Source: Undaria pinnatifida (taxonomy: Eukaryota; Sar; Phaeophyceae; Laminariales; Alariaceae). Taken from it: a DNA stretch of 64,000 bases. A program made the position numbers and the translations under genes. Below the pieces are notes generated by a model that was given only the letters and a program-made list of their open reading frames with translations, ran no database searches and was not told the DNA's origin. Every line of letters begins with the position of its first letter. Within the stretch, counting starts at the first letter, position 1. The stretch is from contig JABAKD010000004.1 of the NCBI GenBank assembly GCA_012845835.1, positions 6,863,765-6,927,764 on the forward strand, written 5' to 3'. This document shows, piece by piece, positions 1 through 64,000 of the stretch.

Positions 1-47
1 CGAAAACAGGTATAAGGGGGAAAAGATATACCAGTATGTGCAACGAA

Positions 48-411
48 GATCAAGGCTACGGTATTGTAGTATCATGCACCCAATTTTCAATACTACCGGG
101 TATGAGGTATCATATCATATCATATCATATCATATCGTATCATATCATATCATATCATATCATGTATCATATCATATCAAATCATACTCGCGCGAGTGGC
201 TCTGTACCTCACCGACAAAAATACATTCGGCGATTTTTTTGGTTGCAGCGTAGATAACGATCCCTTTTTCGTATTAATATCGAAACAAATATGTTAAAAG
301 CAGCACGGCTGCGGCCGCAAGGAGCAGGGGGGTCACTCGCGCGAGTGTGACACCGAGCCACTAAAGAAAAAGTGTCCTGAAGAGCGTACCCCCCCTACTG
401 TAGCATTGGTC
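48..411 (+). mobile_element. Family A MITE with internal TATCA array
   Basis: The left end reads GATCAAGGCTACGGTA and the right end is the inverse, ending ...TAGCATTGGTC. It contains both family-A palindromes, CTCGCGCGAGTG (about 189-202) and TCACTCGCGCGAGTG (about 333-347). A pentanucleotide array sits before the first palindrome. No clean target duplication is visible. There is no coding capacity; the overlapping short ORFs are only repeat translations. Confidence 0.75.
107..185. repeat. (TATCA)n pentanucleotide microsatellite
   Basis: About 15 near-perfect TATCA units lie inside the 48-411 family-A MITE. They sit between the GGTATGAGG box and the first palindrome, the same position as in the other expanded copies at 6354-6602, 9058-9165 and about 56480-56585. 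Confidence 0.9.
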
Positions 412-926
412 GCTACGAAGGTACTTTATGTGAGCAACCCCATGTCTTACTTTGTAAGGCATAAATTCTAAGAAAAACGTGGTTTGTAAACAACAAAAAA
501 AGCAAAGTCCGGACGCTTTTATCATCAACACGCTTAAGAGCTTCGTCAACTTGAAAGAAAATCGGCCTAAACGTGCTTAGCCTATCATATCGTAGCACGC
601 GTTCAACGGAAATATATTTGGCGAAAAAGGGCTAGTCTTACCCGTATCGTGGCATCGAAAAGTACGGTGTAGCCCTCTTACCCAGCCGAAGGATGCCGCC
701 GAAGAAGCTCTTGCCACCTGAAGTAACTGGTTAACCCTCCGCAAGGCTCCTAGGCACGAGGTGCAGCCCTTGGTGTGTTGCTGCTCAGCGGGTATCAGCG
801 GGTGGGTAGGGGTCAGCACGACGACAATACAACAACGGCGATTCAGAAGGGGGCCGCGAACAGGAGGCCCTAACGGCTAGCTTAGTGACCTCAACAGGGG
901 TTTTGGTTATTCTTGAGCCTGCCCTG
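412..926. other. Unassigned; family-B end remnant only
   Basis: No gene is recognised. A family-B terminal sequence (CATATCGTAGCACGCGTT) is visible at about 586-603, so part of this stretch is probably decayed MITE. The short ORFs lack recognisable motifs. Confidence 0.5.
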
Positions 927-1260
927 TTAGAGAAGCTTTAACCCTTCTTCTTGGCCCTTATGAGATATTTTGTGGGTCGCTGCTGGGGCTCCACAAACGC
1001 AAAATGTAGGCTGCATCGATCTACTACGGCAGCAACCACGACGGGTTTCAATTCTGAGACACGCCGTGCACGCGGGCCACGCGAAGTCGTTGTAGCTGGC
1101 CATATCCTCCACCGTGAGCAAGGTACGTGCCAAGATTTTTTCAAGCACATCATTGCGCTGGGCAGATATGTAATCCAATCGCTTTTTCGTTCGATTAAAG
1201 CCCCTGACTCCCCGGAAATATTTCGAGCACAACTCGCGCAGCACGAGGCACTGCTAGCGA
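927..1260 (-). pseudogene. Possible LINE endonuclease C-terminal relic
   Basis: The minus strand is open for about 110 codons and contains LRELCSKYFRGVRGFNRTKK followed by RLDYISAQR. This resembles the C-terminal part of apurinic-like endonuclease domains of non-LTR retrotransposons, where an R-G-F-T-R box precedes a conserved R-L-D-Y-I/F strand. The SDH catalytic motif expected about 30 residues later is not intact (ASYNDFAW occupies the place). No start codon or reverse transcriptase follows. The plus strand is also open across most of this stretch (951-1319), so coding sense is not certain. It could be an exon of an unrelated gene. Family resemblance is by eye only. Confidence 0.4.
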
Positions 1261-2007
1261 GGCCAACCGCGACAGGTACGAGAACAAAAATGTCCACAGA
1301 GACCAAGGCCATATCGTAGGGAGAGCACCCTCATTTTTCCTGCAGTGAGTGGTGTATCCAACGTAATACCTCTCCCCGGCACAGCCTTTTTATGAGGTCT
1401 AATCCTTTCTATGGTGGTGTTACATTTTAATACTGCTCTTCTGCTATAGTGGCTCGCTGCAATATAAAGCAGGTAGCGCGTTTTTTCGATCAAACACACA
1501 TTTTCTGAAATTCGGAGCACCTCGTGACCCGATTTCGTCGGAATTTTTTGTTTTGTCTTGCAAATATTGTTCGTCTTATACCGTACCTAGGCCTTGAACG
1601 TATTGCGCTTTCAGTCCAAATCGACTGTCAAGTGCGGAGTTCATCAAGGGAGACAATCCTCTCAAACACCGACAGAAATACAATGTGCACCGCAAACCCT
1701 AGCATCTCCGTCACTGAGTACTGCGAAAGACGCCTGCTACGATGGAGGTATATAACTTTCCCGCAAACTGTTTCCTGAATGTTCTGGACACCGTAGCCCA
1801 AAGCCTCGTTGAAATATGTTTTTTCGTTGGCACCTTTTATTTTGTGCCTTTTAAACCTGGCCCATGACCTTTTTCAATGGTGTTTTGATATGATTTTACT
1901 GGAATCATTTTTGTTTTTTTCCTTGATAGAGATCAAGTGAGGAGCCCCAGAAAACATTTGGTCAACCTTTGTCTTAGCATGTGTCGGAAAATATCGCATA
2001 CTAATTT
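1261..2007. other. No gene recognised
   Basis: Mixed sequence with only short ORFs in all frames. No transposon ends, RNA genes or tandem repeats were recognised. Confidence 0.5.
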
Positions 2008-2257
2008 GAGTCATCCCACGGTAGGGGTTGCAGTTTTATGATTGCGCCAAAAAGTCCCTGGGCGATTGAGCTCCTCATGTGAGGAACTGCCGCTCAATGA
2101 CGTAATTTCACGAGTTCATGGACCAAGGGGCATAAAAGCTTGGTCGGGTTTTGTGAACGAATGCCTTCGACTTTTCTTTTTCGAGTGAGATATTGAGTTC
2201 CTCATGTATGTGAAAAGCTTAGGGACAGATGCTTCAACCGCTACCGTGGGATGGCTC
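2008..2257 (-). mobile_element. Family D MITE
   Basis: The left end is GAGTCATCCCACGGTAGGGG and the right end is its near inverse, ...CTACCGTGGGATGGCTC. The interior matches the 15320-15591 and 57392-57653 copies in reverse, including GAGCTCCTCATGTGAGGAACT and the stretch around GCTTGGTCGGGTTTTGTGAA. Flanking tetramers are ATTT and AATT, a possible decayed 4-bp duplication. Confidence 0.75.
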
Positions 2258-2439
2258 AATTAAAGTATTTTTTCCCCACCTTGAACCACCACCGTCACCG
2301 GAGCGCTACCATTCTTTGAACCGGATTGCCCAAACCTAGGTACACCACTGTGCGCAGGACAAGACTCTCGCGCGGACGGCTCTATTCCCCCCGCATAAAC
2401 CGACTTGCACAGATGTTGCCTAGATGTAGAGCGCAATAC

Positions 2440-2690
2440 GCAGCGCAATGTAAAAGTGGTGTTCGGTGTCTATGTCGTCCAACCGAAAGGCACAAAAGCT
2501 GGAGCAATACGGTAGACGTCTAACAACGCCTCACGGCGCTTCGCACTTGTCGCACGCTACATCTGACTAGTCGGTGAAAGCCCGACGTGTTCCGGCGCGG
2601 TGTTCGTCGAAATGCGAGGGTCTACGGTTGTACGACTACGATGCGGCTATATACATTATGCACGGAATGAGTACACCCCTCGACCACCAC
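2440..2690 (+). repeat. Dispersed repeat G, copy 1
   Basis: Shares a segment of about 150-250 bp with 39965-40195 and 55445-55705. Anchors are CTCACGGCGCTTC, CCCGACGTG, GCGAGGGTCTA and ATGAGTACACC in the same order and similar spacing. No inverted ends were recognised. Function is unknown. Confidence 0.6.
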
Positions 2691-2975
2691 CATGGAGTTC
2701 GGCGCATGCCGGTATAGAGGTAGAACGTCTACATGTTAAAGGCTCGTTGGAGGAGCCCTCTCTGGGATCACCCAAATACTGACGTCGAGAAGAATTGAAA
2801 GTGCAACCGGACGAACAACTTTGATATCGTGTCTCGCTTTCGCTTTGGCTAATTCAATGACTGTATCCACCTGCGTTTGTCCCAAGAAGACATAGGCTAT
2901 GCCCGATCCGATCATGTTACTCTATTTCCCTGTTTATACAACAAGAATGGCATTGAAAACAAGAATGTCAGTCGG

Positions 2976-3533
2976 GACCAAGGCTAGGGTATTGTAGTAT
3001 CATACTCTATCATACTCCCTTTTCACCACTGGAATGGTGTCAGTCGCACGAGTGACTCTGTACCTCATGGATGAACAGACTTTAGGCGATATGCTTAGTT
3101 TAGCTTAGCTAAACGTTCCGCTGCGGAGTGATGTCGCACAAACATAGCAGCAGCAAGGCTTAAGGCCGCCGCGAAGGAACGGGTGGGGTCCCTCTCTCGA
3201 GACGCATGCTACGATAGATGGGGCATTTTTCTTCGTATTAAATAGTTTCTGAATGACAGGGCTCCTTAACCCAAAATCTTCGGACAAAAAATGGAAATGC
3301 CATTTTGTTTTGCATGGGTCTCGTTGTGTACCAAGGCCCTTTCAATTTTCATCGGTTAGCAGTTTTTTTTTTCTCCAACAACAGTTTTCGGGAGAGGCCT
3401 TAAGCTAAAGCTCCAAAATTCGAGAGTCTCAGCCAAAAAGGGGTGCACCTCTGCCGTGGCACGCGTCTCGAGTGCGTCCGATCCACTTGAAAAACAGAAA
3501 CCCAAAAGTGACCCTGCTAGCGTCGCATTGATC
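2976..3533 (+). mobile_element. Family A MITE split by a family B MITE
   Basis: Left end GACCAAGGCTAGGGTA, right end GCGTCGCATTGATC. A 267-bp family-B element (3201-3467) interrupts its second palindrome. Removing that element and one TCGA copy restores a family-A arrangement. The outer flanks TCGG/TCTG are a probable decayed 4-bp duplication. Confidence 0.75.
3201..3467 (-). mobile_element. Family B MITE nested in family A
   Basis: Terminal inverted repeats are GACGCATGCTACGATAG at the left and ...GCCGTGGCACGCGTC at the right. It is flanked by exact TCGA duplications (3197-3200 and 3468-3471). The target TCGA lies in the host element's central palindrome. Confidence 0.88.
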
Positions 3534-3648
3534 TCTGTTAAGGATTCCTGTCATTCGGACAAAAATTGGACACAAATTTCCAACAACCCGTATCGTAGCA
3601 CGCGGCCTTGATCCACAACACAATGCCATGAATATATTGGTAAAGTAC

Positions 3649-3760
3649 CTCGTAGATGTCAAACAGCTCATCTCGATTGCGTTGACGAGGCGGCATCCCG
3701 CCGTCGCAGCCTTCGCCCCAAGACGGACCGTCCGGGGCGTATGTCGCGATCCATCTTCTC
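3649..3760 (-). CDS. PaO-like oxygenase, exon near the C-terminus
   Basis: This 112-bp minus-strand exon is one base plus 37 codons. It follows a gcag acceptor and ends GAG|GTACTT. It encodes RRWIATYAPDGPSW, then GGMPPRQRNRDELFDIYE. PaO-family proteins have near the C-terminus an aromatic W segment, a PP...R-x-E-L-x-D-x-Y/E stretch and then a CxxC tail, and this exon fits that region up to just before the tail. The preceding exon must end with two spare bases, which the 13322 exon does not supply, so one or more exons are probably missing between them. The downstream CxxC exon was not found. Assignment to the same gene rests on strand, order and motif. Confidence 0.65.
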
Positions 3761-4687
3761 CTGCGGTCACCACGACGCAAAATGGGCATGTATGTCGGGA
3801 ACTACGCATTACTCGCGACATGGTTTGAGCTCTTGACAGGTCGTTTATAGGCAAAATGGAATAGATCTGCCTATTCAGCACTATGTTGCGGCGTAGCTAC
3901 GTTCTCTACAACAGCGGCTTACCTATTGGATACTGTGACCTGGTGGATACTGTGTAATAGAAAATGTACATATCGGGTATCAGTGTCGTGACCGAACTCG
4001 TTCGGTCTCGCGTTGTTTTAATGCGCTCCAGCTCGTGCATGCTGCGATAGAGGTGAGCCATTTTGTTTCTAAGGCCCCTTCACTGGAGTAGCTTCAAATC
4101 TCAAAAACAAACAAACGATTCGGGAGGAATACGTATACTAGACTAAACGTTTTACCCGCGATGAACACATTCCATGGCCTAGCTATACAAACGCAGAATA
4201 CAGTGCAAACAATAACTCAAATCCCGAGGATTTTGGGCTAAGGAGCCCGGTCATTCCGAAACTATTTTGGGTTGCTCTATATATATCAGTTTTGTGTGGG
4301 TGATGGTATAGTCTAGAGCTTCGCAAGAGAGGAGCGCTCCGGGGAAAAGAAAGGGTGCCCATATCTCGTTCGGTAATGTTTTTCATCAAGCCTCTACAAC
4401 AGGCCAAAGCATTGCTTGTCAGGTTACGTTTTGGTTTTTTATTTGTCCCGAACTCGGCGGATGGGTGGGGTGTGTAAGGGCCCTTGCATGGTTAGTCTCA
4501 GACCGATTTCCATGGGGCCCTACTGCCACATGCGTTGCGAGTACGGGGTGTTGGATTGGGGGGAGGGGGAGTGCTCGTTATCGTGCATGTCCGCAGTCTT
4601 CAGACCATAGGCCTTTGCAAGCCTTCAATACCGGGACGGAGAACGATGGCTTTTCACTAAGCAAGTAGACATGTTTGTTGAACTAAT
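3761..4687. other. Intronic or flanking DNA with family B scraps
   Basis: No gene recognised. A decayed B-like end (GCATGCTGCGATAGAGGTG) lies at about 4039, and a B-like interior (GATTTTGGGCTAAGGAGCCC) at about 4220-4240. Confidence 0.5.
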
Positions 4688-4954
4688 GATCAAGGCTACG
4701 GTAGGGGGGGTACCCACATTTTCACTGGTGTGCTTCCGCCACTCGCACGAGTAGCTCTGTACCCCACGGATAAAACTTTCTAGGCACTTGTTTTGGCGCA
4801 GCTTAGATCACCTTTGCCTTGCGGATTGATTTCGTCAATGCAAACATGAAGAAAACGTAAGATCGCATAGTAACAAAGGGGTTACTCGCGCGAGTGACCC
4901 CCATTCACTGAAATAAAAGGCCGAAAAGGAGACCCCCCTACCGTAGCCTGGGTC
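4688..4954 (+). mobile_element. Family A MITE, intact
   Basis: Left end GATCAAGGCTACGGTAGG, right end CCTACCGTAGCCTGGGTC. It is flanked by exact TAAT duplications (4684-4687 and 4955-4958). Two palindromes, CACTCGCACGAGTAG and TTACTCGCGCGAGTGA, are inside. It closely resembles 38093-38361 and 59726-59994, suggesting a recent subfamily. Confidence 0.92.
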
Positions 4955-5809
4955 TAATCACGAAGCACCGTGAGGTGTTTTCCTGGCAGCATGAAGGGCG
5001 ACCTGCATCCTACTGAGAATCGGAGGTTGCAGTGAAACGCGCATCTTGAAAGTATTATTCTACCCCGCGGACATGTCGACAAACGTGCGTGAACTCAGCG
5101 ACAACTCTCTATTCCCGCCACACCGTCCTAAACGAGGCTTAAATGGAATCAGAAATATGTATCCTTCGATTTTATTCTACGTACCTGCCATCACTTGCGC
5201 AGCACGCCCCGCTTCTTCGGCGGTAAACGACGCACGGGTCCACGATGAGGTACTTTTGTTTTGCAAAGTGTTTTGGCTTGATGGGGCTCTTCAACTGATC
5301 GACCTATCTACACTACCCACTATCTCTGACATTTACTCGTTTTAATCTTAGCCCACATGGCGATTTGCAGTGGTTCGAAAATGGCGCTTCTCCTTCATGA
5401 GCTACTGATAGCTAATGATACACAGTTCATGCCACCCCAGCGATCGGCTCCCTGTCTATCTGAAACACGAGCTTTGCATCACATTTACTCAGTGGCATAG
5501 CACGCTATTCCATTGCCGTGATTCTCTAGCAGCTCCAAAAACACGGAGCACAGAATGGAATGGCCACTCAGGTTAGTGCCCCTGGGGGGCGGGCGGTGAA
5601 ATAAAAGATAGTTTAAATGTGTGACCCGTCCTGCCGGAGCCGTGGCGAGCTCTTCTACTCGGTCAACCGTCACTAACATTTGGTGTGCATTCCGAGCGTA
5701 GCACACGCAGCTGAGGTAACATGGTACCAAGGCAACGCTTAGTTTCAGGGTCATCTTTAAACGGTCCAAACAAAAGCCTTTAGGAAACCGATGCACCTAT
5801 CGGCACAAA
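4955..5809. other. No gene recognised
   Basis: Short ORFs without known motifs; no clear MITE ends or tandem repeats. Confidence 0.5.
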
Positions 5810-5904
5810 GTCGAACCACACGATGGGGGGGCGTACCCCTAGCTTCACTGGGCCGGGTTTTTACCACTCGCACGAGTAACCCCGTACCTCACGTGGACAA
5901 ATAG

Positions 5905-6152
5905 GACGCGTGCTACGATAGAATTGTGCAGCACATATTTTCTGAGGTTCCTCGATTTAGGGGCTTAAGAACTCTCGCCCAGAAACTGATTTGGGGAAAA
6001 ATAAGTCTGCTACCCCGGCTGAAAAATTCCATGGCTTAGGTACACGACGACAATCGTGCAAACAAATGACCTAGCTTGCCGACGATTTTGGGTTACAATA
6101 TAAGAACATATTTCAGACGAAAAGTGCTCTGCCTCTATGGTAGCACTTGCCA
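5905..6152 (+). mobile_element. Family B MITE nested in family A
   Basis: Left end GACGCGTGCTACGATAG, right end TATGGTAGCACTTGCC. Flanking tetramers are ATAG/ATAT (3 of 4 match). The interior has the family-B signature TTCCTCGATTTAGG, CATGGCTTAGGTACAC and CCGACGATTTTGGGTTA. Confidence 0.82.
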
Positions 6153-6292
6153 TATCAGTTGTCATGTCATTTTGGTGATTCCTTCGACGCATAGGTTACC
6201 AACCCATTCATTGCAAATTAACACACATCGCCAAATCTGTGAAGGAACAAGGGAGTCACTTGCGCGAACGATCCCGGGATACACTGAAAGAA

Positions 6293-6833
6293 AATCAAGG
6301 CTACGGTATTATTGTAGTATCGTAACCCCAATTTTCACTACCGGGTCTGAGGTATGATATGATATGATATGATATGATATCATATCATATCATACCATAT
6401 CATATCATATCATATCATATCATATCATATCATATCATATCACATCATATCATATCATATCATATCATATCATATCATATCATATCATATCATATCATAT
6501 CATATCATATCATATCATACCATATCATACCATATCATATCATATCATATCATATCATATCATATCATATCATATCATATCAAATCATATCATATCATAT
6601 CGTACCATACTCGCACGGGTGACTCTGTACCTCAATGACGAAACGACTTTACACGATATTCTTGGCGTAGCGCAGCTAACTATCCGTTTTCGATTCATTA
6701 TCGAGTATGTTACACAGCACGCAAGCCTGTGACCGCAAGGAAGGGGAGAGTCACTCGCACGAGTAACACCGAGCCGCTGAAAAACAGAGTGCCCAAAAGG
6801 GGGTAATCCACCCCCTCTAACGTAGCATTGATC
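6293..6833 (+). mobile_element. Family A MITE with long TATCA array
   Basis: Left end AATCAAGGCTACGGTA (first G lost), right end TAACGTAGCATTGATC. Exact AGAA duplications flank it (6289-6292 and 6834-6837). About half of its 541 bp is the internal pentanucleotide array. Confidence 0.88.
6354..6602. repeat. TATGA/TATCA pentanucleotide microsatellite
   Basis: About 50 pentanucleotide units. It starts as (TATGA)n and switches at about 6380 to (TATCA)n, its reverse complement, so the array is an inverted repeat around that point. It lies directly before the element's first palindrome. Confidence 0.92.
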
Positions 6834-6880
6834 AGAAGAAGACCGCAAAAGTTACCCCCCCCTACACCGCAGCCTCGACT

Positions 6881-7589
6881 TGCTCCCATTTCACGACGAG
6901 CACCATGTCGCAGCGTACCGTGTTCTGTTTCTTCGTTTAGCTTGCGGTACGTCAGTCGAAAATGTTTTGAAAGTTCGCTTACTTATGGTGGACGATTAGA
7001 GACAAGATCACCCGCGTGTCCTGAATAACCCGACTGAAGAAAGATGTAGGCATCCCTACTACACTTTTACCGCAGTCTTTCGCAATTCAGATGGCCCGTA
7101 AGGCCGAAACACGTTACCCGAACAGTGATTTTAGGCCTGTCGAAGCGCTCATCATGACACATTTTCCTTTGTACTCACATGGAAAGTATCCCCTTGTCGG
7201 CCCCGGTGGGTGTGAACACCGCTCTTGTGTAGTTAGAGCTGCTGTACCCAGCGGAGGCTAAGATTTTTTCCTGCCAAGCGCCGTGCAAACAACAAACTAG
7301 TTTCGTGAACGACAAACGGGGAGCGGTGGGGTCGGATCGTTCCTGCAGCAGTATTCGTAGCGGTTGGAAGCCCGGTTACACCGAACAGGGTGGTCATGGT
7401 TGTTTAGACGCTGTTTCTTCTATATCGGGAATCTGTGTGTGTGTTTGGGCGTCGGCCAGGCCCACCTACGACGCGTGCGGCATCAGCTACGAAAAATAGC
7501 ACTTTTCGGCCTTGAGAATTTTCTTCTGACTTGACGAGGCTCTTAACCTGTTAGTAAAACCGTGAGAGTGTAACATATCTGCACATGGT
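6881..7589. other. No gene recognised
   Basis: No motif-bearing ORF, transposon end or repeat was recognised. Confidence 0.45.
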
Positions 7590-7943
7590 ACGGTAGCGGT
7601 GCATTTTTTTTTTTTTCTGAGATTCCCGACTTGGGAAAGTTGATTCTTCGAGCACAAAACGTGATTTTGATGAAAATCATGTGCATGTTCCGATAAAATG
7701 AACGCATCTGGCCGAGAAAAAAGAATGAATAACGATTACAAAACAAGAAGCGATATTTAGACGCCATTTTGATGAAAATCATGTGCATATTCCGATCAAT
7801 GATCGCATCTGGCCAAGGAAAAAAAGCGAAAAAACTATGAAACAAGAAGCGTTATGTAGACGATCTTGGGCTAAGGAACCCCCACCCCCCCGCCCCTCCG
7901 AAAACGGTTTTTCCAACAAACCTACCTTTACGGTAGCACGCGT
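7590..7943 (+). mobile_element. Family B MITE enlarged by an internal duplication
   Basis: The left part (GGTAGCGGTGCATTTT, then GAGATTCCCGACTTGGGA) and the right end (TACGGTAGCACGCGTC) are family B. The middle contains two roughly 100-bp direct copies, making the element about 100 bp longer than usual. The left TIR is partly decayed. Confidence 0.6.
7664..7862. repeat. Tandem duplication of about 105 bp
   Basis: TTTGATGAAAATCATGTGCA starts at about 7666 and again at about 7770. The following text (CGATC/AAAATGA...CGCATCTGGCC, AAACAAGAAGCG) is shared with small changes. Confidence 0.8.
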
Positions 7944-8006
7944 CTGTGCTCAAAGAAGGCTTGATAGGTGAGGTATTTGATAGAGCTCCTGAAGTCACCA
8001 CCCTCA

Positions 8007-8250
8007 GTTGCGTGCTACGCTAAGGGTGCACCACTTTTTTTTCTGAGGTTTCTAAACTTGGGAGCTCAGGACCTTTCCTGAAAAACTGTTTTTTCGACAA
8101 AGATCAAAGCTGTTACCGGATGAAAAGTCCCATGGCGTAGGTACACACGCAAAAAAATGGCGTGTTTTTCCCGACAATTTGGGGTTAAGGGGCGCCGTCA
8201 TTCACAAAAAAATTCAGGCAAAAAGTGCTATCTCTATCGTAGCACGCGTC
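8007..8250 (+). mobile_element. Family B MITE
   Basis: Left end GTTGCGTGCTACGCTAAG, right end CTATCGTAGCACGCGTC. Flanks CTCA/CTCC match at 3 of 4 bases. The interior has TTACCGGATGAAAAGTCCCA and the GGTTAAGGGGC box. Confidence 0.8.
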
Positions 8251-8631
8251 CTCCTACGAGGCGAAAAGAAATAGAGACAGTGCACATCTACCGTGCGTAG
8301 CATGCGTTTTGCGATCAAAGAAGTCCAACATATGCCCTGGGTCGGTTGGAACTTACCACGCAGAAAATTCCCATTGCAAGAATCCTGGATAATAACGTTC
8401 TCGTTGATGGCGGGATTGATTTGGCCATTCGTGCGCGGGAAACCCGAGAAGCGAAGCGTGCTATGATAGAGGCATCTGTAGTATCACATGGCACTCTAGT
8501 TTTTCCCGACGAATCTTTTTTCTGAAATACGGGACTGTTTGACCCAAACAGAAACCCTCGAAATCTCATCATTGTGTCGGGCCAGCTACACTTTTCTCGC
8601 GTACCCCTAGAATATATGGATATGAGTATTC

Positions 8632-8860
8632 GACGCGTGCTACGATAGAGGTGAACCACCTTTTTTTCTGAGATGTTCCTCGATTTGGGAGCTCTCCCGA
8701 AACCGGTTTCAAGGAGAGAACCAAAACTGCTACCAGATGGAAAAATCTAATAATGGCCTATTAAAAGGTACACAACGAGAATCATGCGAAAAAACAAAAC
8801 GGTCTATTTCCGACGATTTTTGGTTAAGGAGCCCCGTCATTCTGAAACCATTTCTGGGCG
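8632..8860 (+). mobile_element. Family B MITE, right end missing
   Basis: A complete left end, GACGCGTGCTACGATAGAGG, and interior run to GGTTAAGGAGCCCCGTCATT. The sequence then passes directly into reverse-oriented family-A DNA at about 8861. A second B scrap (GCGTGCTATGATAGAGG) lies just upstream at about 8457. Confidence 0.75.
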
Positions 8861-9358
8861 TGAGTCCCATATTGGGTCCTTTAGCTCGCAGTGTCTTGGG
8901 GTCACTCGCGCGAGCGACCCCCCTTTTCCCTGAGGTCATAGGCTTTCGTGCTGTTTTAATGTTTCGATATGAATCCTCATTGGGATGGTTATCTACTTTG
9001 CGCCAAACTAATCACCTAACGTGTCTTGGACGGTGAGGTACAGAGTCACTCGTGCGAATATGGTATGATATGATATGATATGATATTATATGATATGATA
9101 TGATATGACATTATATGACATTATATGATATGATATCACATGATATGGTATGATATGATATCTCAGACCAGGTAGTGAGAAAGGAGGGAGTACCCCCTAC
9201 CAAAGCTCTCTGTATGAATCCCCAATGTGATGGCTAGCTACGACGCGACACACAGATCACCTAACGAGTTTTTGCCAGAGAGTTATGGAGTCACTCGCGC
9301 GACTGGTCAACAGCCGGTAGTCAAAATTGGTGGTACCCCCGCTGCCGCAGCCTTGATG
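8861..9358 (-). mobile_element. Two abutting family A MITE copies
   Basis: The first copy (to about 9214) has the GGTCACTCGCGCGAGCGACC palindrome, a TATGA array at 9058-9165 and a decayed right end CCCCCTACCAAAGC. Then a second right half repeats TATGAATCC, GGATGGCTAGCTACGACG, palindrome and GCCGCAGCCTTGATG. Left ends of both are lost or decayed. Confidence 0.65.
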
Positions 9359-10689
9359 AAATGTGCTGCCCTTATCGTGGCATGCGTATTTTGGGCTTCC
9401 ATGGCACTCAAACGTTTTTTTCTGAGGTGAACAATAATGCGTTGATTGGGGTATAGAGCCCCGCAACGACGAGGAACCTCTGGAAAAAATGACATGCCTC
9501 TCTGACGCAACATCCTTTCAGGTGGCCACGGGGAACACGTCGTCTCGACCCCGCCTTTTCCTTTGAAATGAAAGACTCCTGTGTACTCTGACAAAGGTCA
9601 CACACGGTTTGGTCAACAATTGTTCGGCAGGAAAATGACCCCCCCCCCCCCCCCCCCCCCGCTGAGAAGCTGCCCCGTACACATCGTTGGAATCAGACCG
9701 GTTGTGGCTATGGAATAATGGCTCATCCGTTATCGTGTTGCATACTTAGCTCGTGGGGCCCCTCATCGGGTTGCACTTCCAACTTTCGCTCAATCACGTC
9801 AACGTTGGTAGCTAAGAGCGTTCGATAATCAACCGTAACCCTCTATCAACGGCAACGTGCATCTGAAGCCGCGACGACGCTGCTGCTTTCTTCCTTCGAG
9901 TGGGAGAGGTCGAACGGCCCATGTCCAAACACGCGCGACTAAGCCGTGGGCTGGAGAGAAGGGGTGAGATGGTTCTGTCACCCCCCACCCCCCCCCTTCC
10001 CCCGATGAACGCTACGGCAGGCTATACCCATTTTTTCCGTGAATCCTCACTTGAGTGAGCTCTACATATCTCACATACTGCCTAACGCCAGGCTAAACGT
10101 TTTGTGTCAGTGCGGTCCGATGAACCATCGCATGTCCTAGGTACGTAACGAAGGGCGGTGCAGCCACAGCGACGATGTTGGACGCGTGCCTACGATGGGG
10201 AAGGCACTTTGGGGTCTACCGATCGACCAGCTACCACACCGAAGACACCACCCAATCAACGTCTTGAGAAAAACACCTATTCGTGCTTCTAATCTTGTAG
10301 TTGTACACCCGGCCTACGAGTCATCCTGCGGTAGCGAGATGCAGCAGCAGAAGGTGCCACGGAGGCTCCTGACACGAGGTATGAGCTCACTTTCTCGCCC
10401 CCGAAACACGCCTTCGGTCTCGAACGCATTCACGAGTTTGCGCTACCCGACAAGACTTCAACAGCCTAATCCTAAGAGAATATATGCCTTGTAAAATTAT
10501 CGAACAAGTCTAACAGGTAGCTCGCTTCACATCAGAAGCCCAACCGGCCAGAAGCCCTTTGCACCAAAACGGTCAACCGCTGCTGGGGGGTGACTCCTGT
10601 GTGCTTGCTCATCGGGGGGGTGGGGGGGGGAGTTGGGGGAGAACGGTAATCGATCGAATCCGAAGGTCCAAAGAGGAACTAATCCTACC
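9359..10689. other. No gene recognised; contains a C20 run
   Basis: A run of C lies at 9641-9660. A B-type end (GACGCGTGCCTACGATGG) is at 10181 without a partner. The plus-strand ORF at 10186-10494 has no recognisable motif. Confidence 0.45.
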
Positions 10690-10956
10690 GACACATGCTA
10701 CGATTTAGTGGTATATCGTTTTTTTTCAGAAATGGTTTCTGAATGACGGGGCTCACGCTTAACCCACAATCGTCCGGAACTAGACTGTTGTTTTCGCATG
10801 ATTCTCGATATGTACCTAGGCCATTGGATTTTGCACACCCGGAAGCTGTTTAAGCTCTCTCCAAACCGGTTTTGGGAGAGGTCTCAAGCTCCCAAGTTGA
10901 GGAGAGTATCTCGGAAAAAACAAAATTGGTGCTACACCTCTATCGCAGCACGAGTC
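10690..10956 (-). mobile_element. Family B MITE
   Basis: Ends GACACATGCTACGATTTAG and CTCTATCGCAGCACGAGTC. Flanks TACC/ATCC are not a clean duplication. The interior has GAATGACGGGGCTC, TACCTAGGCCATTGG and TTTTGGGAGAGGTCTCAAGC. Confidence 0.8.
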
Positions 10957-11039
10957 ATCCCAAAAGGTAGCCATTGTGCTTTTTTCAACCGAAGCGTTTC
11001 TGGTCGGTTGGGCTGCTGAAATAAGGGACTACCGGTACC

Positions 11040-11235
11040 TCAGCAGTCTGACAATTTCACGAGCATGTATTAGGCTTAGGACTAGCGAAACACAGGCGTT
11101 CGCCGAATTGCGCGAACGAATACCTTCGAAGCCATGTTTCGGGCGATATTGAGGTATTGAACTCCTCCCCTCATGTTAAGAGCCCAAACCATCGTAGAAT
11201 CTGGTGCACCCACAGCGTGAGATCAGATGCCTCGT
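11040..11235 (-). mobile_element. Family D MITE fragment
   Basis: Matches the second half of the 11244-11521 copy (ATTTCACGAGCATGT..., CGAACGAATACCTTCGAAG, GTAGAATCTGGTGCACCCAC) but lacks a clear left end. Confidence 0.55.
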
Positions 11236-11243
11236 ACATGGAA

Positions 11244-11521
11244 GAGGCATCCCACTGTGGGAGTTGCAGTTTTATGAACGCGCCAAAACGTCCCTGGCCA
11301 GTTGAGCTCCTCATGTGAGGAACTGCCGGATAGTCATTAGACTAGTCAAGTGATTCCACGGGTAGATGGATATTGTTTCAGGGTTAAGGCATCGACGCTT
11401 GGTCGGGTTTCGCAAACGAATGCCTTCCAAGTCATTTTCCGGGTGAGATGCTGAGCTCCACATACATGTGAGGACCTCAGAAAATTCTTAGAATCTGCTT
11501 CACCCAAACCGTGGGATGGCA
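11244..11521 (-). mobile_element. Family D MITE
   Basis: Begins GAGGCATCCCACTGTGGGAG and ends AAACCGTGGGATGGC. The interior has CGCCAAAACGTCCCTGG, GAGCTCCTCATGTGAGGAAC and GCTTGGTCGGGTTTCGCAAA as in other D copies. No clear target duplication. Confidence 0.7.
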
Positions 11522-12758
11522 TCGGAGTTCCTCAACTTACAGTGAGAAAGGACCCTCAGGGGGAGCTAGGTGGACATGTACCATACGTAGCAGCCGTGGT
11601 GGCTGGGCAGATCTGTCGTCGAAAGAGGCCCCTAACAAATAAAAAAATACGACAATTTTCCTTCAGAAAGAAGTTAATGCTATTGATGCCAATTCGAAAA
11701 ACGTTTGTAGCTAAAAACTTATTTTCAGAAGTTTCCGACTATCTATGAAGATGACGAAGACGTTTGGGAAGAATTTGTTGTAGTTGATGTTTTTTGCAAA
11801 AAAAAGTGGTGGGATTTCAATATCATGTATGTTTGTATGCCATCTTTATTAATTAAACAATCAAACGCCCGCAAAATAAGCAATTTTTGCCCCGTCCGTC
11901 CGGAATAAAGTATTTTCATGTCACCCAACACATAATAATGTCACCATCGTGGTTAATCGAAGGCTTAATGTACATGTTTTCCGATGAGACACTACAATGG
12001 GACCCGAAGGGTGCGCCAGCTAGCGTTGGGCTGCGAAAGCAACTGAGTTAAATCGACACATCAAGACGCGTATGAAAATACGTGGAAGCGTGGTGAGCTT
12101 AAGCTTTTTTTTCCCCCATCCGCCGGAGGATGAAAAAAAAAAAAAAAAAGTTTGACCCATGAAAACGAACGAGTACAAAAAACGGACGACCCCGGTGTGT
12201 TACGCAGCTCGCGAAGATAAGTATTGACCCCAACCTCTGCCACACTCACCGACGGCATTGAAACTGTTAGAAACAAAAAATTGTTTCACAAATTTAACCT
12301 TTGGTCAAAGGCGTGCCGTCCCTATCTATGGTATCCCCCCCCCTCCCCCCCCCCGGGGACATGCAACCGTACCATAAGTGAACCGTTTTTTTTCTGGTTA
12401 TACCGTATATACTACTAGTGGACCGTTTTCTCTCTGGATCTCCTTCCTGACATCATTCGCTCTGTTAAATAAACCTTCAATCGGATAAGCAAGCCCACAT
12501 TTACCTCCGAGGTATACTGCTACGTAGTGGTCGTGGGGTCAGGTTCGGCACTAGGTTCTGCAATGGCCTCGGGGGTCGCTCGCGAGAGTGGCCGCTCTGC
12601 TGCTTTGCGGTCATTTTTAGCTATTGTTTGTGTCTGTTTTCAGGTGTTTGCGATATGGATCCGCAACGGAATGGTTAGCTATATAGATGCTGCGCCAATC
12701 GTACTAAGTCAATCCCGCGAGTGGATTGGCAGTATTTTGTTTTTGTTTTTGTTCTTGT
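11522..12758. other. No gene; AT-rich stretch and decayed family A at the end
   Basis: 11640-11940 is AT-rich without motifs. 12334-12356 is C-rich. From about 12540 a decayed reverse family-A copy is suggested by GGGGTCGCTCGCGAGAGTGG, ATATGGATCCGCAACGG and CCCGCGAGTGGATTG. Confidence 0.5.
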
Positions 12759-13005
12759 GACCCGTGCTACGATCGAGGTAGCACTTCAAATCGATGTGTT
12801 TTCTGAACGACGGAGCCCCTGAACCCAAAATCGTCGAATGCTATCCATTTTGTTTGCATGTGTACCTAGGCCATGGGACGTTTTGTCCGGTGTATAGCAC
12901 TTTTATTTTTTGTCCCAATTTCAGTTTCTGGTGGGGAGGTCTTAAGCTCCCGATTCGAGAAACCTAAAGAAAAGAACGTGGTGCACCTCTATCGTAGTCG
13001 GCGTA
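12759..13005 (-). mobile_element. Family B MITE
   Basis: Left end GACCCGTGCTACGATCGAGG; the right end CCTCTATCGTAGTCGGCGTA is slightly decayed. The interior has CCCAAAATCGTCG, TACCTAGGCCATGGG and GAGGTCTTAAGCTCCC. It sits immediately 3' of the PaO C-terminal exon array in gene direction. Confidence 0.78.
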
Positions 13006-13082
13006 AATCATAACACACACCCCCACCGTAGCCTTCATCATAACAAAACAAAAGTGTTTCAAAAAAAGAAATAAGCTCTATT

Positions 13083-13364
13083 CCGACGACAATGTGTAAG
13101 GAGCTTAGTCTCAATCGAACGTTCTTGGCACAAAAACGTGTGGGCCCTACTATATCCCCTGCACCCCCCCGTTTACTCACCCGACTATGCAGAAGCACCA
13201 TATCCTGGTTAAAGAACTTGTGACCGACGACAATGTGTAAGGAGCTTAGTCTCAATCGAACGTTCTTGGCACCAAAACGTGTGGGCCCTACTATATCCCC
13301 TGCACCCCCCCGTTTACTCACCTGACTGTGCAGAAGCACCATATCCTGGTTAAAGAACTTGTGA
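13083..13364. repeat. 141-bp tandem duplication including part of a PaO exon
   Basis: CCGACGACAATGTGTAAGGA starts at 13083 and again at 13224. The two units differ at only a few bases. On the minus strand each unit carries the codons for GHKFFNQDMVLLHS and the GTGAGT donor, then intron sequence, so the 3' half of the exon and its donor are duplicated downstream of the complete exon. Confidence 0.9.
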
Positions 13365-13409
13365 CCGAACATGTGTTGGAGCCAGTCCGGTATGTGGCTG
13401 GGCTTAATG
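13322..13409 (-). CDS. PaO-like oxygenase, exon with the W..H...QDxxLL motif
   Basis: The minus strand reads (I/K)PSHIPDWLQHMFGHKFF, then NQDMVLLHSQ, and ends at a CAG|GTGAGT donor. The PaO domain has near its end a P-x-W...H...D/QD-x-x-L-L-H-x-Q-E stretch, which this exon matches well. The acceptor is either gtgcag|C (exon to 13409, frame used here) or ttaag|C (to 13402); the first has the better upstream pyrimidine content. If 20823-20921 ends in phase 0, the second acceptor would join it in frame directly. A tandem copy of its 3' half follows at 13181-13222, and decayed copies lie upstream at 13985-14500. It may code or be part of a locally decaying exon cluster. Confidence 0.72.
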
Positions 13410-13464
13410 CTGCACTCATGGCACCAACGAGAACGGCAAAGAAGGCACATACGTGGGAAACGAA

Positions 13465-13761
13465 GACCGAGGTTACTATATAGGGTTTTTGCACTACCGA
13501 GTTTCCACACCTCGCACGAACGAGTGAACTGTGTACAGCCACACTGAACCTGTTAAAACATGCATATATTTAGGCGAAATATTTGACGAACCCTAGCTCA
13601 CCATTTCACTGCGTATTCGTAGAGAAAGAAATTGTACAAGATTATGACAGATTAGGAACGCAAAGGAACAGGAGGGTTACTCGCGCGAGTGACGAAGAAG
13701 TCACAGGAAAATAAAACGTTAATCAAGAACCCCCCCCCCCCTTCCCATCGCATCCTTGGCC
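13465..13761 (+). mobile_element. Family A MITE between exon copies
   Basis: Left end GACCGAGGTTACTATA, right end ATCGCATCCTTGGCC. Palindromes CTCGCACGAACGAG and TTACTCGCGCGAGTGA are present. It separates the intact PaO exon from its decayed upstream copies. No exact target duplication. Confidence 0.75.
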
Positions 13762-13767
13762 AGCACG

Positions 13768-13780
13768 ACAACAACAACAG

Positions 13781-13814
<34 letters not shown>

Positions 13815-13876
13815 AGCAACAACAACAACAACAACCACAACAGCAACAACAACAACAACAACAACAACGACAACAA
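13768..13876. repeat. (CAA/CAG)n trinucleotide microsatellite
   Basis: About 35 CAA/CAG triplets lie directly beside the right end of the family-A element. The poly-Asn, poly-Leu and poly-Val ORFs here are artefacts of the repeat. Confidence 0.93.
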
Positions 13877-13984
13877 CGTCTAGTACGTGGGGATAAAAAG
13901 CATTGTTGTTTCGAAGAATCGGATGCAACGCCAATACAGTATTAGGGCATTAGGCTGGGTGCGCGTGTTGTAGAAGAAGTGTTT

Positions 13985-14500
13985 GCAGAACCTTTGACAG
14001 AAGGTGTGTTGAATGAAGCCAGCCTGGCATGTTGTTCGGCCTCTTGCCACACAAGGCAACGGTAAAGAACCATAAAAAGTTACAGACTGGAAAAGTATTG
14101 TTGTTGAAAAAAGGTGCAGGGTGAGTATTTTCGGGTGGGGCGAACGCTACTGTAAGCGGTGCGCATTGCATTGAAGAATCACCACATTCTCTGGTCAAAG
14201 AACCTGTGACCGACTTTGTGTTTGAGCCAGCCCGGCATTTATGTGGCTCGTCTTCAGGCAACACACATGGCAGCAACAGGAACGACAAAGCAGGTACAGA
14301 CCGGAAATGACACTGCTGCTGTTAAGGAAAAGGGCGCAGAATAACTGATTGAGCGTAGGACGACGACTATTATTATTTGTACTGCAAGGGGGTGTACCCG
14401 GGGCGTTCACAAAGCCGTATCGTCTCCTGGGTAATATGAAGATCCTGTGACCGAACATGTGTTGGAACAAAGTCCGGTATGTGGTTGGGCTTTAGGCCGC
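13985..14500 (-). pseudogene. Three decayed copies of the 13.3-kb PaO exon
   Basis: Three segments (about 13985-14050, 14198-14262 and 14426-14492) repeat the minus-strand exon and its upstream pyrimidine-rich flank, spaced about 230-240 bp apart. Anchors on the plus strand are CTGTGACCGA, GTGTTGGA or GTGTTTGAGCC, GTATGTGG and CATGGCAACA. The 14.4-kb copy has one extra base after the codons for HIPD, shifting frame. The 14.2-kb copy has an insertion in the same place, and the 14.0-kb copy is more diverged (NMPGWLHS is readable). None has a matching GTGAGT donor. They look like a local exon-plus-intron amplification that has decayed. Confidence 0.65.
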
Positions 14501-14732
14501 GCACATGGCAACAACGGGAACGGCGAAATTGGTACAGGGTGTGTGCGACAATAAAGGTGCTGCACCTCTTTCGGCTAAACTATTTCTGAATGACGGACCT
14601 CCTTAACCAATTCATAAAATCGTCGTGATTTCAATCTTGTTTTGCTATAAATGTGGCCGCATGTCTGGGCTACACGGAATTGTTCGTCGGAGATGTTGCG
14701 CTGTACCTTATTTTTCATATGTACGTGGGTTA

Positions 14733-15007
14733 GACGCGTGCTACGATAGAGGTGCACCACATTCTCTTTTCTGAATTTCTTCAAATTGGGAGCTCAAGAC
14801 CTCTATCAAAACCTGATTTAATAAGAAGAGCCAAAACATAACTGCTACCGGCTGAAAGGTCCCGTTGCCTCGGTACACGACAAGAACCATGCAAACGAAA
14901 TCGCCCATTAATTTCCGACGGTTTTGGGTGAAGGCGCCCCCTCTCATTCATTCAGAAACCGCTTCAGACGAAAAAAAACGTGCTGCCTCTCTATCGTAGC
15001 GCGCGTC
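14733..15007 (+). mobile_element. Family B MITE
   Basis: Ends GACGCGTGCTACGATAGAGG and CTATCGTAGCGCGCGTC. The interior has TTGGGAGCTCAAGACCTC, ACTGCTACCGGCTGAAAGG and CCGACGGTTTTGGGTGAAGG. A further B scrap in reverse lies just left (14560-14700). Confidence 0.85.
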
Positions 15008-15020
15008 TCACGGGGTAGGG

Positions 15021-15150
15021 CATAGATAGCTCTTTGAGTGAGGAGCTTAAACCCGAAAAAAAGCACAGGGTACGCTTCTATCGGACATAGGTAGCTCTTT
15101 GAGTGAGAAGCTTAAACCAAAAACAGGTTACAGGGTACGCCTCTGTCGTA
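15021..15150. repeat. 65-bp tandem duplication
   Basis: CATAGRTAGCTCTTTGAGTG begins at 15021 and 15086. Both units continue with AGCTTAAAC and CAGGGTACGC. Each ends in a B-like TIR scrap (TCTATCG, CTGTCGTAACGGGCGTC). Confidence 0.8.
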
Positions 15151-15319
15151 ACGGGCGTCGCAGACGGGAAGATACACCACTGCAATGCTGTTGTATGTAT
15201 GTAGCAATAATATCATGTTGGAAAACGTTCTTCGCGTCCAGCGAATAATAGGGTCGCACTAACATAGTTCCGGGTGCATCGCTCAACCTACCCATCAAGA
15301 AATTTCATGGCCAAGATGA

Positions 15320-15591
15320 GAGCAATCCCACGGTAGGGTTGGAGCATGGTCAGTTCAGTCCCTGAGCTCCTCACATGAGGAACTCAATATCTCACCCGAT
15401 GCTACATGACTTTGAAGGCATTCGGTCTCACAACCCGACCAAGCTTCTATGCCTTAGTCCAAACATATAATGTGCTCGTGAAATTACGTTATTGACCGGC
15501 AGTTCATCACATGAGGGACTCAATCGCCCAGGGGCTTTTTGGCGCAATCCTACAACTGCAACCCCTACCGTGGGATGACTCATGACCAAAG
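15320..15591 (+). mobile_element. Family D MITE, intact
   Basis: Left end GAGCAATCCCACGGTAGGG, right end CCCCTACCGTGGGATGACTC. Exact ATGA duplications flank it (15316-15319 and 15592-15595). It is nearly identical over long blocks to 57392-57653. It sits at the very left edge of a family-A copy (15594-15846). Confidence 0.92.
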
Positions 15592-15593
15592 CT

Positions 15594-15846
15594 ATACATT
15601 GAGGGGTTACCTTTATGACGGGTTGTTTTTGCAGTGGCTTGAGGACACAGGCGCGAGTGACCTCCCGGTGGTTCTCTTGCGGTCTCAAGCATTCGTGAGG
15701 TTTTTATGTTCGCGATATGTGTACGCGATGGAGTGGTATAAGCTACGCTCCGCCAAAACAAAGTCACCTAAGTTCAGCTCTTTCCTCCGTGAGATACAGA
15801 ATCACTCGTGCGAGAGGTGAAAATCCCCCTTACCGTGGCCTTAGTC
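15594..15846 (-). mobile_element. Family A MITE abutting family D
   Basis: Left end GACCAAAGCTATACATTG, right end TTACCGTGGCCTTAGTC. The interior has GTGGCTTGAGGACACAGGCG, GATATGTGTACGCGATGG and CACTCGTGCGAGAGG. With the D element removed, the flanks read AGAT/AGGT. Confidence 0.7.
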
Positions 15847-16234
15847 AGGTACATTATTACCCAAATACATGTATATTGCATTTTGGATGTTAGGATCCAT
15901 GTATGGACATCGGGATCCATGTCTTTGCTGATGTGCAGTAGAAAAAGTAATCATATTAGACTAATGAAGATGCGGGGAAATACGACTTGCGGCGAGATTA
16001 TGTTTGCCCTTCTCGCCGAGGCACACTTGTGTCTAACATGCATCTTCGGGGCGTTGACTACTTTGTGTAAGATAAATAACTTACCATCATATAACGTATC
16101 TGAGATAGTTACACAGTTGCGAAGAAACACAAGAGGTGTTCCGACGACGTTTGCTTGTTCCTCGCCGCTAGTCAGAAATACGTCGGCCGCAACCTAAGCG
16201 TTACACTTCTCCATCGTTGAACACGTGTATATAT

Positions 16235-16370
16235 TAAAACGTATAAATGCACTCCAGCTGTGAGATCGAAGATTTCGTCGAAACGCATCTTAGCAAGCTG
16301 CGTGTGATACTCCGATCGCGCGTGTTACTGGGTGTGTGTCCTCATTAAGGGCGTAGGTCGGCGACTACTC
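16235..16370 (+). repeat. Dispersed repeat H, copy 1 (inverted pair)
   Basis: Matches 20095-20225 in reverse complement: GCACTCCAGCTGTGAGATC, GATACTCCGATCGCGCG and TGTCCTCATTAAGG occur in both with few changes. There is no recognisable coding content. Flanking 15847-16234 and 16371-16589 hold nothing else recognised. Confidence 0.75.
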
Positions 16371-16589
16371 TCGGAACTACAGTGTAGCTTGTACCAGGGT
16401 CAACAAGGTGATGTTAGTCAGTCTGTGCGCGGAAATTATATAACCCATTTTTGAGGGGGACAAAATCTGAGAGTGTCTACAGAAGGGATGAAAAACAACG
16501 TCCCTCTCGCGCCCGTAACCTCCATCGACACCCGTGTGTTCACTTTCCTCGTTGCCCCGAACATTCCGATTAAGGCCATACCGTACTCT

Positions 16590-16844
16590 GACGCATGCTA
16601 CGATAGAGGTAGCAGTTTTCGTCTGAAACGGTCTCTGGCTGACGTGGCTCCTTAACCCAAAATCGTCGGGAAACAAACGACATTTTTTTTCATGATTCTC
16701 GTTGTTTACCTAGCTAGGCCATTGGGATGTTTTCGTCCGGTAGCAGTGTTGTTTTCCTCCAAATCAGTTTTTGGGAGAGGTCTTAAGCTCCCAATTTGAG
16801 GAAAACTCAGAAAAAAGTGGTGCACCTCTATAGCAGCACGCGTC
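16590..16844 (-). mobile_element. Family B MITE
   Basis: Ends GACGCATGCTACGATAGAGG and CTATAGCAGCACGCGTC. Typical interior: TCCTTAACCCAAAATCGTCG, TTTTGGGAGAGGTCTTAAGC. Confidence 0.85.
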
Positions 16845-17297
16845 TATCGTAGCTTGGTATATATTACATACGTAAGGTATGGGGTTCGTTAGTTTTTAGG
16901 GACTCGATTTTCAGCGTATGTATCGGAAAAGTCGCGCAAGTGCCCACCTGTGCGTTGTTTCTAAATTTCACGCAACTATATACGCCCTGCCGGGAACGAC
17001 TGGTGCGCTGCGCCAAATCTGTCAGAGAGGAAGTCCTCTGCGTACGGTAGAAAAAGCACTTTTGGGAGCTAAAGTGGGTCTTGAATGACGAGTCGCAATG
17101 ACACAAAAAACTTCAGAGAACGTCATTGTTGCTTATGGCGACATGTATATATGATGATTCTATTTCTTTTTCAATGCGTGTTTTTAATCGGAAAGATTGC
17201 ACTTTCATTTTTCTTCTTCCTCAGGTCAGTTTTGGTTTGCCTCGGGGGTCAAATACCTCCTCGAGAAACGGGACACAGTATGCGCTAAATTTTTTTC

Positions 17298-17838
17298 GAC
17301 AGAGGCCACGGTAAGGGGGCATACCTCTATGATTTTCCTCCGTGCCTTTACCCCCCGCTCGAGTGATTCTGTATCTCACGGACGACAACACGTTAGGCGG
17401 CCTGACGCATGCCTCGATGGAGGCAGCGGTTTTCGTCTGAAATGTATTCTGAATGACGGCACCCCCCTTAACCCAAAATCGTCGGAAAAAAAAACGCCAT
17501 TTTTTTTAATAAGATTTCTTGTTGCGTACCAAGGCCATTCGGTGTTTTCATCCGGTAACACTGTTAGTTTTCACCGAACCGGTTTTTGGGAGAGATCGTA
17601 AGCTCCTGAATCGAGGAACATCTTTTCAGACGAAAAGCAAAAGTGGTGCGCCTCCATCATAGCATTCGTCACCTGTTTCGGCGCAGCGTTGCAAAGCATT
17701 CCACCGCGCGACCGCATAACATAAGGAGAACAAAGCCTCACGAAAGCTTGAGGACGCGCCCGGTGGTCACTCGCGCGTGTGCGGTCGAGCCACAGCTGAA
17801 AACTACCTTAACCGTGACCCCCCTCTGCAGCCTTCAAC
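17298..17838 (+). mobile_element. Family A MITE carrying a family B insertion
   Basis: Left end GACAGAGGCCACGGTAAGGG, right end CCCCCCTCTGCAGCCTTCAA. The family-B copy at 17404-17670 interrupts the CACGTTAGGCG...TGTTTCGGCGCAGCG segment common to family A. Confidence 0.78.
17404..17670 (-). mobile_element. Family B MITE nested in family A
   Basis: Ends GACGCATGCCTCGATGGAGG and TCCATCATAGCATTCGTC. Flanks GCCT/ACCT match at 3 of 4 bases. Confidence 0.8.
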
Positions 17839-18234
17839 TACCATACTATCAATAGTATTTTTTTACCGCAATATCGAAGCAGCTTTGGGCTACTCTGCCC
17901 CTCCTCACCCCCCAGGAATGCGAATGACGCGCTTCGCTTCGGTGTTCCCTTCCTTAGGAGCGATGAACATCTGGATTTTGAAAGACATGCGCAAACGGCC
18001 GACGAACAATGCAGCGGGTGGGGGGAGGGGGGGCGGGTACTCAGGTTGTGCATGGCAGTGGTCGTATGACCATAGAGCCTCGCATCCCTACCATTGCCGG
18101 TAACGTTGGATTTCACCAACCAGGCAGACATTTCTTGCAACAAGCAGCGCGAAGCACCGTGAGGTGTTCGGCGCAATGCAGCGGGGGGGGGGGGGGGTGT
18201 ACTCATTCGGTGCTGGCCTTAGAGGGGTGCTGCC
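17839..18234. other. No gene; G-rich runs
   Basis: Two G-rich runs (18016-18036 and 18182-18198), each preceded by AATGCAGCGG, suggest a short local duplication. No coding motif. Confidence 0.5.
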
Positions 18235-18734
18235 ATAGTACGAAAAGTAGTATATTATTAAGGTACAGCTATTTTTGGCTACTGATGTTTTTTGAATGAC
18301 AGTGAAATCGACGGAATTCCGTTCCCATTTTGCGGTTTATAATGTCTTTTTCTGGTACCGAGGCCATGGGATTTCCCATCATTTCAGGTTGCACGTTTAG
18401 AATAGTTTTTTCTCGACATCAGGTTTTGGGCGGGGAATACGTATCGATAAGTGACGCCGTGCTACGATATAGGTAGCAGTTTTTTGCCTGAAATGGTTTG
18501 TGAATTTGACGGTGCTCTCGTTAACCCAAAATCGTCGGAAAAAAAAAAAAAAAACTTCTTTTTTTCGCATGTTCTCTCGATGTGTGTACCTAGGCCATTA
18601 ATCATTGGAGTTTTCATCCGAGAGTAGCAACTTTATTTTTCTCCCAACCGGTTTTGGGAGAGACGTCTTGAGCTCCCATACTTCAGTGGACATCTCAGAA
18701 AAAACAGTGGTGCACCTCCATCGTATCACGCGTC
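18235..18734 (-). mobile_element. Two family B MITEs, the first truncated
   Basis: 18453-18734 has both ends (GACGCCGTGCTACGATATAGG; CCATCGTATCACGCGTC). 18235-18452 is the reverse-oriented beginning and middle of another copy that stops at GTTTTGGGCGGGGAATACG, where the complete one begins. A third scrap (AAGCGTGCTACAATAAAGG) is at about 18795. Confidence 0.72.
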
Positions 18735-18899
18735 AAAAAAGATGCCACAGCATAAAAAACGGTGCACAAGAGTGCCGTAGCATGAGTCTTGAAAGCGTGC
18801 TACAATAAAGGTACTGTACCTCTTTTGGGCTAACCTTTTTTCTGGATGACGGTCTCGTGAACATACTCATAACCTACTAACAACCCGTCAAAAGTATCT

Positions 18900-19559
18900 T
18901 CGGAAAGTTTATATTGGCTTGCGATATCATGTGTTTTTATTGTAAAATACCTATAGTCTAAAAGGCTACTCGTATGTGGGTTTGTTCATTGGGATGAAAA
19001 GTCGGTTGACTCAAGAACGGTTAGTTGTGAGGCATAGAACTCCACAAGCCGCACTCCTCAGAAGGCAAGAAAAAGAGCCAGTGCACCTGTACCGTGGCAT
19101 GTGTCCTGAACTCACTCACCATGGACCACACGCATCCCTTTCATCGAGACGGGGAGCAGCCGTTCATACTCCGGATAGAGACACCTCTATGAAATTGGGC
19201 GCTCAGCACGTTTCTTCCGTACATTCCATTCCAAAACGAATTTTAATTTTTACGATTTCCTTCCTTTTCGGTGGTCATTTTTTTCCCTTGGAAGAGCCAC
19301 ACGGGAGGGGGGGGCTCAATTCGCGGTCCAAATAGCGGTAGCTTACACTTGTTTGGGTGTCGCGACGGACACTTCGACATGACAATAGAGGTCTGGCGCC
19401 ATGTCTTTTTTCTGGTGGCGGGCGCGTGAAGAGGTTTTCATTCCCCACAGCCAAGCGCTGATTCGAATGGAAACGCTATCCGGTCATCAACTATCCCACG
19501 GCTTGGGTATTGCGAGAGCACACGTGGATGGCAATTGCAACGCTGACATCAAAGTTTCG
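18900..19559. other. No confident gene; one weak exon candidate
   Basis: On the minus strand, 19120-19186 follows a TTCATAG acceptor and ends CATG|GTGAGT, open for 22 codons (RCLYPEYERLLPVSMKGM then RVVH). It lies between PaO exons at 20.8 and 13.3 kb but shows no certain family match. B-like ends occur at about 19083-19105. Confidence 0.3.
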
Positions 19560-19740
19560 GCGTCGCCTGCTACGATAAAGGTGCAACATTTTTTTTCTGA
19601 TGTTCCTCGATTTGGGAGCTTAAGACATGATCCTCCCAGAAACTGGTTTGGACAAAAATTAAGGTTCCACCGGAGGATGAAAAAATCCCATGGCCTAGGT
19701 GCACAACGACAATCACGTTGCACAAACCAAAATCCATAAC
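19560..19740 (+). mobile_element. Family B MITE, left two thirds
   Basis: Left end CGTCGCCTGCTACGATAAAGG and interior TTCCTCGATTTGGGAGCTTA, CCATGGCCTAGGTGCACAAC. The right end is missing. Confidence 0.65.
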
Positions 19741-20094
19741 TGGCGCTGGTTTGAATGCAAATTGTTTATTGCTGCACTATGTGTTTTCAGGCCAGTGGTT
19801 CTTCATGTTTCCATCGAGCTTTCGCCTCAGTTTTCTCCAAACAAGCTGTATGTATAGTGAGGTAATGAATATACTATATATAGAGAGAAACGAAACCAGG
19901 CCCTCACGTCCTTCGAAACTCCGCCCCCCCCCTCACCGGTTATTCGACTTACAGGATTCACTTGATAAAAGGAGACATTTTCCTCCACAGCTGTCAGATT
20001 TTGTCCGCCCCAGAAACGGGTTTTATAGTTTTCGCGCACAGACTGACTAAAATCACCCTGTTGACCCTGATAGCTACACTGTAGTTGTAAGGGG

Positions 20095-20225
20095 AGTCGC
20101 CGACCTATATCCTTAATGAGGACACACAACCCGTAATACGCGCGATCGGAGTATCACACTCAGCTTGCGAAGATGAGTTTTGACAAAGTCTTCCATCTCA
20201 CAGCTGGAGTGTATTGTCATTTTTT
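20095..20225 (-). repeat. Dispersed repeat H, copy 2
   Basis: Reverse complement of 16235-16370. It runs directly into a right-half family-A fragment (20226-20396), suggesting H was the target or part of a larger element. Confidence 0.75.
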
Positions 20226-20396
20226 TTAATATGCCTGGCGTAGCGTATAGCTAACAGTTCCATTGAAAATTCATACAAAAAAAACACAGCAGCACCGTAA
20301 AAGAATAGCTGGGTTACTCGCCCGAGCCACTCCGAGCCACTACGAACAGAAAAAATGCCGCAAACGTAACCCCCCTATAGAGTATATCATTGGTCA
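20226..20396 (+). mobile_element. Family A MITE right half
   Basis: Contains GGCGTAGCGTATAGCTAACAG, a decayed palindrome TTACTCGCCCGAG and the right end CATTGGTC. The left end is absent. Confidence 0.6.
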
Positions 20397-20822
20397 ATCC
20401 GACGAAAAATATGTGGCCTTACCATAAAATGCCATCCATATATTGCAAAACCTTATTAAATTTCGGAGGCTTTCGGGCTGAGAAGCCCCGTTCTTCAGCA
20501 AAAAGGAGAAATAAAATGGTGAAAAATCAATTATTATATCGTCGTCATGTCGTTCTTTTGTGGCGGAAATGTTCGCGGCATACTCCTAGACAACATGCAA
20601 TTGTCGATCGGGTTAGACTCGTGACTTGCTTTGGAGAGAGAGAGGTGTTTAGGAACTCGCGTGTACGCTTGAGAGGGCTCTCCTCCCCGTATGAATTTTC
20701 ACATTTCTCTGAATCAATTTTTGTGTGAACAGATCTCATTTGGTGAGGATCCTCGAGGAAAACAATCGGTACACCCTCTATCCTATATACACCAAGTGCC
20801 GACACCCTTCAAAACAACGTGC

Positions 20823-20921
20823 CTGGCAACAGATGACGCGGCACCAGCCTGGGCGGGTCGGTACACCGTACAGGCCGAACTTCAGCACGCTCCCGTCCTC
20901 GATGTCCGTGTCGAGAATCAC
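20823..20921 (-). CDS. PaO-like oxygenase, PaO-domain exon (PTRPGWCR)
   Basis: This 99-bp minus-strand exon is 33 codons in phase 0 and opens right after a GGCACAG acceptor. It encodes VILDTDIEDGSVLKFGL then YGVPTRPGWCRVICCQ. PaO-family proteins have a P-T-x-P-G-x-C/S-R strand after the F-x-P-P/F-A-P-C segment, which is the preceding exon here; the junction reads ...FFAPCL|VILDT... with no gap. Third positions are strongly G/C, unlike the surroundings. The 3' border is weaker: TGCCAG is followed by GCACGT, so either a rare GC donor or a nearby GT donor is used. Confidence 0.78.
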
Positions 20922-21776
20922 CTGTGCCGTCCCAGCAGAGCGAAGCGCAGGGGAGAGAGAAGCGCCGAGAAAGGAGGGGGTGGTTCTCACTTGTCTTAAT
21001 TCATACCCTGGTAGTTGATTTAGTTGGTTGTCAACTGTATATCGCAGCTCGCGTAATTCATGGTCTAGTCTATACGTATAGACTAAATACAAACTATGTG
21101 CTTGGTACGTATAGGTTAAGCTTCAGTAGACTCTCATTATCGGTGAGGTAGCGTTCATATCTACTCGTTGCAAATCTTCCAAGAGCAACTTAGGGAAGGG
21201 CGATGCCGAACGAATGATGGCAGTGTGGAGGCGAGACTCCCCTATTATTTTCCAAGGCAAGAGGGACGTAAGCGAGATGAACACCGAGATTCGTGGGGAA
21301 GGGAGGGAGGGAGGGTTACTTTTATTTTTCTGGCCTTAGTCATTTTTCCGTTGAGCAGGACTCGCTTTAGGGACGCAGCGGCGACTGAGAAGCGGGGTGG
21401 GGTTGTTAACATGGTTGGCAGTCGACGGCAATGGTCATTAATAGCTAGTCCGCAATGCCCCCCCCCTGCGTCACTGATTTAATAATCAGATGAGAACGTC
21501 AGCGCCTAGGAAACTCTCTGTCGGCGAAGGAAATCGAAAAAACAAGAGGGTGAACGGCGGTGATGCCGTACAGAATCGGTGTCGTTAACACCTAACGAGG
21601 TTGCTCTTGAGACTAACTAGCAAGAGGATTGGTGTGCCTGCACACAGTCAACAACACTTCTCTCCCACAAACTTGTGACCGCGCATACAGCGCTAGACGT
21701 GTTGTACGCCAGAAGTGACGTCTGTCTTTTCCAAGCCCCCCCGGTCGAAGAGCCCCATATCTCACCGCCAAACTGA
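20922..21776. other. Intronic DNA, no further exon recognised
   Basis: A G-rich purine tract lies at 21295-21315. The short ORFs carry no known motifs. Confidence 0.5.
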
Positions 21777-22055
21777 GACGCTTGCTATGGTGGAGGTAAC
21801 ACTGTTGGGATACAAGGCAATCTGATTTTTCTGAATGACCGGAGTTCTCAACCCAACGTCGTTAGGACGTGTTTGTTGTGTGCCGAAGCTATGGATTGGT
21901 ACATCTAGACCGTGGTTTTAATTTGCTCATCCGGTTGAATATTTACTTTGAACTCAATACTCAGTTTTGGGCGATGTACATACCTCCTCAAAAGCGACCT
22001 ATCTACCTCATGAAAAAACCTGGTGCACCTCTACCCGTGTATTTGATGTGTCCTG
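21777..22055 (-). mobile_element. Family B MITE, diverged
   Basis: The left end GACGCTTGCTATGGTGGAGG and the right region GGTGCACCTCTACCCGTG match family B. The interior keeps TGAATGACCGGAGTTCTCAAC and CTCATCCGGTTG. The 176-codon ORF that starts inside it (21869-22399) has no family features. Confidence 0.65.
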
Positions 22056-22441
22056 ACTCTGGTATACAGCGAAAGCGTACCCACACAACACGACGACACA
22101 CAATGGCCTGTGATAGCACAAGAATAGCAGGAGGGTTTTTTTATTGGAAGGACTCCGATGCATCCTCCAATATGGGCTTAGCATGTTTGGAAAAACAAGC
22201 AAACCTGCCTGTTCAACGGGGGTCTCCTACCCGACATCATACTGGGATACCTTTTATTGTATGGAGACACACACGAACACCCCTCCCTCCGCCGCCGCCC
22301 CACCGAAGGTCAAACCCGTCAGAGTTGTACGAACTACTCGACAGGCGATGCCATCCCTGTAACTTTCGAGCCATCCCTGCCGAAGCTCTAGTCCGCTAGA
22401 GCATTATCTCCAACTTTCAATTACCCCCCCCCCCCACCATT

Positions 22442-22738
22442 GACCCAGGATAGGATAGGGGGGGGCGGGTCCATTTTTAAGGGCCTTTGTTTTTCAGTGA
22501 CCCATGGTCACTCGCGCGAGTGACTCCCTGTTCCTTTGCAGTCTTAAGCTTTGGTGCTATTCTAATCTGGCGACATGAATCAGCAACGCAATAATTAGCC
22601 ACGCTGCGCCAAGCATGCAGTGTAAAGTGGTTTCGTCCGTGAGGTACTACGGCGTCACTCGTGCGAGTATGACAGTATGACAGCTTAGATCCGGTAATGA
22701 AAAACGGAGGTACCCACCCACCTACCGTAGCCTTGATC
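22442..22738 (-). mobile_element. Family A MITE, intact
   Basis: Left end GACCCAGGATAGGATAGGGG, right end CCTACCGTAGCCTTGATC. Exact CATT duplications flank it (22438-22441 and 22739-22742). Palindromes TCACTCGCGCGAGTGA and TCACTCGTGCGAGT. A nascent AGTATGAC duplication sits where other copies carry the pentanucleotide array. Confidence 0.9.
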
Positions 22739-22835
22739 CATTGTGTCGTTCATCTCTTTCCGGGCGGGCCTTGGAACATTCGGATGGACACCCTTACCGT
22801 ACCAAGCGTCCTCCTCACCTTAAGACCTACCCAGC

Positions 22836-23103
22836 CACGCGTGCTACGATAAAGGTATAACCTTTTTTGGCAAGAGTGGTTTCTGAAGGACGAGTCTCCT
22901 TAAACCCCCCAAAAATTGGAAATATTGGCAATGCTTTCGGCATGATTCTCGTACGCAGTACCCACGCCATGGGGTAGAGTGTAGCAGCTTTAGTTTTCGC
23001 TCCAAATCAGTTTTTGGGATAAAACATACCGGGTATCTCGTAAGCTCTTAAAATTGATAAACCTCGGAAAAAAGGCGGCGCGCCTCTATCGTAGCACCCG
23101 CAT
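22836..23103 (-). mobile_element. Family B MITE
   Basis: Ends CCACGCGTGCTACGATAAAGG and CTCTATCGTAGCACCCGC. The interior is partly decayed. Flanks give no clear duplication. Confidence 0.72.
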
Positions 23104-23199
23104 CCAACAGCAGCGACTGGGGTTTGTTGACGCATAGCTAGGCTACACGTCAGAGGCGCAATTAATTGATGTTTTTTTGTTTTTTATAGTAGGTTCCCA

Positions 23200-23414
23200 G
23201 TTGAGGAGCGTTGCCAACATATTTATATATATATTTGTATAAGCAAAACTAAAAGTGCAATCTGATCCGCAAATCCCTTGGCCATGGAAAAAATATTTCT
23301 GGTTTGTTTAAACAACAACAAAAGCTTTCCGACGATTTAATTTGATTAACAGGTCAGAGAGCATTGTCGCCATTCGGAGAAAAACGTGTTTTCATCTATC
23401 GCAGAGCACGCGTC
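23200..23414 (+). mobile_element. Family B MITE, right part
   Basis: TTGGCCATGG, CCGACGATTT and the right end TCGCAGAGCACGCGTC are recognisable; the left end is lost. Confidence 0.55.
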
Positions 23415-23590
23415 TTTTGCCAAATCCTTCCAATAAACAGCCTAGGTCGTAGGGGTTACTTTCTGGGGCCAAGAGCACGGTAGGGCGTCATCGACTATCT
23501 GTATGCCCGGCGTAGGGTGACTGACGGGGAGATCGCTCTTGGTACCCGACGAGGGACCACCAGGCGGAGAAGATAAGAAGTAGAAAGTAT

Positions 23591-23837
23591 TAGCCGTTCT
23601 ACGATAGCCCTCCCATTTTTTCTGCAACGAAATCGCCGGTTTTAAAACTAGCTCCAGCTCGTAACGCCTGAAATACGGAGACCCTTACCACTACGACGTC
23701 ATCGTTTGATCGTCCTTTGCAAACAAGGAAATACATGTGGATACTTTTTCCGTAGCACGTTTTCTCGTGTCGAGTAGCCATGAAACGTTCGTCAAAGAAA
23801 TAGCCGGTACTGGGGGACGGATGTCGTAGAATCAGTC
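23591..23837 (-). mobile_element. Family C MITE
   Basis: The right end is the inverse of GACTGATTCTACGACATCC; the left end GCCGTTCTACGATAGCCCTC is decayed at its tip. Flanks GTAT/ATAT match at 3 of 4 bases. The interior is the reverse of 39697-39944 (ACGAAATCGCCGGTTTTAAA, TCGAGTAGCCATGAAACG). Confidence 0.8.
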
Positions 23838-24180
23838 ATATATTTTAAAGTACTGACCAGATGGGGCGTTGCCCGCTGATGATATCAAGGGTATGTGATA
23901 CAGTATACCCCAAAGGGGCGGTGGTACACCAACGTTTCGTTCCCTTTCGGTAAACAATGAGCTCCGCCGCATCTCCGAAGCTGCTACCATCACACACACC
24001 AAAATACCATATAGCAACTCAGACATGTCTCCAAGCATACATCAACAGCGGGGGGGGAGGGGGGGGGCGTGAGCAACTCGCACTACTCGTAGAGACTGTG
24101 TGCCCCACACACACGAAAAACGTGTTGTTTGGCGTCTTGTTCGGAGCAGGGTAGTGTACTAAAAATGTAAACAGCAACTA

Positions 24181-24446
24181 GACGCGTGCTACGATGGAGG
24201 TAGCACTTTTCGCCATTTTTGTTTTCTGAGTGCCGGGACCCCCTAACTCAAAATCGTCGGAAAGATAATACCTTTTTTTTTGCATGATTCTCGTTGTGCA
24301 ACTTAAGCCATGGGATTTTTCATCCGGTAGCAGTAGTCATTTTTTCTCCAAAATCAGTTTTCGCCTTAAAGAGGTCTTAAGCTCCCGAATTGAGGAACCT
24401 CAGAAAAAAAAACAATGGTTGGTGCACCTCGGCCGTAGCATGGGTG
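24181..24446 (-). mobile_element. Family B MITE next to a family A fragment
   Basis: Left end GACGCGTGCTACGATGGAGG, right end GGCCGTAGCATGGGTG. Immediately right (24455-24539) is the right end of a family-A copy: CCACTCGCGCGAGTGATCC, ACTGTAGCCCGGATT. Confidence 0.78.
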
Positions 24447-24678
24447 CCATATCATGTTTACAGCTGCCACTCGCGCGAGTGATCCAGAGCTACTTGCAGC
24501 AAACGCCCCAAACGTGACCCCCATACTGTAGCCCGGATTACCCCGGGGCTGACCTCAAACGTTTCTGCAAACCATCAGCTGTTGTGGATGGAGGTATAAG
24601 CCTCTTCAAGTGAGGTACGGTCCCCAGAAACGAAATTTGACAACCTCTGCGGCGCAGGGGTCCAATGCGGATAGCATT

Positions 24679-24921
24679 GACGAATGATACGATAGAGGTA
24701 TACGTTTGTTTGGCAATTATCATTTTTTGACGTGACGGGGCTCCTTAACTCAAAATCGTCAGAAATGGGACATTTTTTCCTCCATGAGTCTCGTCGTGTA
24801 CCAGGGCCATGGGGCTTTATTCGTCTTCAAGATTCATGTTTTGGGAAAGAGAGGTCTTAAGCACCAAAAACTGAGGAACTCCCGGGAAAACAAGGCGTGC
24901 ACCTCTATCGTAGCACGCGTC
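24679..24921 (-). mobile_element. Family B MITE, intact
   Basis: Ends GACGAATGATACGATAGAGG and CTCTATCGTAGCACGCGTC. Exact CATT duplications (24675-24678 and 24922-24925). A further B right half in plus sense follows at about 25110-25217. Confidence 0.9.
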
Positions 24922-25496
24922 CATTGGAATCGTGTTACCCTAGAGATGCGCCAGATCGTTCTTTTTCTGGGGCTCATGACCTATTGAGGAGGCCCATCTT
25001 ATGCCTTCTCAGGCAAACCCTGATTTTGTTTGCACTTAAATCGCAACCCGATAGCATAATCTCATGCCCTACTGCAGAAGGTATGACACGAAACTCGACT
25101 CCAAGAAAATCGCGAAAATCCGACGAATTTTCGGTTGGTTCTCGAAAGTCCCGTCGTTCAGAACACGTTTTCACTCATGAAACAAGAAAACGCTACTTCA
25201 GTCGTAACATGTGCCATTTGTAGCATCCGCTGTAATGCGCGAGCAATATTCCAACACGCCACTCGGTATAGTTCCTCACTAGCAGAGCCCCAGATATCTC
25301 AGTCAGGAATGGTTTATGTTTAGCGTTTAGTTGTTACGATTACGTTAGCACGCGTATCTCTAGAGAGGCGAGACCCGACTGTATGCCAGTGGATCCTGGC
25401 CATGGCCAGCGTGTACGGTGAGGCGGGGGGGGGGAGGGGGCACCGGGGTCGCACCGAGCGACAAGGGGGGCTAAACGGCCGAAGATCCTTCTTACG

Positions 25497-26045
25497 AAAG
25501 GGGAGAGGCACGTTTTTGGTCGTAGTATTTTTTATGGCTGACATGCGAGGTGCAATTTTTTCGTTATGGTTTGCACAAGTTAATTATGTCCTAGACTGGT
25601 TATCTGTTAGTTCTCTGTCCCCTCAAGCCAACGGCTTTCTGTAACGGGCGTCTAATGGCTGCTCGGCACGAGGAATTGCGCCATGAAAACTATACTTTAT
25701 TTGTTTGTATTGCAAAGGAAGGAGTATCGAACGATGGCGTCGGGGTGGGCAAGGGGTACGGTAAAAGGATAGGAGAGAGGCACGGTCTTGGTCATAACAT
25801 TTTTCGTGGCTATGAAGCGAGGGGCTACTTTTTTCTGCTGATTCCAAAAGTTAATTCTGTCATTGGCTGGGTATCTGATAGTTCCCTACCCCTTCAAACC
25901 AACTACGTTCTGTAACGGACGCCTGATGGCTGCTCGCCACGATAAATGACGCTGTGAGTACAATACTCTTAAATGATTGTTTTTCATATTGCAAAGGGTT
26001 ATCGAACGATGACGTCGGAGTGGGCAAGGGGGAACCGTACTATTT
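25497..26045. repeat. 274-bp tandem duplication related to family C
   Basis: Two units begin AGGGGAGAGGCACG (25497) and AGGAGAGAGGCACG (25771). Both contain AGTTAATTMTGTC, GGTATCTGATAGTTC-like text, GTAACGGRCG and ATGGCTGCTCGSCACGA. The following AGGGTTATCGAACGATGACG and GGGAGATACGGCCACGAG (26000-26065) match family C interiors. Confidence 0.75.
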
Positions 26046-26130
26046 TCGGGAGATACGGCCACGAGTTGGTTTTAAAACCGTCGATTTCGCTAAAGAAAAG
26101 TTGGAGAGGCTACCACAGAACGACTCCATA

Positions 26131-27593
26131 CCTACGCGCCATGGGAATCGTCCATCTGTGGATGAACTATCATTTTCGATGAAAATCTGTGCTTGGGTGA
26201 AAAAAATGTATAAAGCTTTCTTCAGGTGACAAAAACGTTCGAAAACAAAGCAGATGCACCCCTACCAGTAGCACCATTAGAAGCATGCGCCCGAGACAGA
26301 AATACTAGCCTACCGTGGAACAGGCCCACGCACGTCCACGACACCCTTACGTTGTGTCAATTTGCGGCTCCAGAGTTGTTTTCCGGCATATTATTTATTT
26401 AATTTCCGGACAAACTGACACCCTGAAGCAAGAAGGGGGTCGATCATACTCTGTTCCAGTTGCACAAGCTATGCATGAGCATATAAAACAGACTGTTTCG
26501 TGTCAGCGATGGCAACGTCGTCAATCAAGGCAGCTCTGGTACCGTGAAGTGTTGAGCCTTCTGTGCTGCATAGTCAACACTACACAGGGCAGCAATCAAC
26601 ACTACCAGCAGGAAACCAACATGTTGGTTTACGCTGCTCCACGTTTGTATGGTTTGCTGACCCTATATATCTCCGTAGCTGTAGGAACCAATACCTGAAC
26701 AATCAACGCATTCTGCAAGTACTGCACCTCGATACGGTCAACTGCAAACAAAGGCAAGATGTGGTTGACGAAGCAACACTTGGCCAGCACACGCCAGACG
26801 AAGGTCACCGTAGAACGGGGATACCTCCATTTTAATTACGTACCGAGCTAAGGTGATTCGAATATGGCAGGGCTTGTCGCGGGTCGAGTCGGCCGGCTCC
26901 GGTCTGGGTGCCCGGATCCCACCCGTGATAATTGAAGCGCCCAGGCCCCACCCATGAATTTCTCACACCTGCTCACGGAACCCGACTCGACCCGCGAGGT
27001 TTTCAGGAACTCCCGATCCGACAAGCATGTCGTATCACTACCCGTGAAAAGCACTTGAAAAATAGCCTACGTATATTTATATGTTGTTCTTGCAGCGTAA
27101 AACTTGGTTACCCACTAGCGCGAGGGGCTCTGCGTCGCCATAGGAAACAGCCCTAAAAGCGAATTGAAGGCACTACCACGCAGTGTAGCTTTGGTCGTCA
27201 CCCACAGGCACCGTGGTCACCTCCCCTTCCCGGCCTGTGTGTGCCCCCCCGCACGCTACACGAAACCCGCGAAAATGAAAGCATCGGAATACGCGCTTTG
27301 AGGGTGAACACGAGAACCACGCTGCCGAAAAGTTGCACCTTTTGTTTCCGGAGGCCTCGGTCTCGGGGAAGCTGAATGCCTCGCTCAGGCAACAACTGAC
27401 TAGAAGAATTATAGTGCTATAGGAGACTCGATGAACAATGCAGTAAAACAAATAAAATTGCGATTGCCAAGCGAACGTCGAAAGCTCTGACGATTGCGGA
27501 TTTAGAAGCCCAGCGTGGTTCAGACAGATATCGTTTCAGCGAAACGCTCTACCGACCTCCTGGCATGCATCAAGACTCGCCGAAGCACCTCAC
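26131..27593. other. No gene recognised; contains a 16-bp inverted repeat
   Basis: Long ORFs at 26315-26698 (+) and 27173-27451 (-) have no known motifs. 26877-26892 and 26982-26997 are perfect inverse copies. No MITE ends recognised. Confidence 0.45.
26877..26997. repeat. Perfect 16-bp inverted repeat with 89-bp loop
   Basis: The left arm TCGCGGGTCGAGTCGG and right arm CCGACTCGACCCGCGA are exact reverse complements. The loop is G/C-rich with GGGTGCCCGGATCCCACCC. Confidence 0.9.
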
Positions 27594-27674
27594 CAGGCAA
27601 GGGGCGAAGAACTTCAGGGAGCCGCCCACCGCAGGCCCAATGAACGGCGAGCTGCAGAGAAAGGAGAACCCGTC
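27594..27674 (-). CDS. PaO-like oxygenase, exon with the DGFSF and FFAPC motifs
   Basis: This 81-bp minus-strand exon is 27 codons, preceded by a TATCGCAG acceptor and ended by CTG|GTGAGG. It encodes DGFSFLCSSPFIGP then AVGGSLKFFAPCL. PaO-family proteins have, after the iron-ligand region, a G-F-x-V/F segment and then a F-x-P/A-P-C strand, matched here. It joins the 20823-20921 exon in phase 0. The preceding exon must continue the glycine codon opened at 35439; it was not found. The frame stays open about 30 codons upstream, so the exon could begin earlier, but that part lacks G/C-rich third positions. Confidence 0.78.
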
Positions 27675-27912
27675 CTGCGATATCAAGGTATAAGCATAGT
27701 CGCCAAAAAACGGAGAAAGTATCATATTCTGCACTACGTTGCCGTGGGTTATTTGCACCGCTATTCGCACCCCTCCTTTGCCTGGGCGTTGGTCGTTGCT
27801 CCCGTCTACACGCAACAAAAAAAAATGCAGGGAGAGGGAGATGACAAGATTGCTGAGAATTCGGGGGGTCGTGTCCGTATATAAATTATGGACAAAAAGT
27901 AACAATACGGTG

Positions 27913-28157
27913 GAGAAGCCATCCCACTGCAGGAGGCGCAGCAGATTCCAAAAAATGTCAGAGCTCCAAGCATGAGGAGCAGGGCAATATCAACACCACC
28001 CGAAATATGACTTGGAAATCATTCTTTCGTGCACCCCGACCAAGCGTCCAAGCCGTAGTCCTGAAACAGATGTAAATTATATAATTAATATTAGAATTTT
28101 ACCGGGAGTTCCCGACTTGATGATGTCAGCCCTTACCGCGCTGCATAGGGATGGCTC
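27913..28157 (+). mobile_element. Family D MITE, diverged
   Basis: The left end GAGAAGCCATCCCACTGCAGG and right end ATAGGGATGGCTC are approximate inverses. The interior has GAGCTCCAAGCATGAGGAGC and ACCCCGACCAAGCGTCCAAG. Confidence 0.65.
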
Positions 28158-28660
28158 GGACGTTCCTCTATAGTGCTAGCTGCCTGAAGACTGCCGGTTG
28201 CACGCGATAGTGCGTGGTGACATCGCTGGATGACACATGTGGGGAAAACACCTGGTAGTAATATGTGTGGAGCCGTACGTGTTGCAGCCACATGGTGCCG
28301 GTACAAATTCCGGCTGGCACATCAGCACTATAAAGGGATGATTCATGTAGCGTTACCCGCATTATCTTGATGGTTTTTGCTTTGGGATGAGTGACACATG
28401 GTACGATAGACGACGAGCACCATTTTGGCTGTGAGCTTTCCCGACTTAATGAGCTCTTCCGACACCCTTCCACCCAGAACCGAGCTCGAGCACACTGAAA
28501 AGTACAATCCAATTATCGAACCCGTGGCCGAGGTATACCTCGTACAAACAATCATTTCGCAACACAAGTGTGACGTTCCGAAGATTTCAGCAACGATATT
28601 GATGCTGTTAATAGTAGTAATTTTAGTTGAACATGATTGCCAGTAGGTTTAGGAGCCTCG
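28158..28660. other. No gene recognised
   Basis: The minus ORF at 28168-28512 has no family match. A B-like scrap (GACACATGGTACGATAG) lies at about 28391. Confidence 0.45.
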
Positions 28661-28956
28661 GACCAATGGTGCGGTACGGGGGGTATATTTTTTTACTGCC
28701 TTTAGGGCAATTTTCCTTCAGTGGCTCGGTATCACTCGCGCGAGTGACCCCCCTGTTCCTTGCGGTAACGGTGTTTCTTTCTTTCTTTCGTGCTGCTATA
28801 ACATTCTCGATATGAACACGGAGAGGGATGGTTAGCTACGCTGCAACAAACAAATCGCCGAATGTATTTTTTGTCGGTGAGGTACAGAGTCACTCGCGCG
28901 AGTGGCTCATACCCGGCGGTCAAAGTTTGGGGTACCCAGCTACCGTAGCCTTGATC
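28661..28956 (-). mobile_element. Family A MITE
   Basis: Left end GACCAATGGTGCGGTACGGG, right end AGCTACCGTAGCCTTGATC. Palindromes TCACTCGCGCGAGTGACC and TCACTCGCGCGAGTGGC. No matching flanking tetramers. Confidence 0.85.
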
Positions 28957-29532
28957 TGAACCGAACACAGAAAAGCGGCGCTAGCCAAAACGTGCTACCT
29001 CCATCGTAGCTCGCGTCGAGTCCGGATCCAGGTTGTAGCGGGGGGCTCCCGAATAGTGACGGTTTAGTAGTGCTGCTACTGCTTTCTATGGTGCCGGTGA
29101 ATTCGCATTGCAACGACCGAAGCTCTCTAGGGTAAAACGAACCATCCCGCGAAAGGGGTTACACCTTCCGCGGCAAACGTGTTTCGTGACGGGTGAGCCC
29201 CTCGATGTGTGGAACTATCGCCATGACGAGTGAACCCCTCGAGGTGTGGAAGTATCGCCTACCTCTATCGTAGCACACGTCCCACGGAGGGGAAAGAGGA
29301 TACCGTAACAGAACCCGCCCCACTTCTCTTCCTGTCCTGTAGACGCCACCACAACACCTCTGGTGTAGTACAGTAGCATACCCTTGGTCTGTGCACCTCA
29401 CCCACTCAAGAAAGCGAGTTTGGCCAGTGCCTTTATACCTTCATGCGCTTCTAGGGAAGCATTTAGCGGCAACTGCAGCAGCGGCGGCGGCGCGGCTACA
29501 TGTATCCGCGCTACGTTTCCACGCGTCAGTCA
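28957..29532. other. No gene; isolated family B ends
   Basis: B-type right ends occur at about 28985-29017 (CATCGTAGCTCGCGTC) and 29266-29281 (CTATCGTAGCACACGTC) without matching left ends. Confidence 0.5.
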
Positions 29533-29788
29533 GACGCGTGCTACGATAGAGGTGGTGATATGTTTCGCCTGAAAAGGGTTCCGAACGACGGGGCTCCTAA
29601 ACCCAAAATGGTTGGAAATACCATATTTTTATTTTATTTATGATTTTCGTTGTATATCTTAGGCTGTGGGATTTTTCATCCAGTACCAGTGTTTTTCCTC
29701 AAATCTGTTTTTGAGAGATATCTTAAGCTCCTAAAGGTGAAATGCCTAGGGGAAAAAGTAGTCCATCTCCATCGTGGCATCGCACGTC
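29533..29788 (-). mobile_element. Family B MITE
   Basis: Ends GACGCGTGCTACGATAGAGG and CCATCGTGGCATCGCACGTC. The interior has GACGGGGCTCCTAAACCCAA and TTTTCATCCAGTACCAG. Confidence 0.82.
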
Positions 29789-30510
29789 ATACCTTTCTAA
29801 GACCGAGCGTCTCCAGCTCGATGGTTACGGGACCGGCCATGTCGCGTTCCCCAATAATGCCTGTGGCGACACAAAAAGACGGACGACAAAAGGGGAGGGG
29901 TACTAATTTCATGCATAGCCGTGATCGCATGACCACAGAGTGTCGAAATGCATGTGCCAGTACAGGTCTGGCACGTATGTGCGCCGGTTTCCTATTTCAT
30001 TGTTTTATTTCTTGGCGGAAGTATGACTTGCCTCAGCTAGAATGATGTATCTGTGTATCCCTTTTGATTCGTTGAAATTGTTCCCTGGGGCATTTTTCCA
30101 CTGCAAAATGACCGGATCCTGTTCTGTGACCACGGACTTGATCATGCGAGTTAGTGTGGGAACAACAACAACAGAGCCGACTATGAGAGGGGAGTCCGGG
30201 GAGCACTACAACATGTACCGCCCCAGGAGTGACTTTGAGCAACCCCTCGGATCGGACGCGGTGATGCAATCCATGGCTGGGGTCTCCACTAAGAGTGTCC
30301 GGACGTGTGTCGCGACAGGGGGTAATACTTTGGGCGGTTGAAACGATTAAAGCTTCTGGATAACATAGAACTACCGAGCGTGTTGCATGAATGCCGTACA
30401 TATTATCTAAATCGCATCCGCTCTCTATCCCTAGCCCTTGGGGTCGATCACGTTCGCCTTCGCCTGAAACCAGTTACTTGGAAGAGGTATGTGGCTCCTT
30501 GGCCCCCGTT
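29789..30510. other. No confident gene; coding-like stretch near 30.2 kb
   Basis: The plus strand is open 30042-30341 with G/C-rich third positions around 30210-30320. The minus strand is also open and reads DPSHGLHHR, reminiscent of the iron-ligand exon, but it lacks suitable borders. Neither was assigned. Confidence 0.35.
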
Positions 30511-30577
30511 AGAGCCCCCGAATCCATCCCTATACAAATTCCAAGTACATTTGTCCCCAAAAAGGGCTTTCCAGATG
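30511..30577 (+). repeat. Dispersed repeat E, copy 1
   Basis: GAGCCCCCGAATCCATCCC, CTATACAAATTCCAAG and TTGTCCCCAAAAAGGG recur at 31270-31345, 31350-31425 and 60606-60680. Confidence 0.75.
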
Positions 30578-30925
30578 TAAAGACTTAATAAACAATTAGG
30601 GCCTTTCACGGGCATGGTCCCGCCCGTGAGTGCGGTCGGAATGTCTCCTGATCACGCGGGTCACGCCAGGCCGGTTCGAGAGGTGTTCCATGAAATTGCA
30701 TGGGCTGGGTCCGGTCGGGAGGTTTCCCACAGTAATAGTTGCATTTTGTCAAGTCAAAGTGGTTGGTTGAGCGCCTCAAGGGAGGAACTAGCGAGTATCG
30801 TCTAAACGTCGTTCGTGTTTTCAAACCAAAAATGTCGAGAGTAGTGTGTATCTCCTGTCGGGGTGCACCTTCGGTTATATTTTTATCAAAATGTCAGTAT
30901 TCGAGTGATGTAGAGGGCTCCTCAA

Positions 30926-31186
30926 GACGCGCGCTACGACAGAAGTTCACCACATTTCGTCTGAGATTTCTCAGTCTATGGAGCTTACGACATGCCCCGC
31001 TTAACCCGGAAACGATTTTGGAGAAGAAAAAAGGTGCTACCGGATGAAAAAATTCCACGGCCTAGGTATACCAAGAGAATCTCGCAACAAAAAATGGCCT
31101 ACTTCCGACGATCTCAGGATAGAGAGCCCCGCCCTCCAGAAACCGTTTTAGACGAAAAAAGTGCCACCTTTATCGTAGCACGCGTC
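30926..31186 (+). mobile_element. Family B MITE
   Basis: Ends GACGCGCGCTACGACAGAAG and TTTATCGTAGCACGCGTC. Flanks TCAA/TCAC match at 3 of 4 bases. The interior has GCTACCGGATGAAAAAATTC and CACGGCCTAGGTATACC. Confidence 0.85.
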
Positions 31187-31269
31187 TCACACGACCTTGA
31201 AATAATAGACGTGCTATTAAAATCAAAAATCTCTATCGCAGACGTTGTATGTATGACGGGGCTTCTTGA

Positions 31270-31425
31270 CCCCTTCACAGCCCCCCAATCCCTCCCTAAA
31301 CTAGCTTGAAGTAAAGTTGTCCCCCAAGAGGGTTTCCACTAGTGACGGCTGAAGAGCCCCCAAATTTCCTCCCTATATCAAGTTTAAGTAAAGTTGTTTC
31401 CAAAAGGGGTTCCCAATTGTGGAGG
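31270..31425 (+). repeat. Dispersed repeat E, two tandem copies
   Basis: Two units with CCCCCAATCCCTCCCTA / CCCCCAAATTTCCTCCCTA, then AAGTAAAGTTGT and a GGGTTTCCA/GGGTTCCCA box. Between this and 32060 are only B-like scraps (31430-31560). Confidence 0.75.
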
Positions 31426-32059
31426 CGCTAAACCGAATTCGTCAGACGTTTTACCCTCGTTTTGCAGTACGTGTGAAATCAAATACGTAGGCCATGGGAT
31501 TGTTGCTTCTAGTTTTCTCCACGATCAGTTCGGCCGAAGTATAGAGCTCCTTTGCACGTGAGCAGTCTCAGAAACTAAAACTGGTCCGACTTCAACCTCC
31601 GTAATATCCGTCTATCCAATCGGCATTGCTGGGAGTCCCTGACTCTATCGGGCTATCGGTATTCACTGAAACACGCTACGGTTTAAGCCACTCCTCCTTT
31701 GTTATTGCGCTATTATCTTGAGAAGCCCTGAACATCTCACCCCAGCTTAACTTTGGACGTCTGGTAATGTAGACGTAGCACTGTTTTGGTTTTTGTTTTC
31801 TTCTCGTTAATTTCGGGACACCTTTTAACCCACCATCGATAAAAGTTTGTTCTTCAGTTTTTGTTCTGTTTTATACTTCGACCACGATAATTTTCATGGT
31901 CGGTCGCCCCGGTGGCGTATCATGTCATCCTCGAGCCTGCTCTAGGTCAGTTTCGTGAGCTCCAATCCCCCCGAGTGCATTCTCGTTAAAAATCGTGGGG
32001 ACTTTTTGTTGTGCACAAAAATTGATTTGAGGAAAGCGAAAAAGCTTGAGTTTGCAACA

Positions 32060-32215
32060 CTCGATAAACAACCGGCGAGCAGAGGGATTGCTGAACCCTA
32101 TGCGCGACAAAATTGAAGGGCAAGGCGGGGAGAAGGGACGACAATTGTGACCACGGCTTGTCCAGAAGCTGGAATGAATATGTGTGAAAAAAATGAGTAA
32201 AATAAAATAACATGT
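32060..32215 (-). repeat. Dispersed repeat I, copy 1
   Basis: The minus strand matches 54340-54470 on the plus strand: TTCTGGACAAGCCGTGGTCA, a C/T-rich CCTTCTCCCC block and TCGCGCATAGG. Origin unknown. 32216-32966 beyond it holds only B-like scraps (32300-32460) and no gene. Confidence 0.7.
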
Positions 32216-32966
32216 TTGCCGGCTTGTACTTGTGTAGCTATTTTAAAATGTATTCGTGCGGGAACCTTGTCAGGAAATAAGTTTTGCGCGTTTACTGTAC
32301 CATGCTCCACGGTAGAGGGGGGCCATTTTTACTGGCGCTTTTGGTCTTTCTGGGGCTCCTAACCTCATGAGGGGCTCTAGTTACACCTCTCTCGAACATG
32401 TTTTTGTGGAAAAGCCGAAGTGCTACCCGATGGCCAATCCCGTGACCTTGGTATAGAAGATGAAAATTACTCCGAAACATGACCAAATTCATTGACGATG
32501 TTGACTTAATGTTACGGAGTTGTGTCATATCTAGAGTAGTAGATACATGCAGGTACGCTCCTAAAACGATCCGAGTAGGACCAGATGTAATGTTTTGCTG
32601 CTACATGATTTGTGTCCCTTAGGTCTCAAGGTGTTCACCCGTCTTACGTGTGGCGGGGGATTTGATGTAATTCCCCGTCTCCATGCTGCCAGTTGGAGCC
32701 TTGACCTGTACCAAGGCTTGGGCTAAGAACGAGGAAATCTACGAGACGAAGCTATACAACACGAAGCTGTGCCTACCAGCACCGACACCTCCTGTGCCCT
32801 TGCCACTCGGCAGCGCTCTGACAGACGGCGTCGACATCAGGACGGTTAAGGAGCCCACGTTATTCCCACAGAACACGTTTCAGCCCAATAGCGTAACCTT
32901 TCGCAAAGCACGTGTGTCTGAAATCGTGCGCCTCCTAGTCACGTAACGAAATGTGTAACGGGTGAT

Positions 32967-33017
32967 AACACACTTCGACCAAGGCTATGGTATTGTAGTA
33001 CCATTGCAGTATCATAC
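32967..33017 (+). mobile_element. Family A left end abutting the LINE
   Basis: GACCAAGGCTATGGTATTG and GTATCATACCC form the first 50 bp of a family-A element, which stops where LINE-like sequence begins. Confidence 0.6.
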
Positions 33018-34690
33018 CCAGGAAGACGCGAGGAAACGGGTCCGTTCTGCTCCGGGCGGTCGTGATCAACGGCAAGCCTGGAAGGCGACCACTAAACAGC
33101 TGAAACGCACGCGGGCGGAAGCTGTACAGAGGTTCCTGAAAGCTTACGTTAGCCAATTCGAAGGGTGTATACGAGAAAGTGATCAATTTGGCTTCGACAC
33201 ACACATAAAGTGGAGATGTATGTGGAAGGGAAAAGGACGTGCAACTCGCTGTGCATGAAGGACGAGGAAGGTCGATTGCTGCGAGATAATGCCCTCATTC
33301 GCGAGCGGTGGGTGACGTGGTTTCACAAACAGCTCAACACCAAGTGGCCGACCCTTGACCCGAGCATCGTGGACGAGCTTAACCAGTGGCCCCCGTGCAG
33401 ACCACTGGACGATGTCCCGTCTAAGTAGGAAGTAGAGGAGGCGATCCGTGCGTTGGCAAACCGAACGGCGGTAGGGCCAGATGGTTTCCCGGCCGAGCTC
33501 TTAAAGGCTTTGGCGGAGACGAAGGATAATTCAACACTCTCGGAAAGTTCCACGATATAATCTTCTCTGTGTGGGTGGGAAGTGGCGTGCCGCAACAATG
33601 AAAATATGCAACGATTAAAGTGCTTCACAAGAAGAAAGATCGGACTGAGTGTGGCAATTATCGTGGCATCTCCCTCGTGGTTCACGCCGGCAAAGTAATC
33701 TTCAAAGTCATCGCGGATCGCCTCGGTGACTATTGCGGACGTGAGAATATTCTACCGGAGGAACAGTGTGGGTTCAGACCCCAACGCTCGATGGTTCACA
33801 TGTTGTTCGTAGCACGACGACTGCAGGAACTGGCGCGGAACAAGGACACCCCGCTTTATGGACCTCACTAAAGCATATGACTCCGGCGACCGAACCCTTC
33901 TGTGGGATGTCCTTGCTCGTTTTGGCGTGCCCCCAACAATGCTCCCCGTCATCCGCCAATTCCACAACGGCATGCAAGCATGCGTGCGGTTGGATGATGG
34001 AGAGTGCTCGGAAACGTTTGACGTGGGGCAAGCTCTGGATGCGTGCTCGCGCCCCTGCTGTTCAACATGTTTTCACGACGGTACTGCGTGTGGCCGACAA
34101 ACGCTTCCTCGATAATGCAGCCATCACGGACAACATGTTGCAGCTCCAACGAAACAAGGAGAAAGGCGGGAAGAAGGTCACTTCACGCGCAGGCAAAGTC
34201 GACGGGTGGAGAGGGAAGGAGGGGGAGGAGATGCAGAGACTGTGGGGTATGCTGCACACGGACGATGCGGGTATAGCATCGCGATCATGAGAAGGGCTGG
34301 AGAGGATACTGACTGTGAGCGTGACTGCATGCTCGGCGTTCGGGCGTACGGTCTCCGAGGCTAAAACAGAGATGATGTGCCTGCAAACCAAAGGCGGGCG
34401 GAAAGTGTCGTTCACAATCACTGCAGCCGGCCAGGCGTACAAACAAACAATCGAGTTTGTGTACTTGGGCGGGGCTATCACCGCAGACAGAGACTTTAGC
34501 ATTGAAATAACGCGGCGTCTCCAGAGGACCTGGGCGTACTTCCAGCGGTACAAGATAGAAATATATGATCGCCCGGGAGTGCGCTTACGGTTTAAGGTGC
34601 GGTTGCTGAAAGCCGAGGTGGTCGAGACACTAATTTACGGTCGCATGACGTGGAGCCTGAACAAGCCTGACTATGATAGGCTACGGCGGG
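33018..34690 (+). pseudogene. Decayed LINE (non-LTR retrotransposon) reverse transcriptase
   Basis: Fragments in several plus frames follow the order of a non-LTR RT: a charged linker (33018-33258), an AVGPDGFPAELLK box (about 33468-33507), [17 protein letters not shown] (from about 33656), [12 protein letters not shown] (about 33758), DLTKAYDS (about 33861), then FVYLGGAITADRDFSIEITRR and the YDRPGVRLR thumb-like region (34315-34690). LINE RTs copy their RNA at a nicked target. This copy is dead: in-frame stops at about 33426 and 33557, frameshifts near 33860 and 34040, and the catalytic YADD-type box reads HTDD (about 34256). The endonuclease domain is missing at the 5' end and the 3' end is cut off inside the domain after RLRRVHLYDR, where unrelated B-like sequence begins. 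It sits in a presumed PaO intron on the opposite strand. Confidence 0.92.
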
Positions 34691-34806
34691 TTCACCTCTA
34701 TGATAGGCTACGACATCATACGGTAGAGGTGCAACATCTTTTACCTAGAGCTCCTCGCAGTTGAGGAGCTCTACACCTCATATAAAAATACATGCACATA
34801 TATATA

Positions 34807-35087
34807 GACAAACGCTACAGCAGGGGTGGGGGGGGTACTTGCTTTTTCACTATCGGATCTAAGCCACTGGCACGAGTGACTCTGTACCTCTTGTACCCAA
34901 GCACGGTAGGTGGCTAGTTTGGCGCAGGTGTAGCTAGCCACACTATTGGAGATGCATATCAAAATATTTATACAGCACGAAAGCCAATGGCCGCAAGAAA
35001 CAGGGCGGTCACTCTCGCGAGTAAGTGACCCCTAGTCGATGCAAAAAAAGGCCCCTAAAAAGGGACCCCCCTACCGTAACCTTGGTC
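34807..35087 (+). mobile_element. Family A MITE, diverged
   Basis: Left end GACAAACGCTACAGCAGGGG, right end CCTACCGTAACCTTGGTC. Palindromes CACTGGCACGAGTGAC and TCACTCTCGCGAGT. Flanks TATA/TAAT. A (TA)n-rich stretch follows. Confidence 0.75.
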
Positions 35088-35438
35088 TAATGTATATATA
35101 TAGATAGATGTATATATATATGTATATTTTTTTGAAAACCGAAATTGCGCTCCGATAAACATACCCGTGACCGGAGTACACAGAAAACAAACATACCTGG
35201 TATTGGGGTTTTCTTTAATGGATGGCATTCCGACGAATTCTGTTTAAGAAGCTTGGTCGTTCGGAACCAAAAGTGGTGTTCCGACGATTTCTGCATAAGA
35301 AACATGGTGTCGTTCTGAAGACAAAAAACATGCGAAAAATGTCAGACCTCTACCGTGACACGCGTCTATCTGAACACACGGTTGAAAATGCCCAACTCCT
35401 ATCGTATCGCGTGCCCAACACCGAGAGGAGTGGCTCAC

Positions 35439-35469
35439 CGTGGTGGGAGATGGCAGCGTGCGATGGATC
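35439..35469 (-). CDS. PaO-like oxygenase, 31-bp exon with the iron ligands
   Basis: The minus strand reads GAT CCA TCG CAC GCT GCC ATC TCC CAC CAC G between a GGGAAG acceptor and a GTGAGC donor, giving DPSHAAISHH plus the first base of a glycine codon. The preceding exon (41480-41671) ends ETFLENVM, so the join gives N-V-M-D-P-S-H-A-A-I-S-H. That is the N-x2-D-x2-H-x4-H mononuclear iron site of PaO-type oxygenases, which usually continues H-G. The conserved content and matching phases make chance unlikely despite its size. Family-B sequence begins about 25 bp beyond the donor. Confidence 0.8.
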
Positions 35470-36599
35470 CTTCCCGGCGATGTGGTGTTGATGTGACCCG
35501 GTGTGATGCGACACGACGCGACGGGGCGCAATGCGAAGTGGTAAGACTGAATGCCATAGTCAGCACACGGGATGATGCGGGGCGATGCCGCACGACAAGG
35601 GGAGATCGTTGTTAGATATAGGCCATACCTACTGCGTCAGCTTCGACTGCATAGCTCAGTGTGCCCTTGGTGTATCTCTAACCCAAACAGAACAATCACG
35701 GCTACGTCTGACGGTTAAGCTCCCGACATTGGAACTCTATATGTGGGGCGATGTGGTACTATGATCATGAGGTGCGAGGTGGTTTAGACGCGACGCGCAG
35801 TGACCTGATACCCGATGTCGACGCACCGAAAGACGCATGCTACGATAGCGGTGCAACTCTCTACTTGACTATGGCTAGTCGCTTGAGCAGAGCTCTGTCT
35901 ATGACCCAGAAAATGGCTTCGATACGATACACGACACGATACATAGAGGCAACACGTTTCGGCTAAAACCGTTTCTGAATGCCGGTGCTCCTTAACCCTC
36001 CATAACCCTCCCCAACCAAAAATCTTCGGAGCCACTTAATCCTTGTTCCGCAGATTAGGTTTTGAAATACGTACGCCATGGGGTTCTTCATCCGGGTTCA
36101 CCTTTTCCATTTTTTCTTCAAAAACATCGGTTTTTGGCTGGGGAACAGAGCTCCTCCTCATCATCGTTGGAACGTCGAAAAAAAAACGTATTGAAAGCTG
36201 CACATCATCCATGCAACCCGATGCATATCCTACGATAGAGCATGGTCCGGATATCTAACACCTACGTCTGGCTTGGACGCTTTACTCGGGAGGAGCCCTA
36301 GCTTTGCTTGACCCAGAAACTGGATATTGGACTGATGAGACGAAAATTTCACACAACCCGACGAACGACCTTTCCGCTCCGGAAAACTTCCACCTATACT
36401 TATGTGAGGCGTTAGGCTGCAGGATCTCTGTATAGAGGGACACAGAGAACTTGTCTTTGAGAATATTGTCCATGCAGCCCGATGAGCAGTCGCATGGCCC
36501 CGATTTCTAACAAAGACCAGCGGGTATATCGCAACCACGCTATGTGGGTAGTTCTCCAAGTAGAAGAGCCTCGTCAGCCCTTATCCGTGTTCGGCCTAT
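35470..36599. other. Intronic DNA with diverged family B copies
   Basis: GACGCATGCTACGATAGCGG at 35832 and a reverse B interior at about 35940-36180 (GAATGCCGGTGCTCCTTAAC, GCCATGGGGTTCTTCATCCG) are family B. CCTACGATAGAG at about 36229 is another end. No exon recognised. Confidence 0.55.
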
Positions 36600-36875
36600 G
36601 ACACGTGCTACTACGTCAGAAGTTTGCCATTAGTTTTCCTCCAAGGTTCTTGCCTTGAGGAGCTCTGTACCTCACCTAAACTGTGTTTTTTTTTCCATCA
36701 CACACTGAACGTGCAGTCCGATGACCACACCCGTGGCCCAGTTAGTCTATATACAAAATGATCGTTTCGCAAGATAATATACAATGCAATTAAGACGATT
36801 TTGGGTTGAAGGACCCCCGTCGTCCAGAATAATGCGAATGGCCTAGATAGCGCTACCTCCGTCGTAGCCCGCGTC
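36600..36875 (+). mobile_element. Family B MITE, intact ends
   Basis: Ends GACACGTGCTACTACGTCAG and CTCCGTCGTAGCCCGCGTC. Exact CTAT duplications (36596-36599 and 36876-36879), although the interior is quite diverged. Confidence 0.85.
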
Positions 36876-37218
36876 CTATAGTCTCCTTGTTCGACTAGAC
36901 GTACCACATCCTATCGTGGACGGTGTCACAGCTTGCGTAGCGGAGCGTTTAATACCCACAGCGGCACGCTTTGGAGAGGGCGTCGAAGGTTACACCAAGA
37001 CTACGATGAAGGAAGTACTCTCCTCTTCACAGCTGAGTTTGGGACACTAAACGGAGTGACTGTGCACCTTGCTGTGCCAAAACATATTCCAAGGCGAATC
37101 GTTTGGCGTAATCATTTCAAGGCGGGGGGGTCCTCTCGAAAACGTAACCAACCGGAAGCTTAAGACCGCACAAAAACACGGGGGCATTTCGCGTGAGGGA
37201 GCCCGAGACACTGAAGCA

Positions 37219-37492
37219 ATACCAAGGCTGGGGTATGTTGAGCCGATTGCCTCACTACTGGGTGTGAGCCGCTTTCGCGAGTGACGCTGTACATGGCTGA
37301 CGAAATACGTTCGGGCGATGGTTTTGGCGCAAAGTGCAGCTAATCATTCCATTGCGCGGATGTGTATCGCAAAATTAGAGCTAGCGAGAAAGCTAAGACC
37401 GCCAAGGAGCAGGGGGCGCACTCGCGCGCGTGGCCCAGAACCACTGGAAGAACAGGCCCCGAAACGCTGACCTCCTTGCCGTAGCCTGGGGT
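37219..37492 (+). mobile_element. Family A MITE
   Basis: The left end ATACCAAGGCTGGGGTATG is decayed; the right end is TTGCCGTAGCCTGGGG. Palindromes GCTTTCGCGAGTGAC and CACTCGCGCGCGTG. 36876-37218 and 37493-37980 hold no recognised gene. Confidence 0.75.
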
Positions 37493-37997
37493 GAAAGAAG
37501 AGGCCCCAAACACGGGACCCCCTCCCACCGTAGCTACGGCCGGTATGCTAACCTATTGGGACACTCCGTAGGGTATTCATGTGGCAATCAACACATACAT
37601 GTGCAAGATTTGCAGAGGCAAAAATGAGGCGAGTTATACCCCGGAACAATACGATCAGGTGCTGTTGGTTAACGCCTGTCTGACAATTCTGCTGGAATTT
37701 TTTTTCAATGTATCAGACTATGAGTTTGATAAAGAGCTTTCGTTAATTCCTGGTACCTGGTAGTTTTCATTCGTGACGTGAAGTTTCTACTGTAGTCTAT
37801 CTTTTGGGACTGTGCATCCGGTTGCTAGTACAATTTAAAATCAAATTTGTGGCTGGGCGTAGGTGTGAGGATCCTGAAGGGCATGATATGCCCGCTCTCT
37901 TCTGCAGAATGGCCCTGATGCTCCTTCGCTCTATGGTGGATCTAAGGCGGCAAATATTTCGACAGGCCGTGCAGATCAAGCGTTTATCGTGCTGATG

Positions 37998-38034
37998 GTG
38001 ATGATGATGGTGGTGGTGGTGGTGGTGGTGGTTG
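37998..38034. repeat. (GGT)n/(GAT)n microsatellite
   Basis: GATGGTGATGATGATGG continues into about nine GGT triplets. It produces a meaningless poly-His ORF on the minus strand. Confidence 0.9.
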
Positions 38035-38092
38035 TATATATACACTACGCGTAGCGTGTACCAGCTCGTAGCTGGGGTATACGCTTACATAG

Positions 38093-38361
38093 GACCAAGG
38101 CTACGGTAGGGGGGGTACCCCCATTTTCACTGGTGTGTTTGAGCCACTCGCACGAGTAGCTCCGCACCCTACCAATGAAGATGGTTCAGGAACTTGGTTT
38201 GCCGCAGCTTAGATCACCTTTGCATTGCGGATTGATTTCGTTAATCGAAAACATAAAAAAAACGTAAGATTGCATAGGAACAAAGGGGTTACTCGCGCGA
38301 GTGACCCCTAGCCACTGAAATAAAAGGCCCAATAGGGGACCCCCCTACCGTAGCCTGGGTC
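38093..38361 (+). mobile_element. Family A MITE, intact and probably young
   Basis: Left end GACCAAGGCTACGGTAGGGG, right end CCTACCGTAGCCTGGGTC. Exact ATAG duplications (38089-38092 and 38362-38365). Nearly the same sequence as 4688-4954 and 59726-59994. Confidence 0.95.
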
Positions 38362-39696
38362 ATAGGCTCGCCTTCGGAAGACCCGACAAGACACAGTGCA
38401 TGTGAATCGAAAGGCTACACGCAGGCCACGGTTACGTGAAGCTGTAGAACAATTGTGAATGAAAGAATAGGAGACGATGGTCGGCGACCCCAAGCCCATG
38501 TCGATTGATTGAATATTTCAGCAGATTAAAGCTGATGGTGAGCAATAATGGAGGGACCACGTGAGGGTGGTGCGCCTATTCGCTGCTCGTAGCTCCAAAA
38601 CCAAAAGACCTTCAGAATCCGGTACGAATTAGAGGGAAGGACCCTCGCAATGGACCCTCGATCAGCGGTATCGGCCGACATATTATCAGGGTACGAACAT
38701 GAGGTGATCCTCTGGATGTAGCCTGTGTTGTTACTTCAAGCAACATCTAATTGGCTTATGACCCCATGCACCGGTCCCGGAGGGTTACCGAAGACTGTCT
38801 CTCTCAACGTTTACAAGTACTTACTACATGTACCAGGTATGGGATATGATTTACACCTGGATATTATACATCCCAGATAAAGTCTGCTGAGGCTTCTGTG
38901 CGTTAAATGCTGCATCGATAAACGACAACCAGCCGATTGAAACCTTTCTGCCGAACGAACAACTCGCAATGTAGTCTATACCAGACGAGATTTAGTGTTA
39001 CCTATTTACGACAAAGATGGTTACTGACAACTACCGTCTCTAATTGTGGTCGTGGTGGTGATAGTCGTAGTGGTGGGGACAGTGGTGTTGGTGGTGGTGT
39101 TGGTGGTGGTGTTGGTGGTGGTAGTATAGTTGTTGGCGCTTGGTCGTCAACAACGCAACTTTGAAACTTGGCTATAGACGACGCAGAGCGGCCCCTGGGG
39201 GGGCCGCACGCCAACTGCTCATGGCAACGGCATCGACCAACAACGTTGGAGAGAAGACGGAAATTCATGTTTTTGCCGGCGTTACCGCTGTTACTGCGAT
39301 TTCACTCAAAGGACCACCCGCATATGGCAATCTATAACACACCCTGTCCGACAACGTCCATGCCGATTTTCTCCACTAGCGGTAGAGTATCAACACCGAG
39401 TGATGCCTGCATGGGAACATGATGTCGACAACAGAATGTCTTTCGAAAGCCGCCGTTTTCGGTGTGCTTGTGCCCCCCCCCCCCCCGGCCGTTCGTTTTG
39501 TATTTTTTTGGCGGCTACCGTCATGGTTATCGAGTTTAATCAGGTTGTGCGGGGTAGAGAACCCTAACTCCGCACAGGGGAATGTTCGCATCACGTAGTG
39601 TGAATATGGTAAGGCACCCACGAGGCAGTTACTTACATTGTAAGTACCCATTCATGTCTGTAGAGTGGCCACACCAGAAAACCAAGTAACTCATTG
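38362..39696. other. No gene; GGT microsatellite at 39046-39124
   Basis: GGTGGTGTTGGTGGTGG-type repeats occupy 39046-39124 and a C run is at 39472-39486. The minus strand near 39412 reads VVDIMFPCRHHS, a weak look-alike of the iron-ligand motif, not accepted. Confidence 0.5.
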
Positions 39697-39944
39697 GACT
39701 GATTCTACGATAGACCCCCCAAAAACCAGCGAGTTTCTTTAACGAACGTTTCATCGCTACTCGACACGGGGACGGATCATACGAAAAATACAATCCCCAC
39801 ATAGTTTCTTGTAGGCAAAGGACTACCGAAGGATCGCGTCGGGGGGGCAAGGTGCACCTTTTTTCAGGAGATACGGCCGGGAGCTGGTTTCGAAACCGAC
39901 GATTTCGTGAAAAAAATGTTGGGGGTGCCACCGTAGAACGACTC
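39697..39944 (+). mobile_element. Family C MITE, intact
   Basis: Left end GACTGATTCTACGATAGACC, right end the inverse of GAGTCGTTCTACGGTGGCAC. Exact ATTG duplications (39693-39696 and 39945-39948). The interior has GTTTCATCGCTACTCGACAC and GAGATACGGCCGGGAGCTGG. Confidence 0.92.
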
Positions 39945-39964
39945 ATTGGCGATGTCATCCATGT

Positions 39965-40195
39965 GCAAGAAAGTAGGCACAAGGTGCCGAAGTCCCTCTT
40001 TTGTGCGATTCTTGGAAGGATGCAGTTCATTTCGTGCGACTCGTTGAACACCTCACGGCGCTTCACACTTGGCGTAATCAATGCCTGCCTGGATGGTCAA
40101 AACCCGACGTGCTCGGTCCCGGCGTAGTAGGGACGCGAGGGCCTATGGTCATACGACTACGTCCATGAACAAACTTAGTACACCCTTCCCCCCGG
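39965..40195 (+). repeat. Dispersed repeat G, copy 2
   Basis: AGGCACAAGGTGCCGAAGTC, CCTCACGGCGCTTCACACTT, AAAACCCGACGTGCTCGG and ACTTAGTACACCC match copies at 2440-2690 and 55445-55705. Confidence 0.65.
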
Positions 40196-40468
40196 CCGGG
40201 TTTTGGAAGAAGTTTGTTGTGAAATCACCCCAGGGTGTGAGTTCTTGACTGCCATGTTCGACATTGCTTCAAAACGACAAAAATACGTCTCTATGTCGGC
40301 GGCCTCTAGTGATCAGAGCCCACGATATACGCCAAGGGCATATGGCCATGTGCTGCGACGGAGGTTAACTATTTTCCTTCTAACGGCGGTCACTTGAGGA
40401 CTTCTGTGCTTTCACCCACTAACGTATTTCGATGAACCAATCGACAAAAGTGCACAGCCGACGAACAA

Positions 40469-40592
40469 ACCCATGCCTTGGTATGTACAAAAATGATATT
40501 CGTGGTGAAAAACAAGAATGGCGCGAATAAACCCATGCCTTTGTGTGTACAAACATGATATTCGTGTTGAATAACGAGAATGGCATGCCCCA
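40469..40592. repeat. 62-bp tandem duplication
   Basis: ACCCATGCCTTGGTATGTAC (40469) and ACCCATGCCTTTGTGTGTAC (40531) are followed by AAAATGATATTCGTG-like and AAYAACRAGAATGGC segments. Otherwise 40196-40653 has no feature recognised. Confidence 0.85.
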
Positions 40593-40653
40593 ACGATTTT
40601 TTTCGGTTAGTGGGCCTTGTCATTACCAAAACTTAAATGTTGAGTATAGATTA

Positions 40654-40920
40654 GACCAAGGGTAAGGTAGGCGGGGTATCCCCCTGTTTCACTCCTCTTG
40701 GTTTGAGCCACTCGCAGGAGTGACTCTTCAAATGCACTGAAACCAAAAATGTAGGTAGTTTGTTACACAGCGTAGCTAACCCGTCCAATGTACGGATTCA
40801 TATCGCAAAATTCAAACGGCGCGAAAGCTGCAAAGTACATGGGGCTCACTCGCGCGAGGGATCAAAAGCCACTGCAAAATAATCGTCCGAAAGCGACCCT
40901 CGTACGTTGTGGCCTTGGCC
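40654..40920 (+). mobile_element. Family A MITE
   Basis: Left end GACCAAGGGTAAGGTAGGCG, right end CGTTGTGGCCTTGGCC. Palindromes CACTCGCAGGAGTGAC and TCACTCGCGCGAGGG. 40921-41479 holds no accepted feature. Confidence 0.78.
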
Positions 40921-41479
40921 AGTGCTAGCACCTATACCGTGGCACGCTTTGAAAAATCGATATACCTGGCGTCCTCCTGTCTTTACTGACCATATCTTGG
41001 TCCTCATTTCAAGAATGTGTTCCACCAATACAACATGCTGATCCATTGCACCACGCAGGGCGGGTAGGTTTCCGGTAGAGAAGCCCGAAGAAAAACGGAA
41101 GTCCAGCCTAAAAGGCGTACCTACCATAGTAGTGCACGCCCGATTCAGGAGATCTCGGAACTAGCAAATCTTTTCACTACCTCCGCTCTTGTCTCAGGTC
41201 CGGTACCATGTAGACCGAAAAATTGGAGTCACAAACACGTGGGGTTTTACTTCATTTTGGTATGGCAGTATCATTGGACGAGGTGCAGAAACTAAAAAAT
41301 ATAGCTCGTGTTTCTCGGCTGTTTCTCGTGTTTTGCGCTTGTGGTCTTAGACGCTTGTGGGTTTAGAGCACCCCGCCGCCTACGTCCAGGGAAGCAAAAC
41401 TTTTTCGGGGCGTCGAAACCATTATTACGGTTACTCCGGGATCCACTGAAGCTCGCGCGCAGACCACGTTCAAACTCAC

Positions 41480-41671
41480 CATAACATTTTCCAGGAAGGT
41501 TTCCCACGAGTAAGGAAGATCTCTCTGGTAGAAAGGACAGGCAGTTACTCTTCCCGACTCGAGGCCCTCGGTGTCACCAAGTTCTGGAATCAGTGGCAAT
41601 GGGCTGAGGGCGCTTTCGAGTCCAGAATCTTGACCGTTCTCCCCCCACACCCAGATGAGTCCTTGCACCAC
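41480..41671 (-). CDS. PaO-like oxygenase, exon from GLIWVW to ENVM
   Basis: This 192-bp minus-strand exon is 64 codons in phase 0, preceded by TTTGTTTGCAG and ended by ATG|GTGAGT. It encodes VVQGLIWVWGENG, an acidic loop, ACPFYQRDLPYSWETF and LENVM. In PaO/Rieske oxygenases a G-x-x-W-V-W/F strand follows the Rieske domain, and a segment ending W/Y-x-x-x-x-E-N immediately precedes the D-P-x-H iron ligands; both features are present at the right ends. It joins 42417-42537 in phase 0 upstream and the 35439-35469 exon downstream. The acceptor has a good T-rich tract. Confidence 0.9.
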
Positions 41672-41789
41672 CTGCAAACAAAACGCGCGCGAGGTTTGGT
41701 CGTGACAACAACGGTGAGCGCGGGAGTGTTCCGAGTCTTCCCACGCTACGGGGGTGCTGCAGATTGTATGAAAGTTCTGAGCTCCTAAC

Positions 41790-42039
41790 GACTGCTTCTA
41801 CGATGCCTCCGCCCAAACCCAACGGGTTTTTTTTAACAAACGGTTCATGGCTTCTCGACACAACGAAGGACACTATGGAACTAAAAATATCCTAACAATT
41901 TCTTGTGTGCAAAGGTCTAACGATGGACGACGTCGGGGTCTCGAGGGACACCGTAGTTCAGGAGATACGATCCGGGATCTGGTTTTGAAATCGACGATTC
42001 AGTGGAGGGAAGTTTGAGGGCGCTACCGTAGAACCACTC
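41790..42039 (+). mobile_element. Family C MITE in a PaO intron
   Basis: Left end GACTGCTTCTACGATGCC, right end the inverse of GAGTGGTTCTACGGTAGCGC. Exact TAAC duplications (41786-41789 and 42040-42043). It lies in the intron of about 745 bp between the 42417 and 41480 exons. Confidence 0.92.
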
Positions 42040-42416
42040 TAACACGAGGAGCAAGCTCAACGTCTCACCGTACATGCGAATTCGAAAACTCTCGTTCACG
42101 AAACCCGACCACCACTGCGATAAGACGAGCCCATACTATCCGATAGGTCCGCATTTTGCGTAGAGCTCAACTCCGGACAGAAACGGCTTGGCTCGGAAAA
42201 AGGCTGCAACCCGTACCGTGTGGGAAGACCTTGCCCCTTACGGTAGGCTTTGTCACCCACCTGTTCCCACGATGTTGGACTAACCCCTTTAAAACTGGAT
42301 AGCCATTTCTGGGGACTAAATTACTTGGAATTTGTATCTCATAAAGGGGTGTTGCGGCTTTGAAGAACCCCCCGCCATTAAAAATATACCATGGCTACCC
42401 TCTGCGCCACCTTCAC

Positions 42417-42537
42417 CTGGGTGGGATAGACCTTCGGGCACGCGGCGACCTGTGCCGAGTCCCTCCCGTTGTTCTCGCTCTGAGGTATGTGAGAACAACT
42501 GCCGTCACTGTCGAAGCGCCACCCGTGGTACGCACAC
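42417..42537 (-). CDS. PaO-like oxygenase, second Rieske exon (CAYHGW)
   Basis: This 121-bp minus-strand exon (one base plus 40 codons) lies between a CATCGCAG acceptor and a CAG|GTGAAG donor. It encodes CAYHGWRFDSDGSC, SHIPQSENN and a stretch ending CPKVYPTQ. C-x-x-H-G-W-x-F with a following C...I-P-Q is the second half of the Rieske [2Fe-2S] fold in PaO/Tic55/CAO-type proteins. The first base completes the serine codon left open by the previous exon, giving S-L-S-C-A-Y-H with 17 residues between His and Cys of the two ligand pairs. The Y-P-T/V tail leading into G-L-I-W-V-W is also typical. Confidence 0.93.
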
Positions 42538-42717
42538 CTGCGATGCGCCGAGCCGTTGAGGAGGGCACCGCGTGAAACGTTCTGTCAAAAGTGTGGGACT
42601 GTGAAGGTGTTTTGGCCGTCCGCACGATTGTTCATCACGACCTTCACCGTGGTTTACTGGCATGAACGATCCCACGAATTACAGCATACTTAAAACGAGA
42701 AAGGAAGTGATATCTCA

Positions 42718-42975
42718 GCTGCTTGCTCGACACGATAGAGGTGCGCGCCACGTTGTGTTGTGAGGGTTGCTCCGTTTGAGAGCTCAAGATCCCTCCCAAA
42801 AACTGATTAGAGGGGAAAACCTAAACTGCTCCGGGTGAAACGCCCAACAACCTAGGCACACGGCGATAATCATGAAAGAAACGATGGCCTATTTCCGTCG
42901 ATTATGAGTTAAAGAAGGAGCCGTCATTCAGGAACATTCTCAGACGAAACGTGCTACCTCCATCGTACAAGGCGT
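42718..42975 (+). mobile_element. Family B MITE, decayed ends
   Basis: The left end TGCTTGCTCGACACGATAGAGG and right end CATCGTACAAGGCGTG are degenerate. The interior has TTGAGAGCTCAAGATCCCTC, GCCTATTTCCG and TCAGACGAAACGTGCTACC. Confidence 0.65.
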
Positions 42976-43814
42976 GATGGTGATGCTGCTACTTACAGCT
43001 GAGATGCACCAGTACTTTCGGAGACTCGTTGCTTGAGGACCTCTACATGTACCTAACCCTCAACAAACCGATTATTCTGAGCATACAGAAAATGGCGTCG
43101 TGATGAATGGGCGCTTGGCCTAGGTGTATACCAGTATACACGAAAAACGAGAAGGGCAACGTTCTGACGATGTGTTTAATAGGTTCAAGCGCCTTGTCGT
43201 TCAAAACGAACAGTTTAGCGAAATAGGGCTACTTCTACCGAAACACGTGTTACTTATTGGCTCAAGGTTGCGACTTTCTTCGTTTCGGAGGGGGCACTGG
43301 GCTTACTCTTGCACCACATGTCCGCCCTTTCCCAGCTGCACATGAAAATGTGCCGTAATTTTATCGAGAAATTCTGGAAACACCCGAGGCCGCACGAGGA
43401 CAGCAGATAAAGTTCCAGGCAAAACGTGCCAGATACTTGCTTCACGATTGCGATCGTAGTTCTGACCATTCGGGGAAATGGGAAACGTCGCTCAAGGGGG
43501 CGCTTTGAGAAGATTCGGAGAAGCCGGTCTGAAGCTTGCCCCGAAAACGATACACACTACCAGGGCACAGCAATGACAGGCAAGCAATGGTCACGTTCAA
43601 GGGTAAGATCGTTGTGTTTGACAATTGTTGGTCGTCTACACTATGGGCCGCACCCTATCCATGCCCCCTTCCCCCCAAAGGTCCTCTTCTTCACACGGAA
43701 ACGGGGTCAATAGTCTAATGACTAAGACAAGCGACAATAGAGTACCCCCGAGTCCAGCCCCCCCCCCTCCCTGTGAACCTCAATTGTTCGGGATGTTTTC
43801 TCCCCAAAGCTCAC
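42976..43814. other. Intron between the two Rieske exons and flank
   Basis: No exon was found on either strand. Short B-like scraps lie near 43082. The minus ORFs at 43254-43624 carry no Rieske motif. Confidence 0.5.
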
Positions 43815-43939
43815 GAGAGGCTACCGTCTTTCTCCACCCTGCCCTCTGTCAACGGCGCGGCTCTGTGGGGGCATCTGTCATCGAACGTGGCCCACTCTCC
43901 TTTATCGTCGCACCAGACCACGAGGTGCTTTCCGAGCAG
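43815..43939 (-). CDS. PaO-like oxygenase, first Rieske exon (CPHRAAPL)
   Basis: This 125-bp minus-strand exon opens after a TTTCGAGGCAG acceptor and ends CTCTC|GTGAGC. It encodes LLGKHLVVWCDDKGEW, then ATFDDRCPHRAAPLTEGR and VEKDGSL, with two spare bases. L-L-G-K-x-L-V-x-W, D-x-C-P-H-R-x-A-P-L-S/T-E-G-R is the diagnostic N-terminal half of the Rieske domain in the PaO family; Cys and His of CPH are cluster ligands. It joins the WYPV exon upstream in phase 0 and the CAYH exon downstream. The frame stays open upstream to a Met at 43996, but the G/C-rich coding character starts at the acceptor. Confidence 0.95.
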
Positions 43940-44396
43940 CTGCCTCGAAATAATAAAGTTGAAGAAGCGAACGATTGAGGGTGCTGAGTCAGACACTCAC
44001 GGTGTGATGAGGTTTCATGCATGCTATGATTGAGGTCTGGCACTAATGGCGTAAAACAGCTTCTGAATATGGCGGGCGTATTTGATCCTAAATTGTTGAC
44101 CAGTGTCGGGGATTAGAAGATATTGTAGCTGTCGCTAAAACGAGCGACGACAGCTGATTGGTGATAGATGTAACTGTCGTCAGACGTGGTGTGCGTCCAC
44201 GAGCCATCGGTTCGTGTGATTGCGAGGGGCACCACGTTTGACTTGCAATTGATTGGTCGTGCATCTGCAGCAGAAGAGGAGATCATTGGTTTCCTTAGGC
44301 GGCGTTGAATACGCCCATGCCCGTGTACCTTACCCTCGTGCTCTGTGCTCTGTGTGCTCGTGTGTCTCGCTGTGCTGTTGTGCTGTTTTTTTTTTT
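43940..44396. other. Intronic DNA; T-rich tract leading into the tandem array
   Basis: A scrap of family-B end (GCATGCTATGATTGAGG) lies at about 44019. 44130-44170 holds a short inverted repeat GCTGTCGCT...AGCGACGACAGC. CTGTG/CTCGTG-rich text precedes the array. No coding motif. Confidence 0.45.
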
Positions 44397-44764
44397 CGTG
44401 TGATCCGTCACTAAAGCACTCATTTTTCTAGTGACCTAGTCTAAATTCAAGTTAAAGCGTACAAACACACAAACACACTAACCTTTTTTTTCGAGTAGAG
44501 CGCTATTACGTTTTTTTTTTTTTTCGTGTGTTCCGCCACCGCAGCACTCATTTTTCTAGTGACCTATTCTAAATTCAAGTTAAATCGTACAAACACACAA
44601 ACACACGAACTTTTTTTTTTAGTAGAGTGCTATTACGTTTTTTTTTTTTCGTGTGTTCCGCCACCACAGCACTCATTTTTCTAGTGACCTAGTCTAAATT
44701 CAAGTTGAAGCGTACGAGCACACAAACACACGAACTTTTTTTTCAGAGTAGAGCGCTATTACGG
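44397..44764. repeat. Three tandem copies of a unit of about 125 bp
   Basis: Units start at 44397, 44525 and 44650 (CGTGTGWTCCGYCAC). Each contains CACTCATTTTTCTAGTGACC, TCTAAATTCAAGTT, an ACACACAAACACAC block, a T run and GTAGAGYGCTATTACG. Copies differ at few positions, so the expansion is recent. It lies in the intron before the first Rieske exon. Confidence 0.92.
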
Positions 44765-44962
44765 GGGGACCGCAGGTGGGAATTAGAAACTCGCTTCGCT
44801 CGAATAACATACACAGTTTTACGCCTAAGACATGATATTTCGTCTATCGGGTTGCCCCTTCCATTTTCCTCGAAATGTATTGTTCTTCTTTTGGTGCGGG
44901 ATATAGAACTACTCTTGTACGCGAGATGAGTCCCAGAAAACAAGTAGGGCACCTCGGCACTT

Positions 44963-45225
44963 GAATCATCCCACGCTAGAGGTTCAGTACAAAATTCTTA
45001 GCTCCAAACACGAGGGGGTAAACATACCCAATACCCGTGTGAAGCATGACTTCGAAGGCATTCGTTCGCGCAGCACCGCGACCAATTTTTGCCAGGGCGC
45101 TAGTCCTTATACGGGAACACACTTCTTAAAAACTATCATGTTCACTGATAGTTCCATGGCTTGAGGAGTTCCACCAGTTGGAAACCTTTATCCCTAAAAA
45201 TTCAACCCCTGCCGTGGGCTGATTC
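44963..45225 (+). mobile_element. Family D MITE, diverged
   Basis: Left GAATCATCCCACGCTAGAGG, right CCCCTGCCGTGGGCTGATTC. The interior has ATGACTTCGAAGGCATTCG and CCGCGACCAA. Flanks ACTT/CTCT do not match. Confidence 0.72.
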
Positions 45226-45289
45226 CTCTGGGTCATGCTCTCGGAGGGTCGAAGGACAACCAGGTTCGGCAGGAATTGCTCACACGACA

Positions 45290-45552
45290 GACAACACGGT
45301 ACAGGTTCACCACATTTCTATCCGGGATACCTCAATTTGGGAGCTTAAGGCATGTCCCTCCGGAAAACTGATTTATTTGGAGAAAAATGCAACTGCTACA
45401 ACACCAGACGAAAAGTTCCATAGCCTAGGGTACAGTACGAGAATCATGCAAAAACAAAAAATGTATTTCGGACGATTTTTGGAATAAGGCTACCCCGTCA
45501 TTCAGACACCATTTCAGACGGAACAGTTCTTCCTCTATCGTAGCACGCGTCT
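45290..45552 (+). mobile_element. Family B MITE
   Basis: Right end CTCTATCGTAGCACGCGTC; the left end ACAACACGGTACAGGTTCAC is decayed. The interior has CCTCAATTTGGGAGCTTAAG, CCATAGCCTAGGGTAC and CGGACGATTTTTGG. Confidence 0.75.
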
Positions 45553-45875
45553 CATTCGACACATGCTAAAAAGTAGGGATGGACCGTTTTCTCTCAGTCG
45601 TTCTCTCAATTCGAGGAGCTCTATACCTTCCCTTTTTTTGGACGGAAAGTGCAATCCAGTATTATATGGGAAAATTGGCCGTATTTTTCAAAACCAAAAT
45701 CTTGCTCCGAGGATTTTGGGTTATAACCACTTCACTACCGGAATCGATTTTGGGGGACAAATTTGCTAGAATTCAGTATGGGTAGGGATTTCGGGGCTCT
45801 ACAGGGGTTGAGGAGTCTCGCCATTCCGAGCTATATTTATGCCGAAATCATCTGCCGGTTTGTCCTGGTCTCAAC

Positions 45876-46153
45876 GAGTGCTGCGATAGGGGTCCTAAAA
45901 GGTATACCGTTTCCTGGCTAAAATGTTTTTTGAACGACGAAGCTCGTTATCAACCCGAAATCGTGGGCATGTCACTCTTGTTGAAAATTAAAAATGATTG
46001 TTTCGTATACTTGGAGGCGATGGGTGTGTTCGTCGGGTTGCTCTTTCAGTTTGGTCAAAGTCTGATTTTTTCCTGTCAATAGAAGTTAAAAATTGCCCTC
46101 AAAATCAGGTTATGAGCCTCGGAAAACAACGGCGAACCTCTACCGTAGCGGGT
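45876..46153 (-). mobile_element. Diverged family B MITE
   Basis: Left ACGAGTGCTGCGATAGGGG, right CTCTACCGTAGCGGGTGCC. The interior follows the reverse B plan (TTTGAACGACGAAGCTCG, AACCCGAAATCG) but is strongly diverged. A similar old copy starts at about 46318 (GCGCGTTGCTACGATATGG). Confidence 0.6.
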
Positions 46154-46604
46154 GCCCTATATTGAGACGAGCCATATCAGTTCAATATGTTCAGAGTACC
46201 CAAAACGTGCGTTGACGCCATAACGTTAGGCGTCAGTGAACGAATTCTGCGGCACGGGTGTGCGCAACGATTTTCCGGAGGGCTCTCTCGCCTGATGATC
46301 TCTAACATTTCAAACGCGCGTTGCTACGATATGGAGGCTGCACGTTTTGGCTGATTTGTTTTTGGTGGAAAATGACGTGTCTCTCCTTAACTCTAACTCT
46401 TCGGAGTTAGATTCTGTAATGTATACTGGACGTTACCCTTTCGCTGCACAAGCGCAATACAGCAGACCATGATGGGATTGTTTTTCGCAGGTGTAGAGTC
46501 CATGGTTTTGCTCAAAATCAGTTTCATGGGGTGGGGGACATACAGCTCCACAAGTGAAGAGCCGTGTAGAAAAAAAATAACGATGCAATTCAGTACGGTA
46601 GAGC

Positions 46605-46844
46605 GACGCGGGCTACGACAGAAGTGTCACTTTTCGGTCTGAAACGGTTCCTGAGAGAAAGGGCCCCTTGCCCCAAAATTGTCTGAAATAGGTCATTTCG
46701 TTTGGTCGTGTACCTAGGCCATGGGATATTGACATCCGGTATATTTTTCTCCAAATCAGTTTTTAGGAGTGGTCTTAAGCTCCCAAATTGAGGAACCTTT
46801 GCACAAAAAACAATGGTTGGTGCACCTCTATCGTAGCATGGGTC
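46605..46844 (-). mobile_element. Family B MITE, intact
   Basis: Ends GACGCGGGCTACGACAGAAG and CTCTATCGTAGCATGGGTC. Exact GAGC duplications (46601-46604 and 46845-46848). A D-like fragment lies at 46905-47060 (GGGAGCTCCTAACGCGAGGA). Confidence 0.9.
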
Positions 46845-47346
46845 GAGCATTCGTCCTGACCCCCCCCCCAAAAAAAGACAAGCGCTATCTGATGGTCTGC
46901 CTGGGAGTCACTCCATACTGGTCTGGCAGAATTTTCTGGGAGCTCCTAACGCGAGGATGACTCAGTATCTCGCCGTCACCATCACCTGAAATATGACGGC
47001 GAAGGCGTTCGTGTGCGCAGTCCGACCAATACGTCTATGCGCTAGTAGTCCAAAACCAAACATGCCCGTAAAAGCATCACACTAACCGGTGCTTCCTCGC
47101 TGAACAAGCCTAAACCCGCCGGAAACGTTCACCCATAAATTGCCCTTACCTGTCGTCGGATGACCCCTCGGCATACGCTGAATGGGTTCATAAAAAGCAA
47201 AACTCGTTGGGTGGATTTTGTGGGTTGTTGAGCGCGCTCGAAAGGAAGTAGAGTTGGCGTAAAATGTCACCTTGTCATCTTGTCATGCGAAAAACTTCAA
47301 TCTCTATAGTAGCACGCGTCAGCGGGAAATAGGCTAAAAGACTCAC

Positions 47347-47403
47347 CTCTACAGCATGTGCACGTCCGGTGTCGGTGTTCTTCTCGGCAAGCACAGGGTA
47401 CCA
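47347..47403 (-). CDS. PaO-like oxygenase, exon with the WYPV motif
   Basis: This 57-bp minus-strand exon is 19 codons in phase 0, reading WYPVLAEKNTDTGRAHAVE between a CCGACACAG acceptor and a GAG|GTGAGT donor. Members of the PaO family begin their mature domain with an aromatic-W-Y-P-V segment, then about 10-20 residues to L-L-G-K; the join to 43815-43939 gives ...HAVE-LLGKHLVV. The acceptor has a poor pyrimidine tract and the frame is open further upstream (ARDVPTQ before W), so the exon may begin earlier. The start codon and any plastid presequence must lie above 47403 and were not recognised. Confidence 0.82.
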
Positions 47404-47748
47404 CTGTGTCGGCACGTCACGCGCATGCAGCGCATACAACCAGTTTCGTGCGCAACCAACCCGAAGCCGCGGTTGTGAAGCGCAATGCGTTTTGTTTGTC
47501 GAGACGCCGGCGCGAAGGGATTTCAACACACGAGGTCGTACGGGCACACCATGAACAGAGGTAGCGAGCGGAGTCAGCCTCATGCGCACACCACGACAGG
47601 CCGGTTGGCAATTTCGGGCAAAAAAACATGCGAAGTTATACGGCAGACGGAGCTTCTAACGTGACGAGCTAACTCCATGTTGCAGGAATTACATTAGCTG
47701 TGAATACAATACTGTTCGTTTGCTACTTCTAGGTTTCATCGGGATGCA

Positions 47749-48724
47749 GACGTGTGCTACGATAGGGTGCGCCACATTTATTTCTGATGTTCCTCCCTTT
47801 TGGAGCTTAAGATATGTTCTTCTTAGGGTCAACATCTAACGACATTGTTTTGGCAAGTTTCTTAACAATTTTGCAAGGTTTCGGAAATCTGGGCCTGCTA
47901 AAATAGACCAAAAGCTTTCATGGCAAAGTTTTTGTTGGATATTTCCGTTCAGCTTCGTTGGCAAGTTTTTGGAAGGTGAGATTTGTCACTTCATTTATTT
48001 GCCATTTTGGTCCATTAACGCCAACGCGAGATGTACAAACCAGACCACCCCACGACGCCCGACGCTAGACTTGCTCTATCTTCTGTAATTGCGGGAGGTA
48101 CGGAGGATACACGGTGTCATTGGTAGCAGCTATAATGGGGCTGGCGACGCTGGCCGTGAGGCCCGCGTGGATGTCACATGGGCGTCGTTTGGAGCGGGTG
48201 CTGACGCACCGTCACCAACAGCAGCCGCTCCAGCTTTGCTCAGGCGAATTTGACCGGGCTGAAAGGACTGCCAACAACCTCTGAGGTACATGGGCTGTTC
48301 GTGCAATCCCTTCTGCGCCAACATTTACTCCATAGAGAGCGTCGGCGTGCCGTTGGCTCCCTTCTGCTGCTGCTGTGGGGTTTCGACAAAAATCTGAGGG
48401 CGTTATGATGAGAAACTTGACAAATACTTCCAAGCACTTGACAATGTGCAGTGTTTCGCGTTAGAAAGTTTTGTCGTCTTTTTGGAAAGTGTTGCTAATG
48501 GTATCTTGATAAAATAGCAAGCTTGGAAAATTTCGCTTGGTCGTTCGAAACGACTGGTAACCCAAAGACTGATTTGGAGAAAAACGAGGGTGAAAAACTC
48601 TCATCGCCCAGGGATACACAATGGGAATCAAACCAAAACAAGTCGACGATTTTGGTTTTTAAGAGCCCCGTCATTCACAAACAAATCAAGGGGGAAAATT
48701 GCCACTTCTATCGTAGAACGCGTC
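47749..48724 (+). mobile_element. Family B MITE split by a foreign insert of about 735 bp
   Basis: The left B part (GACGTGTGCTACGATAGGG to TTTGGAGCTTAAGATATG) ends at about 47825. The right B part resumes at CCAAAGACTGATTTGGAG (about 48562) and ends CTTCTATCGTAGAACGCGTC. Flanks TGCA/TGCT match at 3 of 4 bases. Confidence 0.75.
47826..48561. mobile_element. Unclassified insert inside a family B MITE
   Basis: Begins near GGGTCAACATCTAACGAC and ends near CGACTGGTAACCC; only the terminal GGGT/ACCC is inverse. TTTTGGCAAGTTTCTT and GGCAAGTTTTTGGAAGG repeat inside. A G/C-rich middle (48120-48380) is open on the minus strand (48130-48324) without a known motif. Type and boundaries are uncertain. Confidence 0.45.
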
Positions 48725-48779
48725 TGCTATTTCAGTTTTCTTTACGTCACTGTTCATGTAAGGTACAGAAGGGATTCCC

Positions 48780-49030
48780 GAGGCACACACCACGGTAGGA
48801 GTCCAGCAGAACATTCCTGAGCTTCTATCATGAGAGGAGCTCAATATCTGACCCGTAAGATTACTCGGAAGGCATTCGTCCGCGCACCCCGGCCAAGCTA
48901 ATATGCCTCGTCCTAAAGCAAATTGTACCCTTCAAATTGTTAGACTGTCCGGTACTTCCTTACTTGATGAGCCAACATTACTATAAATTGTTAATTCAAC
49001 AACTGCAAGCCCCCTCCGCACTCTAGAGGG
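48780..49030 (+). mobile_element. Family D MITE, diverged
   Basis: CACCACGGTAGGAGTCCAGC at the left, GAGAGGAGCTCAATATCTGACC, ACTCGGAAGGCATTCG and CACCCCGGCCAAGC inside, and a decayed right end near CTGCAAGCCCCCTCCGC. Confidence 0.6.
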
Positions 49031-49094
49031 ATTACGCCGCCCTAGCAATCAGGTGTCGCTCTTACCATACTGCTATCGTCCTGAACGGTACTGG

Positions 49095-49399
49095 GTATCG
49101 AGGTTACAAGGCCACCGTCGGGCGGTTTCCCCTCTTGGCGCTACCGTCCTTGCGCCACTCGCACGAGTGACGATTTACGTTGCTCTGAAAAATGGCCTGT
49201 AATGCGATATTATTTTGCGCAGCTCGCGTAGCTTACCCTTCCACTTCGGATTCGAATCGGAACGCCAAAGCAGCACGTACGAAAACCAACCCTCAGCAAT
49301 GCTGCAAGCGAAAACGGGATCGTTCTCGCGAGTGACCCCGAGCCGCAGCTAAAAAATAAACTCCTTCAAAACGTGACCCCGCTGGATGTAGTTCTGGTC
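49095..49399 (+). mobile_element. Family A MITE, diverged
   Basis: Right end GATGTAGTTCTGGTC. Palindromes CCACTCGCACGAGTGAC and TTCTCGCGAGTGACC, and GCAGCTCGCGTAGCTTACCC. The left end is decayed. Confidence 0.65.
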
Positions 49400-49515
49400 T
49401 CGACACGTGCTCGTACGACTATAGGAGTGGTAGCTGCTGGCAAGAGTATACTGACAGACAGAGCACCTCCACTGGTGAACTATCCAATGTCGCTGGGTCG
49501 CTATTAATAATAAAG

Positions 49516-49791
49516 GATCAAGGCTACGGCATTGTAGTATCCTGCCCACAATTTTCACTACCAGGTCTGAGGCAGTCGCGAGAGTGACTCTGCACCTCAC
49601 TGATAATACACCGCTCGGCAATTTGTATGACGCGGCGTAGCTAACCATCCCATTGGGAATCCTTGTCGAAATACTTTAGCAGCGAGAATCGCTATGGCCG
49701 CATGGAACAGGGGGGTCATTATCGCGCGTGGCGACCCCGAGGCACTGCAGATGAAATCCCACACAGGAGCTACCCTACCGTAGGATTGGAC
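49516..49791 (+). mobile_element. Family A MITE, intact
   Basis: Left end GATCAAGGCTACGGCATTG, right end CCCTACCGTAGGATTGGAC. Exact AAAG duplications (49512-49515 and 49792-49795). Confidence 0.88.
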
Positions 49792-49799
49792 AAAGAGAA

Positions 49800-50078
49800 C
49801 CAGTCACTGCGGCAAGGGAGTCACCTTTGGGCATTGCTTTTCAGCGGCTAGGGATCGCTAGCGCGAGCGACCTCCCCTTGTTTAATTGCGGTCTTGAGTG
49901 CATCATGCGTGCTGTTTTACTTTTTTATGCGATGTGAATTCGCGCTGAAACGTTTACTGTAGATACGCTGCCCCCTAAACAACAAGCCGCCCCAAGCATT
50001 TTGGTCGGGGCCTGAGGTACACAGTCGCTCGTGCGGGTGGCTCCAGCGCGGTGGGAGGGAGATGTTTTGCCGTGGCCT
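49800..50078 (-). mobile_element. Family A MITE, diverged
   Basis: GGGATCGCTAGCGCGAGCGACC, TGCGATGTGAATTCGCGC, AGTCGCTCGTGCGGGTGGCTC and right end TTGCCGTGGCCTTGAG. The left end is uncertain. Confidence 0.65.
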
Positions 50079-50684
50079 TGAGTTTTGTTGGTTTTCACTT
50101 TTTCAAGCGTTTCGCCAAATCACAAAGTTTGGTCGGGGAAGGTAGAGAACTCTCCAAGGGCAAGATGTATCTAAAGAAAAAATAGGTGCAGTCCCTCCGT
50201 GACATGTGTGTATAGCGACCCGTGCTATGATAGAGGTACGTAGTATCTGAATGTTGAATCTCCTTGTGTGAACTCGATATCATCCCCGGATTTCCGTTAG
50301 CTTTATTTTTAGTTTGGTTCTGTTTTACACGTAGGACATGATGGTATTCATCAGGTTGTCTTTTTATATATCGTTGTGAATACCAATTTGTTGGTCGATT
50401 GTTGTCCTCCTTAAGCGACCGCCATCGTAAAAAGTAGGATGCATCCACGCCCGTGCCATGCATCTAGCGCAGAGCATTGTCTGCGTGACACATAGAAAAC
50501 GGGGAAGCGTGCCGCCTCCTAAACATTTAAAGGAGCAGGTTGTACACTCTGTGCGATACATGGGTGAGGTCGGTCGACCAACGGTAACGATCCCCGGACG
50601 CCTCCCGAGTCGTTTGGCACAACACTAACTAGAGCACTGCCTGGATCGCTGTTACTCCTCTGCGTTTCCATGCTGGTGAGCACT
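50079..50684. other. Old family B fragments, no gene
   Basis: GACCCGTGCTATGATAGAGG at 50218 starts a diverged reverse B copy. Nothing else recognised. Confidence 0.5.
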
Positions 50685-50990
50685 GCCAGATACTGCCGGG
50701 CAATCCCAGGCACGGCCATGTGCTGCTAGGTACTGCTAGGTACTGCCAGGTAGTGCTAGGTACCGCCAGGAACCCGCCAGGTACCGCGATGTACTGCCAG
50801 GTACTGCCAAGCTCTGCCAGGTAGGCCAAGTATTGCCAATTTCTGTTAGGTACTGCCAGGTACTGCCAGGTACTGCCAGGTACTGCCAGGTACTGCCACA
50901 TACTGACAGGAACTGACAGGTACTACGAGGCAATGCCGCGTAGTCCTAGGCGCCACCAGACATCACCGGGTACTGCCAGGTACAGCTACT
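50685..50990. repeat. 10-bp minisatellite (GGTACTGCCA)n
   Basis: About 25-30 units of GGTACTGCCA with substitutions. The minus ORFs reading WQYLAVPGST repeats are translations of it. Confidence 0.95.
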
Positions 50991-51289
50991 CTAGATACGT
51001 CGAGGTGCTTCGGAAGTCGCACAGAAAGTTCCTTTACATTTTGATATTTTGTTTTTGTTGACTTTATGATGTTGGTGTCACATGTGAATTGCAGGCGGCA
51101 CCGGGGAAGAAGCAATAGTTCTGCACTGGATCCTGGATCCTTAGTGTTTCGAACACCGTTGCTCAGAACGAAACGTTTCATGGACAGCCGACCGCCAACA
51201 ATACCAAATAATTGCTCGAATTGTTGAGGCGTCTGAAAAAGCGTGGACCCCCCCCCCCCCCCCCCCTTTCCTGAGCTGGCTCAATATAT

Positions 51290-53170
51290 TTGCGTGGAGA
51301 AAACTTTTTGTTGGAGCAAACAGCAAACCAACAGCGAACCAAAATACACTGAACTCCGAAATGGGTCTCTTAATAGCGGTGTTGACAGCCAGTCATCCAT
51401 CCCCCCCCCTCGAGATCATACTCCGAAGTATTGGATATCGTTGTGTACAATCAACAGTTAAACTTCAGCCAATGCCGACGGCGACAATAACGGCGCCGTT
51501 AAAGCGTCTGAAAGCCAAGTACCGTTTGGAAATGATGCCAATTTTTGTAAATCATCCAGGCGCTGCAGACATTAACATTCAACCGAAATCTCCGAAATTA
51601 ACTCACGGCCCCCACACCCCCGGATCACGCTCTGGACATCGTCGCGTAGGGCGAACTGTTTGATGGGAACCAAAACCAGCATCAACGACGGCAACAAAAA
51701 AAAAAATATCCTGAACTAGTTTTGAGCAACTTCTACAGTTACTGAACGCCCCCCCCACCCAGAGATCACGCTGAATGTTGTTGCGTAGACCGAACGGTTT
51801 GATAGGAAGCCAGCGCCGGCACCAACAACAGCAACACTACGGAAACCTAGCCAATGGTGAGTCGTTCCAAGCAACGTAAGACGTTGCGGGTCACCGCATG
51901 GATCCATGCGAACGTATCTGAATGGAACGAACGGTTTGATGAGAATCAAATACCGGGATCGGCAGCAAGATCACCGATCCCCTGAGGCCGAGGATTGCTT
52001 TGAGCATCGTTCGCAGCTATAGACCCTCCCCCCTCGGGGGTCAATGTAAACATCGATGCGTACCAATTGACACTGCTGTAAAACGAACGGTTCAGAGGGA
52101 AGCCCACATCAACATCGACAACAACAGCACCATACTCTAAAAGGAAGCCCACGCCGATATCAACAACGTCATCAAACTCTTCAATGTTGTGCACTGCTTT
52201 CAGTAACGTTTGGAACATCGAGAGCCGCGTATAGTCTTATACTGTGAAGATTCACGTGGCCCTTCGTACGAGTAAACCACCTCTGTTTTATGCTGAGTAT
52301 CGTTGCGTAGAACAAACGACTTATAACGCCAAGGCAACACTAACACCGACAACAATAATATCAAGAACACAAAGCCGCCGAAACTGGAGCGGGATGTTTC
52401 GAGGCGCGAGGACAGAAATAGATGTCCACCATTCGGGACAATAATGCTCATTATTGTTGTGTAGCGCGTGTGGTTTAATGGGAACAGCAACGACAGCAAC
52501 ACACTCTTGAAACGGTTCGCGAAACGTTTACAGTTAATCGAGCGACCCCCCATCCCCCCCAAAGACTACGCTGAATATCGTCACGTGCCTGCCGAATGGT
52601 CGGTTAAACAGGAATCCAGCATCAGCATCAACAACGACAACAGAATCACGACGAATCCCCTGAGATCATGAACTATTACTGCCATGGCAATCTTGACAGT
52701 TATGGACCCCCTTTGCCTGTTCACCCTGAATTGGGTTCCGTGCGTAGACTGAACCGTTCAACAGGACGCCAGTACCAGCATCGACACCAACAGCATCATC
52801 ACCAAAGTAATTAAAACAACATATTTGGTGACACTAGAACCGTTGGCAGCTATACGTCTGCCTGGTCTCAAACCTATTGTGATGCATTGTACAGGTACAC
52901 GCCCACTTGGGTCACGCTGAATATCTCGTTGCGAACGTGTAGAACAAAGGATTTAATGAGAAGGCAGCACCAACATCATCACCAACACCTCCAACCCCCG
53001 AATTGGTGAGGCGGTCCGAACAATCTCGATCGACATACACACCCCCGCCCGGATCTCGCTGATTTTTTATATTCCGTAGAACCAACGGGTATCCAACGAG
53101 ATGCCAACGCCAACATCAGCAGCAACAAAAACAAGCTCCTGAAAGGAGGAGTGGATTCCAGCAACGTTGA
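51290..53170. repeat. Diverged tandem array, about 12 units of 155 bp
   Basis: The consensus order per unit is ACGCTGAATATCGTTGCGTAG, then ACGAACGGTTTAATGGGAAG, then CCAGCACCAACATCAACAAC, a short variable part and GACAGTTATAGACCCCC. Anchors fall near 51300, 51455, 51648, 51789, 51927, 52081, 52309, 52465, 52594, 52748, 52940 and 53083. Units differ by point changes and indels, so the array is old. A poly-C run lies at 51249-51267. Confidence 0.85.
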
Positions 53171-55444
53171 CGACTGTAGACTCCGCCCCTCGGATCACGT
53201 GATAGCGAAACCCACGTTCAATGCCACTGTATAGCACTTCATTTCCTAGGTTCTCATGTTCTCGCCGAGATAAGAATGTGTAGGTTGTGTCTCGCACTTT
53301 AAACGCATTGCTCCTTGCTGCCGCGCTGCATATATCCCCACCGGCAAATACATTAGTGGCTGTGACGTTGCGCGGGCGCGGTGGTTTGGTCGGGAACGCA
53401 GTTTTGCGGGACAGGCCCCGGAAGGGGCGTTGCAGGCGCTTCGCAGAGCCTAGCGCTTTTCGCCGGCGGCTAAGACAGTGTCGCGCGGGCCTTCCTCGAC
53501 GACGGAAGCGAGAACAATGATTGAGGAATATTTTTGCGTTTGCTTTAGGGAAAAAGGGATTAGTGGCGTCGAAACGCACTCGGTCAGGTGATTCACGGAG
53601 GCGTAGCTACACCATATGAAGGTGAATCTTACGCGAGGGGCGGGGGGGGGCGTCGCGCCGAAAGTCGACCACCCGACCCAAGCCCTAATCCTAACCCTAA
53701 TCCTATCCCAGAAGCGCTATGGGATGAGCTGTGCTTGGAAGCTGTAGCTAGTGAAAGCTCAACGTTGAGCTGGAGGGCTTCAATGTTGCGCTTGGAAAAA
53801 ACCTTGTAATGGATTGTTGCGCTCGGCTCGCGATAATGTAGCTTGGCCGGACTCTACGTTGATTGCGACGCTTGCAATATAGACTACCCATCAGCCAAAC
53901 AGAGTCCGGAAATAAAGCGGCCTTGAGAAGAATTACTATCCTCACGTGTCCACCACTGCTACCTCCGCCCCGCCTAGAAATGAAATTTGGAAAGGGCGTG
54001 TTGAGACGAGTCAATGCGGAAGGCCCGGGACGTGCTGGTGCATACTGCTCTTTGGTCGAGTCAGACTCTTTAACTTGATGGTCATTTGTAGGTTTATATA
54101 TTTACTGCACAAACAGTACAACAGGGAAAAGGAAGGACGGGGCGCTGAGGGGCGAAAGACGTAGCGACATCCGGCCAGAGAGGCGTCAGGCATGGGGGCA
54201 ATACAGATTACCAGTAACAAGATATGCCAGAAATGGTTGAGGCACGCGGCGTACGAGACGGGGGTGAACTAATCTCTACATTGTGTACATTTTATTTTAC
54301 TTTTTCATATTCATCGTCACGTTTACACTTCAGTCAACCCATAGGAAGTACTGTTTGCTCGGCGATCTTCTGGACAAGCCGTGGTCACAGGTGTCCCCCC
54401 TTCTCCCCCCGCCGGACACATGCAGCTTCATTAATATCGCGCATAGGCTTTTACAGCGTTCCCGCCTTTCCGTTTTTATGCTAAGAGTCGAAGTTTCATC
54501 GGTTTTTGCTACCTCATTTGTCTCGCGCTTTACGTTCCCCAATGTTTGGGAAAGAGCTGGAACCAACGAACCGGACTATAGTATGAACGTTCTGCTACAT
54601 CATCGGAGACGCCGACCATGGTTGATGGTGTTTGGTGTGTCAGAGGTAGGGTTAGTGCTAAGGCTAGTGCTAGATGTAACTCATTGTGTAGGTCAACTAT
54701 TTTTCCTCATATCTAGTAAATGATGAGTTACCCTCTATGGGGTACCGGACGAGCAGACAGCATCATCTAGGTATTGTTTGCCGTGACCAACAGCGCAAAC
54801 AACGATCGAAGAGAGGCAGAGAGACAGCCGATCCCGGTCCGAAATCCTCAGAGCACAGTGACCAACCACGAGCGGGATACAAAAGCAGAACGGAGCGAGG
54901 GAAGACGCATTGGAGACGTTTTTTTGGTCTTTGCTATTTGTTTTGTTTTTTCAATGTCAATGAGCGTACATTGTTTTACCCTCCGCTGTCTTCTGCGCAG
55001 GCGATGGTCACTGGCGGTGTTTCTTCCCCCCCCCAGTTTTAGGTTTTACATGTTGAGGTTTTTACCACGCAGATACTTCATTCAGCAATCTCACTTCTCG
55101 TCGATTTACATCGATTTTCTCTCCCTGTTTTAAGCAATCGCAACAGCGATATGCACACACGTTGAGTTGTTGTGTGCGGCAAACGTACCAATCAGCAGTA
55201 CCGCCATGCACTACCGTGCGGTCATGTAATGCGACGTACGTCACCAGCCCAGCACTTACTTATCTCTTGTAGACACCTTGAAAAAAACGAAATTCAACAT
55301 ACGTGTCGCGCTTGCAAAGTTTCCCTCGACTGTCGACAACAGCGAGGGGCATCTGACGGAGACACCGCCGGTACAGGGAGGGGGGGGCGCAGAAAGGGCA
55401 GTGCTCCCGCCCCCACCCTACTCAACACTCAGCTGTTGTCTACG
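53171..55444. other. No confident gene; G/C-rich islands
   Basis: 53290-53520 is G/C-rich and open on both strands. The plus ORF (53287-53520) starts MSRTLNALLLAAALH, signal-peptide-like, but continues without family motif. Degenerate CCCTAA-type repeats lie at 53682-53712. Repeat I copy 2 is at 54340-54470. Confidence 0.45.
54340..54470 (+). repeat. Dispersed repeat I, copy 2
   Basis: TTCTGGACAAGCCGTGGTCA, CCCCTTCTCCCCCC and TCGCGCATAGGCTT match the reverse complement of 32060-32215. Confidence 0.7.
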
Positions 55445-55705
55445 GGCTAAAAAGTACGCACTAGGTGCGCAAGTCCCCCTCGCAAGTCGCATAGGGTACG
55501 GAAGTCCGCCTTGCAAGTGGTCCTTGGTAAGATGCGGCTCACCCTTCATGCGACTCCCCGCACACCTCTTGGCGCTTCGTGCTTGGTGCACGCGACGTCC
55601 GCCTGGTCGGTTGAAACCTCGACGTGCTCCGCCCCCGGTTTGCAGGCGTGCGAGGGTCTTTATCGTCTAACGGCCACGGATATCCATTAAATGAGTACAC
55701 GCGAC
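55445..55705 (+). repeat. Dispersed repeat G, copy 3
   Basis: GTACGCACTAGGTGCGCAAG, CTTGGCGCTTCGTGCTTGG, CTCGACGTGCTCCG, GCGAGGGTCT and AATGAGTACACG align with the other G copies. Confidence 0.65.
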
Positions 55706-55995
55706 ACATGCCACGCGGTGTAGGTGCACCATCGTGTGCTCTGACGCTCATAACCATTGGAGGAGTCCCAATCTTCACCCATAAACACATTAAAAAAAAC
55801 ACGAGCACGAAACTCGATGAACAAAAAACAACGCAGCTTGCAAAGATGAGTATTGACCCGAAATTCGTCGAACACACGGCTGACGTCTTTCAAATTATTT
55901 TGTATAATGGCCAAGGCGACCGCAGGCCTTTTCCACCAACGGTGTTCGAACCACTCGCGCGTGTGACGCTGTACCTCACGGACGAAAACACTCTA

Positions 55996-56636
55996 GACCA
56001 AGGCTACGGTATCGTAAGGGTTATGTTCACGCTAATATTATGCTGCCTCTGCAGTGGCTCGGGGTCACTCGCGCGAGTATGATATGAGATATGGTATGAT
56101 ATGATGTGATATGATATGCTATGATATGATAATATCATATGATACGATATGATATGATATGATATGATATGATATGATATGATATAATATGATATGATAT
56201 GACATGATATGATACGATATTCTTAGACCAAGGCTAGGGTACAACTAGGGTTACGTACATGTTGTTTCGAAGTTTTCTCTTGCAGTGGCTCGGGGTCACT
56301 CGCGTGAGTGACCCCCCTGTTCCTTGCGGTCATGGGGTTTCTTTCCTTTCGTGCCGTTTTAATTTTTCGATATGAATCCTTAATGGGATGGTTAGCTATT
56401 AATAACTCGCGCCAAAATAGCCACCTCACGTCTTTTGGCCGGTGAGGTACAGGGTCACCCGCGCGACTATGCTATTATGCGATATGATATGATATGATAT
56501 GATATGATATGATATGATATGATCTGGTCTGATCTGGTCTGATCTGATCTGATCTTATATGGTATCATATCATATCATATCATACCTCAGATCAGGTAGT
56601 GAAAACGGGGGGGCACCCCCTACCGTAGCCTTGATC
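55996..56636 (-). mobile_element. Compound of two family A copies with TATGA arrays
   Basis: A first copy begins GACCAAGGCTACGGTATCG and turns into a TATGA array after its first palindrome. A second complete copy begins GACCAAGGCTAGGGTAC at 56226 and ends CTACCGTAGCCTTGATC, carrying its own array (about 56480-56585) with a (TCTGA)-like variant block. Flanks are TCTA/TTAG, imperfect. Confidence 0.75.
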
Positions 56637-56774
56637 TTAGGCAGTTTCATTTTGCCGCAGCGTAGCTCTACCATTCCATCGTGGATTCCTGTCGCAATGT
56701 GAAAACAGCACGAACGCTTACGACCGCAAAATAGAACAAACAGCGGTTTCACTTAAGACCCATTCTCCAAGCCA

Positions 56775-57102
56775 CACCAGAGCTACGGTAAGGGGGTTAT
56801 GTTGTATCGGGGCGCTTCTTTTGGCAGTGGCTCGAGGCTGCTCGTGGCGAGTAACCCCTTTGTCTGTTCCTGGCGTTCTGTAGGTTTTCTTGCTGTTTTC
56901 AATTGACCCTATGAGCGCACGGCGGTGGAATTTTAATCTGCGCTGGGGCAAAACATCCGCCCATCGAGTAGTTCCGTCCTTGACGCGAGGTACTGAGTCA
57001 GTCGCGCTATTGCTTCGTAGTAATAGTGGCTCATATCTGGCAGCGAAAACAGGGGTATGATACTACAACAATGATACTACATATTACCCTGGAGCTTTGG
57101 TC
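56775..57102 (-). mobile_element. Family A MITE nested in family A
   Basis: Left end CACCAGAGCTACGGTAAGG, right end CTGGAGCTTTGGTC. Exact GCCA duplications (56771-56774 and 57103-57106). Confidence 0.85.
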
Positions 57103-57391
57103 GCCACTGCAAAATAATAACCCCACAAAAGAGTGATTCCTCAACCTTAGCCGTGTCGTCAAATCCCATCGCCTGGGTATACAAACAATCATATCACAAA
57201 TATCAAAAATGTGAACACATCGAGAGGCGTGATCTTAGGTTAAGGAGCCCTGTCATCCAAAAACCAAAAAAAAGTTTTTGATGGAAAAAAAACGTTGGAG
57301 GGTACCTCTGTCTTAGCGCCCGCCCGTCCCCCTGAAACAGTCCTTCCTCTCTCTCTCGATGAGGAAAAACTATATTCTGTACAGAGCTGTG

Positions 57392-57653
57392 GAGCCATTC
57401 CACGGTAGGGTATGAGTGTAGCATCAGTCCCTGAGCTCCTAACATGAGGAACTCAATATATCACCCGATGCTACATGACTTCGAAGGCATTCGGTCTCAC
57501 AACCCGACCAAGCTTCTATGCCTTAGTCCAAACATATAATGTGCTCGTGAAATTTCTTCATTGACCGGCAGTTCATCACATGACGAACTTAATCGCCCAG
57601 GGACGTTTTGGCGCAATCATACATCTGCAACCTCTACCACCGTGGGATGACTC
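57392..57653 (+). mobile_element. Family D MITE, very similar to 15320-15591
   Basis: Left GAGCCATTCCACGGTAGGG, right CTACCACCGTGGGATGACTC. A long central block (GATGCTACATGACTTYGAAG to GCGCAATCMTAC) is almost identical to the 15.3-kb copy. Flanks do not match. A D fragment follows at 57865-57990. Confidence 0.85.
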
Positions 57654-59519
57654 GGCGATGATGTAAAGTACGGGGCTTTGATTGGGTAGGGCAGGAACAT
57701 CACACGGCCGAGGGGCTGGACTTTTTTGGGGGCCAAACGTTTTGAACCCGTTGACTCCAGCTCAAGCGTGCGGCTATCGGCTATTGTGCTTAACTTACGA
57801 GAGCGTTTGTTTAACTAGTATCGGTATTAATAGGACAGTCAATAATAGCGCATGCATTGCCATGTTGGTCGGGTTGCGCGCGAGCGAACGCCTTCGAAGT
57901 CATTCTTCGAGTGAGATCCTGGGTTCCTCGTGTTCAGAGCTCCCAGAAACTTCATAGAATCTGCTGCACACCTGGCGTGAAATACGTGACGACTATTATT
58001 AGCACGTTCTGGAATACCACCAGGAAATTGGTGTCTGGCTTCTTCTAGGTATACCGTGCCGAGTAGTTCGAGTTTGGGGTTGGGGTGTTCCTATGACTAG
58101 AAGTTGCAACTCTAACCGGTACATTGTGGCCAGATATTATTGGTGTTTCGCGCGCTGGAGTTGATGTAATATTACAGCAAAAATAACACAGCTAAAAAGC
58201 CGTGAATCTTTCTGATTGTGGACTACGAAACTTTTATGCTATTTTGCGAGTGGTCACCGAATATTTCCCACACATAGATTCGAAGAAAAACGACAGCGCT
58301 ACGAGTATCTCTAGTCTAAAATATATAGTCTAGACTAGTATTACTTGAAGTCAAAAACAAACTGCACACAAAAGCAGTACAATAGTGTAGATCGCACTAC
58401 CACCCTAAAAATGTTTTTTGGGCCATGGGTTCGAATGCCTTCATCCACCAATAATAAATTCTACGACCTTCCCCATCTCGAACTTTGCAAAATACTCTCC
58501 ACGGTATGCCCAGACACTGAAACCTCGTGGATACTGACAAGACCTCCCGCATGACCGGCCGACCTGCTATGCCGCCGTTTCAGGGAGGGCGGGGGGGGGG
58601 TGTTGTAAGGCTTAGTTTGGGTAAGCATTTGGCTACCTTTTTGTGATTGGTCAACGGCCTAATGCCCTCTAATTCCCCAACACTAGGTTACGACGTAAGC
58701 GTGCAACCTCATGGTATTCTCCCAAGGTATGCCGAGTGACGTAAGGTGGTTGAAAGTGAAGGCATCAGACCATAACTTCATGCTCAACCAACAAAAAAAA
58801 CACCGAGATTAGTCAACGGTAATACCCGACAGTTGATTTCCATCATTTGTCTTCGCCGTTCGAGCCATCCACGCACTAGCTCCTACGGGTACCCTTGCGA
58901 AAAACCTTCAATTTCCACCCCTTTCCCACGCGCCCGCCCAAAAAATGCCTCTCCGTTGTCGATTGGGGTTTCCTGTCGAACGGGGCGTTGTGTTGGACAC
59001 GATATTCGTCGTTGAGGTAGCTTTACAGGCTTCAAACAGCCCTTACTTCACCCGCTTTGGGAAAAGCGTGCTAAGCAAAATCATTTTAGCGTGCCTTAAA
59101 GGCTAGGGCGCCTAAAAAATTAACGCCGTAAAGGATAGGGCCTACAATAGACACACCTGCAATAAGTACGCATCGTCCCAAGGACAGCCTGATACAAGCA
59201 CCAGGTGCCGTTGCCAGCATGTGCGGAAACCAAAAGGCCTTATTTCCAATGTTCTGTCCACCGATGGGGCCAATTTCATCGGAAATCGACGTCGGAACGC
59301 GTTTTTGTGCACCGACAACACACTAACTGCGTTTCAGATTGATGATGGTTTAGCAAACCGCTATTTTCTTACGTTTTGGTGGAAATGGTGGCGTATTAAG
59401 TTCATCGTGTCGGCTTTTGCATTTCAGAATGAAGAACTGCGTTAATGCCGATGGATGGAAAGGGCAGCGTAATATGCGAAGAACCCACACACACGCGCGC
59501 GTGCAGCGCGCCTTGTGTT
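57654..59519. other. No gene recognised
   Basis: ORFs at 57682-57957 and 59221-59445 (+) carry no known motif. A G run lies at 58590-58600. No tandem repeat or intact MITE apart from the D fragment. Confidence 0.45.
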
Positions 59520-60045
59520 TACACGTGCTACGATAGAGATAGCACCTTTCGTCTGAAACGGTCTCTGAATGACGGGACCCCTTGACCAAAAATCGTCGGA
59601 AACAGACCGTTTTTCTTCACATGATTCTCGCTAGTGTACCCCACCCATATAATTATTCATCCGATACTAGCAGTTTTGTTTTTGTCCGGTTTTGGGAGAG
59701 GTCTTAAGCTCTCAAATTTAGAAACGACCAAGGCTACGGTAGGGGGGGTACCCCCATTTTCACTGGTGTGTTTGAGTCACTCGCACGAGTGGCTCTGTAC
59801 CCCACGGATGAAGACGGTTTAGGCATTTGTTTCGGCGCAGCTTAGATCACCTTTGCATTGCGGATTGATTTCGTCAATGTAAAGAATGAAGAACGCGTAA
59901 GATCGCATAGGAACGAAGGGGTTACTCGCGCGAGTGACCCCTGGCCACTGAAATAAAAGGCGCAAAAGGGGACCCCCCTACCGTAGCCTGGGTCAAACCT
60001 CAAAAAATAAACGCGGTGTGAAACCTCTATGTCGTAGAACGCGTA
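59520..60045 (-). mobile_element. Family B MITE carrying a family A insertion
   Basis: Left end TACACGTGCTACGATAGAG, right end CTATGTCGTAGAACGCGTA. The A element at 59726-59994 splits the B motif AAATTTAGAAAC...CTCAAAAAATAA. Confidence 0.82.
59726..59994 (+). mobile_element. Family A MITE nested in family B, intact
   Basis: Left GACCAAGGCTACGGTAGGGG, right CCTACCGTAGCCTGGGTC. Exact AAAC duplications (59722-59725 and 59995-59998). It is the same young subfamily as 4688-4954 and 38093-38361. Confidence 0.95.
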
Positions 60046-60211
60046 TTATTATAAGCCACAGAAGGAGAGAAAATTAATCTTATGTCACATAGGCGGCGGT
60101 AAAAATGCACCGTTTTACTTGTTTTTCTGAGGTTTGTTCCTCACCTGAATCGCATTATACCTCGCCTTAAAACTGATTTTGACGAAACAGGAAACGTAGG
60201 ATCTCTACCCG

Positions 60212-60495
60212 ATGTCTCAGGCCACTAGTAGGGAGGGACCACTTTCTGGGGGTTGTTCTGCCGTGTGGCTCGGGAACACTCGCGCGAGTTGGATGCTCCT
60301 GTTTCTTCGCGGTCTTCAGATGCCATGCGGTCTTAGTTTTGCGATATGGATTGGCAACGGAATGGCTAGCTACGATAAGCCGAACAGATCACCCTAAAGC
60401 TTTGTTGTCAGTGAGGTATACAGAGTCATTCGTGCGAGTGGCTCAGACCCGGTACTGAAAAGGGGGATACCGCGCCTATCATGACAGCCTTGATC
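60212..60495 (-). mobile_element. Family A MITE
   Basis: The left end is decayed (TCTCAGGCCACTAGTAGGG); right ATCATGACAGCCTTGATC. Palindromes CACTCGCGCGAGTTG and TCATTCGTGCGAGTGGC. Confidence 0.75.
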
Positions 60496-60605
60496 CAATC
60501 AAAAATCTCATGCCATGGGTATGGCAACGAAACGTATTGCAAAGCTAGAACGAGATTCCGACGATGTTGGGTTAAGGGAGGAAGAGACCCCGTTGTTAAC
60601 CCCTT

Positions 60606-60680
60606 TAGAGCCCCCGAACCCCTCCCTATACTAAATCTAAGTAATTTTGTCCCCCAAAACGGGTTTCCAGTTGTGAAGGA
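60606..60680 (+). repeat. Dispersed repeat E, copy 4
   Basis: AGAGCCCCCGAACCCCTCCC, AAATCTAAGTAATTTTGTCC and CGGGTTTCCAGTTGTG match the copies at 30.5 and 31.3 kb. Confidence 0.75.
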
Positions 60681-60720
60681 AACGTTTCACGCAAAAAAAA
60701 ATGTACCATATAACTCTACC

Positions 60721-63431
60721 GTGGAAGGCACTCGACATGTGGACCAACCCCAGACCCGAAAAACTAGCTCTTGCCCAAACCCTAGCCCCAACAACCCCAA
60801 ACATGCTATGAAGCTCCAATGGTGGGCTCGGTAAGACTGCAGCCCCAACCACCTTGTCAAGCCCCTACACAGGTCGCGACACCTTGCGGGGTGTCGTAAG
60901 CCCGTTTTTTCTAGCCCTACGCCCGGTACAGCAGTAGTACGGGTTTCCTCGCGGTGGCGCCTCTGTTTTCCGGCCGGAAATACCGGCCCTGCGGCGGCAG
61001 GCACTGCTGCGCATATCGTGTGCCACTGCTGGCTGTTCCCAGGTGCGCCAAGCGATTTCACAGACACGACAGCAGGCAACCGGCATTTCTCAACCGGCGC
61101 TAAATATTTAAAATACCTACTGTACCTCGCCGAGCAACGTTTTCCCAACACGGGACCCAACGTTGGTTTCCCGAAGGTGTTGCCATATATAACCCACATG
61201 GGGCATTAATTAAACACAGCGGGTACAGCAAGCAGTAATGTACGCACGTACATACGAGTGTGTGCATTTGCAAGCAGTTCTACATTGCTGTTGCCATGTG
61301 CTGTGTGTCGTGGGCACAAGTTGTTCGAAGACGAACACATGCCATACGTAAGTACTGTTTTCGAAATTCTGGTCAGGTTTGCGTCTCTTTATGCCTTGGC
61401 GCTTCGTAGTGTCATTGATCGCCACGTTAGAATACCGGTCGGTATCGTTTCGTTTTCGACTGGATATGCCAGTCAAAAAGCTCAGTCGAAAAAGCGTTTT
61501 TGAACCGATCGCATCGCTCGATCTCACAGCAAAATACCAGCACCCACACGCCTACACGCCCATACCAGGTGCCACACATCAGTAATATCATACAGCCGCG
61601 CCGACGCTGGCTTAGCTCCTATCGCTGCTGCTCGCCGCAAGTCGGCGTGGCGCAGCTCCACCCGCCAGCAGCGTATATCATACGATGGCAGCAGCGCGTG
61701 GTATCGGCGTAATTTGGCCAACAACAGCTACGCCTGCTGTAGCTTTTGGCGGCTCTCGGCTGCAACTTAGCTTTGACGGCTCTCGTCTAGTCCAACGCCA
61801 CCAACCCGCTTGGATGAGAGTTCGTCACGCGCGAGGCGCGCGTTGCTCACGGAGAACGCACGAAGCACTCGAGCTTCCAATTGATGCAGCAGGTCGGCGT
61901 CACGCCAACCGCCTCCAGGAATAGAACGCAAACAATGAAATTGCCTCGACTGACGAAAAGAAGGACGCCCACACAAGAATCCAGTAGAAAAAAAATGCAG
62001 TCGGAAAAAAGACACTTTTTGGCCCTCGAATTCGTCTGTGTAAGAAAAGTCCTGCAATAAGATCTTTGGTCGCCACGTTAAAATATAATTTCGTGTGGAC
62101 GGAGACGAAGACGTTTTTTTTAGAACGCAGTCATTAGCGACGATTTTGAGTTTTGGTAAAAAGTATGACTTGGCTCGTTAAGGAAGGACGCTAATCGAGG
62201 GTCCCCACTTATGATAATGTCCACAGCCAGGATACAACAAAATCGCCGTCTTAGGTGCTTGGAAGCACAACGCTGCGCGCCGTGCTTGCAACATGCACAA
62301 GTCGTGCGCGGCGAGATGGAGCTGGCTGCTTGCGCATGCCTGATCTGGGCATCAATGGCACCATTTAGTTATTGGCGTGGAGTATCATAGCGCACACCTG
62401 CAGCATAGGAGGCCCACGACAAATAAAGAATCCATGCCCGAGGCTTCTGTATTGTAGTGCTGTTGCTGTATCCCACTTTCCACTGCTGCTCACTTTGCGT
62501 TCTGTACCTGACGCAAAACCCGAATCTACAACGCGTTGTTGGCGCGATGTGACACCACGAATCCCACGGCCGTGTGGGCGTCGCAAAGTCGAAAAGAAAA
62601 GCGCTCATAGAAGCATGACCGGGCATCACATAGACACTCTCTACCGCGAGCAGCTTTGAGCCGCCCAAAAGCGAGGCGACCAGCGTGACTAGGACCGCAA
62701 GGTGACCATAGCCGGGTTAACTTGAGGAGCTCTTTTTTGTGGTGGCTCAATGCCCGTCGCGAGAATGGCTAGAGCACCCTAAGGCTACTGCTGTCGCGAT
62801 AGACATGACCGGCTGTTGAAAAGTCTTACTTCGATGCGCCAAGAACATAGTCTAGTCTAGTTCATTAAAATCCGTTTTTTGGAGAGTTACAGTGCCTTGA
62901 ACTCGTCCGTGTGGAAGACATCGGGGCACGACCCCCTCTATCATATCGTACATGTAGCCCTTACGAGACGTCTGGATTAGTATCTAGGATGGAGTATGGT
63001 GGAGTCGAGGAATAGTATACGATCCGAGTTTTAGTGTACAGTCGACCAAATCTTCGACAGGAAAAGAAGACGGGATTTTTTTTCCCAGCAAATATATATT
63101 GGGTGGGTGAAGTTGGGGTTGGGTCGGTGCCTGGGCTAGGGTTGGGGTTAGGGTTAGGGTCTGTAGTGGTTTGGGCAGTTTTGTTTTTCATGGTTTCCGT
63201 CTCGTGACACAGGAAGCACACGTCGGCCGAACCAAAATTCACCGAGATTTCTACACTTTTTCAAATATTATGATCCAGAATTGCGGTAAAAGGCGGCTCC
63301 CCTCTACTGTGCGTCGCCTCATGCAACCTGTGCAGACACTGTGTAGTGCTGTAAATTACTATACCGCACCATTGGTCGCGGTAAGAACAGTGGTTTATGG
63401 CTAGGGGGGTGCTACGCAAGAAACTGTGCTA
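60721..63431. other. G/C-rich DNA without a recognised gene
   Basis: Overlapping ORFs occur on both strands: minus 60687-61199, minus 61767-62057 with LLHQLEARVLRAF, and minus 62369-62668. None has a motif I can name. A hairpin CGACACC/GGTGTCG lies at about 60878-60897. Telomere-like GGGTTAGGG text is at 63128-63165. An upstream PaO exon could lie here but none was identified. Confidence 0.4.
63128..63165 (+). repeat. Short telomere-like TTAGGG tract
   Basis: GGGCTAGGGTTGGGGTTAGG and GTTAGGGTCTG give a few degenerate TTAGGG/TTGGGG units. It is an interstitial tract, too short and degenerate to be a chromosome end. Confidence 0.6.
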
Positions 63432-63765
63432 GGTGTACACCGTAAATCGTCGAGGAAACAGCCACCGAGCGCTGACTGTTGGTTGGTTTTATCGCGCACT
63501 AGACTGTACATAAAACAATTCTGGATACACGCACGACAAACCGCCGAGCAAGCAGCCATCGCTCTGGCTGTTTGCCCTGGGGTTATCGCGTCCTGCATCT
63601 GACGAATCAGGACATACACGAAAACCACTGAGCCAACAGCCAGCGCCGACTGTTGTCTTTGTGCTTTACCGCGTTCATCTATCGAAAGTATGATGTACAC
63701 GACAACCATTGAGCTGTTCCGTCAGCGCCGACTGTTGGTTTTGTCGCGTACTACCAGGTGCTGTA
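63432..63765. repeat. Tandem repeat, about four units of 84-94 bp
   Basis: ACACGACAACCAYTGAGC-like text followed by CAGCGCCGACTGTTG and a TCGCGTACTA/TCGCGCACTA box recurs at about 63437, 63531, 63614 and 63698. Confidence 0.8.
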
Positions 63766-64000
63766 CTTAAAAGTAGGATAAATTAAAAATCACCTCATTA
63801 TCGTTCTAGAGCTTCCATCCATGCCGCTGCTCCAATTCATCCCCCCCCCCCGCCCCCCCGCAACGCCCCCTCCTTCCCCACCACCCGCACCACCGCCTAG
63901 CCCTAGCACCACGCGTATAGCAAACCCCGACCTAAAGCTGTTACAAGCCCTTTCCCCCCCCCCCCCCTTCCCCCACCCACCCCCTCGAACACTCCGCCCT
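63766..64000. other. C-rich low-complexity end of window
   Basis: 63841-63890 and 63953-64000 are almost pure C with A/T interruptions. No gene. Confidence 0.7.

Follow-up and report, generated by a model that had tools for sequence, protein, structure and literature searches.

A PaO-like Rieske oxygenase gene with widely dispersed exons in Undaria pinnatifida

Introduction

The minus strand of a 64-kb stretch of Undaria pinnatifida DNA (64,000 nucleotides, hereafter the window) carries dispersed segments that encode parts of a PaO-like Rieske oxygenase, which raises the question of whether they form one working gene with long introns or a set of scattered pseudo-exons. A first-pass annotation of the window had favored a single gene of nine exons, separated by introns of up to about 9 kb filled with miniature transposable elements (MITEs). 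The analysis reported here indicates that the segments very probably belong to a single intact minus-strand nuclear gene of ~52 kb (hereafter gene D), predicted to encode a PaO-kind Rieske [2Fe-2S] and mononuclear-iron oxygenase.

Results

Exon structure of gene D

We located 15 coding exons of gene D, 13 inside the window and two to its left (Table 1), with numbering beginning at 2 for the first coding exon located. The spliced model comprises 1,413 nt and 470 codons with no internal stops, and spans 52.0 kb from the first located coding exon to the stop. Its exons, of 31-192 nt, are separated by 14 phase-matched introns of 0.7-6.7 kb (mean 3,611 bp), all 14 with AG acceptors, 13 with GT donors and one with a GC donor.

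Each of the eight coordinates put forward in the first-pass annotation (3649, 47403, 43815, 42417, 41480, 35439, 27594 and 20823) is an exact exon border on the minus strand. Its nine exons are in order, the ninth, which it did not name, being taken as exon 11, which carries the PaO match. As it had proposed, the first five (exons 2 to 6) join in frame and rebuild both iron-binding motifs, and most borders are of the GTGAG type (six of nine donors, the others being GTGAA, GCACG and GTACT). The nine-exon set holds but is incomplete: the window also contains exons 7, 10 and 12, absent from its coordinates, and exon 14, left of its range, and two more exons lie beyond. Intron size was overstated: the longest intron measures 6,672 bp, and an exon lies within the 9.6-kb interval from 13322 to 3760.

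Table 1. Exons of gene D and the associated tandem duplication. Positions are those of the window unless given as contig coordinates; iE values are from the search with the profile built without gene D.
Feature	Position	Strand	Length (nt)	Profile iE	Remarks
Exon 2 (WYPV..AVE)	47347..47403	-	57	0.075	acceptor immediately 5' of TGG, same position in B and F
Exon 3	43815..43939	-	125	2.8e-22	Rieske motif, first half (CPHR)
Exon 4	42417..42537	-	121	2.6e-18	Rieske motif, second half (CAYH)
Exon 5 (end ..ENVM)	41480..41671	-	192	2.2e-28	Asn of mononuclear iron motif
Exon 6 (DPSHAAISHH(G))	35439..35469	-	31	0.39	mini-exon; Asp and both His of mononuclear iron motif
Exon 7 (IIGERDMAGPVTIELETLGLRK)	29793..29860	-	68		demanded by phase
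Exon 8 (DGFSF..APCL)	27594..27674	-	81		
Exon 9 (VILDTD..ICCQ)	20823..20921	-	99	2.7e-08	GC-AG intron next
Exon 10 (MFIAPKEGNTEAKRVIRIPG)	17909..17970	-	62		demanded by phase
Exon 11 (IPDWLQHMFGHKFFNQDMVLLHSQ)	13322..13409	-	88	1.5e-05	PaO-domain core
Tandem duplication	13083..13368	.			two copies, period 141; spans exon 11 end, its donor and adjoining intron
Exon 12 (EKILAS..GILSM)	7179..7270	-	92	1.6e-07	
Exon 13 (RRWIATYAPDG..LFDIYE)	3649..3760	-	112	5.8e-09	
Exon 14 (QHTKGCTSC..ASFGW)	682..780	-	99	1.5e-07	CxxC motif
Exon 15	contig 6861755-6861877	-		0.14	left of window
Exon 16	contig 6859200-6859262	-		0.048	left of window; stop

The exons were searched for with a profile that excluded gene D and combined three cyanobacterial proteins with paralogues B, C and F, the models of which had been built by comparison with gene D. 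Against 4,342 open reading frames of 84 kb, the profile returned 18 matches at E ≤ 10. The 12 with iE < 1 correspond to 12 of the 15 exons, in the right order and all on the minus strand; exons 7, 8 and 10 had no match at this level. As controls, the reversed sequence yielded one match at E ≤ 10 and two shuffled versions yielded six and three, none of them at iE < 1. A profile limited to the cyanobacterial proteins recovered five exons and one out-of-order match (iE 0.6), with one shuffle match at 0.47.

Exons 7 and 10 were demanded by phase before they were located. For exon 7, which has counterparts in C and F, the search scored 47, whereas two wrong-phase controls scored 1 and 0. Of the predicted exons, the least certain is exon 10, which was picked, as third among the gene D candidates, by its place, borders, length and weak likeness. 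The paralogue comparison yielded a clear B-C pair for this exon, and a search by comparison did not find it in F. A gapless comparison for exon 10 at first brought up mostly a repeat common to B and D; this same repeat headed both the true-phase and the wrong-phase sets, which is why the wrong-phase controls scored as high. The reading frame of exon 11 is open across both copies of its tandem duplication.

An open frame upstream of exon 2, starting MRLTPLATS, served initially as exon 1 in early search queries and was dropped, since in B and F the acceptor lies directly before the TGG and E does not preserve the upstream frame. A regular-expression search for the true first exon did not find the start codon or the transit-peptide exon, returning eight candidates in D, one in B, none in F and one in E, with none in common. 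A transit peptide would be encoded by an exon upstream of exon 2, outside the located set.

Domains and motifs of the predicted protein

The joined protein contains the Rieske motif C-x-H-x17-C-x2-H (CPHR..CAYH) and matches the Rieske domain (PF00355) at 8.5e-24. The mononuclear iron motif N-x2-D-x2-H-x4-H (NVMDPSHAAISH, residues 163-174) is assembled across the intron between exons 5 and 6. The PaO domain (PF08417) is matched at 63.2 bits (2.6e-17, curated cut-off 27) over residues 220-316 and model positions 1-86 of 89, compared with 37.5 bits for the single open reading frame. A C-terminal CxxC is a redox motif of the PAO/TIC55/PTC52/CAO group, and gene D carries HTxxCxxC as HTKGCTSC at residues 378-385, a motif also found in C, F and the Calothrix membranacea FACHB-236 protein. 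PAO has a C-terminal membrane domain, according to the available text of PMC6006212; the C-terminal hydrophobic stretch of gene D (19 residues, 434-452) is weak to moderate, with a mean hydropathy of 1.87 against 2.41 in the cyanobacterial protein. Among nine other open reading frames of the window, a domain scan listed a match for one, below its cut-off.

A family of paralogues and cyanobacterial homologs

Seven loci of this kind were seen in the genome, six besides gene D, and five of the seven lie in one 440-kb array on alternating strands. Gene D itself is a member of a cluster of such genes. The exon sizes and phases of gene D recur in the three reconstructed paralogues (B, C and F), in identical order, with exon lengths differing only by multiples of three and the 31-nt exon 6 common to all four genes. 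Compact intact paralogues had been named beforehand as what could expose the segments as pseudo-exons; B is more compact, with exons 2-14 in 16.3 kb, but has the same exons and phases as gene D, which is itself open throughout.

Ratios of dN/dS range from 0.145 to 0.364 overall, with 0.17-0.27 for D-B, 0.17-0.36 for D-C and 0.20 for D-F, at high dS of D to these three (0.9-1.8) and with YN00 failing for three pairs with F. For D-E, the ratio is 0.21-0.22 over 223 codons, with 24, 13 and 51 changes at the three codon positions. The constraint on gene D is an average and is no proof of expression. On a tree of the seven paralogues and one cyanobacterial protein (106 columns), four of five inner branches are open and B groups with C (90/91).

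Matches in three cyanobacterial loci extend over query residues 1-470, with 35-36% identity in the best segment. Their proteins align across all 14 gene D junctions with gaps of at most eight residues.

Repeats in the introns

The description of the introns as filled with MITEs stands in part. One MITE-like motif is present in 52 copies where 0.42 would be expected, yet just 38% of the intron bases have a match in the other DNA compared. Motif density reaches 1.01 per kb in the window part of D, 0.91 in C and 0.88 in the last introns of D, compared with 0.24 and 0.37 in flanks of these regions and with 0.00 in L031 and 0.10 in L032. In F it is 0.44, and the regions on either side of F have 0.43 and 0.00; it is 0.12 in B, and 0.30, 0.00 and 0.00 in comparison stretches L033, L041 and L042. 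On these figures, a general preference of these motifs for introns is not supported.

Discussion

Together, the agreement of phases and splice sites, the collinearity with an intronless cyanobacterial homolog and the constraint relative to paralogues uphold the proposal of one PaO-like gene with long introns, with a longer exon list and shorter introns than first described. Gene D has the appearance of a functional Rieske oxygenase gene of the PaO family rather than of pseudo-exons, as judged from its open frame, its splice sites, the collinear profile matches, the recurring exon sizes and phases, and dN/dS. That the genome has six further such loci, including a more compact one, and that the 3' part of exon 11 is tandemly duplicated together with its donor might suggest that gene D is a decayed copy of a functional paralogue and is itself no longer spliced or translated. 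Such decay is very improbable in view of 470 codons without a stop or frame break, of 14 introns with no splice site lost, and of the D-E comparison, with its dN/dS of ~0.21 and its uneven changes across codon positions. Even less probable are two or more shorter transcription units, such as one gene for the Rieske part on the 5' side and another for the PaO domain on the 3' side. Long introns, a model drawn from DNA sequence and the ~15 kb or more between the Rieske exons (3 and 4) and the PaO-domain exons (8 to 12) would allow for them, but phases agree at every junction, one cyanobacterial open reading frame spans both halves and three paralogues share the identical order.

A less remote alternative, though still an unlikely one, concerns the substrate, which for a PaO-kind oxygenase might be something other than a chlorophyll catabolite, such as a sterol or another plastid compound. 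Matches to solved structures (from an early, incomplete query) and to NCBIfam include aromatic and sterol oxygenases, and family expansion could accompany new substrates; yet the NCBIfam matches cover parts of the Rieske half and score far below their cut-offs, while the PaO domain, the HTxxCxxC motif and the cyanobacterial relatives point to the plastid tetrapyrrole group.

On the favored reading, the pre-mRNA of gene D would be spliced across all 14 introns, and its protein would be located at a plastid membrane, where electrons would pass from ferredoxin to the Rieske cluster and on to the mononuclear iron, and a tetrapyrrole of chlorophyll turnover would be oxygenated. The large introns of gene D may have grown by insertion of repeats, MITE-like elements included, after the exon structure of the family was fixed. 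One tentative and rather doubtful scenario is that, in a kelp-type lineage, a single cyanobacteria-derived PaO-like oxygenase gave rise to at least seven genes that share an exon pattern and include the five of the 440-kb alternating-strand array, with introns separately inflated by MITE-like repeats and copies acting on different substrates in chlorophyll a/c turnover.

These results depict a gene that is dispersed almost beyond what can be traced by reading the sequence, with a 31-nt exon, introns of up to 6.7 kb and a GC donor, yet that looks intact and can be rebuilt through phase arithmetic and paralogues. It is also a sign that the PaO family has expanded in this genome, an expansion that would matter for the disposal of chlorophyll by plastids of the brown-algal type.

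The long introns of gene D agree with published kelp data. Genes of the Laminariales, by the available text of PMC12116465, have a structure that "often features long intronic regions", and for Saccharina japonica the portion seen of PMC11836290 gives a mean gene of 12.5 kb and a mean intron of 1.8 kb, so that gene D is ~4 times the mean length with twice the mean intron. Since long introns have already been described in kelps, the dispersal of its exons lies in the upper tail of a known pattern, and gene D is real, ordinary in kind and long even for such a genome. The accompanying claim, that such dispersal conceals the gene when annotation is ORF-based, holds for ORF scans. Kelp annotation, however, as outlined in the same portion of PMC11836290, draws on transcript and protein evidence, and an RNA-seq study of Saccharina latissima (PMC6881991) names, in its available text, four chloroplastic pheophorbide a oxygenase genes with differential expression, as would fit a multi-gene family that is expressed.

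By its sequence, the gene D product appears to be an intact oxygenase of chloroplast type and cyanobacterial descent, of the kind that acts in chlorophyll breakdown (PaO). It resembles the plant PAO/ACD1, TIC55, PTC52 and CAO group at the level of domains, sharing a Rieske cluster and a mononuclear iron domain (PMC6006212) as well as the PF08417 domain. With the PaO-like oxygenases of Calothrix membranacea FACHB-236, Nostoc linckia FACHB-104 and Tolypothrix sp. FACHB-123, the likeness is collinear and covers all 470 residues, and the C. membranacea protein has the iron motifs and HTxxCxxC as in gene D; the cyanobacterial genes are intronless, unlike gene D, and the C-terminal hydrophobic segment of the C. 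membranacea protein is the stronger of the two.

Structure of the window gene

The PaO-like Rieske oxygenase gene of the window (gene D; PaO, pheophorbide a oxygenase family, PF08417) was resolved into a spliced model of 15 minus-strand exons totaling 1,413 nt and 470 codons, with no internal stops. All 14 introns present AG acceptors, and 13 have GT donors, the one after exon 9 being GC. Exons are numbered 2 to 16, number 1 being reserved for a putative upstream transit-peptide exon, which was sought upstream of exon 2 and not found. The first-pass annotation had proposed a single gene with nine exon candidates between 3649 and 47403; all eight coordinates that it provided are exact exon borders in the final model, and the ninth candidate, which had none, is taken here as 13322-13409. 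The gene spans 51,968 bp, with introns that average 3,611 bp and range from 745 bp up to 6,672 bp, short of the maximum of about 9 kb initially proposed. We take that estimate to refer to the 9.6-kb stretch from 13322 to 3760, which exon 12 divides into two introns, of 6,051 and 3,418 bp.

Positions of newly located exons of gene D (window coordinates unless prefixed by C48, which carries the window) and of PaO-like loci in the genome
Feature	Position	Strand	Basis
D exon 7, IIGERDMAGPVTIELETLGLRK	29793-29860	-	phase-guided search, B and D
D exon 10, MFIAPKEGNTEAKRVIRIPG	17909-17970	-	phase and place, AG/GT borders, length, weak likeness
D exon 12	7179-7270	-	window against two long-intron paralogs
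D exon 14	682-780	-	HTxxCxxC motif
D exon 15	C48:6861755-6861877	-	left of window
D exon 16, with stop	C48:6859200-6859262	-	left of window
Locus A	C48 6.627-6.652 Mb	+	protein matches
Locus B	C48 6.672-6.690 Mb	-	protein matches
Locus C	C48 6.788-6.843 Mb	+	protein matches
Locus D (window gene)	C48 6.859-6.911 Mb	-	protein matches
Locus E	C48 6.999-7.067 Mb	+	protein matches
Locus F1	C44 0.464-0.483 Mb	+	protein matches
Locus F2	C44 0.631-0.686 Mb	+	protein matches

For the reading phases in D to match, two exons with lengths of 2 mod 3 were still needed, one in the interval from 35439 to 27674 and the other in that from 20823 to 13409; AG-exon-GY candidates of that length were sought in the paralogous loci B and C and in the window. 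Exon 7 reached a total score of 47 in B and D, against best scores of 1 and 0 in two wrong-phase controls, and has counterparts in C and F2. In the same search, exon 10 was masked by a repeat common to B and D, and wrong-phase controls scored equally high; outside D its basis is a B-C pair of 21 residues that has the expected phase and borders, and within D its place, borders, length and a weak likeness. The assignment of exon 10 is less firm than that of exon 7.

Support for a single, probably functional gene

A preliminary 226-residue query, joined by hand from four exons and an upstream stretch that was subsequently discarded, hit the Rieske family (7.1e-23), and the exon 11 reading frame alone matched PF08417 (2.6e-09). 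The joined D protein matches both Rieske (8.5e-24) and PaO (63.2 bits, cut-off 27), and contains the Rieske C-x-H-x17-C-x2-H and mononuclear N-x2-D-x2-H-x4-H iron motifs as well as HTxxCxxC. The plant group combining a Rieske cluster with a mononuclear-iron domain is reported to comprise PAO, CAO, TIC55 and PTC52, all ferredoxin-dependent, with a C-terminal membrane domain in PAO and roles for PAO and TIC55 in chlorophyll breakdown (PMC6006212). We infer that the D protein is likely a plastid-membrane oxygenase of this group.

A cyanobacterial homolog, intronless at three loci (Calothrix membranacea FACHB-236, Nostoc linckia FACHB-104 and Tolypothrix sp. FACHB-123), covers D residues 1-470, with 35-36% identity in the best segment. 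These relatives were 3 of 43 pattern matches; an earlier scan with a single sequence confirmed none of its ten candidates. The alignment of D with the cyanobacterial protein crosses all 14 exon junctions, and no gap in it exceeds 8 residues. A profile built without D, from the three cyanobacterial proteins and B, C and F2, was searched over 84 kb around D and yielded 18 matches at E<=10; the 12 at iE<1, all on the minus strand and in profile order, correspond to 12 of the 15 D exons (7, 8 and 10 were missed), although the B, C and F2 models came from comparison with D and the profile is thus partly dependent on it. The reversed sequence gave one match at E<=10 and two shuffles six and three, none at iE<1. 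A cyanobacteria-only profile produced six matches at iE<1, five of them D exons in order and one not (41045-41080, iE 0.6); one shuffle gave a single match, at 0.47.

Pairwise dN/dS values count against D being a dead copy. D-E yielded 0.21 (NG86) and 0.22 (YN00) over 223 codons of six exons, excluding E exon 4, with 189 identical residues. The corresponding NG86 and YN00 values were 0.27 and 0.17 for D-B, 0.36 and 0.17 for D-C, and 0.20 and 0.145 for B-C. With F2, excluding its exons 10 and 11, YN00 failed and NG86 gave 0.20 (D-F2), 0.16 (B-F2) and 0.19 (C-F2).

Intron content and exon 11 duplication

The introns had been described as MITE-filled. With <=3 mismatches allowed, 52 copies of a MITE-like motif, CGTGCTACGATAGAGG, do lie in the window (0.42 expected), but repeats identified by DNA comparison cover, as a lower bound, 38% of the 45,496 intron bases of D in the window, versus 25% of the right flank. 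Among opposite-strand CGTGCTACGATAGAGG pairs 60-400 bp apart, 15 of 20 have a span of 232-291 bp (certain pairs have a copy in common, and the count has no pairing control), a spacing that looks like that of MITE-like elements. Motif density is high in D and C and low in compact B, and in F2 is not enriched over its right flank. A repeat in the intron between exons 6 and 7 (33090-34700), retroelement-like by eye and with two ORF pieces lacking Pfam matches, shares as much as 88% identity, in translated segments, with C44:634162-635769, which lies in an F2 intron. Another, at 19930-20226 in the intron after exon 9, is common to B and D and also found at C44:650755 in F2.

A two-copy tandem duplication (13083-13368, minus strand; period 141, 97% match) includes the exon 11 end and its GT donor. 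Since the period is divisible by three and both copies keep an open frame, the second donor, if used, would add 47 residues in frame.

A PaO-like array and its relation to known kelp genes

Of two protein searches of the genome, one, whose query included the discarded upstream stretch, returned 64 matches at E<=10 and the other 56 at E<=0.01; the matches were grouped into loci by position. Loci A-E make up a roughly 440-kb array (C48:6.627-7.067 Mb) of five PaO-like loci with dispersed exons on strands +,-,+,-,+. Further, more distant matches lie on C34, C33, C50 and elsewhere; one Rieske match, C50:113310-113813 (minus strand), shows 34-35% identity in an apparently compact 327-aa open frame. 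We rebuilt 13 exons of B, 14 of C and 14 of F2, where exon 10 was sought and not found; E was read partly, and A and F1 at two exons only. Exon lengths and phases in B, C and F2 agree with those of D, lengths differing only by multiples of three, over spans of 16.3 kb (B, exons 2-14), 50.3 kb (C, exons 3-16) and 54.9 kb (F2, exons 2-16). The GC-AG type is seen repeatedly across the family: the intron following exon 9 belongs to it in D, E, B and F2, and that following exon 11 does so in B and F2; C has GT donors at both. F2 also carries a 12.4-kb intragenic tandem duplication (C44:657-681 kb), with exons 9, 11, 12, 13 and 14 each present twice.

Among the best-ranked titles and abstract openings of the open-licence literature, no PaO array in kelp was found. 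Mean gene and intron lengths are given as 12.5 and 1.8 kb for one Saccharina japonica assembly (PMC11836290) and 9.6 and 1.06 kb for another (PMC4421812), Laminariales genes are described as frequently containing long intronic regions (PMC12116465), and differential expression of four chloroplastic pheophorbide a oxygenase genes is reported in S. latissima (PMC6881991). Set against these published lengths and genes, D is a long case of a pattern already described.
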